Shown here one piece after another: positions 1-34,141 of a stretch of 34,141 nucleotides of DNA (within the stretch, counting starts at the first letter, position 1; each line of letters opens with the position of its first letter). The notes under the pieces are model-generated. The model ran no database searches and was not told where the DNA came from. It saw only the letters and a list, made by a program, of their open reading frames with translations. The DNA lies in contig NZ_JAOPXP010000001.1 of assembly GCF_025965085.1 (NCBI RefSeq), forward strand, positions 1 through 34,141. Direction: 5' to 3'. The position numbers and the translations under genes are program-made. This DNA is from Marmoricola sp. (GTDB lineage: Bacteria; Actinomycetota; Actinomycetes; Propionibacteriales; Nocardioidaceae).

Positions 1-1353
1 ATGGTCTCCGATGTCACCGCCGAGCGTCACGCCCAGGCCGAGCTCCGCAGGCAGGCGCTGCACGACCCCCTCACAGGTCTGCCGAACCGCGCGCTGCTCG
101 AGGACCGCCTCGCCATGGCCGCAGCCCGTCGCCAGCGCTCGCGCGACGGCTGCCTGGCCGTGCTCTTCCTGGACCTCGACAAGCTCAAGCTGGTCAACGA
201 CCACGCCGGCCACGGCGCGGGAGACGCGCTTCTGCGGGAGGTGGGCCACCGGCTGCAGTCGGTGGTTCGTGAGACCGACACCGTCGCCCGGCTCGGTGGG
301 GACGAGTTCGCTGTGATCTGCGAGGACGCAGACCCGGAGGGCGCCCTGCTGGTGGCCCGGCGGATCCAGCAGATGTTCGAGCAGCCGTTCGTCGTCCCGG
401 GACGGCCTGTTGCCGCCACGGCGAGCATCGGCGTCGCCCTGTCCCCGCCCCATCCGACCGACGAGCTGCTGCGCCTTGCCGATGCAGCGATGTACCAGGC
501 CAAGGAGAAGAGACCCGGCAGCATCGTCGTCTTCGACAGCACCATGGCCACGGCGTCGCGACGCCGCTCAGAGCTCACCTCGGCACTCTCGCAGGCCCTG
601 GCGTGTGACGAGACGGCCCTGCACTACCAGCCGATTGTCGAGCTGGGGTCGGGGGAGCTGCGCGGGGTCGAGGCGCTGTTCCGCTGGACGCACCCGGTCC
701 TCGGCAAGCTCCCGGCGCTCGACGTCATGGACGCCGCGCACACGGCCGGGCTCGAGGTGGAGCTGGACCGGCGGGTCCTTCACTCGGCGTGTGCCCAGAT
801 GAGCCGGCTGCTGGGGGACGGCGTGCTGCCGCGCGACGCGTACCTCTCGGTCAACATGAGTGCGCGCAGCGCCGCCTCGGAGGAGATCGACGTGCTGGTG
901 CCACACGTCCTGCGTGAGACCGGACTCGACCCCGCCCAGCTGGTGCTCGAGGTCACCGAGACCTCGATCATGACCGACGTCGAGCACACCATCCGCAAGC
1001 TCGGCGTCCTGTGTGCGCTAGGCGTGCAGATCGCAGTCGACGACTTCGGCACCGGCTACAGCTCGCTCGCCTACCTGCACCGGCTCCCCCTCTCCATCCT
1101 CAAGATCGACCGGTCCTTCGTGACCGGTGTGGCGGAGGACCCGGACTCCCGCGCCATCGTCAGGACGGTCCTCAGCCTGGCCGACGCCCTGGGCCTGCAC
1201 ACCGTGGCCGAGGGCATCGAGACCCCCGAGCAGGCCGACGCGCTCGCAGAGCTGGGGTGTGAGTACGGCCAGGGCTACCTGTGGAGCCCTGCTGTCTCCG
1301 CCGACGACCTCCCGGGCCTGGCCACCAGCCGGTGGCGCACCCGTGGGACCTGA
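1..1353 (+). CDS. GGDEF-EAL cyclic-di-GMP enzyme (5' partial)
   Basis: Dual-domain enzyme of cyclic-di-GMP turnover: GGDEF domains make the messenger from two GTP and EAL domains hydrolyse it. The first ~18 residues look like the end of a PAS/PAC module running into the HDPLTGLPNR start of a GGDEF domain, so the ATG at base 1 is probably internal and the gene starts upstream of the window. GGDEF is intact at residues 99-103, with an inhibitory I-site RETD at 90-93, five residues before it. The EAL domain has EAL at 224-226, the VTET motif, DDFGTG (347-352), the catalytic lysine K368 and EGIET, so both activities look possible on paper. It lies 135 bp upstream of a c-di-GMP-dependent anti-sigma gene, which suggests that it feeds or drains the pool read by that protein. 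Which activity dominates cannot be told from sequence. Confidence 0.92.
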   Translation: MVSDVTAERHAQAELRRQALHDPLTGLPNRALLEDRLAMAAARRQRSRDGCLAVLFLDLDKLKLVNDHAGHGAGDALLREVGHRLQSVVRETDTVARLGGDEFAVICEDADPEGALLVARRIQQMFEQPFVVPGRPVAATASIGVALSPPHPTDELLRLADAAMYQAKEKRPGSIVVFDSTMATASRRRSELTSALSQALACDETALHYQPIVELGSGELRGVEALFRWTHPVLGKLPALDVMDAAHTAGLEVELDRRVLHSACAQMSRLLGDGVLPRDAYLSVNMSARSAASEEIDVLVPHVLRETGLDPAQLVLEVTETSIMTDVEHTIRKLGVLCALGVQIAVDDFGTGYSSLAYLHRLPLSILKIDRSFVTGVAEDPDSRAIVRTVLSLADALGLHTVAEGIETPEQADALAELGCEYGQGYLWSPAVSADDLPGLATSRWRTRGT

Positions 1354-1488
1354 GTTCGACACCGGGACATAACGGACTCTACGATCGGGTCGAACGTTCG
1401 CCCGGACGCCTCGCCGGAACGGTCGCCAGGACCCGTGCGTGCATGGATGGCGGACGGACGAGCACCCTCGACCACGCACGAGGAGCAC

Positions 1489-1992
1489 ATGTCACCCCAT
1501 CAATCATCCCCCTCTGGCCCGCCGAATCCCGTGTCCCTCCCCGCGCTGAGCCTCAGCGACCTGCGCGCCTACCGCGACACCCTGCGAGCCGAGGCCGACC
1601 GGGTGTCCTACTGGCGGCGGGTGACGCACGGGCGGATCGACGTGCTGACCGCTCGCTCCGAGGCCGGCTCACCCCTGAGCCACGAGCAGCTGGCTCGTGC
1701 CCTCGCTGACACCGGATCGGGACAGAGGCGCCGAGGGCTGCTGTCCATCGAGGCGGCCGATCCCCTGCCGGACCTTCCCGTCCTCGACGACCTGTGGTCC
1801 GCAGCGATGGACGCGGATGACGAGCGGGCGCTGGACGACTCGCTGCGCAGCCTGAGGCTGGCGGAGCGACAGCTCAACGAGTACCGCGATGCCTTGCACC
1901 GCCGTGTCGACGCGGCCACGACCGAGCTCCTGGAGAGGTACCGCGCAGACCCCGCCCGGGCCCTCGACCTGTTGGACAGATCCAGCCGATGA
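1489..1992 (+). CDS. rsiG: RsiG-type anti-sigma factor, c-di-GMP responsive (167 aa)
   Basis: Probable anti-sigma factor that holds the WhiG-type sigma factor encoded next to it. In Streptomyces, RsiG binds WhiG when loaded with c-di-GMP, using the motif E-x3-S-x2-R-x3-Q-x3-D on each of two antiparallel helices. Both copies are visible here at exact spacing but altered: A36-S40-R43-H47-D51 in the first helix and E126-N130-R133-H137-D141 in the second. Q is replaced by H in both. The middle (~58-100) is a linker and the C-terminal helix is long and charged, as in the family. The ATG at 1489 follows AGGAG (1481-1485); a GTG 54 bp upstream lacks support. The stop overlaps the sigma gene start by 4 bp (ATGA), so the two are translationally coupled. 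A possible promoter (TTCGAC 1355-1360, TACGAT 1380-1385) precedes it, with poor spacing. Family call from motif and context; ligand binding by this variant is unproven. Confidence 0.82.
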   Translation: MSPHQSSPSGPPNPVSLPALSLSDLRAYRDTLRAEADRVSYWRRVTHGRIDVLTARSEAGSPLSHEQLARALADTGSGQRRRGLLSIEAADPLPDLPVLDDLWSAAMDADDERALDDSLRSLRLAERQLNEYRDALHRRVDAATTELLERYRADPARALDLLDRSSR

Positions 1993-2705
1993 TCGACGTC
2001 GACACCGCCTGGCAGCAGTACGCCGAGACCCGGGACCCCGAGGCCCGCAACCGCCTCGTCGTGCAGTACGCCCCTCTGGTGAAGTACGTCGTGGGCCGGC
2101 TCCGGGGACGGCTGCCCGAGCACGTGGACCAGGATGACCTGCTCTCGGAGGGGATCCTCGGGCTCGTCGCCGCCGTCGAACGCTTCGACCCGTCTCGGGA
2201 CGTGCAGTTCCAGACGTTCGCGATCCCGCGCATCCAGGGGGCGGTCCTGGACAGCCTGCGCGCGTCGGACTGGCTGCCCAGGCGCGTGCGCTCGGAGGTC
2301 AAGCGCCTGCAGGAGACACGGGCGCTCCTCGAGAGCCGCACGGGTGTCGCCCCCGGCGCCGACGAGCTCGCCGCAGCGATGGGAAGCACCACGCAGCACG
2401 TGGCGCAGCTCGAGAGCGCTGCCGTGACGGCCCGTCTCGGGAGCCTCGAGGAGCTCGACGCCACCTACGAGCGCGCGTTCGCGCTCTCCGACGCCGACCA
2501 CGTCGACGACGAGGCCGCGGACGCCCTGGTCAGTGCGATCCGGGGGCTGGGCGAGCGGGACCAGATCATTCTGGCGCTGTACTACTTCGAGCAGCTGACC
2601 CTGGCCGAGATCGGCTCGGTCCTCGGCGTGACCGAGTCGAGGGTCAGCCAGCTGCGCAGCAAGGCCACGCAGGCGCTGCGCGGGCGGTTCACGACTTCTC
2701 GCTGA
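1989..2705 (+). CDS. whiG: WhiG/FliA-family RNA polymerase sigma factor (238 aa)
   Basis: Alternative sigma-28-type sigma factor. Region 2 is clear (LVKYVVGRL, then DLLSEGILGLVAAVERFDP and FQTFAIPRIQGAVLDSLR), followed by the DWLPR signature that marks WhiG/FliA proteins at the start of region 3. Region 4 near the C-terminus has the helix-turn-helix LTLAEIGSVLGVTESRVSQL. Length is normal for the family, with no region 1.1. In Streptomyces WhiG drives sporulation genes; in motile bacteria the relative FliA drives flagellar genes. Nothing else in the window belongs to either pathway, so the targets are elsewhere. The start overlaps the rsiG stop by 4 bp, fitting co-synthesis with its inhibitor. 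No strong terminator is visible in the 27 bp before the convergent AraC-type gene. Confidence 0.93.
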   Translation: MIDVDTAWQQYAETRDPEARNRLVVQYAPLVKYVVGRLRGRLPEHVDQDDLLSEGILGLVAAVERFDPSRDVQFQTFAIPRIQGAVLDSLRASDWLPRRVRSEVKRLQETRALLESRTGVAPGADELAAAMGSTTQHVAQLESAAVTARLGSLEELDATYERAFALSDADHVDDEAADALVSAIRGLGERDQIILALYYFEQLTLAEIGSVLGVTESRVSQLRSKATQALRGRFTTSR

Positions 2706-2732
2706 GTCGGGTGGTCGCCCCGCCGACGTCCC

Positions 2733-3707
2733 TCAGGCCGGGGGGCGCCGCAACGTCTCCGAGGGCATCTCACCGAAGGCTCTTCGGTAGCTCGCGGCGA
2801 ACCGGCCCATGTGGAGCAGCCCGAGGCCGAGGGCCACGGCCGCCACGGTGGTCGACTCGGGAGTGGCCTGCTCGAGGACGCGATGGGCCCGGCGCAGCCT
2901 GACCAGCCGCAGGTACGCCAGCGGGGACATGCCGAGGTCTCGTTTGAAGCCCTCCTGGAGGGCACGCACGCTGAGGTGCACCTCAGCGGACAGGCCCACA
3001 GTCGTCCAGGGCTCAGCCGGCCTGTCCTCCAGTAGCTCGACGGCACGCCTGACCGCCGGGCCGGGTGCGCGGGGCGTGGGTCGGGTCGCGGCGTCGCGGT
3101 AGTTGTGCGGCTGCGCGAGCAGCAGGGCGTCCAGCACCACCCCCTCCAGGTGGTGGCCGGCACCCTGGTGACCAGCAAGGCCGGACGGGTGCTCGAGCTC
3201 GTCCGCGACCAGGTCCAGCACCGACCTCCACCGCCGCCCCACGTCGCCGGGCACGGGGACCCCGAAGTCGAAGCGCAGCCGGCTGCGCACGGTGCGGCCC
3301 AGAAGCCGCTCGAGCTCGGCCTCCAACCTTGCTCGGGGGACCATGAGGCACAGCTGGACAGATCGTGCGGACCACGTCATCTCGGCGGGCGCGTCGGGAG
3401 AGAACACCAGCGGCTCTCCCACCGCCGTGGTGACGTCCCCATTGCTCCCCTGCCGCGACACCACGCGCCCGCACACGGGCATGTTGACATGGAAGTTCTG
3501 TGCGTCCGCGGTGGACAGGCGCACGTTGCGGCCGTAGCTCAACCGTCCGGCGTTGAGGCCGCCGAGGCGCAGGCCCGTGAGCTGCAGGTCGAGAGGATCA
3601 GGCGGCCCGGACAGGTGCAGCCGGTTGGGCAGGTAGAAGTCCGAGACGATGTCCTCTGCCTCGTCGCGGTCCGTGGTGCGTCGGCGGGTGTACCGCGCAT
3701 CGTTCAT
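2733..3707 (-). CDS. AraC-family transcriptional regulator (324 aa)
   Basis: DNA-binding regulator with an N-terminal AraC-binding-like domain (about residues 20-200) and a C-terminal pair of helix-turn-helix motifs (about 225-320) ending in the family pattern for the second helix (LGLLHMGRFAASYRRAFGE). This layout is the type seen in regulators with AraC_binding_2-like sensor domains, often for aromatic or other small catabolic substrates, but no ligand can be named. The start ATG follows CAGGA at good distance. An 18-bp inverted repeat (TGTCCG-N6-CGGACA, 3740-3757) lies 33 bp upstream and could be an autoregulatory operator. It is convergent with the sigma-factor gene; no obvious catabolic target operon lies beside it. 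Confidence 0.88.
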   Translation of the reverse strand: MNDARYTRRRTTDRDEAEDIVSDFYLPNRLHLSGPPDPLDLQLTGLRLGGLNAGRLSYGRNVRLSTADAQNFHVNMPVCGRVVSRQGSNGDVTTAVGEPLVFSPDAPAEMTWSARSVQLCLMVPRARLEAELERLLGRTVRSRLRFDFGVPVPGDVGRRWRSVLDLVADELEHPSGLAGHQGAGHHLEGVVLDALLLAQPHNYRDAATRPTPRAPGPAVRRAVELLEDRPAEPWTTVGLSAEVHLSVRALQEGFKRDLGMSPLAYLRLVRLRRAHRVLEQATPESTTVAAVALGLGLLHMGRFAASYRRAFGEMPSETLRRPPA

Positions 3708-3739
3708 CGGCAGTCCTGCTCGTTACGGTGAGGCGCCCG

Positions 3740-3757
3740 TGTCCGACAGTCCGGACA
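3740..3757 (-). promoter_or_regulatory. Inverted repeat upstream of the AraC-type gene
   Basis: TGTCCG-N6-CGGACA is a perfect 6+6 bp inverted repeat in the 104-bp gap between the AraC-type gene start and the end of the DUF1345 gene. AraC-type proteins often bind direct or inverted half-sites, so it is a candidate operator. It could also be a short RNA hairpin from the DUF1345 transcript. Confidence 0.35.
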
Positions 3758-3811
3758 ATTGGTACACATGCGCTCACTCTAAGACTCCACCGGCGCCGAG
3801 CACGCACCCAC

Positions 3812-4471
3812 CTACTGGCCCAGGTTCGTCACCAGGTTGATCACGACGGCGACCACGCCGGTCCCGAAGACGTAGGACAAGATGGCGTGCACCAGCACCA
3901 CCCTCCGGGTGCGCGTCTGCGTGGGCTCGATCTCCGAGACGCCGAACGACATGCCGATCGTGAAGGCCTGGTAGGCGAAGTCGCTGTAGGTCGGCTCCCC
4001 CTCGTCCCCGAACGCGAAGCCGCCCAGATCTGGTTCGTCGATGTAGTACAGGCGCGCGTACTTGAGCGCGTAGACGGTGTTCACCAGCGCCCACGACACC
4101 GCCACGCTTGCCACGCTGAGCAGGACCGACGCCGCCGCGACCGGGCCGCCACCGCTCGACCGCATCAGGGCGACGACGACGGTGGCCAGGCTGGCCAGCG
4201 CCGCCAGCAGGACCCACACGTCCGTGGACCGCGACCGGCTCTCCTCCTCTGCCAGGCGCTCGGTGCCCGACTGGTCCATGCCCCAGCCGATCGACCAGAC
4301 CCACGTGACCGCGAGCGTCGCAGCCACGGTCCAGCTGACCAGGGGCAGCAGCTCCATGGACCACGACCAGCCCACGAACGCGCCGCACGCGAGACCTGCA
4401 CCGGCGCAGAGCAGCGCACGCCGGGGTGACAGGATCCGCCCCGAGGCCAGACCGGTCTGGGCGGTTGCCAT
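3812..4471 (-). CDS. DUF1345 family membrane protein (219 aa)
   Basis: Integral membrane protein of unknown function. About five hydrophobic segments are visible (roughly residues 17-35, 40-60, 80-97, 108-128 and 190-215). The family pattern is clear: the ALVNTVYALKYARLYY stretch, an acidic loop with GGFAFGDEGEPTYSDFAY, then AFTIGMSFGVSE and HAILSYVFGTG near the C-terminus. The ATG at 4471 is chosen because AAGGGGA precedes it at proper distance; the longer upstream reading is Arg/Pro-rich and not family-like. It is divergent from the FMN-reductase gene with a 103-bp gap, so the two may share a control region. No direct functional hint comes from the context. Confidence 0.85.
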   Translation of the reverse strand: MATAQTGLASGRILSPRRALLCAGAGLACGAFVGWSWSMELLPLVSWTVAATLAVTWVWSIGWGMDQSGTERLAEEESRSRSTDVWVLLAALASLATVVVALMRSSGGGPVAAASVLLSVASVAVSWALVNTVYALKYARLYYIDEPDLGGFAFGDEGEPTYSDFAYQAFTIGMSFGVSEIEPTQTRTRRVVLVHAILSYVFGTGVVAVVINLVTNLGQ

Positions 4472-4562
4472 GCGCTGTCCCCTTCGGCCGGGTGAGCGTC
4501 GTGGACCTCCGCTCGCTGCGCAGATACCCCGTTCACGGGATGCCAAGCACCGGGCCGGACGC

Positions 4563-4574
4563 CAGCATGTGGGC
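4563..4574 (+). promoter_or_regulatory. Possible leaderless promoter -10 for the FMN reductase gene
   Basis: CAGCAT (4563-4568) fits a NANNNT -10 hexamer exactly 6 nt before the ATG at 4575, and no Shine-Dalgarno sequence is visible. The same hexamer-N6-ATG layout recurs at several genes in this window. There is no 7-N4-7 direct repeat here, so it is the weakest example. Confidence 0.3.
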
Positions 4575-5147
4575 ATGGCACGGACCTACGAGGTCGGCTA
4601 CTTCGTCGGAAGCCTCTCCTCCACCTCCATCAACCGGGTCCTCTCCCGTGCGCTGATCCGGCTGGCCCCGGAGGACCTGAGGTTCACCGAGATCCCCATC
4701 GCCAACGTGCCGCTGTACAGCCCCGACTTCGACAGCGACTTCCCGGCCGAGGCAACGGCGCTCAAGGCGGCGGTCAGCCGCTCGGACGCCGTCCTGTTCG
4801 TGACGCCGGAGTACAACCGCTCGATCCCCGGGGCGCTCAAGAACGCCATCGACTGGGCATCGCGTCCGTGGGGACAGAACTCCTTCCACCACATCCCCGC
4901 CGGGGTCATCGGGGCCTCCATCGGCGCGATCGGCACCGCAATGGCGCAGCAGAGCCTGCGGGCGGTGCTGAGCTTCTGCAACGCGCGGCAGCTGACCTCG
5001 CCGGAGGCCTACATCCACTACTCCCCCGAGGTGTTCGCCAGCGACGGCGAGGTGACCGACGAGAACACGGCAGCGTTCCTCCGCGACTACATGGCGGAGT
5101 TCCGGGACCACGTGGAACGCGTCTTGACCGTCCTCCCCCGCGCCTGA
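4575..5147 (+). CDS. NADPH-dependent FMN reductase family protein (190 aa)
   Basis: Small soluble flavodoxin-fold oxidoreductase of the NAD(P)H-dependent FMN reductase/azoreductase family. The N-terminal GSLSSTSINR loop is the phosphate-binding loop for FMN, and the second family motif is VTPEYNRSIPGALKNAIDW at about residues 77-95. Length is typical. Likely substrates are free flavins, quinones or azo/nitro compounds, with a general detoxifying or redox role; the exact one cannot be read. The ATG at 4575 is chosen because the family N-terminus begins directly with a beta strand (YEVGYFVGSL); the long upstream in-frame extension is antisense to DUF1345. It stands alone between a divergent membrane-protein gene and a separately promoted flippase gene. 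Confidence 0.9.
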   Translation: MARTYEVGYFVGSLSSTSINRVLSRALIRLAPEDLRFTEIPIANVPLYSPDFDSDFPAEATALKAAVSRSDAVLFVTPEYNRSIPGALKNAIDWASRPWGQNSFHHIPAGVIGASIGAIGTAMAQQSLRAVLSFCNARQLTSPEAYIHYSPEVFASDGEVTDENTAAFLRDYMAEFRDHVERVLTVLPRA

Positions 5148-5173
5148 CGCGGCGGGCCTCCGCCTCGACGCAA

Positions 5174-5191
5174 GTCAGGTTGTAGTCAGGT
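5174..5191 (+). promoter_or_regulatory. 7-N4-7 direct-repeat box (GTCAGGT type) upstream of the flippase gene
   Basis: GTCAGGT (5174-5180) and GTCAGGT (5185-5191) are perfect copies 11 bp apart, the layout bound by OmpR/PhoP-type regulators. Unlike most other boxes here it lies 58 nt before the ATG, so this mRNA would have a leader; a start near 5213 would fit the spacing seen elsewhere. A further short inverted repeat (CAACC/GGTTG) follows at once. Confidence 0.6.
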
Positions 5192-5249
5192 CAACCACGG
5201 TTGAGTCCTGGTTGGCCCGCACACGCGGGCGCGCCACGGACGGAGCCCG

Positions 5250-6314
5250 ATGACCACCGCTCTGCAGCTTCCTGCACCCGGAGTGCGAGGGGAGGGTGCT
5301 GCGCGCGGGTGGACCGGCCACCTCTGGCGGCTCCTCCTCGTGGTGACCGTGGCCGGCGGCGGCCTGTGGACGGCGTGGCACGGGGTGGCGGGTGCGGCCT
5401 GGGGCGATGTCCTCACGGTTCTCCGCCAGCTCCGGCTCGGCCAGGTGGCCACCCTCACCGCCATCTGGCTGGGCGGTCTCGGGGTGTACGCCACGGTCCT
5501 CTCGGCCGCCCTGCCGGGTCTCGGCGTACGACGCGGCCTCCTGCTGAACCTGAGCGGCAGCGCGGTCGCCAACGTCATCCCGTTCGGAGGCGCCGTCGCG
5601 ACGGGACTCAACTGGCGGATGGTGAAGCGGTGGGGGCACTCCAACCTCGCGTTCGCCACGTACTGCGTCCTGACCAACATGCTGGATGTCGGCACCAAGC
5701 TCGTCCTGCCTGTGGTGGCGGTCCTGGGCCTGAGGATCGTGTCCGTGCACGTGCCCACGACCCTGTGGGTCGTCGCCGCGGTGTGTGCCGCCGTGCTGCT
5801 CGTCACCTGGGCGGCGCAGGCCCTGGTGGTCCAGCTCGTGCCGCCCGACGAGCCTGATGGTCCGACCCCACCGCCCTTTCGTGCGGAGTGGTGGCCGGCC
5901 GGCCTGCTGGCTCCCCTGCGGCAGACGGCAGTGCGCACCCGGGCGCTCCTGATCAGGCACTGGGGTCGTCTGCTGCCCGCCAGCGCGGCCTACGTGACGG
6001 CCCAGGTGATCCTGCTGGGATTCAGCCTGCGCGCCGTGGGGCTGCACGCCCCCTTGACGGTCGTGCTGATGGCCGCAGCGATCGAACGCCTCAGCAGTCT
6101 GGTGCCGTTGACGCCGGGAGGCGCCGGTGTCGCCGAGGTGGGGACCATCGCCTGGCTCGTCGCCGCGGGTCTCGACCCCGTCGAGGTGGTGGCCGGAGTG
6201 CTCGTCTACCGCTTCTTTCTCATCGCGATGGAGGTTCCTGTGGGTGGTCTGCTGCTCGGTGCATGGGCGTGGTTCCAACGTGCACCACGACAGGCGCCGG
6301 TGCCCGCGCCGTGA
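5250..6314 (+). CDS. UPF0104/LPG-synthase-TM-type flippase-like membrane protein (354 aa)
   Basis: Polytopic membrane protein resembling the transmembrane half of lysylphosphatidylglycerol synthases (YbhN/AglD-like, UPF0104). Members act as lipid flippases or lipid-modification partners; here there is no C-terminal synthase domain, so a flippase-like role is inferred. Seven or eight hydrophobic helices are visible, with family-like features: the SGSAVANVIPFGGAVATGLNWRM region at about residues 108-130 and the LTPGGAGVAEVG loop near residues 289-300. The C-terminus is short and basic. The start ATG has GGAG a few bases upstream. It is expressed from its own GTCAGGT-type box and is followed by a tandem-repeat spacer and the convergent DedA gene. 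Confidence 0.85.
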   Translation: MTTALQLPAPGVRGEGAARGWTGHLWRLLLVVTVAGGGLWTAWHGVAGAAWGDVLTVLRQLRLGQVATLTAIWLGGLGVYATVLSAALPGLGVRRGLLLNLSGSAVANVIPFGGAVATGLNWRMVKRWGHSNLAFATYCVLTNMLDVGTKLVLPVVAVLGLRIVSVHVPTTLWVVAAVCAAVLLVTWAAQALVVQLVPPDEPDGPTPPPFRAEWWPAGLLAPLRQTAVRTRALLIRHWGRLLPASAAYVTAQVILLGFSLRAVGLHAPLTVVLMAAAIERLSSLVPLTPGGAGVAEVGTIAWLVAAGLDPVEVVAGVLVYRFFLIAMEVPVGGLLLGAWAWFQRAPRQAPVPAP

Positions 6315-6324
6315 GAGAGTCCTT

Positions 6325-6365
6325 CGGCCTCGCGGCCTCGCGGCCTCGCGGCCTCGCGGCCCTCG
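6325..6365. repeat. 8-bp tandem repeat, four perfect copies plus one variant
   Basis: CGGCCTCG is repeated head-to-tail four times (6325-6356), then once with an added C (6357-6365), ending in a near-palindrome around CCTCGAGG. It occupies the 120-bp gap between the convergent flippase and DedA genes. Such arrays often vary in copy number by replication slippage; a role in transcript ends is possible but not shown. Confidence 0.85.
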
Positions 6366-6434
6366 AGGCCAGGTGCGTGGGGCTACCCGTCGTGGGACAT
6401 GCCCCGAGTGGGCTGACAGAGGCCACCCGATCGT

Positions 6435-7097
6435 TCAGCAGGCTGCCACCGAGGGGACTTCCCCGGCACCTGCGTTCGACTCTGCCGTGACCAACCGCCC
6501 CCGGCGACGACGCAGCACCTCGATGGCGGCCGGGACGACCGAGACGCCGGCGATCACGATCGTGATCAGCTCGATGTGCGCCGCCACGAACGTGATGCCA
6601 CCGAAGAAGAAGCCCACCGTGACGATGCCGACGGCCCAGACGACGGCACCCAGCAGGTTGAGGACGGTGAAGGTGCGGTGCGGCATCCTGCCGACGCCGG
6701 CCACGACCGGGACGAAGGTGCGCACGACGGGGACGAAGCGGCCCGCGATGACGGCGATCGCTCCCCGCCTGGCGAAGAACGCCCGGGCACGCTCCGCGTT
6801 CTCCTGGCGGAACAGCCGCGAGTCCGGCCTGGAGAAGATCTTCGGGCCGTAGTGCCGACCGACCAGGTAGCCGAGCTGGTCACCGGCCACGGCAGCCAGG
6901 AGGACGCCGGCGACGAGAACCCAGAACGGCAGCGCGATGACGTGGGACGCGACCAGGGCGCCTGCCAGGAACAGCAAGGAGTCCCCCGGCAGGAAGAAGC
7001 CGAGCAAGAGGCCCGTCTCCGTGAAGACCACCGCCATCACGAGGAGGAGGGCCAGCGGGCCGAGGGCATAGAGGAGCGGCGTCAGGATCGCGATCAT
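6435..7097 (-). CDS. DedA family membrane protein (220 aa)
   Basis: Inner-membrane protein of the DedA (SNARE-associated/VTT) family. Some members translocate undecaprenyl phosphate or phospholipid head groups and support envelope integrity. The family pattern is well kept: ETGLLLGFFLPGDSLLF near the start, GDQLGYLVGRHYG in the middle, the amphipathic re-entrant region with GRFVPVVRTFVPVVAGVGRM, and NLLGAVVWA. There are four to five hydrophobic segments and normal length. The start is set at the ATG at 7097: an alternative GTG at 7127 would lie inside the direct-repeat operator, while the ATG sits at the same 21-nt distance from the operator as other genes here. It fits a lipid-carrier recycling theme with the PAP2, flippase and mannosyl-carrier genes. 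Confidence 0.92.
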   Translation of the reverse strand: MIAILTPLLYALGPLALLLVMAVVFTETGLLLGFFLPGDSLLFLAGALVASHVIALPFWVLVAGVLLAAVAGDQLGYLVGRHYGPKIFSRPDSRLFRQENAERARAFFARRGAIAVIAGRFVPVVRTFVPVVAGVGRMPHRTFTVLNLLGAVVWAVGIVTVGFFFGGITFVAAHIELITIVIAGVSVVPAAIEVLRRRRGRLVTAESNAGAGEVPSVAAC

Positions 7098-7136
7098 GCC
7101 CGGACCGTAGGTCTGCCGACCTGACACGCACCTGAT
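7098..7136 (-). promoter_or_regulatory. GTCAGGT-type box and leaderless -10 for dedA
   Basis: On the minus strand, ATCAGGT (7136-7130) and GTCAGGT (7125-7119) are 11 bp apart. The second copy ends 21 nt before the ATG at 7097, and TACGGT (7109-7104), a TANNNT -10 match, lies exactly 6 nt before the ATG. No Shine-Dalgarno is present, so a leaderless transcript is inferred. This geometry decides the start codon. Confidence 0.65.
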
Positions 7137-7142
7137 CGTTGA

Positions 7143-8489
7143 TTAGGGCCGCGGCAAGGTCAGCGTGAAGCTGGTGGGGGCGCGTACGGAGGTCACCGTC
7201 ACGTCACCGCCCAGGGTGCGCGCGACGCGGCGCGCCAGGGCCAGGCCCAGTCCGGCGCCGGTGCTGTCGGTGGCCCGGGTCCCGGCGACGAACAACGACT
7301 CGGCGTCACCGTCGCACAACGCCAGCCCCGGTCCGTCGTCGGACACGGTGATGTCGACCGCTCGGGACGACGGCGTCACCGACACGGTGACCTGGCGCGA
7401 GGCGTGCTGCACGGCGTTCTCGACGAGGGGCGCGAGCGCCCGAACCGCACTTTCGGTGGTGGCGCTGACCCGCATCCCGTCGGCCGCCTCGTCCGTACGG
7501 CGGATCTCGATGTCCTGTCCGTCTCCCGAGGTGCTGGCCAGCGTGGCGGAGACGATGTCGTCGACCGAGGAGCGCGTGGAGACCTGCTCCTCCTCGCCGC
7601 GGGCGATCGCCAGCAACGTCGTGATGGTCGTGCTCATCTGGTCCACCGAGGACACCACCCGGTCGAGCCGCTCGCGGGTGTCGGGCTCGGAGGTGGCCAT
7701 CAGCGCCAGCTCGGCCTCTCCGCGGATACCACTGAGCGGGGTCCGCAGCTCGTGGGCGAGCTCGGAGGTCAACCGCTGCTCGCCCCGCAGGGCGCCGGCG
7801 ACCCGGTCCAGCAGGACGTTGAGGGTCCGGCCGAGAAGAGCGATCTCGTTCTCCGACCCGCGGTCGTCGAAGCGGGCGTCCAGCTCGCGCTCGCTCCAGT
7901 CCTCGGCGAGCTCCGCCATCGCCTCGACCGGGGCCAGGGTGCGAGACATCGTCCAGGCAGCGATGGCCGTCGCTCCTGCCGTCACGAGCAGCCCGAGGGC
8001 GATGAGCCCGACCAGGATCCCGGTCCGGGTGTCGTGGTAGGGCTCGAGGCTCTCCGAGACCACGAGGACGCCTGGGCCGGGATCGGGGCCCCCGCGGATG
8101 TTCACCGGGGCGGCCAGGAAGATCCGCTCGCGTCGTACGGTCTCGGTCCTCCGGGTGACGTGGGCCAGGCTCTGGGCCACCGCCTGCACCCGCTTTCCGG
8201 CCCGGGGGCCCTCGAGCTGGACGCCGCCGGAGCCGAAGAGCCAGGTGCCGTCCTCGATGGAGTCCACCGGGCTCTCCAGCGCGGCTGTCGGCCCGCTCCG
8301 GTTGGTCTCGATGGCAGTGGAGAAGACGAGCAGCCGGTCCGCGAGGGTGGACTCGACATTGCTGCGCGTGACCGCGTTCAGCGCGAGCATGACCGTGCCG
8401 ATCATGGCGGCCATCGCCAGCGCCGTGACCAACGCCGTCGTCCAGATGATGCGGGACCGAAGCCCCCGTCGTGCGAGGAAGTGCTTCAC
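7143..8489 (-). CDS. Sensor histidine kinase of TCS1 (448 aa)
   Basis: Membrane sensor kinase that autophosphorylates on histidine and passes phosphate to the response regulator encoded just upstream. Order of parts: first transmembrane helix (~14-38), an extracytoplasmic sensor of about 120 residues with no recognised fold, second transmembrane helix (~158-182), HAMP linker, HisKA with ELAHELRTP (phospho-accepting H246), and HATPase_c with N-box LVENAVQHA, G1 DDGPGL and G2 GAGLGLAL. All key residues are present. It starts with GTG, 7 nt after the regulator's stop, so the pair is one operon. The signal is unknown; the GTCAGGT boxes around it suggest that the system governs nearby envelope genes. 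Confidence 0.93.
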   Translation of the reverse strand: MKHFLARRGLRSRIIWTTALVTALAMAAMIGTVMLALNAVTRSNVESTLADRLLVFSTAIETNRSGPTAALESPVDSIEDGTWLFGSGGVQLEGPRAGKRVQAVAQSLAHVTRRTETVRRERIFLAAPVNIRGGPDPGPGVLVVSESLEPYHDTRTGILVGLIALGLLVTAGATAIAAWTMSRTLAPVEAMAELAEDWSERELDARFDDRGSENEIALLGRTLNVLLDRVAGALRGEQRLTSELAHELRTPLSGIRGEAELALMATSEPDTRERLDRVVSSVDQMSTTITTLLAIARGEEEQVSTRSSVDDIVSATLASTSGDGQDIEIRRTDEAADGMRVSATTESAVRALAPLVENAVQHASRQVTVSVTPSSRAVDITVSDDGPGLALCDGDAESLFVAGTRATDSTGAGLGLALARRVARTLGGDVTVTSVRAPTSFTLTLPRP

Positions 8490-8496
8490 TGCGGGC

Positions 8497-9159
8497 TCAC
8501 CGGAGGACGAACCCGACTCCGCGCACCGTCTCGAGCGCGACCGGCGAGTCGACGGCCTCCAGCTTGACCCGCAGCCGCCGGATGAAGGAGTCGATGGTGT
8601 TCTCGCTGACCATGGCCCCGTCCGGCCAGGCAGCGGCGACGGCGGACCGCCGGCGGACGATCGTGCCTGGCTCGGCGGCGATGGAGGCGAGCAGCCTGAA
8701 CTCGGTGGGGGTCAGCTTCACCTCGGCGTCGCCGTACCGCACGGCATGCCGGTCGGGGTCCAGGTGCAGCCCGGAGACACCCTGGGGCGCTGGCCGTGTC
8801 CGCTTGTGGAGTGCCGCGACGCGCACCATCACCTCGGAGAGGGAGAACGGCTTCGCGACGTAGTCGTCGCCGCCGGAGTTGAAGCCGGCAATCCTGTCGT
8901 GGACCGCATCGAGGGCGGTGAGGAACAGGACCGGGGCGTGCTGCCCCTCTGCCCGGAGCGCCTGGCAGACATCGCGCCCGTCGGAGTCGGGAAGTCCGAT
9001 GTCGATCACCAGGACGTCGAGGCCGGCACTCACCGGGAAGTTGCGGAGCGCCTCCTGGCCGTTGCGGGCGATGACGACGGCGTGGCCGTTCATCCTGAAG
9101 GCGTCGGTCAGCACACGTCGCACCGACTCGTCGTCCTCGCAGATGCCGATCTTCGTCAC
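8497..9159 (-). CDS. OmpR-family response regulator of TCS1 (220 aa)
   Basis: Phosphorylation-activated DNA-binding regulator. The receiver domain (1-~115) has the acidic pair D9/D10, the phospho-acceptor D53 in VIDIGLPD, the threonine of FLTAL and the lysine of VAKPF. The C-terminal winged helix ends in the usual ETVRGVGFVLR. Its recognition helix (SENTIDSFIRRLRVKL) differs from those of the two other regulators in this window, which matters for operator choice. GTG at 9159 is preferred because AGGA precedes it by 7 nt; an ATG at 9177 has no ribosome site. It is divergent from the glycosyltransferase gene; the GTCAGGT box lies between them and could serve both directions. Confidence 0.92.
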   Translation of the reverse strand: MTKIGICEDDESVRRVLTDAFRMNGHAVVIARNGQEALRNFPVSAGLDVLVIDIGLPDSDGRDVCQALRAEGQHAPVLFLTALDAVHDRIAGFNSGGDDYVAKPFSLSEVMVRVAALHKRTRPAPQGVSGLHLDPDRHAVRYGDAEVKLTPTEFRLLASIAAEPGTIVRRRSAVAAAWPDGAMVSENTIDSFIRRLRVKLEAVDSPVALETVRGVGFVLR

Positions 9160-9221
9160 GGCCTCATCCTGCCCCATCGCGCAGCGCCGGCCCCCACGCT
9201 CGGACCCGATCACGCGACACG

Positions 9222-9260
9222 GTCAGGTACTGGTCAGGTCATTGCGCGCACTCTCGAAGC
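9222..9260 (+). promoter_or_regulatory. GTCAGGT-type box and leaderless -10 between TCS1 and glycosyltransferase genes
   Basis: Two perfect GTCAGGT copies (9222-9228 and 9233-9239), 11 bp apart. The second ends 21 nt before the ATG at 9261, and CACTCT (9249-9254) lies 6 nt before the ATG. No Shine-Dalgarno. The box also faces the TCS1 operon, 62 bp from its GTG, so autoregulation is possible. Confidence 0.68.
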
Positions 9261-10856
9261 ATGACGACGACCCTTGCCCGGGAGGAGGCGAAGTCGACCG
9301 CACCGCCCTGGGTTCCGGCCGCGCGGTGGCTCAGCGGGCAGGCCGAGCACCGATTCACGCGGTACGTCGTCCCTGCCATCGCGCTGGTCGCCGTGATGGT
9401 CCGGCTGCCGTTCCTGGCGGCGGACCCCAGCCGCGACGAGGCCGGGTTCCTGCTGGTCGGACAGCAGTGGCACTCCGGGGGGTCGTCCCTCTACGGCGAC
9501 TACTGGGTGGACCGGCCACCGCTGCTGATCACCCTCTTCCGGGCTGCGGCCCAGCTCGGCGGCGTGGTGCCGCTGCGCCTCATCGGGTGCGTGGCCACCG
9601 TCCTCGTGGTCTGCGGGACGGCGTACGTCGCCCGCCGCATCGGTGGGCGGACCGCGGCACCCTGGGCCGCTCTCGTGGCGGCTGCCTGGTGCGTGACCCC
9701 CCTGCTCGGTGGCCAGGCCGTCAACGGTGAGCTGCTCTCCGCGCCCTTCGTGGTCGCAGGCATCGCTGCTGCGGTGGCCGCCATCGACCACGCGAACGAG
9801 CGTCGTGGTGCGCTGGCTGCCGGGCTGGCAGGGGCCGCGACCGCGGCCGCCCTGCTCGTGAAGCAGAACATGGCCGATGTCGCGGTGTTCGCTGCTGTCG
9901 CCCTCCTCGTGGCCTGGCGTGGCGGGGAGCTGACCACCCCACGGCTCGTCCGCTCGATCGTCGCCGCTGCGGCAGGCGCCGGCCTCTGTACCGTCGTGGT
10001 GGCGCTCTGGACCATGGCCCACGGCACCTCGGTGGCCGGCGTCTTCGACGCGATGTACCCCTTCCGCGTCGAGGCCGGACGCGTCATGGCGGCCTCCGAC
10101 CGAACGACAGCCAACGCCCGGTTGTGGGATCTCCTCGTGTCCTGGGTGGTGTGCGGGGGCGTCGTGATCATGGCCCTCGTCGCCTGGGCCCTGCTCTCCT
10201 CCCGCCTGCGGGGGGCGGCGGTCTGGGGACTCGTGGCCACCGCGACCTTCGACGTCGCCTCGATCGTCCTCGGCGGCAGCTACTGGAACCACTACCTGAT
10301 CCAGCTCGTGGTCCCGGTAGCCGTGCTGGCCGGGCTGCTGATCTCCTGCCGGCTTCCCGGCGCGCGGACGGTGCTGACCGCCGTCGCGCTGTCCGCCGCT
10401 GTTGCGCTCGGCCTCTCGGTCACGGGTTCCCAGACCACCCTCGGCACCTCGGTGGGCAGGGCGATCGGAAGGGCGTCGAGCCCCCAGGACACGATCGTCA
10501 CGACTTGGGGCCACGCGGACATTACGCTCGCCTCCGGGCTGAGCTGCCCCTATCCGTACCTGTGGAGCCTCCCGGCACGCACTCTCGACCCGAGGCTTGC
10601 CGACCTCAACGCACTCCTGTCGGGTCCGCGTGCCCCCACGTGGTTCGTGACGTGGACCAGCGTCAACACCTGGGGCAACCACGGCGGCGGTGCCGTCACC
10701 GCCCGGCTGGTGGCACAGCACTACCGCCCGGTGCTGCGCTTCTTCGGCCACACCGTCTACCTCCACCAGGGCGTGGACCGTCCGGTCCCTGCGCTCCCCG
10801 CAGCCGGCGCCCGTCCCGCCGCCTCCAGTGCCAGCCTCGCCACCGCAGCCCGATGA
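9261..10856 (+). CDS. GT-C fold glycosyltransferase, GT39/ArnT-like (531 aa)
   Basis: Polytopic membrane glycosyltransferase of the GT-C superfamily, which uses polyprenyl-phosphate sugars as donors outside the membrane. The diagnostic acidic pair is in the first outer loop (PSRDEAGF, D59/E60), followed by GDYWVDRPPLL, the usual continuation of that loop. About ten to twelve hydrophobic helices follow, then a soluble C-terminal part of ~110 residues and an Ala/Pro-rich tail. The acceptor (protein, lipid or glycan) cannot be told. The next gene makes polyprenol-phosphate mannose, the likely donor, only 10 bp downstream, so the two form an operon with GtrA. Expression starts from the GTCAGGT box; the ATG is fixed by the promoter spacing. 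Confidence 0.85.
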   Translation: MTTTLAREEAKSTAPPWVPAARWLSGQAEHRFTRYVVPAIALVAVMVRLPFLAADPSRDEAGFLLVGQQWHSGGSSLYGDYWVDRPPLLITLFRAAAQLGGVVPLRLIGCVATVLVVCGTAYVARRIGGRTAAPWAALVAAAWCVTPLLGGQAVNGELLSAPFVVAGIAAAVAAIDHANERRGALAAGLAGAATAAALLVKQNMADVAVFAAVALLVAWRGGELTTPRLVRSIVAAAAGAGLCTVVVALWTMAHGTSVAGVFDAMYPFRVEAGRVMAASDRTTANARLWDLLVSWVVCGGVVIMALVAWALLSSRLRGAAVWGLVATATFDVASIVLGGSYWNHYLIQLVVPVAVLAGLLISCRLPGARTVLTAVALSAAVALGLSVTGSQTTLGTSVGRAIGRASSPQDTIVTTWGHADITLASGLSCPYPYLWSLPARTLDPRLADLNALLSGPRAPTWFVTWTSVNTWGNHGGGAVTARLVAQHYRPVLRFFGHTVYLHQGVDRPVPALPAAGARPAASSASLATAAR

Positions 10857-10866
10857 AGGAACTCTC

Positions 10867-11655
10867 ATGAAGGCCATCGTGATCGTCCCCACCTACAACG
10901 AGGCTGAGGGCATCCTCACCATGCTCGACGCAACGCTCGCGGCAGCCGACGTGGACATCCTCGTCGTGGACGACAGCAGCCCCGACGGCACCGCACGGCT
11001 CGTCACCGCACACGCCGAGTACCGGCACCGTCTGCACCTGCTCAGCCGGACGAGGAAGGAGGGGCTGGGGGCTGCCTACCGGGCCGGCTTCACCTGGGCG
11101 CTCGCCGCGTCCTACGAGGCGATCGTGCAGATGGATGCCGACCTCTCCCACCCACCTGCTCGCCTCCCGGCGCTGCTGTCCGCCCTCGAGGACGCCGACG
11201 TGGTCGTCGGGTCCCGCTACGTGCGTGGCGGCGGGGTGCGCGACTGGCCGCTGAGCCGTCGGGCCATCTCCCACGGAGGCAACCTCTACGTCCGCCTGGT
11301 CCTTCGAATCCCCGTCCACGACGCCACCGCCGGGTTCAAGGCGTTCCGGCGCGAGGCCCTGGAGCGGATCGGGGCCGTGCACTCGGAGTCCAACGGCTAC
11401 TGCTTCCAGATCGAGAACACCTGGCGGGCCAGCCGTCTCGGCCTGCGCATCGCCGAGGTGCCGATCACCTTCACCGACCGCGCCGTCGGGACCTCCAAGA
11501 TGACCGGTGACATCGTCCGCGAGGCGATGCTGCGCGTCCTGACCTGGCGCTGGCGCGAGCTGGCCAACGGCGGGGACGTCCCGGCGCCCGGAGTGCCGCC
11601 GGGAGTGTCGCCCGGAGTGTCGCCGCGTGAAGGCAGGCACGATGTCGCGGTGTGA
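10867..11655 (+). CDS. Polyprenol-phosphate mannose synthase-like GT2 glycosyltransferase (262 aa)
   Basis: Cytosolic or membrane-associated GT2 enzyme that transfers a sugar, most likely mannose from GDP-mannose, to polyprenyl phosphate (DPM1/Ppm type). GT-A features: VPTYNEAEG at residues 8-16, DD35-36, the metal-binding D-x-D at 90-92 (QMDADLSHP), VGSRYVRGG, and the SNGYCFQIE and ITFTDRAVGTSKM motifs typical of Ppm proteins. There are no C-terminal membrane helices; membrane function may be supplied by the GtrA protein next door. The ATG follows GAAGGA. The last ~30 residues are a PGVP/PGVS repeat encoded by a 12-bp tandem repeat and are probably dispensable. Same operon as the GT-C enzyme, which would use the product. 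Confidence 0.9.
   Translation: MKAIVIVPTYNEAEGILTMLDATLAAADVDILVVDDSSPDGTARLVTAHAEYRHRLHLLSRTRKEGLGAAYRAGFTWALAASYEAIVQMDADLSHPPARLPALLSALEDADVVVGSRYVRGGGVRDWPLSRRAISHGGNLYVRLVLRIPVHDATAGFKAFRREALERIGAVHSESNGYCFQIENTWRASRLGLRIAEVPITFTDRAVGTSKMTGDIVREAMLRVLTWRWRELANGGDVPAPGVPPGVSPGVSPREGRHDVAV
11587..11622 (+). repeat. 12-bp tandem repeat inside the mannose synthase gene
   Basis: Three copies of a CCCGGAGTGTCG-like unit (one or two changes each) encode PGVP-PGVS-PGVS near the C-terminus. The unit length is a multiple of three, so copy changes would keep the frame. Confidence 0.8.
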
Positions 11656-12157
11656 GCAGGTGCTGGCGCGCCTCAGGTCACCGGAGGTCGCCACCTTTCT
11701 CACCGTCGGGGGGATCGGGTACGTCGTCGACGTCGCCACCTTCAACGTCCTGCGCTCCCACTCGTGGCTGAGCACCGTCGACCCGTCGTACGCGCGGGTC
11801 CTGGCGGTGGGACTGGCGATGGTGGTGACCTACCTCGGCAACCGTCTGTTCACCTGGCGCGACGAGAGCACCGGGGACAGGCGCCGCGAGATCGGCCTGT
11901 TCATCGTCTTCAACATGATCGGGCTCGGGCTCTCCGTGGCCGCCCTGGTGATCTCCCACGACCTGCTCGGCCTCACCAGCCGCCTAGCCGACAACGTCTC
12001 GGCCAACGTCGTCGGGCTCGCGCTCGGGACGCTCTTCCGCTACTGGTCGTATCGGAGGTTCGTGTTCGGGGTCCGCAGCGCCGCTCCCACACGAGCGCCG
12101 CAGGCCCTTCTCGCGCCGCGGACCGACGAGAAGGTCGGCGCCGGCCCGGCGTTCTAG
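11642..12157 (+). CDS. GtrA family membrane protein (171 aa)
   Basis: Small four-helix membrane protein of the GtrA family, proposed to help move polyprenyl-phosphate-linked sugars across the membrane. Family marks: FLTVGGIGYVVDVATFNVL in the first helix, the SYARVLAVGLAMVVTYLGNRLFTW segment, and the C-terminal FRYWSYRRFVF. The ATG at 11642 is preferred over a GTG at 11627, because AAGGCAGG precedes it; it then overlaps the synthase gene by 14 bp, indicating coupled expression. With Ppm-like synthase and GT-C transferase it makes a complete route: charge carrier, flip, transfer sugar outside. The C-terminal ~25 residues are Ala/Pro-rich and unconserved-looking. Confidence 0.9.
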   Translation: MSRCEQVLARLRSPEVATFLTVGGIGYVVDVATFNVLRSHSWLSTVDPSYARVLAVGLAMVVTYLGNRLFTWRDESTGDRRREIGLFIVFNMIGLGLSVAALVISHDLLGLTSRLADNVSANVVGLALGTLFRYWSYRRFVFGVRSAAPTRAPQALLAPRTDEKVGAGPAF

Positions 12158-12167
12158 CGGCGGGTCC

Positions 12168-12194
12168 GGACCGCCCTCAAGCCCGGGGCGGTCC
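12168..12194 (+). terminator. Hairpin after the gtrA gene, possible terminator
   Basis: GGACCGCC (12168-12175) pairs with GGCGGTCC (12187-12194) around an 11-nt loop, 10 nt after the gtrA stop. There is no T-run, so termination is plausible but weakly supported. Confidence 0.4.
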
Positions 12195-12227
12195 GAACCT
12201 GCCCTTCCCCTGACCAGCCACCCGTGA

Positions 12228-12297
12228 GCCTGTCGAGAACCTGACCGCACCCGCCACGCGGGTGTCCCGGAGGCACACGCGCGCCTACCGTCGCGTC
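12228..12297 (+). promoter_or_regulatory. Reverse-oriented box and leaderless -10 for the PAP2 gene
   Basis: GCCTGTC (12228-12234) and ACCTGAC (12239-12245) are 11 bp apart and are the reverse complement of the GTCAGGT type, ending 52 nt before the ATG. TACCGT (12286-12291) is a TANNNT -10 match exactly 6 nt before the ATG at 12298. A second weaker pair (ACCTGCC/CCCTGAC, 12197-12214) lies further upstream. Confidence 0.45.
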
Positions 12298-13005
12298 ATG
12301 ACACACCTGGACGGTGCGGGCGCGCCCGCCACGACCGGACGTTGCCCCTTCGCCAGGCTGCTCCAGCAGCGAGCCCTGCTGGTGCTGGTCGCAGGTCTCG
12401 CGGCCGGTGGGGTCGCAGGCCTGGTCGACGCAGCCCGTGAGCGCGACGGACTCAGCCGGCTGGATCCGGCGACGGCTGCCGCCGTGCTCCGGCTCCGCAC
12501 GCCCGGACTCACCGACCTGGCGCAGGCCTTCACCTTCGCCGGGAGCGAGGTCGTCGTGGGTGGACTCGCCGTCCTCGTCCTCGTCGCGCTCGTCGTCCGG
12601 CGACGGTTCGCGCCGGCAGCCACGTTCGCCTTCGGCATCGGCGGTTCGGCCTTCCTCACTGTTGCGGTGAAGCTGCTCGTCGCACGGCAGCGCCCCGGTG
12701 CGGCCGACCGGCTCGGCGCCCTGGACACGTCGTACTCGTTCCCCTCAGGCCACACCCTGAACTCGGCGGTCTTCCTCGCCCTGGTCGTCTGGCTGCTCTG
12801 GCCGGCCGCGCGGTACGCCGCACAGGTCGCGCTCGTCGCGGGCGGCGCCGTGATGGCGGTCGGTGTGGGGGCGAGTCGGGTCTACCTCGGCTACCACTGG
12901 CTCACAGACGTGCTGGCCTCCGCCCTCGTCGCGATCGGATGGCTGTCCGTGGTGTGGCTGCTCCGCGCACCCCTCGCACGGATCGTGGTCCGGCTGGCTT
13001 CCTGA
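12298..13005 (+). CDS. PAP2-family lipid phosphatase (235 aa)
   Basis: Membrane phosphatase of the PAP2 superfamily, likely acting on undecaprenyl pyrophosphate or a related lipid phosphate at the outer membrane face. All three signature motifs are present: K125-x6-R132-P133, P149-S-G-H152, and S193-R194-x5-H200-x3-D204, so the catalytic histidines are intact. Five to six transmembrane helices. The ATG is supported by a -10-like TACCGT placed for a leaderless transcript. It stands between the sugar-carrier operon and the phosphoesterase lipoprotein and fits carrier-lipid recycling. The exact substrate cannot be read. Confidence 0.92.
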   Translation: MTHLDGAGAPATTGRCPFARLLQQRALLVLVAGLAAGGVAGLVDAARERDGLSRLDPATAAAVLRLRTPGLTDLAQAFTFAGSEVVVGGLAVLVLVALVVRRRFAPAATFAFGIGGSAFLTVAVKLLVARQRPGAADRLGALDTSYSFPSGHTLNSAVFLALVVWLLWPAARYAAQVALVAGGAVMAVGVGASRVYLGYHWLTDVLASALVAIGWLSVVWLLRAPLARIVVRLAS

Positions 13006-13013
13006 GCGGCACG

Positions 13014-13052
13014 TTCAGGTCTTCTGCAGGTGGGCGGAGGATCGTCGAGGGC
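13014..13052 (+). promoter_or_regulatory. Box and promoter for the phosphoesterase lipoprotein gene
   Basis: TTCAGGT (13014-13020) and TGCAGGT (13025-13031) are 11 bp apart. Exactly 21 nt after the second copy is an ATG at 13053, as at leaderless genes, but it opens only a 14-codon frame (13053-13097). GATCGT (13040-13045) could be the -10. The real gene begins at 13091 with its own ribosome site, so here the mRNA probably has a 38-nt leader. Confidence 0.5.
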
Positions 13053-13090
13053 ATGGGCCACGCGGGTCCACACTCGAGAGGACGATCCGC

Positions 13091-14044
13091 ATGCTGAGGC
13101 GAACGATCCCGGGGGGCCATCAGGGTCGTCTCACGGTCCTGCTCGTCGCAGGCCTGCTGGCCCTCACCGGCTGCCGGGCCACGCAGCCGTCCGACTCGGC
13201 CACCGTCCCGCCCCGGCCGCACGGGACCATCCCCACGCCCGTCGCCGCGGGGAGGACGCAGGCCACCAAGGTGCTCGTGGTCATCGAGGAGAACCACTCC
13301 TACTCCCAGGTGCGCCGTGGAATGCCCTACCTCGCGAGGCTCTCCGACACCTATGGCTACGCGACGAACTGGAGGGCGCTGGCGCACCCCAGCGAGCCGA
13401 ACTATCTGGCGATCGCCGGCGGAAGCACGTTCGGCATCAGCGACGACGCTCCACCGTCGGCCCACAGGAGGCGGATCGGCTCCGCCCTCTCGGTCTTCGA
13501 CCAGGCGCTGGCCATCCGCAGGACTGCTGCCACCTACGCACAGTCCATGCCGCGCAACTGCTACCCCAGGGACTATTCGCGCGGCCGCGCGAGGTACGCC
13601 GTACGGCACAACCCCTGGACCTACTTCCCCAGGAGCCGGGCCCGCTGCCGGGCCCACGACGTCCCCTCGCGGACGTTCGCCTCGGACGCCCGCAGGAATG
13701 CGCTGCCCAACGTCGGCTTCCTGATCCCCGACGTCGCCCACGACGGACACGACGGCTCCCTGTCCACCGCCGACAGGTGGTTGCGGCGCAAGCTGGCGCC
13801 GGTGCTGCGGAGCTCGGACTTCAGGAGCGGCAGGCTGGTGGTCATCGTCACCACCGACGAGGACGACCGGGTGTCCGGCAACTCGGTCCTCACCTCGGTG
13901 CTCACCCCCGCGGTGTCCCGCAAGGTCGTGCGCACCCGGCTGACCCACTACTCGCTCACCCGCTACATCGCCCAGGTCCTCGGGGTTCGGCCCCTGCGCC
14001 ACGCCGCCACGGCACCCGACCTCGGAGCGGCCTTCGGGCTCTGA
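13091..14044 (+). CDS. Secreted phosphoesterase-family lipoprotein (317 aa)
   Basis: Extracellular lipoprotein with an acid-phosphatase/phospholipase-C-like phosphoesterase domain (alkaline-phosphatase-like fold). The signal peptide ends in lipobox LTGC with C28. Metal and catalytic motifs: VVIEENHSY (~62-70), HPSEPNYLAIAGG (~97-109), PDVAHDGHDGS (~216-226) and TTDEDD (~256-261), matching the family's ENHS/N and D/H positions. The start has AGAGGA 8 nt upstream. A substrate such as a phospholipid, teichoic-acid fragment or phosphate monoester is possible. It is convergent with the TCS2 operon and preceded by a GTCAGGT-like box that puts it in the same putative regulon as the DedA and flippase genes. 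Confidence 0.87.
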   Translation: MLRRTIPGGHQGRLTVLLVAGLLALTGCRATQPSDSATVPPRPHGTIPTPVAAGRTQATKVLVVIEENHSYSQVRRGMPYLARLSDTYGYATNWRALAHPSEPNYLAIAGGSTFGISDDAPPSAHRRRIGSALSVFDQALAIRRTAATYAQSMPRNCYPRDYSRGRARYAVRHNPWTYFPRSRARCRAHDVPSRTFASDARRNALPNVGFLIPDVAHDGHDGSLSTADRWLRRKLAPVLRSSDFRSGRLVVIVTTDEDDRVSGNSVLTSVLTPAVSRKVVRTRLTHYSLTRYIAQVLGVRPLRHAATAPDLGAAFGL

Positions 14045-14074
14045 CCCGCCATCAGCCCCATCAGCCTGGGTCAG
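14041..14074. terminator. Inverted repeat between convergent genes
   Basis: CTGACCC (14041-14047) and GGGTCAG (14068-14074) flank 20 nt that include the 16-bp gap between the convergent phosphoesterase and TCS2 kinase genes. A bidirectional transcript-end structure is possible; loop size and lack of T-run make it weak. Confidence 0.3.
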
Positions 14075-15461
14075 CCCCGGGCAGGTCCGGCGTTCGGGGT
14101 CTGACCGGCAGCGAGACACGGACGACCAGACCTCCCGTCGCGCCTGCCGCCAGTGAGACCGTCCCGCCTGCCTCGTGGACGAGCTCGCGCACGATGGCGA
14201 GCCCGAGCCCGCTGCCGCCGGCATCGCGGTCCCGCGCCTCGTCGAGCCGGGTGAAGCGGTCGAAGACCCTGTCGCGGTCGGCCTCGGGGACGCCGGTGCC
14301 GTCATCGCGGACGAGCACCTCGACCGCAGGTCCCTGCATCTCGGCCTCCACCTGCACCGTCGTGCCCGCGTGCCGGACAGCGTTGTCGATGAGGTTGTCG
14401 AAGACGCGCCTGAGACCCTCGGGGTCGCCGAGCACCAGCGCCTCGGGCAGCACGCCCGTCGTCACGGCCACTCGTGCGCCGGCGTGACGGCGTACCACCT
14501 GGCGCAGCAGGGGCTCGAGGGCGACCGTCTGCGGATGCCTCTCGGGTGGCGACTCCCGGTCGAGGCGGGCCAGCACGAGCAGGTCCTCGACGAGCGCGGA
14601 CATCCGCGCGACGTCCTCCTGCAGGTCCCGCGTCACCGGGGTGCCCTCACCGAGCCGCTCGGCGACCTCGAGCTGGGTCTGCATCGAGCTCAGCGGGCTG
14701 CGCAGCTCGTGGGCTGCGTCCGCGACGAACGCGCGCTGGCGGGCACGCGAGGCCGAGAGCCGGTCGAGCATGGAGTTCAGGGTGACCGCGAGCGCACGGA
14801 TCTCGTCGTGGGAGGCGGAGACGGGAAGCCGGGCGTCCTGGCCCGTCCCGGAGATCCGCTCGGCGGTGGACCGCAGCACCTCGACCGGTCGCAGCGCCGC
14901 GCCCACGACCCGCCACGCGATCGACGCCAGGACGAGGAGGAGGAGCGGATAGGTAGCGAGCAGGGTGAGGCCCAGGACCCGCTGGCTGTCCTCGATGTCG
15001 TCGAAGCGCTGCGCCACCACGACCGTACGACGGAGGTCGGTCGGTCCGGCGGGGACCGCAGAGACACGAAGTGGCGACTCCAGGCCCACTCGCGATCCGG
15101 GGACGACCGGATGCTGCCCGTCGAGGGCCGCCGCGACCTCGCCGGGGGTCACCACCGCGGTCAGCCGGTCGGCGTTGACGGAGGCACTCAGGACCCGGTT
15201 GCGGGAGTCCAGGACCTGCACGATCTGGCTTCCGGTGACCGGGATGGGGTCGGGCAGCCGGTTACGGTCCACGAGGTCGGCGACCTCGGTCGCCGTCGCT
15301 CGACCGGCGTCGTCGAGGGTCCGGAAGCTGACCACCGTCAGGACGCCGTACAGCGCGAAGCTGCCGATCGCCAGGGCCGCCGCGACACCGAGCACGCCGA
15401 TCAGGAGCAGGCGGGCGCGCAGGCTCAGCCGCTGCCAGCCCCGCGGGCCGGTCGTCCTCAT
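14061..15461 (-). CDS. Sensor histidine kinase of TCS2 (466 aa)
   Basis: Membrane sensor kinase. Order: transmembrane helix (~17-42), outer sensor region (~43-165), second transmembrane helix (~168-188), HAMP, HisKA with ADAAHELRSP (phospho-acceptor H251), then HATPase_c with N-box LIDNAVRHA, G1 DDGTGVP, F-box DRFTRLD and G2 GGSGLGLAI. All are intact. The ATG overlaps the regulator's stop by 4 bp (ATGA), so the two proteins are translationally coupled. It is most like the MprB/TcrY group in general layout, but no orthology is claimed. The divergent secreted protein and exporter are likely outputs or sensing partners. Confidence 0.93.
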   Translation of the reverse strand: MRTTGPRGWQRLSLRARLLLIGVLGVAAALAIGSFALYGVLTVVSFRTLDDAGRATATEVADLVDRNRLPDPIPVTGSQIVQVLDSRNRVLSASVNADRLTAVVTPGEVAAALDGQHPVVPGSRVGLESPLRVSAVPAGPTDLRRTVVVAQRFDDIEDSQRVLGLTLLATYPLLLLVLASIAWRVVGAALRPVEVLRSTAERISGTGQDARLPVSASHDEIRALAVTLNSMLDRLSASRARQRAFVADAAHELRSPLSSMQTQLEVAERLGEGTPVTRDLQEDVARMSALVEDLLVLARLDRESPPERHPQTVALEPLLRQVVRRHAGARVAVTTGVLPEALVLGDPEGLRRVFDNLIDNAVRHAGTTVQVEAEMQGPAVEVLVRDDGTGVPEADRDRVFDRFTRLDEARDRDAGGSGLGLAIVRELVHEAGGTVSLAAGATGGLVVRVSLPVRPRTPDLPGADPG

Positions 15462-16114
15462 GTCTCCAGGCGGTATCCCGCGCCCCGCACGGTCTCGACG
15501 AGGCGGCGGCCGAGCTTGCGTCGCAGGTAGCCGACGTAGACCTCGACGGCATTGGGATTCACGTCGTCGGGGGCGTCCCACACGTGGTCGAGGAGCTCGA
15601 TCTTGGTCACCACCCGTCCCGGACGGCGCAGGAGGTACTCCAGCAGACCGAACTCCCGAGGTGTGAGCGCGACCGCCACCCCGTCGACCGTCACCTGACG
15701 GGTGCTGGGATCGAGCCTGACGTCACCCGCCGTCAACACGGCAGGCCTGGCCTGCGGCGAACGCCTGAGCAACGCGCGGAGGCGGGCGAGCAGGACCACG
15801 TAGGAGAACGGCTTGGTCAGGTAGTCGTCGGCCCCGTAGTCAAGGCCGTCCGCCTGGTCGCGCTCCCCCGCCCGCGCCGAGAGCATCAGGACGGGCACCC
15901 AGTTCTCCTCCGAGCGCAGGGCCTGGACCACCTCGAAGCCCGAGAGCCGGGGCAACATCACGTCGAGGACGACCGCATCGAAGTCGCCGTGCCGGGCGAG
16001 CTCGAGCCCCGTCACCCCGTCACCCGCCACCTCGACGACGAACCCGTCTCCGGTCAACCCGCGCCGCAGCGCATGGGCGAGGCGCCGTTCGTCCTCGACG
16101 AGCAGTAGCCGCAT
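15458..16114 (-). CDS. OmpR-family response regulator of TCS2 (218 aa)
   Basis: Two-domain DNA-binding regulator: receiver with E7/D8 acidic pair, phospho-acceptor D51 in VLDVMLPR, LSAR and LTKPF; winged helix with the recognition segment NPNAVEVYVGYLRRKLG and the terminal ETVRGAGYRLET. The ATG at 16114 is chosen because it starts directly on the first beta strand. It has no Shine-Dalgarno, but CAGTCT lies exactly 6 nt upstream on its strand, the leaderless layout seen at other genes here. The 78-bp divergent gap to the secreted-protein gene holds TCACAG-like repeats that it may bind. Confidence 0.94.
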   Translation of the reverse strand: MRLLLVEDERRLAHALRRGLTGDGFVVEVAGDGVTGLELARHGDFDAVVLDVMLPRLSGFEVVQALRSEENWVPVLMLSARAGERDQADGLDYGADDYLTKPFSYVVLLARLRALLRRSPQARPAVLTAGDVRLDPSTRQVTVDGVAVALTPREFGLLEYLLRRPGRVVTKIELLDHVWDAPDDVNPNAVEVYVGYLRRKLGRRLVETVRGAGYRLET

Positions 16115-16126
16115 GGCCCCAGACTG
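16115..16126 (-). promoter_or_regulatory. Possible leaderless -10 for the TCS2 operon
   Basis: On the minus strand CAGTCT (16126-16121) is followed by 6 nt and the ATG at 16114. It fits NANNNT-N6-ATG. There is no clear direct-repeat box at the usual distance on this strand. Confidence 0.35.
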
Positions 16127-16153
16127 GCACGGCCGCTGAGCGGGCTCACAGGA

Positions 16154-16192
16154 TCTCAGTAATCTCACAGCGACCTGGCGCACGCTTGGCCC
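16154..16192 (+). promoter_or_regulatory. TCACAGC-type box and leaderless -10 upstream of the secreted LolA/RseB-like gene
   Basis: TCTCAGT (16154-16160) and TCACAGC (16165-16171) are 11 bp apart; a further CTCACAG lies at 16145-16151. The second copy ends 21 nt before the ATG at 16193, and CACGCT (16181-16186) is 6 nt before it. The half-site resembles the TCACAGC-N4-TCACAGC consensus known for mycobacterial PhoP. It is next to TCS2. Confidence 0.58.
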
Positions 16193-17329
16193 ATGAGCAC
16201 CTTCACCCGTCGTCCCGCCGCGCGGTGGCTCGTCCCCGCCGTTGTCGCCGTCCTGCTCGCCGCGGGAGGCTCCGCCGTCGGCGTCCTGGCTGCGAGCGCC
16301 CGAGGAGGCCTGCCGCACCGCAGCCCCTCACAGCTCCTCGTGGACGTCCAGAAGGCGCGACTCGACGGCCTGTCCGGGACCATCGTCCAGAACGCCTCCC
16401 TGGGCCTGCCCAGCCTTCCGGGAGTCGGTGGCGCCGGCAGCTCCGACATGACCTCGCTCGTCTCCGGGTCGCACACGCTCCGGCTCTGGTACGCCGGGCC
16501 GAACAAGGTCCGGCTCGCGCTTCTGGGGTCGTTGGGCGAGTCCGACATCGTGCGCAACGGGACCGACCTCTGGACCTGGTCCAGCAAGGACAAGAGCGCC
16601 ACGCACCGCCAGGTCCCGCTCATGAAGGCGGATGCACCCGGTCGGCTCCCTGCCACCGCGCCGGTGACGCCGCAGGAGGCCGCCGACGCCGCACTCGCGG
16701 CGATCTCCCCCACCACGAAGGTCAGCACCGACGGGACGGCCTCGGTGGCCGGGAGGACCGCCTACGAGCTCGTGCTGCAGCCGAGGGCCACCGGTTCGCT
16801 GGTGGAGTCGGTACGCATCGCGATCGACGGGAGGACCCATGTGCCCACGCGCGTCCAGGTGTTCGCCCGGGGCACGCAGGACCCCGCCTTCGAGGTGGGC
16901 TTCACCTCCTTCGACCCGTCGACCCCGGCGGCGTCCGCCTTCGCCTTCAACCCGCCGCCCCGCACGAAGGTCACCGAAGGATCCGGCCCGGCGTCCCACG
17001 AAGCCCTGCCTGGGAGCGGGAGGCGCGGTTCGGACAAGCATCGTTCGGACAAGCCTGGCTCGGCCAGCGCCGACCAGAGGCTCCAGGTCGTCGGCACCGG
17101 CTGGACGTCCGTCGTGGTCGCGAAGGTCCCCACGGGCGACAGCCAAGCCGCAGGCACGGGCTCCGGCCAGCTGGCCCGGATGCTCAAGGTCCTCCCGAGA
17201 GTGAGTGGCACCTGGGGCACGGGCCACCTGTTGAAGGGCACGTTGTTCTCGGCACTGCTCACCGACGACGGCCGGCTCGTCGTGGGGGCGGTGGCCCCGG
17301 AGGCGCTCTACGCGGCACTGGGCCGCTGA
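16193..17329 (+). CDS. Secreted LolA/RseB-like protein (378 aa)
   Basis: Exported protein with an N-terminal signal sequence (hydrophobic ~12-33, ending LAASA; no lipobox cysteine) and a middle part (about 45-265) that looks like the LolA/RseB lipoprotein-carrier fold: the LDGLSGTIVQ opening, LRLWYAGPNKVRLAL, the DIVRNGTDLWTWSSKDKSA strand pair, and ISPTTKVSTDGTASVAGRTAYELVLQP. Such actinobacterial proteins are often called outer-membrane-lipoprotein-sorting-like, though there is no outer membrane; they may bind acyl chains. A basic/Ser/Asp-rich linker (~275-300) precedes a small C-terminal part. Its stop overlaps the ABC ATPase start by one base. It is likely a sensor or substrate handler for the exporter and TCS2; that is inference. 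Confidence 0.75.
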   Translation: MSTFTRRPAARWLVPAVVAVLLAAGGSAVGVLAASARGGLPHRSPSQLLVDVQKARLDGLSGTIVQNASLGLPSLPGVGGAGSSDMTSLVSGSHTLRLWYAGPNKVRLALLGSLGESDIVRNGTDLWTWSSKDKSATHRQVPLMKADAPGRLPATAPVTPQEAADAALAAISPTTKVSTDGTASVAGRTAYELVLQPRATGSLVESVRIAIDGRTHVPTRVQVFARGTQDPAFEVGFTSFDPSTPAASAFAFNPPPRTKVTEGSGPASHEALPGSGRRGSDKHRSDKPGSASADQRLQVVGTGWTSVVVAKVPTGDSQAAGTGSGQLARMLKVLPRVSGTWGTGHLLKGTLFSALLTDDGRLVVGAVAPEALYAALGR

Positions 17330-18261
17330 TGTCGGACGCCGCCGTCGCCACCTCCGGACTCACCAAGCGCTTCGGTCACCAGGTCGCCGTGGACTCCCTC
17401 GACATGGTCGTGCCCGCCGGGTCCGTCTACGGCTTCCTCGGACCGAACGGCTCCGGCAAGACGACGACCATCAGGATGCTGCTCGGGCTGGTCGGCCCCA
17501 CGTCGGGAAGCGTCGAGCTGCTGGGGCACCCCATGCCGGAGCAAGGGCCTGCCGTGCTGGCCCGCGTCGGCGCACTGGTCGAGGGGCCGGCGTTCCACCC
17601 CTACCTCTCCGGACGCGACAACCTGAGTCGGCTCGACTCCGCCGACAGCACGACCGACTCCCGAACGGCACGTGCCCGGATCGACGGCGCCCTCGACAGG
17701 GTGGGTCTGCTGGCCGCGGCGACCAAGCGGTACCGCGCGTACTCCCTGGGCATGCGGCAGCGCCTGGCCATCGCGAGTGCGCTCCTGCGCCACCGCGACC
17801 TGCTCGTGCTCGACGAACCCACCAACGGCCTCGACCCCCAGGGCACGCGTGAGGTCAGGGCCCTGGTCGGATCGCTCGCCGACGAGGGCGCGACGGTGCT
17901 GGTCTCGAGCCACCTGCTCTCCGAGGTCGAGCAGATGTGCAGCCACCTCGGCGTGATGCACGTCGGCAAGCTGGTCGCGCAGGGCACCAGTGCCGAGGTC
18001 CGGGCGGTCACTCAGCAGGACGCGGTCGTCGAGACCGACCAGCCCCACGAGGCGGCGCGCATCATGCGCGAGCTCGGGCTGCTCGACGTCCGCGTCACCA
18101 GGACGTCCGCCACCGGTGGCCTGGCGGGCGTCTCACCGGAGAAGATCGTCGCTGCCTGCGTCTACCAAGGGGTGCCGGTCACCGGCTTCCGGGTCGGCGC
18201 CCCCTCTCTCGAGGACGTCTTCGTCTCGCTCACCGGGGAGGGCTTCGATGTCAGCAGCTGA
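17329..18261 (+). CDS. ABC transporter ATP-binding protein (310 aa)
   Basis: Cytosolic ATPase of an ABC-2-type exporter (DrrA/CcmA-like). Walker A GPNGSGKTT at 38-46, signature YSLGMRQRLAIA (~139-150), Walker B LLVLDEP with D-loop NGLD and the H-loop SSHLL are all intact. A C-terminal extension of ~90 residues (ends SLEDVFVSLTGE) is typical for this class. It sits between the LolA/RseB-like gene (one-base overlap) and the permease gene (14-bp overlap). Substrate not identifiable; lipids or antimicrobial compounds are common for the class. Confidence 0.94.
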   Translation: MSDAAVATSGLTKRFGHQVAVDSLDMVVPAGSVYGFLGPNGSGKTTTIRMLLGLVGPTSGSVELLGHPMPEQGPAVLARVGALVEGPAFHPYLSGRDNLSRLDSADSTTDSRTARARIDGALDRVGLLAAATKRYRAYSLGMRQRLAIASALLRHRDLLVLDEPTNGLDPQGTREVRALVGSLADEGATVLVSSHLLSEVEQMCSHLGVMHVGKLVAQGTSAEVRAVTQQDAVVETDQPHEAARIMRELGLLDVRVTRTSATGGLAGVSPEKIVAACVYQGVPVTGFRVGAPSLEDVFVSLTGEGFDVSS

Positions 18262-19102
18262 GGCGGTCGCCGTACGCCGGCCGCGCAGACTCCCGACGCG
18301 GTTCCTGCGCTCGGAGCTCGCGCTGATCTTCGGGCGCCGCCGCAACCAGGCCGGGCTGCTGGTGCTTGCCGCAGTTCCCGTGCTGATCTCCATCGCGGTG
18401 AAGGTCTCGTCGCCTGGGCGGGGGGGCGATGGTCCGGACTTCTTCGGGTCCATCACCGAGAACGGGCTGTTCGTCGCCCTCGCCTCCCTCACCCTCGAGC
18501 TCGGGCTGTTCCTGCCGCTGGCGGTGGCTGCGATCGCGGGCGACTCGGTGGCCGGAGAGGCGAACCTCGGCACGCTGCGCTACCTGCTCACCGTCCCGGT
18601 GCCCCGCGCCAGGCTCCTGGCGGTCAAGTACCTCGCCATCGTGATCTTCTCCGTGGTCGCGACCCTGACGGTGACCGTCACCGGCATCGTCATGGGACTC
18701 GCTCTGTTCGGAGGTGGGGACATGACCCTGCTCTCCGGAACCCAGATCGGGTTCGGCCAAGCACTTCTCAGGGTCCTCGGCGCCACGCTGTACCTCAGTG
18801 CCTGCCTCGCCTCGCTCGGCGCCGTGGGACTGTTCGTCTCCACCCTGACCGAGCAGCCGATCGGGGCGATGATCGCGGTCGTCATCTTCAGCACCGCCAG
18901 CTTCATCGCCGACACCATCCCGCAGATCAGCTGGCTGCACCCGTTCCTGATCACCCACCACTGGCTGGCCTTCGGCGACCTCTTCCGGGACCCGGTGGCC
19001 TGGAACGGCGTGCAGCAGGGCATCTACGTCGCAGCGGCGTACGTACTCGTGTTCGGGCTGGCGGGATGGGCCCGCTTCGCCGGGAAGGACGTCACCAGCT
19101 GA
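18248..19102 (+). CDS. ABC-2 type permease (284 aa)
   Basis: Six-helix membrane partner of the preceding ATPase. After a basic N-terminus, helices are visible near residues 35-52, 75-97, 125-150, 175-200, 205-225 and 255-275. The GDSVAGEANLGTLRYLLTVPVPRARLLAVKY stretch after the second helix is the hallmark ABC-2 coupling region. The ATG at 18248 overlaps the ATPase gene by 14 bp. It ends the three-gene unit that starts at the LolA/RseB-like gene; the next gene has its own promoter. Confidence 0.92.
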   Translation: MSAAEAVAVRRPRRLPTRFLRSELALIFGRRRNQAGLLVLAAVPVLISIAVKVSSPGRGGDGPDFFGSITENGLFVALASLTLELGLFLPLAVAAIAGDSVAGEANLGTLRYLLTVPVPRARLLAVKYLAIVIFSVVATLTVTVTGIVMGLALFGGGDMTLLSGTQIGFGQALLRVLGATLYLSACLASLGAVGLFVSTLTEQPIGAMIAVVIFSTASFIADTIPQISWLHPFLITHHWLAFGDLFRDPVAWNGVQQGIYVAAAYVLVFGLAGWARFAGKDVTS

Positions 19103-19110
19103 TCCGAACG

Positions 19111-19149
19111 GTCAGGCTCCGGTCAGGTGTTCGCCCCGACACTCCTTCC
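19111..19149 (+). promoter_or_regulatory. GTCAGGT-type box and leaderless -10 for the COG4705-type gene
   Basis: GTCAGGC (19111-19117) and GTCAGGT (19122-19128), 11 bp apart; the second ends 21 nt before the ATG at 19150. GACACT (19138-19143) lies 6 nt before the ATG. No Shine-Dalgarno. Confidence 0.65.
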
Positions 19150-19947
19150 ATGACGAGTACCGACGAAGTGTCCACCCGCAGCCGACTGATGCTCAACAAG
19201 GTGCCCGAGGTCACCGTCTACTTCTGGATCATCAAGATCCTCTGCACCACGGTCGGCGAGAGCTTCGCCGACTTCGTCAACGCGACCCTGGGGTTCGGCC
19301 TCACCGACACCACCGTGGTGTTCTCGGCGGCGCTGATCGCGGTACTCACCGTCCAGTTCAGGCTCGACCGCTACGTGCCCGGCGTCTACTGGCTCGCCGT
19401 CGTGCTGATCAGCGTGGTGGGAACGCTCCTCACCGACATCCTCACCGACGGGATGGGCGTGCCGCTGTGGGCGAGCACCACGGTGTTCTCGCTGCTCCTC
19501 GCCGTCGTGTTCGGCACCTGGTACGCCCGTGAGCGCACGCTCTCGATCCACACCATCGCCACCAGGCCTCGTGAGGCGTTCTACTGGCTCACCGTCCTGG
19601 TCACCTTCGCGCTCGGCACCGCCGTCGGGGACTGGACCCTCGAGCTGACCGGCTGGTCGCCGGGCGCCGCGGTCATGCTTCCCGCCGGACTTCTCCTCGC
19701 TGTGCTCCTCGCCTGGAAGCTCGGTGCCGGACCGGTGCTGTCCTTCTGGCTCGCCTACATCCTCACCCGGCCCCTGGGCGCCAACATCGGCGACTACCTC
19801 GCCTCCCCGCGGACAGAGGGCGGCCTCGGACTCGGCACCTTCGGCACGAGTGCCCTGTTCCTGGCGACCATCCTGGCGGTCGTGGTCTTCCTGACGAAGA
19901 CGCAGAAGGACCGGACCGAGGTCGCGGCAGCCCTCCCCGGGGACTGA
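19150..19947 (+). CDS. COG4705-type membrane protein with fourfold repeat (265 aa)
   Basis: Integral membrane protein of a family without known function (COG4705-like). About eight transmembrane helices. An 18-residue motif occurs four times without gaps: residues 24-41, 79-96, 144-161 and 198-215, each fitting aromatic-W-x9-G-x4-D (for example YFWIIKILCTTVGESFAD and FYWLTVLVTFALGTAVGD). Each copy starts a pair of helices, so the protein appears to be built from four two-helix units with a W, a G and an acidic residue each, which would suit a transport path for a cation or small polar solute; that is inference. The start is fixed by the leaderless promoter. It is likely cotranscribed with the Usp-like gene 52 bp downstream. 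Confidence 0.8.
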   Translation: MTSTDEVSTRSRLMLNKVPEVTVYFWIIKILCTTVGESFADFVNATLGFGLTDTTVVFSAALIAVLTVQFRLDRYVPGVYWLAVVLISVVGTLLTDILTDGMGVPLWASTTVFSLLLAVVFGTWYARERTLSIHTIATRPREAFYWLTVLVTFALGTAVGDWTLELTGWSPGAAVMLPAGLLLAVLLAWKLGAGPVLSFWLAYILTRPLGANIGDYLASPRTEGGLGLGTFGTSALFLATILAVVVFLTKTQKDRTEVAAALPGD

Positions 19948-19999
19948 AGCCGACCGAAGACCTATCCCAGCACCCAGCACCCAGCGAAGGGAGCTCACC

Positions 20000-20434
20000 G
20001 TGAAGACACGGAGGACGCGCATCCTGGTCGTCACCGACTCGGCCGAGCCCACGGCTGCGCTCGTCGAGGCCATCCGACATCGCGCCGAGTCGGGGGACGT
20101 GCAGTTCCGGGTCGTCGTACCGAACCCGGCTCGGGCCGAGCTGCACCTGCTCCATCCGGAGCGCCACGACAAGGCGCACGAGGCCGAGCAGGTGCTGGAC
20201 AAGGCGCTGCCCGGTCTGGAGATCGCCGCGGGAGGTCGGGTGATCGGGTCGGTCTCCGTGCGCAACGACCCGATGGATGCCATCGAGGAGACCATCTTCA
20301 ACGAGCCTGTCGACGAGATCATGCTGTCGGTGGCCCGGCACGGCTTCGCGACGCGGCTCCACCAGGACCTGCCGCACCGGTTGGAGCACTTCGGTCTTCC
20401 GGTGACGGTCGTTCCTCCGGGCAACCCGCACTGA
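20000..20434 (+). CDS. Universal-stress-protein-like protein (144 aa)
   Basis: Small cytosolic alpha/beta protein with Usp-like layout: first strand ILVVTDSAE, a middle RVVVPNPA strand, DEIMLSVARHG, and a final VTVVPPG strand, close to the ends of Usp domains. The usual ATP-binding G-x2-G-x9-G-S motif of one Usp class is absent, so it would be of the non-nucleotide type or diverged. GTG start with AAGGGAG 8 nt upstream. It is followed after 12 bp by an EEP-family gene, so the two are probably cotranscribed. Function unknown. Confidence 0.75.
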   Translation: MKTRRTRILVVTDSAEPTAALVEAIRHRAESGDVQFRVVVPNPARAELHLLHPERHDKAHEAEQVLDKALPGLEIAAGGRVIGSVSVRNDPMDAIEETIFNEPVDEIMLSVARHGFATRLHQDLPHRLEHFGLPVTVVPPGNPH

Positions 20435-20446
20435 GACAGGTCCGCC

Positions 20447-21241
20447 ATGCCCGCACCCGCCTCGGGTACGCAGACCCGAGTGGCCAGCGCGAACGTCCTC
20501 TACTCGCTCGCGCCCGAGGATGCGCGGACGGCGCTCGACGCGATCCTGGCCCTGGAGCCCGACCTCGTGGGGCTCCAGGAGTGGTACCCGACCCGCTTCC
20601 GGCTGCTGAGGGAGACCGGGCACCTGGGTTTCGTGCCCCAGGTCGCTGGCCGACTGCAGCGCAGCGCCGACCGGGGCACGCCTGACTACCTGTGGAACAC
20701 GCCCCTGCTGGGCGGTTGTGCCGTGGGCGCTCGAGCGGACCGCTTCGCACTCGTCCACTGCCGGACCCGCTTCCTGAGCGCTCCCGGGCTGAGCGACCGC
20801 AAGGAGCAGGGACGGTCGCTGGAGCCTGGCCGGGCGGCCACGGTCGCGGTCTACCGCGACCTGCAGGCGGACCGCACCGTCTGCCTGGTCGACTACCACC
20901 TCGTCTCGGGAGTCCAGGCCGGCGGCCGGTACCGGACGGACCGGCCCGTCCTGACGGCACGGCACCGCCGGGAGGCGGCGATGCTGGGACGGATCGTCCG
21001 GGAGCAGCTCGCCGAGGGGCATGTCGTCCTCGCCGCCGGCGACTCCAACTTCCACGGCCTCCGCATCGAGGGCCTGACGTCTGCCTGGGAGGGACGCGAG
21101 CAGCAGCCTGGGACGCTGGGGCTGCACCGTCAGGTCGACGACGTACACGGCCCCGGTCCCGCCGAGGCCGTCACGGTGGTCACCACTGCGTCCGACCACC
21201 GCGCGATCGTCGTACGCCGAACCCACCGCGCCGACTCGTGA
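20447..21241 (+). CDS. Endonuclease/exonuclease/phosphatase family protein (264 aa)
   Basis: Soluble metal-dependent hydrolase of the EEP superfamily. Catalytic landmarks: ASANVL near residue 14 (Asn), LQEW (metal-binding Glu, ~43), a DYHLVSG strand, AGDSNFHG (Asp and Asn, ~203) and the C-terminal SDHRAIV (Asp-His pair, ~248). No signal peptide is visible. Substrates in this superfamily range from nucleic acids to phospholipids and inositol phosphates; none can be picked. The ATG follows the Usp-like stop by 12 bp, with AGG nearby. Confidence 0.87.
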   Translation: MPAPASGTQTRVASANVLYSLAPEDARTALDAILALEPDLVGLQEWYPTRFRLLRETGHLGFVPQVAGRLQRSADRGTPDYLWNTPLLGGCAVGARADRFALVHCRTRFLSAPGLSDRKEQGRSLEPGRAATVAVYRDLQADRTVCLVDYHLVSGVQAGGRYRTDRPVLTARHRREAAMLGRIVREQLAEGHVVLAAGDSNFHGLRIEGLTSAWEGREQQPGTLGLHRQVDDVHGPGPAEAVTVVTTASDHRAIVVRRTHRADS

Positions 21242-21246
21242 ACGCT

Positions 21247-21285
21247 CTCATCGTGGTCTCATCAAGGCTCCGCCACGCTCGACCC
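21247..21285 (+). promoter_or_regulatory. CTCATC-type box and leaderless -10 for the lipoprotein-ABC-TCS3 operon
   Basis: CTCATCG (21247-21253) and CTCATCA (21258-21264), 11 bp apart; the second ends 21 nt before the ATG at 21286. CACGCT (21274-21279) is 6 nt before the ATG, the same hexamer as at 16181. No Shine-Dalgarno. This third repeat type is found next to TCS3 only. Confidence 0.6.
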
Positions 21286-21984
21286 ATGGATCACACGAGA
21301 AGCTCACGGCCGGGAAGACCGGCGCTCGTCTCGACCCTCGTCTGCCTGGCGGTCCTCCTCGCCGGCTGCGGAGGCGGCGGAACGAGCTCGGCGGCGGGTG
21401 GCTCGAGCAGCGCGACCTCGAACGCCGCGTCCTCCAGTGCACCGAGCGCCGGCACGTCGACCCCGAGCACGCCGTCGCCGACGGCGAAGTCCGCTGCGCC
21501 GGTCCCCGTGGAGAAGAACCCGCCCGGGGACATCCCGGACAACCTGGCGTTCGTCCCCTACGCCAACAAGGCGGGCGGCTACTCGTTCACCCACCCCGAG
21601 GGATGGGCACGCAGTGGCAGCGGCACCCGCGTGCGGTTCACCGAGAAGCTCAACGGGGTGGTCGTCGAGAGCGTGCCCGCGTCCCAGGGGCCGACGGTCG
21701 CCAGCGCCCGCAGCAGTGAGGTCCCCCGGCTCCGTGCCGGGGTGCCGGCCTTCGAGCTCCGCACCATCTCCGCGGTCAACCTCCCGGCAGGGCCGACAGT
21801 TCGCATCGTGTTCCGTCGCAACTCCGATCCGGACCCGGTGACGGGCAAGGTCTACCGCGACGAGGTGGAGGAGTACCTCGTCCAACACGCGGGGAAGCTG
21901 GTGCGGATGGACCTCTTCGGGCCCGTCGGCGCGGACAACGTCGACGCCTACCGCACGATGTCGCAGAGCCTGAGGCTGCGGTGA
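21286..21984 (+). CDS. Extracellular lipoprotein, first gene of ABC-TCS3 operon (232 aa)
   Basis: Lipoprotein with signal peptide and lipobox LAGC (C28), a Ser/Ala/Thr/Pro-rich linker (~30-75) and a C-terminal domain (~80-232) of about 150 residues that contains YSFTHPEGW and ends TMSQSLRLR. That pattern is reminiscent of PsbP/DUF1795-like secreted domains, a tentative likeness only. The next gene starts in its stop codon region (GTGA, 4-bp overlap), so it is tightly tied to the ABC system. It may bind ligand for the transporter or report it to the TCS3 kinase. The ATG is set by the promoter geometry. Confidence 0.8.
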   Translation: MDHTRSSRPGRPALVSTLVCLAVLLAGCGGGGTSSAAGGSSSATSNAASSSAPSAGTSTPSTPSPTAKSAAPVPVEKNPPGDIPDNLAFVPYANKAGGYSFTHPEGWARSGSGTRVRFTEKLNGVVVESVPASQGPTVASARSSEVPRLRAGVPAFELRTISAVNLPAGPTVRIVFRRNSDPDPVTGKVYRDEVEEYLVQHAGKLVRMDLFGPVGADNVDAYRTMSQSLRLR

Positions 21985-22649
21985 ACGGCGCGCCAGTCCT
22001 CGAGGCCCAGGGTCTGCACCGGTTCTTCCGCCGGGGCGGTGAGGAGGTCGCTGCGCTTCGCGACGTCTCGCTCAGCCTGCGGCCGGGAGAGATGGTCGCG
22101 GTGGTCGGCCCGTCGGGGTCGGGGAAGTCGACGCTGCTGAACCTGCTGGCCGGGCTCGACGACCCCGACGGTGGCATGGTCCGCGTGGCCGGCCGCCAGC
22201 TCAGCCACCAGTCCGCGACCGTGCAGGCCCGGCTGCGCGGGGAGCTGATCGGGGTGCTCACCCAGGCCAGCGGTCTCGTCGAGCACCTCGACGTGCTGGG
22301 CAACCTGCGCCTGGCTGCGTCCTTCAGGCGGGAGACCGCCCGCACCCAGGACCTGCTCGCGCTGCTCGAGTCCGTCCAGCTGGCCGACCGGTCCGGCTCC
22401 CGGCCCTCCACGCTGTCCGGTGGCGAGACGGCACGCGCCAATCTTGCGGTGGCGCTGGCCGGAGGTCCCCGGGTCCTCCTGGCCGACGAGCCCACGGCCG
22501 AGGTGAGTACGCCGGAGGAGGCGGTGCTGCTCGAGCTCCTCCGCGCGCTGCAGCCCCTCGACGGGGCCACGGTGCTCGTGACGCACTCGGCCGTCGTCGC
22601 CGACGCTGCCGACCGGGTCGTGCACCTGGTGGACGGCAGGGCGTCGTGA
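21981..22649 (+). CDS. ABC ATPase 1 of FtsX-type exporter, altered D-loop (222 aa)
   Basis: ATP-binding subunit of the LolD/MacB type. Walker A GPSGSGKST (43-51), Q-loop TQ, signature LSGGE (145-149), Walker B LLADEP and the H-loop VTHS are intact. The D-loop, normally like GALD, reads AEVS (173-176), losing the aspartate, whereas the next ATPase keeps GALD. This suggests an asymmetric heterodimer. GTG start overlaps the lipoprotein stop by 4 bp, and its own stop overlaps the next GTG by 4 bp. Confidence 0.93.
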   Translation: MNGAPVLEAQGLHRFFRRGGEEVAALRDVSLSLRPGEMVAVVGPSGSGKSTLLNLLAGLDDPDGGMVRVAGRQLSHQSATVQARLRGELIGVLTQASGLVEHLDVLGNLRLAASFRRETARTQDLLALLESVQLADRSGSRPSTLSGGETARANLAVALAGGPRVLLADEPTAEVSTPEEAVLLELLRALQPLDGATVLVTHSAVVADAADRVVHLVDGRAS

Positions 22650-23314
22650 ACGACTCCGACGAGAGGCCGCTCGTGCAGGCCACCTCCGTGGGCGTCAGCT
22701 ACGGCCAGACCGACATCCTGCACGGCGTCGCCCTCACCGTCTGTCCCGGAGCCCACGTCGCGGTGATGGGCCGCTCGGGCAGCGGCAAGACCACCCTGCT
22801 CCTGACCCTCGCAGGCCTCCTCGCCCCCTCGAGCGGGACCGTCACCTGGCCCGGCTTGTCCCCCGACGTCCGCCGCAGGCGGGGCGAGATCGGCATGATC
22901 TTCCAGGCGCCCTCGCTCATGCCCGAGCTGACGGCCCTGCAGAACACCACGCTCCCTCTGCGCCTGCGCGGAGTCGGGGTCGAGGAGGCCCGCGACTCGT
23001 CCCTGGTCGCCCTCGCCGCCATCGGGGCCGCCGACCTCGCCGACGCGCTGCCCGCGCAGCTCTCGGGTGGACAGCAGCAGCGAGTGGCCATCGCGCGCGC
23101 ACTTGCGGGCCGCCACCGGCTGGTGCTGGCCGACGAGCCCACTGGAGCACTGGACCGCGCCCGCGCGCGCCAGGTCGCCCTGGCCCTGCGTGACGCGGTG
23201 GCAGCCACCGGCGGCGGCCTGGTCCTGGCCACCCACGACCCTGCCCTCGCCGAGATGTTCGACGAGCACCTGACCGTCCTCGACGGCGACCTCACCCTGG
23301 GCAGGACCGCATGA
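22646..23314 (+). CDS. ABC ATPase 2 of FtsX-type exporter (222 aa)
   Basis: Second LolD/MacB-type ATPase, with a full set of motifs: Walker A GRSGSGKTT, Q-loop IFQAPSLMPELTALQN (typical of the FtsX-permease class), signature LSGGQQQRVAIARAL, Walker B LVLADEP, D-loop GALD and H-loop ATHD. Same length as ATPase 1, so the pair probably arose by duplication and forms the nucleotide-binding dimer for the large permease. Start and stop overlap both neighbours by 4 bp. Confidence 0.95.
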   Translation: MNDSDERPLVQATSVGVSYGQTDILHGVALTVCPGAHVAVMGRSGSGKTTLLLTLAGLLAPSSGTVTWPGLSPDVRRRRGEIGMIFQAPSLMPELTALQNTTLPLRLRGVGVEEARDSSLVALAAIGAADLADALPAQLSGGQQQRVAIARALAGRHRLVLADEPTGALDRARARQVALALRDAVAATGGGLVLATHDPALAEMFDEHLTVLDGDLTLGRTA

Positions 23315-25950
23315 GAACGCTCCACTGGCTGACCGGCCTGACTCGCCGCCGGCCGCTCGAGCTCCTCGTCGCAGCCGTGAGCATCGCCCTCGCCATCGCC
23401 TTCGTCGCCTCCCTCGGCGCCTTCCTGCACCAGAGCCGTGCCGCCCTCACGGTCCGGGCCACGGCATCGGTCCCCGTCGACTGGCAGGTCCAGGTCACTG
23501 CGCAGGGCAGCCCGGCCGCCGTCGCCGGCACCGTCGGCCGGCTCCGAGACCTCTGGGCCATGGAGCAGGTGTCCTACGCCCACGTCAGCTCCTTCGCCTC
23601 GCACGGCGCGGGCGGCACCAGGCAGACCGGGTCGGGCTACGTCGTCGGAATCTCGCCGTCCTACGCCGCGACCTTCCCCGGCGAGCTGCGGCACCTGCTC
23701 GGAGCGACCTCGGGTTCGATGCTGTTCCAGCAGACGGCCGCGAACCTGGCGGCCGCGCCGGGTGACCGCATCAGCGTCCGGACCCCGTCCGGGGCGCATC
23801 CCGTGACGGTCGACGGTGTCGTCGACCTGCCCGCCGAGGACTCCTTCTTCCAGGTGGTGGGCCTCGCACCGGGCGCCGGTGCGAGCGCCCCTCCGGACAA
23901 CGTCCTGCTCGTGGCACCCGCCGTGTTCGCAGCGGTGACCCGCGGCACGACCGTCGTGCACCAGCTGCACGTGGGCTTCCGGCACGCCACCCTGCCCACC
24001 GATCCGCACACGGCGGCCCTCGCGATCCAAGGACGTGCGAACCACTTCCAGGCCGCCGTGGCGGGAGGCGCGCTGGTCGGAGACAACCTGGGGACGGCCC
24101 TGACCGCGGCCGGTGAGGACGCCCGCTACGCCGAGCTGCTGTTCCTGCTGCTCGGCCTCCCCGGCCTCGCGCTTGCCTCGGTGGTCGCTGCACTCGTCGT
24201 CGCCCTGCGCTCGGACCGGCGCCGTCGCGAGGTCGCGCTGCTGCGACTGCGCGGCGCGTCGGTCGCCGACATCGTGCGCATCGTCGCGGGTGAGGCTGCG
24301 CTCATCGCGGCCCTCGGCACGGCTCTGGGGCTGCCTCTCGCCCTGCTCGCCATCCGGCTCGCCCTCCCGGCGTCGACCCCCCTGCCCTGGGGATGGGCGC
24401 TGGCAGCGACGGCGGGAGGAACGGTCCTGGCCCTGGTCACCCAGGCCGAACCGGTGGCGCGTCTGGCCTGTGCCCGCGACGAGAGCAGCGTGGCCGCCGA
24501 GGCCGCGCGGGCTCCCCGCAAGCGAACGCCGTGGCCACTGAGGGCCGGCCTCGACATCATCCTGCTCGCGGGTGCCGCGATCGCCTTCACCCTCACCGCC
24601 CGCAGTGGCTACCAGGTGGTCCTGGCCCCGGAGGGGATCGCCCAGACCCAGGTGAACTACGCAGCACTCGCCGGCCCTGCCCTGGCCTGGCCGGGTCTGG
24701 CGCTGCTCGTCTGGCGCATCACGGACGCGGTGGTCGGCCGGCGCACCGGACGTTGGTCGCGGGGCGGGCCGGGCACTGCCCCCGAGTTGGAGGCAGCCGC
24801 CCTTCGCCAACGTCGACGCCTGATCGCCCGCGGCGCGGTCGGACTCTCGGTCGCCCTCGGCCTTGCCGTCTCGACCGCGGTCTTCACCTCGACCTACCGG
24901 GCCCAGTCCCGCGTCGACGTGGCCCTGACCGTGGGCAGCGACGTCGCCGTCGTGGAGCCCCCCGGTGCCACGGTCGGACCGGACGCAGCGCGAGCGCTCA
25001 CCCGCGTCCCCGGCGTGCGTAGCGTGGAACCGCTGCAGCACCGGTTCGCCTACGTGGGCCCGGACCTGCAGGACCTCTACGGCGTGCAGCCGAGCACCTT
25101 CGGCAACGTCACCGCGCTTCAGGACGCGTTCGTCCCCGGGAGCACGGTCGCCAGGACGCTGGCGGTGCTGCGGAGCACCCCGGACGGCGTACTGCTGTCG
25201 GCGGAGACCCTCCACGACTACCAGCTGCACCGTGGCGACCTCATCCGCCTCCGGCTGCAGACCGGCCGGGACCACGCCTACCGGGCCGTGCCCTTCCACG
25301 TGATCGGACAGGTCACCGAGTGGCCCACCGCCCCCAAGGACAGCTTCATCGTGGGCAACGCCGACTACGTGGCGCGGACCACCGGTTCGAACGCCGTCAG
25401 CACCTTCCTGATCTCCTCGGGCACTCCGGCGGCCACGGCTGCGGCGCTGCGCAGCACCCTGAGGGCGGCCGGGTCCGCCGCGCAGGTCCGGGACATCTCC
25501 AGCCCGGGTGCCGCGGTGACGAGCGCGTCCGGGCTCGCCTCCACCGACCTCACGGGGCTCTCGCGGTTGATCCTCGGGTTCAGCGTGCCGCTCGCCCTCG
25601 CGTGCTCCGGTCTGGCCCTGCTGGGCGGGATCATCGAGCGGCGCCGGGCGCTGGTGCTGCTGGCAGCGCTGGGGGCGACAGCCCGCCAACGCGGGCGGTT
25701 CCTGACCACGGAGGCGCGCGCCATGGTGGTCTCCGGGATGCTGGGTGGCGCCCTGACCGGGACCTTGGTGGCCTACCTGCTCGTGAAGGTGCTCAACGGG
25801 ATCTTCGACCCGCCCCCCGCCTCGCCCAGCATCCCGTGGTCCTACCTGATGGCCCTCGTCGTCCTCGTCGGCACCGTGACCGCCTCCATCGTGGCCGGTG
25901 TCGGCCGGCTGGCCGCGAGAGCCGGTCCGAGTGAGCTGCGCGACCTGTGA
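23311..25950 (+). CDS. Large FtsX-like ABC permease (879 aa)
   Basis: Membrane permease of the MacB/FtsX class with two FtsX-like halves. A first helix near residues 22-40 is followed by an outer domain of ~220 residues, a helix cluster (~270-380), further helices around 410-470 and 510-530, a second large outer domain (~530-745), and the last three helices (~750-860). The halves show related ends: RREVALLRLRGAS (~306) and ERRRALVLLAALGAT (~772), the usual coupling loops. Being one chain with two halves, it needs one ATPase dimer, here probably ATPases 1 and 2. Such exporters mechanically move lipoproteins or peptides or sense cell-wall drugs; the substrate is unknown. Starts in the ATPase 2 stop (ATGA). 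Confidence 0.9.
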   Translation: MRTLHWLTGLTRRRPLELLVAAVSIALAIAFVASLGAFLHQSRAALTVRATASVPVDWQVQVTAQGSPAAVAGTVGRLRDLWAMEQVSYAHVSSFASHGAGGTRQTGSGYVVGISPSYAATFPGELRHLLGATSGSMLFQQTAANLAAAPGDRISVRTPSGAHPVTVDGVVDLPAEDSFFQVVGLAPGAGASAPPDNVLLVAPAVFAAVTRGTTVVHQLHVGFRHATLPTDPHTAALAIQGRANHFQAAVAGGALVGDNLGTALTAAGEDARYAELLFLLLGLPGLALASVVAALVVALRSDRRRREVALLRLRGASVADIVRIVAGEAALIAALGTALGLPLALLAIRLALPASTPLPWGWALAATAGGTVLALVTQAEPVARLACARDESSVAAEAARAPRKRTPWPLRAGLDIILLAGAAIAFTLTARSGYQVVLAPEGIAQTQVNYAALAGPALAWPGLALLVWRITDAVVGRRTGRWSRGGPGTAPELEAAALRQRRRLIARGAVGLSVALGLAVSTAVFTSTYRAQSRVDVALTVGSDVAVVEPPGATVGPDAARALTRVPGVRSVEPLQHRFAYVGPDLQDLYGVQPSTFGNVTALQDAFVPGSTVARTLAVLRSTPDGVLLSAETLHDYQLHRGDLIRLRLQTGRDHAYRAVPFHVIGQVTEWPTAPKDSFIVGNADYVARTTGSNAVSTFLISSGTPAATAAALRSTLRAAGSAAQVRDISSPGAAVTSASGLASTDLTGLSRLILGFSVPLALACSGLALLGGIIERRRALVLLAALGATARQRGRFLTTEARAMVVSGMLGGALTGTLVAYLLVKVLNGIFDPPPASPSIPWSYLMALVVLVGTVTASIVAGVGRLAARAGPSELRDL

Positions 25951-25990
25951 GGCGCGCGCGACGGCCCCTCCCTGACCGGGTGGACGGACC

Positions 25991-26668
25991 ATGAAGCTGC
26001 TGGTCGTCGAGGACGACGTCCGGATGGCCGGCCTGCTCCGTCGTGGGCTGGCGCAGGAGGGCTGGGCGGTCGACGTCACGGGCGACGCCGTCGATGCGAG
26101 GCACGCGGTCTCCAGCGCGCCGTACGACGCCGTGGTGTGCGACGTCGGCCTGCCGGGTCCGGAGACGGGACTCGACTGGTGCCGCTGGTTCCGGGAGGCG
26201 GGACACTGGACCCCGGTGCTGATGCTGACGGCACGCGTCGGGGTGGATGACCGCATCGCCGGCCTGGACTGCGGGGCGGACGACTACCTCGGGAAGCCCT
26301 TCGCGTTCGGTGAGCTCGCGGCCCGCCTGCGCGCGCTCCTGCGGCGGGGAGAGACGGCCCGGCCCACGACGCTGGTCAACGGCCCCCTCGTGCTGGACCC
26401 GGCCGAGCACCAGGTCCGCTGGCACGGTGAGGGGGTCGAGCTCTCCCCGCGCGAGTTCGCGCTGCTCGACTACTTCATGCGCCGCCCGGGCGACGTGCTG
26501 CGGCGTACCGAGATCCTCGACCATGTGTGGGACTACGCCTACGACGGCACCTCGAACGTGGTGGACGTCTACGTGCGCTACCTCCGCAACCGGCTCGAGC
26601 AGGCAGGTGCCCCCGAGGTCATCGAGACCGTGCGCGGCGTGGGCTACCGGTTGGCGGTCCTGGCGTGA
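25991..26668 (+). CDS. OmpR-family response regulator of TCS3 (225 aa)
   Basis: Two-domain DNA-binding regulator: receiver with E7/D8/D9, phospho-acceptor D51 in VCDVGLPG, LTAR and LGKPF, with a small insertion (PGPETGLDWCRW) after the D51 loop; winged helix with recognition segment TSNVVDVYVRYLRNRL and terminal ETVRGVGYRLAV. ATG with GGACGGA-like sequence upstream. The 40-bp gap after the permease gene has no clear promoter, so it is probably the fifth gene of the lipoprotein-ABC operon. A likely target is the CTCATC box at the operon start. Confidence 0.94.
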   Translation: MKLLVVEDDVRMAGLLRRGLAQEGWAVDVTGDAVDARHAVSSAPYDAVVCDVGLPGPETGLDWCRWFREAGHWTPVLMLTARVGVDDRIAGLDCGADDYLGKPFAFGELAARLRALLRRGETARPTTLVNGPLVLDPAEHQVRWHGEGVELSPREFALLDYFMRRPGDVLRRTEILDHVWDYAYDGTSNVVDVYVRYLRNRLEQAGAPEVIETVRGVGYRLAVLA

Positions 26669-28071
26669 GGTTGTCACCCTCGTCCCTTCGCATGCGGCTC
26701 GTGCTGGGAGCGGTGGTCGTCGGCATCACCTTCGCCGCGCTGTTCGGAGCAGGTGCCACCTGGCGTGTCCGCCACGCCGAGGACCGGGCGCTGCGAGCGG
26801 CACTCGAGAGCCGCGTGGAGCTGGCCCGTGACGAGGTTGCACCGGACGGGTCCCTGCGCCAGGACGCCGGCAGCCCGAAGACCGACCTCGTGCAGGTGGT
26901 GGGCCCGGACGGCGTCGTACGGTCCAGCAGCCCGTCACTGCGGGGGCTGGGTCCCCTGGTGGACGTGGGGGCAGCCACGGGGTCCACGTCCGGAGTCAGC
27001 TCGAAGGTGGCCCTGCGCTCCCCCGACATCGACCTCGCGCTTCTCGGCGTCCCGGTACGGCTCGCTCCGAACGGCTCCTCCCCGGCAGGAACGGGCGCGC
27101 TCGTCGTCGCCGTCGACGCGGAGGGCTTCGACGCCGCCACCGGGGACCTGCTCGGGCTGCTGCTCGTGGGCCTGCTCGCGGTCGTCCTGGCCATCGCCCT
27201 GCTGTCGTGGGTGCTGACCGGTCGCGCGCTGCGCAGCGTCACCACGCTCACCGAGAGCGCCGAGGAGGTCCGGACCCAGGACCTTGCGACCGGGCTGCCG
27301 GTCCCCCGGCACGATGCCGAGCTGGGGCGCCTGGTGGCTGCTCTCAACCGGATGCTCGTGCGCCTCCACGACAGCCACGCGACTGAGCTGGCCTTCGCTG
27401 CAGACGCGGGCCACCGGCTGCGCACCCCGGTCGCGACGCTCCGCGCGGAGGCCGAGCTCGCGTTGCGCGGCGGCGATCCCACCGAGCAGAAGGCTGCCCT
27501 GGAACGCATCGTCGAGGATGCCGACCGGCTCACGCTGGTCGTGGACCGCATGCTCGCCCGGACCCGGTCCCGCAGCCATCAGCCCGCACCCCTCGTGGAG
27601 GTCCTGGACGACGCCGGTGCCCGCTGGCGACGGCAGGCCGAGCTCGCCGCGATCTCTCTCGACCTCGTGGTGGATCGCACGCTCCCGACCGGCCTCAGGT
27701 GTGGGGCGCTGCTCGAGGTGATGGAGCCCGTGCTGGACAACGCGCTCCGGCACACACCCGCGCACCGCACGGTGCGGATCGACCTGCACGTCGAGCCGGG
27801 CGTCGGCCCCCACGCGGAGCGGGTCGTGGTCGACCTCTCCAACCCCGGTGACGGGGTGCCCGCCGACATCGAGTCCCACCTCTTCGACGCGTGGGTCAGC
27901 AGCCGGGACGCCAGCACGGCCGGCGGACTCGGGCTGTGGCTGGCCCGTGAGACAGCCCGCGACCTCGGCGGCGACGTCATCCTGGTCACCGGTGGGCCGC
28001 CCACGACCACGTTCCGCATCGTGCTCCCGGCCTCGTCGGGGCCGCACAAGCCGCAGACCGCCGCGGGGTGA
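26665..28071 (+). CDS. Sensor histidine kinase of TCS3 (468 aa)
   Basis: Membrane sensor kinase: first helix (~10-30), outer sensor of ~125 residues, second helix (~165-190), HAMP, HisKA with DAGHRLRTP (phospho-acceptor H250; the usual E after H is R here), and HATPase_c with N-box VLDNALRHTP, a G1-like NPGDGVP (the usual D-x-G-x-G has N for D) and G2 GGLGLWLA. The H+1 and G1 changes are departures from the standard motifs, so kinase activity may be weak or tuned. The GTG at 26665 overlaps the regulator stop by 4 bp; a later ATG at 26692 is possible. Confidence 0.92.
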   Translation: MRLSPSSLRMRLVLGAVVVGITFAALFGAGATWRVRHAEDRALRAALESRVELARDEVAPDGSLRQDAGSPKTDLVQVVGPDGVVRSSSPSLRGLGPLVDVGAATGSTSGVSSKVALRSPDIDLALLGVPVRLAPNGSSPAGTGALVVAVDAEGFDAATGDLLGLLLVGLLAVVLAIALLSWVLTGRALRSVTTLTESAEEVRTQDLATGLPVPRHDAELGRLVAALNRMLVRLHDSHATELAFAADAGHRLRTPVATLRAEAELALRGGDPTEQKAALERIVEDADRLTLVVDRMLARTRSRSHQPAPLVEVLDDAGARWRRQAELAAISLDLVVDRTLPTGLRCGALLEVMEPVLDNALRHTPAHRTVRIDLHVEPGVGPHAERVVVDLSNPGDGVPADIESHLFDAWVSSRDASTAGGLGLWLARETARDLGGDVILVTGGPPTTTFRIVLPASSGPHKPQTAAG

Positions 28072-28085
28072 GCGGGACACACCCA

Positions 28086-28157
28086 ACCTGAACGCAACCT
28101 GACTGCCTCAGCCGCGGCCCTGCCGCGATCGGCTGCGGGCCCCCTAGGTTCGTGCCC
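28086..28157 (+). promoter_or_regulatory. Reverse-oriented box and -10 for the spermidine-synthase-like gene
   Basis: ACCTGAA (28086-28092) and ACCTGAC (28097-28103), 11 bp apart, are the reverse complement of the GTCAGGT type and end 54 nt before the ATG. TAGGTT (28145-28150) is a good TANNNT -10, 7 nt before the ATG at 28158, so a leaderless start is likely. The layout is close to that at the PAP2 gene. Confidence 0.5.
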
Positions 28158-30191
28158 ATGCATCGAGTCGATCGCGCACATGCCCGGCTCGGCGGCAGAG
28201 TCGCCCGCCGGCTGCTGCTCGCCAGCGCGCTGATGCTCTTCCTCGAGCTCGCCCTGATCCGCTGGCTCGGCGCCAACGTGGTGCATCTGAGCTACTTCTC
28301 GAACTTCGTCCTGCTCGGCTCGTTCCTCGGCATCGGCATCGGCTTCCTGATCAGCCGAAAGTCGTGGTCGGTCCTGCCGTGGACGGCCCCCCTGCTCGCC
28401 GTCCTCGTCGTGGTCACCCTCGTGTTCCCCGTCAGCATCCAGCGGCAGGGCAGCGACGTCATCTACTTCACCGCCCTGCGCGTGAACGGCCCGCCCGCCT
28501 GGGTCGCGCTGCCGGTGATCTTCCTGCTCGTGGCCGCCACATTGGCCGGTCCCGCCGAGGTGGTCGGGCGGTGCTTCGGCGAGCTGCCTCCACTGACGGC
28601 GTACCGCTACGACCTGATCGGCTCCCTCATCGGGATCGCCTCCTTCACCGTGCTGTCGCTCCTGTGGGCACCGTCTGTGGTCTGGGGCGCGCTCGCCGGC
28701 CTGGCCCTGGTCGTCTTGAACCGCCGGTCCTGGCAGCGCCTGCTGGCCGTCGCCTGCGCCCTCGTGGTGGCCGGCATGCTGCTCTCGGAGACACTCACCC
28801 CGGGGGTCAGCTGGTCGCCGTACTACAAGATCGCCACGCACGCGTCGGGGTCGGGCCCCGGCGCCCTGTCCATCTGGGTCAACGGCGTGCCCCACCAGAC
28901 CATGGCCCGCGCGGACTGGCGTCTGGCCCACGCGGCCGAGCAGTACGGGACGCCGTACGAGCGACTGCCCGGCCTTCCCCTCGACAACGTGCTCGTCGTC
29001 GGTGCCGGGTCGGGATCGGACGTGGCCATCGCGCTGAGCAAGGGCGCCAAGCACGTGGACGCCGTCGAGATCGACCCGCGCATCCTCCAGCTCGGTGAGC
29101 AGCACAACCCCGACCACGCCTACCAGGACAAGCGTGTCACGACCCATGTGAACGACGGCCGGGCCTTTCTGGAGAACACCGACACGAAGTACGACCTGAT
29201 CCTCTTCGCGCTTCCGGACTCGCTCGCCCTGGTCAACGGCGCCTCGCAGATCCGGCTCGAGTCGTTCCTGTTCACCGAGGAGGCCCTCCGCTCGGCGCGT
29301 GACCACCTCAAGCCGGACGGTGGCTTCGCGATGTACAACTTCTACCGCGAGAACTGGCTCATCGACCGGCTGGCCGGGACGGCGGCGACCGCCTTCGGGC
29401 ACATGCCCTGCGTGGACGGCTTCACGGCCCACCAGGCGGTCGTCACCGTCGCCGCCCGTGAGAGCAACCAGGCGTGCGCCAGCACCTACCGGGCCAGCAC
29501 CTCGCCGGTCGTCGCACCCGCGACCGACAACGCACCGTTCCTCTACTACCGGGGAGGCGGCATCCCGCAGATCTACGTCTGGGCCCTCGTCGGGATCCTG
29601 CTCCTCTCCGTGCTCCTGGTCCGCACCGTCGGCGGTCCGCTGGGCCAGATGCGGCCGTACGCCGACCTGTTCTTCATGGGCGCGGCCTTCCTGCTGCTCG
29701 AGACCAAGAACGTCGCGACCTTCGCCCTCCTCTTCGGCACCACCTGGCTGGTCAACGCCCTGGTCTTCACCGGTGTGCTGCTGATCGTCCTGGCTGCCGT
29801 GGAGACGACACGACGGTTCCGGACCCCACCCCTGCCGGTGGTCTACGCGGGCATCCTGGCGTCCCTGGCGCTGGCGTGGGTGGTCCGCCCCGAGTACCTG
29901 CTCGGCCTCCCCTACGCCCCCAGGCTCGTGGCGGCCACCTTGCTGGCCTTCTTGCCGGTCTTCCTGGCCAACGTGGCGTTCGCCAAGCGCTTCGCGGACA
30001 CGGCCGACTCCCAGGAGGCGTTCGGGGTGAACCTGCTGGGTGCCATCGCCGGCGGGTGCCTGGAGTACGCCGCCCTACTCACGGGTTACGGCAACCTGCT
30101 CGTCGTCACCGCTGCGATCTATCTGGTCGCGTTCGGGCTGCTCCCGAAGTCTGCGCGCCGCTCGTGGCGCTCCTCCGCTGCCGTGACCTGA
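28158..30191 (+). CDS. Membrane-embedded spermidine-synthase-like protein (677 aa)
   Basis: Large polytopic protein with a central aminopropyltransferase/methyltransferase-like domain. The N-terminal half (~12-210) has about seven transmembrane helices; the soluble domain (~225-440) has the SAM-binding pattern VLVVGAGSGSDVAIALSKG, the VEIDPRI acidic strand end and NDGRAFL, followed by LILFALPDS; then five or six more helices (~460-670). In true spermidine synthases the catalytic aspartates sit in the strand after this region; here the reading is uncertain, and such membrane forms have no proven substrate. The ATG at 28158 is preferred over GTG 28152 by its distance from the -10. It has its own promoter region, 86 bp after the TCS3 kinase. 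Confidence 0.82.
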   Translation: MHRVDRAHARLGGRVARRLLLASALMLFLELALIRWLGANVVHLSYFSNFVLLGSFLGIGIGFLISRKSWSVLPWTAPLLAVLVVVTLVFPVSIQRQGSDVIYFTALRVNGPPAWVALPVIFLLVAATLAGPAEVVGRCFGELPPLTAYRYDLIGSLIGIASFTVLSLLWAPSVVWGALAGLALVVLNRRSWQRLLAVACALVVAGMLLSETLTPGVSWSPYYKIATHASGSGPGALSIWVNGVPHQTMARADWRLAHAAEQYGTPYERLPGLPLDNVLVVGAGSGSDVAIALSKGAKHVDAVEIDPRILQLGEQHNPDHAYQDKRVTTHVNDGRAFLENTDTKYDLILFALPDSLALVNGASQIRLESFLFTEEALRSARDHLKPDGGFAMYNFYRENWLIDRLAGTAATAFGHMPCVDGFTAHQAVVTVAARESNQACASTYRASTSPVVAPATDNAPFLYYRGGGIPQIYVWALVGILLLSVLLVRTVGGPLGQMRPYADLFFMGAAFLLLETKNVATFALLFGTTWLVNALVFTGVLLIVLAAVETTRRFRTPPLPVVYAGILASLALAWVVRPEYLLGLPYAPRLVAATLLAFLPVFLANVAFAKRFADTADSQEAFGVNLLGAIAGGCLEYAALLTGYGNLLVVTAAIYLVAFGLLPKSARRSWRSSAAVT

Positions 30192-30249
30192 CAGGTGCCA
30201 CCTCGTTACTGCCTCGAGGAGACAGTCGGCCCACGAGGAGCACGCAGGC

Positions 30250-30375
30250 ATGGACAGCACGCAGCCGGACCCGACCGGCGCCGACCTCCCGGAGGGCTAC
30301 CGCCTGTGCGTGCTCCACGCCTCAGGGTTCTGGAGCCAGCTGCCGCCCTGCCCGCCGTGGCCGGACCTGAACTGA
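30250..30375 (+). CDS. Small ORF, 41-residue Pro/Trp/Cys-containing peptide
   Basis: A short ORF too small for ordinary gene calling. The ATG is preceded by GAGGAG (30235-30240) at 9 nt, a strong ribosome site that nothing else here explains. The product is acidic at the N-terminus (Asp/Thr/Pro), has C20 and C34, W28 and W37, and ends in a proline-rich stretch (QLPPCPPWPDLN). No signal peptide or membrane helix. No peptide-modifying enzyme lies next to it. Could be a regulatory or leader peptide, a small partner protein, or a chance ORF. Confidence 0.45.
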   Translation: MDSTQPDPTGADLPEGYRLCVLHASGFWSQLPPCPPWPDLN

Positions 30376-30421
30376 CCCCTTCGCAGCAGGCGGCCGGAAC
30401 AGCGCCGTTGCTCTCCACGGT

Positions 30422-30439
30422 TCACAGCCTGCTCACAGG
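30422..30439 (+). promoter_or_regulatory. TCACAGC-type box upstream of the flavin electron-transfer operon
   Basis: TCACAGC (30422-30428) and TCACAGG (30433-30439), 11 bp apart: only one base from the TCACAGC-N4-TCACAGC consensus known for mycobacterial PhoP. It ends 66 nt before the ATG at 30506, so this mRNA would have a leader. The rest of the 314-bp gap between the flanking large genes holds only the 41-codon small ORF. Confidence 0.6.
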
Positions 30440-30505
30440 TGCCCGCCATGGCTGACCCAGCCAGGCCCTCGAGGCTGTGGGCTCCAGCGAGTGAGAGAGA
30501 GCGAC

Positions 30506-31921
30506 ATGACCACCGTGGCGACAGGACTGTCCTCGCGCCCTCCGCAGTCGACCCTTCCCGCGGACCTCTCCCACAGGGCCCGCAACGACGCACGCGTCCG
30601 CCTCGCGGCCATGTCAGCCCTCTGGCTCAGCCTCCTGCTGGTGACCTTCTGGTGGGTGACCGACCGCGGTCTCCAGGACCTGACCGGGTGGACGACCGGG
30701 CTGACGTCAGCGGGACGGATCAGTGGTCTGGTCGCGACCGTGCTGCTGCTGGCACAGGTGCTGCTGATGGCGCGCATGCCGATGCTCGAACACGCCTTCG
30801 GCCAGGACCGGCTGGCCCGCCTGCACCGTCTCGTCGGGCTCACCTCGTTCAACCTGATGCTGCTCCACGTCGTCACCATCACCTGGGGGTACGCCGCGGG
30901 GGAGGTCCTGCGGACACCGGGGACGCTGTGGGACCTCACGGTGAACTACCCCGGCATGCTCCTCGCGGCCGCCGGAAGCGTGTGCCTGTTCCTCGTCGTG
31001 CTCACCAGCATCAGGGCCACCCGCCGCCGGCTGCGCTACGAGTCCTGGCACCTGATGCACCTCTACGCCTACCTCGGCGTCGGCCTGGCCCTTCCGCACC
31101 AGCTCTGGACCGGCCAGCAGTTCACCGACTCCCCCGCGAAGACGGTCTTCTGGTGGACCACCTGGATCGGCGCAGTGGTGGCGGTCCTCGTCTGGCGGGT
31201 GGGTGGGCCCGTGTGGCTCAACCTGCGCCACCAGCTGCGCGTCAGCTCCGTGGTCGACGAGGGAGCCGGGATCTGGTCGGTCCACCTCACGGGCAGGCGC
31301 CTGGACCTGCTGCAGGCCGAGGCCGGCCAGTTCTTCAGCTGGCGGTTCCTGGGCCGGGCCGGCTGGACCCGGGCGAACCCGTACTCCCTGTCGTCCGCGC
31401 CCGATGGACACAGCCTGCGCATCACCGTCCAGGGTTCCGGGGACGGAAGCCTGTCCACCCGGGCGCTGGTGCCCGGCGCCAGGGCCATCGTGGAAGGGCC
31501 GTTCGGAAGGCTCAGCGCGCGGGCACGCACCCGGCGCAGGATCGCCCTGATCGGCGCCGGCGTGGGGATCACTCCGCTGCGCGCCCTGGCGGAAGGGCTC
31601 CCGTACGCACCCGGCGAGGCCATCCTCGTCGAGCGGTTCACCACGGAACCGCTGTTCGCCCGGGAGGTCGACGCCCTCGTCCAGGAGCGCGGGCTGCAGG
31701 TGCTGCGACTGCCCGGGCACCGGCGCCACCCGAGCTCGTGGCTCGGTGACGGCATCGGACCGACCGACGACCTGACCGCCCTGCGCCACTGGGTCCGCGA
31801 CATCGCCGAGCGCGACGTCTACGTCTGCGGGCCAGAGCCGTGGGCAGCACTCGTCCGGCAGACCCTCGAGGCCGCCGGCCTCTCCCCCGACCACCTCCAT
31901 CTCGAGACCTTCGCGTGGTGA
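30506..31921 (+). CDS. Ferric-reductase-like transmembrane flavocytochrome (471 aa)
   Basis: Membrane oxidoreductase of the ferric reductase/NADPH oxidase-like class. The N-terminal half (~35-240) has six hydrophobic helices with histidines in pairs suitable for haem (RLHRLVG and MLLHVV; SWHLMHLY and LPHQLW). The C-terminal half (~245-471) is a ferredoxin-reductase-type FAD/NAD(P)H domain: FAD motif ANPYSLSSAP, NAD(P) motif IGAGVGITPLRAL, and the terminal VYVCGPEPW and LHLETFAW. It would pass electrons from cytosolic NAD(P)H across the membrane. The ATG at 30506 has GAGAGAG upstream; the GTG at 30491 is an alternative. Next in the operon (4-bp gap) is a probable outer flavoprotein that could accept the electrons. 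Confidence 0.9.
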   Translation: MTTVATGLSSRPPQSTLPADLSHRARNDARVRLAAMSALWLSLLLVTFWWVTDRGLQDLTGWTTGLTSAGRISGLVATVLLLAQVLLMARMPMLEHAFGQDRLARLHRLVGLTSFNLMLLHVVTITWGYAAGEVLRTPGTLWDLTVNYPGMLLAAAGSVCLFLVVLTSIRATRRRLRYESWHLMHLYAYLGVGLALPHQLWTGQQFTDSPAKTVFWWTTWIGAVVAVLVWRVGGPVWLNLRHQLRVSSVVDEGAGIWSVHLTGRRLDLLQAEAGQFFSWRFLGRAGWTRANPYSLSSAPDGHSLRITVQGSGDGSLSTRALVPGARAIVEGPFGRLSARARTRRRIALIGAGVGITPLRALAEGLPYAPGEAILVERFTTEPLFAREVDALVQERGLQVLRLPGHRRHPSSWLGDGIGPTDDLTALRHWVRDIAERDVYVCGPEPWAALVRQTLEAAGLSPDHLHLETFAW

Positions 31922-31925
31922 CCGC

Positions 31926-32408
31926 ATGAGACGCATCGTCCTGTGGGTGCTGAGCACCCTCTCCGCCCTGGTGCTGCTGTTCGGCTACAGCACGTCCACC
32001 TCCGGACCCCAGGCCAGCAGGCCCGCCACGTCGGTCTGGTCCAGCAGCTCGTCGACCTCGCCCCAGGCGGGCTCCGCCGCCGCCGGCTCCCCGGGGTCGG
32101 GCTCCTCGAGCTCCACGTCGAAGTCCCCGGGGACCCGGACGGTCACCGGTGCCGTGGCCCAGACCCAGTGGGGTCCGGTGCAGCTCCAGCTGCAGGTCAC
32201 GAGGGGAAGGATCTCCAAGGTGAGCGTGCTGCAGTACCCCAACGGGAACGGCAAGGACGCGGAGATCAACAGCTACGCACTGCCGATCCTCATCCGGGAG
32301 ACCCAGGACTCGCAGAGCGCCAACATCGACATGGTCAGCGGGGCCACGGTCACCAGCGACGGCTACCTCCAGTCCCTGCAGAGCGCCCTCGACCAGGCCG
32401 GGCTGTGA
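31926..32408 (+). CDS. Membrane-anchored FMN-binding domain protein (160 aa)
   Basis: Small extracytoplasmic flavoprotein. One N-terminal helix (~5-24) without lipobox cysteine anchors it; a Ser/Pro/Gly-rich tether (~25-75) leads to an FMN_bind domain (~76-160). The flavinylation motif is plain: D135-M-V-S138-G-A-T141-V-T-S, matching Dxx[ST]GAT in which the last Thr carries FMN through a phosphoester bond. The ApbE enzyme needed for this is encoded next (4-bp overlap). It likely takes electrons from the ferric-reductase-like protein and hands them to an outer acceptor that is not identified. Confidence 0.92.
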   Translation: MRRIVLWVLSTLSALVLLFGYSTSTSGPQASRPATSVWSSSSSTSPQAGSAAAGSPGSGSSSSTSKSPGTRTVTGAVAQTQWGPVQLQLQVTRGRISKVSVLQYPNGNGKDAEINSYALPILIRETQDSQSANIDMVSGATVTSDGYLQSLQSALDQAGL

Positions 32409-33175
32409 CCTCCGCAGCACCGCCCGTCCAGCGCAGGGTCGCCCATCGGATGGGAATGCCGATCAGCCTCGCTCTGCGCGGCCGGCACGCCCACGACCGG
32501 CACGCGGACGAGGCATGGCGCGAGGCACTGGAGACCTTCGACGAGGTCGACCGGGTCTTCAGCACCTACCGCACCGACTCGGTCATCTCACGGCTCGACC
32601 GCGGTGAGCTCGACCTCGTGGCCTGTCCCCCCGAGGTGCACCAGGTCCTGGCATTGGGCGAACGCGCACGCCGGGAGTCGCACGGCGCGTTCGACGTACG
32701 TCGTCCCGGTCCGCAGGGACGCCTGGTCCTGGACCCCAGCGGCGTGGTGAAGGGGTGGGCGGCGGAGCGCGCTGCACGCGCCCTGGGGGCGCTGCCCGAG
32801 ACCGACTTCTGCCTCTCGGCGGGGGGTGACGTGGTGTGCCGCACCAGGCTCGCAGCCTCTCCCGACTGGCGCATCGGGATCGAGGACCCATCGCGTCCGG
32901 ACCGGGTCACCGCTGTGGTGCCGGTGCGCGACGGCGCGGTCGCGACGTCGGGACTGGCGCACCGCGGCCACCACATTGTCGACCCTCGGACGGGAGCCAC
33001 GCCGACCGCTGTCGCGTCGGTGACCGTCGTCGGTCCCGACCTGGTGTGGGCCGACATCGACGCCACCGCCGCCTTCGCGCTGGGTCTGGAGTCGATGCAG
33101 TGGCTCCGGGGACGCCGCGGCAGGTCAGGCCTCGTCGTCTGGGCGGACGGCTCGACCGAGCTCTTCGAGGCGTAG
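32405..33175 (+). CDS. apbE: ApbE-type FAD:protein FMN transferase (256 aa)
   Basis: Enzyme that attaches FMN from FAD to Thr/Ser of target proteins, here presumably T141 of the FMN-binding protein. Family motifs: FSTYRTDSVISRLDRG, LDPSGVVKGWAAERA, SAGGD and HHIVDPRTGA, with the metal-binding acidic residues around ADIDATAAFALG. It is shorter than many family members and has no signal peptide or lipobox, which is odd because its substrate domain should lie outside the membrane. GTG start in a GTGA overlap; a later ATG at 32449 would shorten the N-terminus. Third gene of the electron-transfer operon. Confidence 0.93.
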   Translation: MTSAAPPVQRRVAHRMGMPISLALRGRHAHDRHADEAWREALETFDEVDRVFSTYRTDSVISRLDRGELDLVACPPEVHQVLALGERARRESHGAFDVRRPGPQGRLVLDPSGVVKGWAAERAARALGALPETDFCLSAGGDVVCRTRLAASPDWRIGIEDPSRPDRVTAVVPVRDGAVATSGLAHRGHHIVDPRTGATPTAVASVTVVGPDLVWADIDATAAFALGLESMQWLRGRRGRSGLVVWADGSTELFEA

Positions 33176-33231
33176 GTCGACGTACGCGGATCACTGTCCA
33201 CTGTGCGCGGGATGCCCTGACCTTCCTTCCG

Positions 33232-33249
33232 GGCGGCTCCTCGGCCGCC
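33232..33249. terminator. Hairpin after apbE, possible terminator
   Basis: GGCGGC (33232-33237) and GCCGCC (33244-33249) flank a 6-nt loop in the 170-bp gap between the convergent apbE and isochorismatase genes, followed by TAGCGTTT. Short but GC-only stem; weakly supported. Nothing else is recognised in this gap. Confidence 0.35.
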
Positions 33250-33345
33250 TAGCGTTTCAACCGCCGTCCGCGCCCCTCCAGAAGACGCATGGGGCGCGGG
33301 CGGACTCCAGTCACCGGGCGCCTCGCGGACCCGCGCCGCGCACGC

Positions 33346-33906
33346 TCAGACGGTCGAGAAGTCGATCTCCGCCGTGGGCGTCACGCCGCCCTTGCGCCCG
33401 GGCGCGGACGCCCACTGCCAGTAGGCGTTGGTGTAGGCGATCGACTGCTCGGGAGTGACCGGGAACCCCCATTCACGCATGTCCTCGGTGGTGTGGGCGT
33501 CCGAGGCGAGGATCGCGTCGTAGCCCCGCACCAGAGCTCCATGGAGGGTCGAACGGATGCACATCTCCGTCTGGGCCCCGCTGATCACCAGGCGTCCAAC
33601 CTCGCGCTCGGCGAGCCGGTCCTCCAGGTCCGTGGCCTCGAACGAGTCGCCGTAGGTCTTGTGGATGACGGGCTCGGAGTCGAGGCGCTCGAGCTCGGAG
33701 ACGTACTCCCAGGCCTCGGAGCCCTGCGGCATCTCCTCGTCGGAGTGCTGCACCCACAGGACCGGCACGTCCTCCTCCCGGGCCCTGTCCACCAGGGTCT
33801 GGATGTTGGCGATGACGCGGTCGCGCTCGTAGGCGTTGCCCAGTACTCCGTTCTGCACGTCGATGACGAGCAGCGCCGTGCGGGGTCTGTTCTCCAGGGT
33901 GGTCAT
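33346..33906 (-). CDS. Isochorismatase-family cysteine hydrolase (186 aa)
   Basis: Soluble alpha/beta hydrolase of the isochorismatase/nicotinamidase-like superfamily. The catalytic triad is visible: Asp in LLVIDVQNG (~16), Lys in IHKTYGDSF (~83) and Cys in SGAQTEMCIRSTL (~117), with the cis-peptide region before the Cys. Substrates in the family range from isochorismate to amides such as nicotinamide; no siderophore genes adjoin, so a generic hydrolase is the safe call. The ATG at 33906 follows GGAGG at 5 nt; the longer reading upstream is not family-like. Confidence 0.92.
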   Translation of the reverse strand: MTTLENRPRTALLVIDVQNGVLGNAYERDRVIANIQTLVDRAREEDVPVLWVQHSDEEMPQGSEAWEYVSELERLDSEPVIHKTYGDSFEATDLEDRLAEREVGRLVISGAQTEMCIRSTLHGALVRGYDAILASDAHTTEDMREWGFPVTPEQSIAYTNAYWQWASAPGRKGGVTPTAEIDFSTV

Positions 33907-34041
33907 GACTTCCTCCGTCAGATGGGCGAGCGGCTCTTGCGAGAGTAGGACGAGGCACCGACCGTGCCCGGCCACGGCGCCAGCACTGCGGCCGACCCAC
34001 AACCGCCACCGGCGCGTCGCGCCCTCACCGGCACCCCGGGT

Positions 34042-34060
34042 CCCGGTGGCCACCACCGGG
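34042..34060. other. Perfect 8-bp inverted repeat in the right-edge gap
   Basis: CCCGGTGG (34042-34049) and CCACCGGG (34053-34060) around a 3-nt loop, in the 235 bp before the isochorismatase gene that end at the window edge. It could be a terminator of a gene beyond the window or part of an upstream control region. No gene is seen in 33907-34141. Confidence 0.35.
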
Positions 34061-34141
34061 CTGCACAACGCCTTAACCACACCTACATGGATGATCGTTC
34101 CGGCGACGATCTCGTGACATCGTCGCGCTGACGACCAACCA

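What the first reader, a model, noticed from the sequence alone, without database searches (positions are those of the whole stretch)
5174..21285. Direct-repeat operator at a fixed 21 nt from the start codon: a family of activator-dependent leaderless promoters
Six ATGs (minus strand 7097; plus strand 9261, 13053, 16193, 19150, 21286) are preceded by two 7-bp repeats 11 bp apart, the second ending exactly 21 nt before the ATG. In five of them a NANNNT hexamer (TACGGT, CACTCT, CACGCT, GACACT, CACGCT) lies exactly 6 nt before the ATG and no Shine-Dalgarno is present. An OmpR-type dimer site in place of a -35 element, followed by a -10 and an ATG at the transcript's first base, explains this. Chance agreement at one-base precision in so many places is unlikely. 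All controlled genes encode membrane, secreted or envelope proteins.
Basis: partly seen in the sequence, partly recalled or inferred. Interest (0 to 1): 0.85.

Follow-up and report, generated by a model that had tools for sequence, protein, structure and literature searches.

The report
Fixed-spacing leaderless promoters controlling cell-envelope genes
An actinobacterium and its relatives put the same short repeated DNA tag, probably read by a stress-sensing regulator, at a fixed spot in front of genes for recycling the cell-wall lipid carrier and for envelope sugars, with translation predicted to start almost at the first letter of the message.

Summary
Five of six ATGs are gene starts with a direct repeat and NANNNT hexamer at one geometry; ATG 13053 is not (that gene starts at 13091). 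It is not chance: TCAGG-N6-(T/G)CAGG-N10-NANNNT-N6/7-RTG occurs 39 times in 24 congeneric genomes, reversed control 0; 30 of 35 readable targets are DUF347, GT39-like, DedA, GT2 or YbhN-like genes. Gene-first, operator plus hexamer precede 24 of 30 DUF347, 18 of 30 DedA and 18 of 24 uppP genes (shuffled means 0.13-0.19). The constant is operator to -10 (9-10 bp); the start codon varies. RR2's own repeat keeps the layout in 5 of 5 genomes. Around RR1 relatives of 45-71% identity, including Streptomyces, 14 of 19 loci carry such a promoter; around 61 more distant regulators none. Best reading: OmpR-family response regulators sit where a -35 would be, as at SARP promoters, and drive leaderless mRNAs; the TCAGG regulon serves undecaprenyl-phosphate recycling and lipid-linked glycosylation. 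The parts are known; this regulon was not found in the papers searched. No transcript or binding data; RR1-less genomes also carry operators.

The parts
7119..7136 (-). TCAGG-type operator of the DedA gene (ATCAGGT-N4-GTCAGGT)
   Evidence: same site in G014
7104..7109 (-). -10 TACGGT, 6 nt before ATG 7097
6435..7097 (-). DedA-family (VTT domain) membrane protein, predicted leaderless
   Evidence: PF09335
7143..8489 (-). HK1, sensor histidine kinase
   Evidence: HisKA/HATPase
8497..9177 (-). RR1, OmpR-family response regulator; likely real start GTG 9159, itself leaderless (CAGGAT 9166-9171, 6 nt before GTG)
   Evidence: NANNNT-N6-start in 7 of 7 RR1 orthologues
9222..9239 (+). operator GTCAGGT-N4-GTCAGGT of the GT39-like gene, between it and RR1
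   Evidence: kept in G014, G009, G015, G008
9249..9254 (+). -10 CACTCT, 6 nt before ATG 9261
9261..10856 (+). ArnT/GT39-like membrane glycosyltransferase (name recalled from the look of the family; no Pfam match)
   Evidence: 0 families; homologues
10867..11655 (+). GT2 polyprenol-phosphate sugar synthase (DPMS/ArnC-like)
   Evidence: PF00535
11642..12157 (+). GtrA-like membrane protein
   Evidence: PF04138
12229..12244 (-). reverse-oriented operator, 53 nt before PAP2 ATG
   Evidence: same 53 nt in G014 and G009 PAP2
12298..13005 (+). PAP2 phosphatase; TACCGT 12286-12291, 6 nt before ATG
   Evidence: PF01569
13014..13031 (+). operator TTCAGGT-N4-TGCAGGT; hexamer GATCGT 13040-13045
   Evidence: 1 mismatch
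13053..13097 (+).
   Evidence: sequence
13091..14044 (+). phosphoesterase lipoprotein gene with Shine-Dalgarno
   Evidence: PF04185
15458..16114 (-). RR2, OmpR-family response regulator; CAGTCT 6 nt before its ATG
14091..15461 (-). HK2
16154..16170 (+). RR2-type operator TCTCAG-N5-TCACAG
   Evidence: kept in 5 of 5 RR2 loci
16181..16186 (+). -10 CACGCT, 6 nt before ATG 16193
16193..17329 (+). LolA-like secreted protein (weak match), first gene of an ABC operon, predicted leaderless
   Evidence: PF03548 E 0.024
19111..19128 (+). operator GTCAGGC-N4-GTCAGGT of the DUF347 gene
19138..19143 (+). -10 GACACT, 6 nt before ATG 19150
19150..19947 (+). DUF347 membrane protein, predicted leaderless
   Evidence: PF03988
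21247..21264 (+). RR3-type operator CTCATCG-N4-CTCATCA
   Evidence: similar in G014
21274..21279 (+). -10 CACGCT, 6 nt before ATG 21286
21286..21984 (+). lipoprotein-like protein, first gene of the FtsX-ABC/TCS3 operon, predicted leaderless
   Evidence: no family above its cut-off
25991..26668 (+). RR3, OmpR-family response regulator
5174..5191 (+). operator GTCAGGT-N4-GTCAGGT before the YbhN-like gene (ATG 5250), no NANNNT at 9-10 bp
28086..28102 (-). reverse-oriented operator 55 nt before ATG 28158 (TAGGTT 28145-28150, 7 nt before ATG)

Best explanation
These are sigma70-type promoters in which two side-by-side OmpR-family response-regulator molecules bind an 11-bp-period direct repeat at about -39 to -22 (centre -30.5 if the A of the ATG is +1), replacing a -35 element, 9-10 bp upstream of a NANNNT -10. 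Transcription starts about 6-8 nt after the -10, at or next to the start codon, so most mRNAs are leaderless. [Geometry and conservation: shown. Binding, activation, transcript starts: inferred.] The TCAGG operator defines a regulon around undecaprenyl-phosphate (C55-P) recycling and lipid-linked sugar transfer: uppP, DedA, PAP2, GT39-like/GT2/GtrA, YbhN-like and DUF347 genes. In this genome RR1/HK1 is the likeliest reader of TCAGG; RR2 and RR3 read their own repeats (TCTCAG/TCACAG, CTCATC) with nearly the same layout. The signal is probably envelope or C55-P stress, possibly divalent metal.
For: Own genome: TCAGG-N6-TCAGG 18 sites against 5 reversed, 5 of the 18 in this 34-kb contig; the 3 perfect operator-N22-ATG sites all lie here. 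Genus: composite pattern 39 matches in 15 of 24 genomes, control 0; of 35 readable sites all open onto an ORF of at least 150 codons, 30 homologous to five window families (without the 5 own-genome sites 25 of 30). Operator alone, no distance assumed: TCAGGT-N5-TCAGGT 46 sites, control 0; ATG/GTG of ORFs of 200+ codons lie 13 times at 22 nt and 4 each at 23 and 24; elsewhere in 0-99 nt no position exceeds 4 (59 and 61 nt). 22 of 45 distinct sites have such a start at 21-24 nt, 20 of these with NANNNT at 9-10 bp. Gene-first, with order-1 resampled sequences: DUF347 24 of 30 (mean 0.19, max 2), DedA 18 of 30 (0.185, max 2), uppP 18 of 24 (0.13, max 2). In uppP TANNNT falls 9 or 10 bp after the operator (9+9), 5 others at 20-21, while the start is at 21-26 nt in 16 of the 18. 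RR1: the divergent GT39 operator is kept in 5 of 7 genomes with an RR1 orthologue, the other two have one at DUF347 (G019) or the GT2 gene (G021). Named genomes: 14 of 19 loci with an RR1 relative of 45-71% identity (Nocardioidaceae, Streptomyces, Modestobacter, Blastococcus, Solirubrobacter) carry operator, hexamer and start at this spacing, mostly at DUF347; 0 of 61 loci of more distant regulators do (at up to 1 mismatch 15 of 19 and 0 of 61). RR1's own start has NANNNT-N6 in 7 of 7. RR2's operator and layout kept in 5 of 5; RR3's in 2 of 2. Same period and nearly the same centre as SARP boxes (PMC10936776 passages).
Against: No RNA, binding or mutant data. Of the 15 genomes with composite sites, 8 have no RR1 relative of 60% identity or more (7 of 24 genomes have one), so another regulator must read TCAGG there. 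A guess from recognition-helix residues (Arg before Leu) fits (15 of 16 against 0 of 8, post hoc), but G018 and G010 have DedA or uppP operators without such a regulator among those I aligned. 23 of 45 exact operators have no such start at 21-24 nt; several have no promoter context. 6 of 30 DUF347, 12 of 30 DedA and 6 of 24 uppP lack operator plus hexamer; 5 of the 19 named RR1-relative loci lack it too. In 96 genomes of other genera of the family the operator alone gives 55 sites with 6 control matches, a smaller excess. No formal search for -35 elements was made.
Confidence: 0.8

Rival explanations
1. The repeats are repressor operators: a response regulator bound at -39 to -22 blocks polymerase at ordinary leaderless promoters.
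For: The position overlaps the promoter; the CutR sites predicted to repress lie between -28 and +28 (PMC12802291, passages). No expression data here.
Against: A repressor tolerates many positions, yet operator-to-(-10) spacing is 9-10 bp in uppP, DUF347 and DedA promoters. Many -10 hexamers lack the leading T (CACTCT, GACACT, CATTGT, GACCGT), which fits promoters that need help. The geometry is close to that of SARP activator sites.
Confidence: 0.14
2. The repeat is read by something other than a response regulator, for example a SARP or an alternative sigma factor.
For: SARPs use the same 11-bp direct repeats close to the -10; operators occur in genomes without RR1.
Against: The sites travel with RR1 relatives across genera (14 of 19 against 0 of 61 loci) and flank other OmpR-family systems (RR2-like systems next to GT39 with TCAGG-N6-TTCAGC). 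No SARP was looked for genome-wide.
Confidence: 0.05
3. Real promoters, but the functional theme is looser: a general envelope-stress or metal-stress regulon rather than C55-P recycling.
For: DUF347 and UppP operons rise under lead stress in Frankia (PMC4531530, passages); two ABC ATPases and three unassigned genes also carry sites.
Against: uppP, DedA and PAP2, three different C55-P-cycle families, all carry operators; a DedA protein of Pseudomonas recycles C55-P (PMC12893004, passages).
Confidence: 0.3
4. Chance: short repeats in a 71% G+C genome.
For: Some single exact sites (for example L061, L068, L070) have no promoter context.
Against: Zero reversed-control matches in 24 genomes and resampling maxima of 2 against 18-24.
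Confidence: 0.01

Closest known systems
SARP-activated promoters of Streptomyces (AfsR/afsS; PMC10936776, passages read)
   Same: OmpR-type DNA-binding domain, direct repeats with 11-bp period, 3' repeat 8 bp from the -10, box centred at -29.5, suboptimal -35
   Different: The neighbouring regulators here are two-component response regulators with receiver domains, the hexamer is 9-10 bp from the core TCAGG, and transcripts are predicted leaderless
PhoB/OmpR-type response-regulator promoters (pho box; recalled, from no call)
   Same: Two 7-bp repeats 4 bp apart replacing the -35 about 10 bp upstream of the -10
   Different: Different repeat, leaderless start, envelope lipid-carrier regulon
Leaderless TANNNT promoters of actinobacteria (PMC3160421 and PMC3898074, passages)
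   Same: -10 about 12 bp before the start codon, no conserved -35; about a fifth to a quarter of genes
   Different: Here an operator takes the -35 place at fixed spacing
MprAB / CutRS envelope-stress two-component systems of actinobacteria
   Same: Response regulators of envelope or secretion-stress genes
   Different: Published motifs differ: TKTTAAGAAM (C. glutamicum MprA, PMC12113857 passages), TAWATAAA (CutR, PMC12802291 passages). The M. tuberculosis MprA box paper was not held
Lead-induced UppP-DUF347 operons of Frankia (PMC4531530, passages)
   Same: UppP and DUF347 co-regulated
   Different: No operator or regulator given in the passages seen

Membership tests
Response-regulator (PhoB/OmpR-type) promoter with the operator in the -35 place | Direct repeats with 11-bp period adjoining the -10 at fixed spacing | tested here: met
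Response-regulator (PhoB/OmpR-type) promoter with the operator in the -35 place | Cognate OmpR-family regulator encoded nearby | tested here: met
Response-regulator (PhoB/OmpR-type) promoter with the operator in the -35 place | Phosphorylation-dependent binding and activation | not testable with these tools
   no binding or expression data
SARP promoter | 11-bp repeats, box centre near -29.5, close to the -10 | tested here: met
   centre -30.5 from window coordinates; definition
SARP promoter | Regulator is a SARP (ODB plus BTA domain) | tested here: not met
   neighbouring regulators are receiver-domain OmpR proteins; no genome-wide SARP search was made
Leaderless promoter | -10 hexamer placing the transcript start at the start codon | tested here: met
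   one site (13053/13091) is leadered
Leaderless promoter | Mapped transcript 5' end at the start codon | not testable with these tools
   no RNA data
MprA regulon | Regulator orthologous to MprA, MprA box | tested here: inconclusive
   motif differs from C. glutamicum MprA; the M. tuberculosis box paper was not held; no MprA sequence was compared
CutR regulon | TAWATAAA operator | tested here: not met

The most novel reading that the evidence does not exclude
A dedicated two-component regulon for undecaprenyl-phosphate supply: one operator-(-10)-start cassette coordinates uppP, a DedA flippase, PAP2, the ArnC/GtrA/ArnT-like sugar-transfer set and DUF347 across a genus, with the RR1-DUF347 pairing reaching Streptomyces, Modestobacter and Blastococcus, which makes DUF347 a predicted member of the lipid-carrier cycle. 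A second, reverse-oriented form with the operator 41-42 bp upstream of the -10 serves PAP2 and the spermidine-synthase-like gene.
Probability: 0.45. Interest if true: 0.66.

Novelty: new member of a known kind. Interest (0 to 1): 0.52.

Why it matters
It gives a sequence rule that predicts regulated genes in unstudied actinobacteria without expression data. It ties a family of unknown function (DUF347) to lipid-carrier recycling and envelope sugar transfer, which can be tested directly, also in Streptomyces. It also suggests that three regulators with different operators share one strict layout in which the activator site, the -10 and the start codon lie within about 40 bp, so regulation and leaderless translation are built as one unit.

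Tried and rejected
Rejected: ATG 13053 as gene start (stop after 14 codons). Rejected: 'fixed distance to ATG' as the constraint (uppP and DUF347 starts drift, the -10 hardly does). Rejected as proof: Arg in the recognition helix as the mark of a TCAGG reader; it fits (15 of 16 against 0 of 8, Fisher 1.2e-5) but was chosen after looking, counts related genomes, rests only on the regulators I aligned, and G018/G010 contradict it when DedA/uppP sites are counted. With the 37-41% regulator of G020 counted as Arg-type the split is 15 of 17 against 0 of 7.

Weak points kept: other reverse-oriented operators do not share the 53-55 nt of PAP2 and the spermidine-synthase-like gene (44, 48, 51, 55, 60 and 61 nt to the ATG at other genes). 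DedA starts were any in-frame ATG/GTG at or upstream of the aligned part, so several positions were tried per gene. RR1 starts were chosen by alignment, not annotation.

Led nowhere: literature for TCAGG in response-regulator motifs (2 papers listed, neither relevant by title); leaderless plus response regulator plus direct repeat (3 papers, one useful for SARP); a uppP/DedA regulon (3 papers, by titles and abstracts not this). One search listed nothing on the MprA box among 15 of 20; one search listed no paper on PhoP activation complexes among 8 of 24. RR3 has a close relative in only 1 other genome of 24, too few for a footprint. Fold prediction was not used.

Dropped rows and limits: one search's 46 sites collapse to 45 distinct sequences. 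Searches read 35 of the 39 matches (the other 4 were not in loci L001-L103). Searches used the 30 DedA loci returned, of 44 matches. Of 26 BacA matches two with a different motif were left out, leaving 24. In one search I grouped matches into 30 DUF347 genes and left out one short fragment (G014:C28:78926). In one search the G015.C43 locus was misread in position; its operator was read, and it was anchored on its own operator, which favours it. One search's alignment used unoriented loci and is superseded. In one search one of 59 permuted control words (CAGGT) is the same motif shifted by one base and scored 13 of 19; with it the mean is 0.27 loci.
Full report
What was checked. The six upstream stretches were read and translated. 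Five precede real genes: DedA-like (7097-), a GT39/ArnT-like membrane glycosyltransferase (9261+; no Pfam match, name recalled), a LolA-like secreted protein heading an ABC operon (16193+), DUF347 (19150+) and a lipoprotein-like protein heading an FtsX-type ABC operon (21286+). The sixth ATG (13053) opens 14 codons only; the phosphoesterase gene starts at 13091 behind AGAGGA. Seven-base identity at the stated geometry is 6 (DedA), 7 (GT39), 5 (LolA-like), 6 (DUF347) and 6 (lipoprotein) of 7, and NANNNT lies 6 nt before each of the five starts; over 1947 ATG/GTG in the window only 8 reach 6 of 7.

Genome. The window is one contig of a 3.55-Mb draft genome whose RR1 has its nearest named relatives in Nocardioidaceae. 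TCAGG-N6-TCAGG occurs 18 times there (5 reversed), 5 of them in this contig. With N22-ATG added, 3 perfect matches exist in the whole genome and all are in the window. Further members outside it are a second GT39-like gene (GACATT-N6-GTG), a second DUF347 gene (CAGACT-N6-ATG) and uppP, whose -10 (TACCCT) is 10 bp after the operator and whose ATG is 26 nt after it.

Relatives, pattern first. In 24 genomes of the genus the composite pattern gave 39 matches in 15 genomes and no reversed-control match. Of the 35 sites held in loci L001-L103, all open onto an ORF of at least 150 codons, and 30 are homologous to five families of the window: 13 DUF347 (one weak, E 8e-6), 9 GT39-like, 6 DedA, 1 GT2, 1 YbhN-like; 2 are ABC ATPases and 3 match nothing. 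Five of the 35 are this genome's own, which shaped the pattern; without them it is 25 of 30. A pattern that assumes no distance (TCAGGT-N5-TCAGGT) gave 46 sites against 0. Start codons of ORFs of 200 or more codons lie at 22 nt 13 times and at 23 and 24 nt 4 times each; the highest counts elsewhere in 0-99 nt are 4, at 59 and 61 nt. 22 of the 45 distinct sites have such a start at 21-24 nt, 20 of them with NANNNT at 9 or 10 bp.

Relatives, gene first. DUF347 was sought by Pfam model: 30 genes by my grouping, in 17 of 24 genomes; 23 have the repeat ending 22-24 nt before the start (22, one) and 24 have operator plus NANNNT at 9-10 bp against a resampled mean of 0.19. Three of the six misses are second genes of tandem pairs. 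DedA: 17 of 30 loci at 21-24 nt, 18 of 30 by operator plus hexamer. uppP (BacA model): 18 of 24. In uppP the -10 stays 9 or 10 bp from the operator while the start codon lies at 21-26 nt in 16 of the 18 and further away in 2. That shows what is under constraint: regulator and polymerase contact, not the distance to the ATG.

Other regulators. RR2 (15458-16114) is divergent from the LolA-like gene; in all 5 genomes with a close RR2 (this one, G014, G023, G018, G015) TCTCAG-N5-(T/C)CACAG is followed at 10 or 11 bp by NANNNT and then, 6 or 7 nt on, ATG. RR3 has one close relative and its CTCATC-type site and -10 are kept there. RR1's own start has NANNNT-N6 in 7 of 7 orthologues, so the regulator gene itself looks leaderless.

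Who reads TCAGG. RR1 is the best candidate here. Its gene is divergent from the GT39 operator, and six orthologous loci in the genus keep an operator at GT39 (G014, G009, G015, G008), at DUF347 (G019) or at the GT2 gene (G021). Among 80 loci of named genomes fetched with RR1, 14 of the 19 with 45-71% identity have operator, hexamer at 10 bp and a start 6-8 nt on; the genes, named by eye, are DUF347 in 11 loci, DedA in 2, a GT39-like gene, one unassigned gene, and in Solirubrobacter soli the regulator gene itself; the 61 loci with lower identity have none. At up to one mismatch it is 15 of 19 and 0 of 61. The ten Streptomyces loci among the 19 (L111, L114-L122) give eight of these hits (not L118 and L122), each at DUF347 with 8 nt between -10 and ATG. 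Against this, operators and targets also occur in genus genomes without an RR1 orthologue (G005, G006, G007, G011, G012, G013, G016, G017). In several of these an RR2-like system sits near a gene with TCAGG-N6-TTCAGC at the same spacing, read as GT39-like in the three loci translated.

Reverse-oriented sites. Three PAP2 genes (this genome, G014, G009) have the operator reversed, 53 nt before ATG, and the spermidine-synthase-like gene here 55 nt before it; the -10 is then 41 or 42 bp away (-10 read by eye). uppP is divergent from an aldo/keto-reductase-like gene in several genomes, one operator lying between them. The three PAP2 cases are homologues of one another and other reverse sites have other spacings, so this is a lead only.

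What it does. uppP makes C55-P (recalled), DedA proteins flip it back (PMC12893004, passages), PAP2 enzymes can dephosphorylate C55-PP (recalled), and GT2 + GtrA + GT39 form a charge-flip-transfer chain for lipid-linked sugars like ArnC-ArnEF-ArnT (recalled). DUF347 and UppP operons are lead-induced in Frankia (PMC4531530, passages). The shared operator therefore points to a regulon for lipid-carrier recycling and envelope sugar decoration under envelope, antibiotic or metal stress. Function and signal are inference.

Known and new. The layout is close to that of SARP boxes (11-bp repeats, 3' repeat 8 bp from the -10, centre -29.5; PMC10936776, passages) and, from recall, of PhoB boxes; leaderless TANNNT promoters are common in actinobacteria (PMC3160421, PMC3898074, passages). 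So the kind is known. The TCAGG regulon, the use of one layout by three regulators, and the DUF347 link to this operator were not found in the listings or in the passages, which cover open-licence papers only.

Noticed in passing
window 1-2705: GGDEF-EAL protein, an RsiG-like anti-sigma (PF22802) and a WhiG/FliA-like sigma factor in a row: a possible c-di-GMP-gated sigma module (the GGDEF-EAL reading and the WhiG likeness are by eye).
   Followed up: no
window 30422-30438: TCACAG-N5-TCACAG, 11-bp period, upstream of the ferric reductase-ApbE genes; resembles the mycobacterial PhoP box (recalled); I saw no NANNNT at 10 bp.
   Followed up: no
window 13053-13097: A 14-codon ORF begins at the predicted transcript start and its stop overlaps the ATG (13091) of the phosphoesterase gene, with the Shine-Dalgarno inside it: possible coupled translation.
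   Followed up: no
G007, locus L226: Tandem TCAGG units (11-bp period) before a DUF347 gene, three overlapping exact operators; G018 L282 also has three TCAGG units in a row.
   Followed up: no
G013 L220, G016 L218, G017 L219: Tandem DUF347 gene pairs: the first has the operator and looks leaderless, the second has none; G013 and G016 show a Shine-Dalgarno-like GGAG before it.
   Followed up: partly
loci L283, L285, L286, L297, L301: uppP divergent from a conserved aldo/keto-reductase-like gene (MQQRxLGxTGLKVSRLGLG) with one operator between them.
   Followed up: partly
window 8497-9177 and six orthologues: RR1 probably starts at GTG 9159, not ATG 9177; NANNNT lies 6 nt before the corresponding start in 7 of 7 orthologues.
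   Followed up: yes
loci L302, L306, L308: The same operator geometry precedes DedA (22 nt) and DUF347 (24 nt) genes in genomes of the family outside the genus.
   Followed up: partly
L110 (Solirubrobacter soli), 4285: The RR1-like regulator gene itself carries operator, GATGCT and a GTG start at this geometry, suggesting autoregulation.
   Followed up: no
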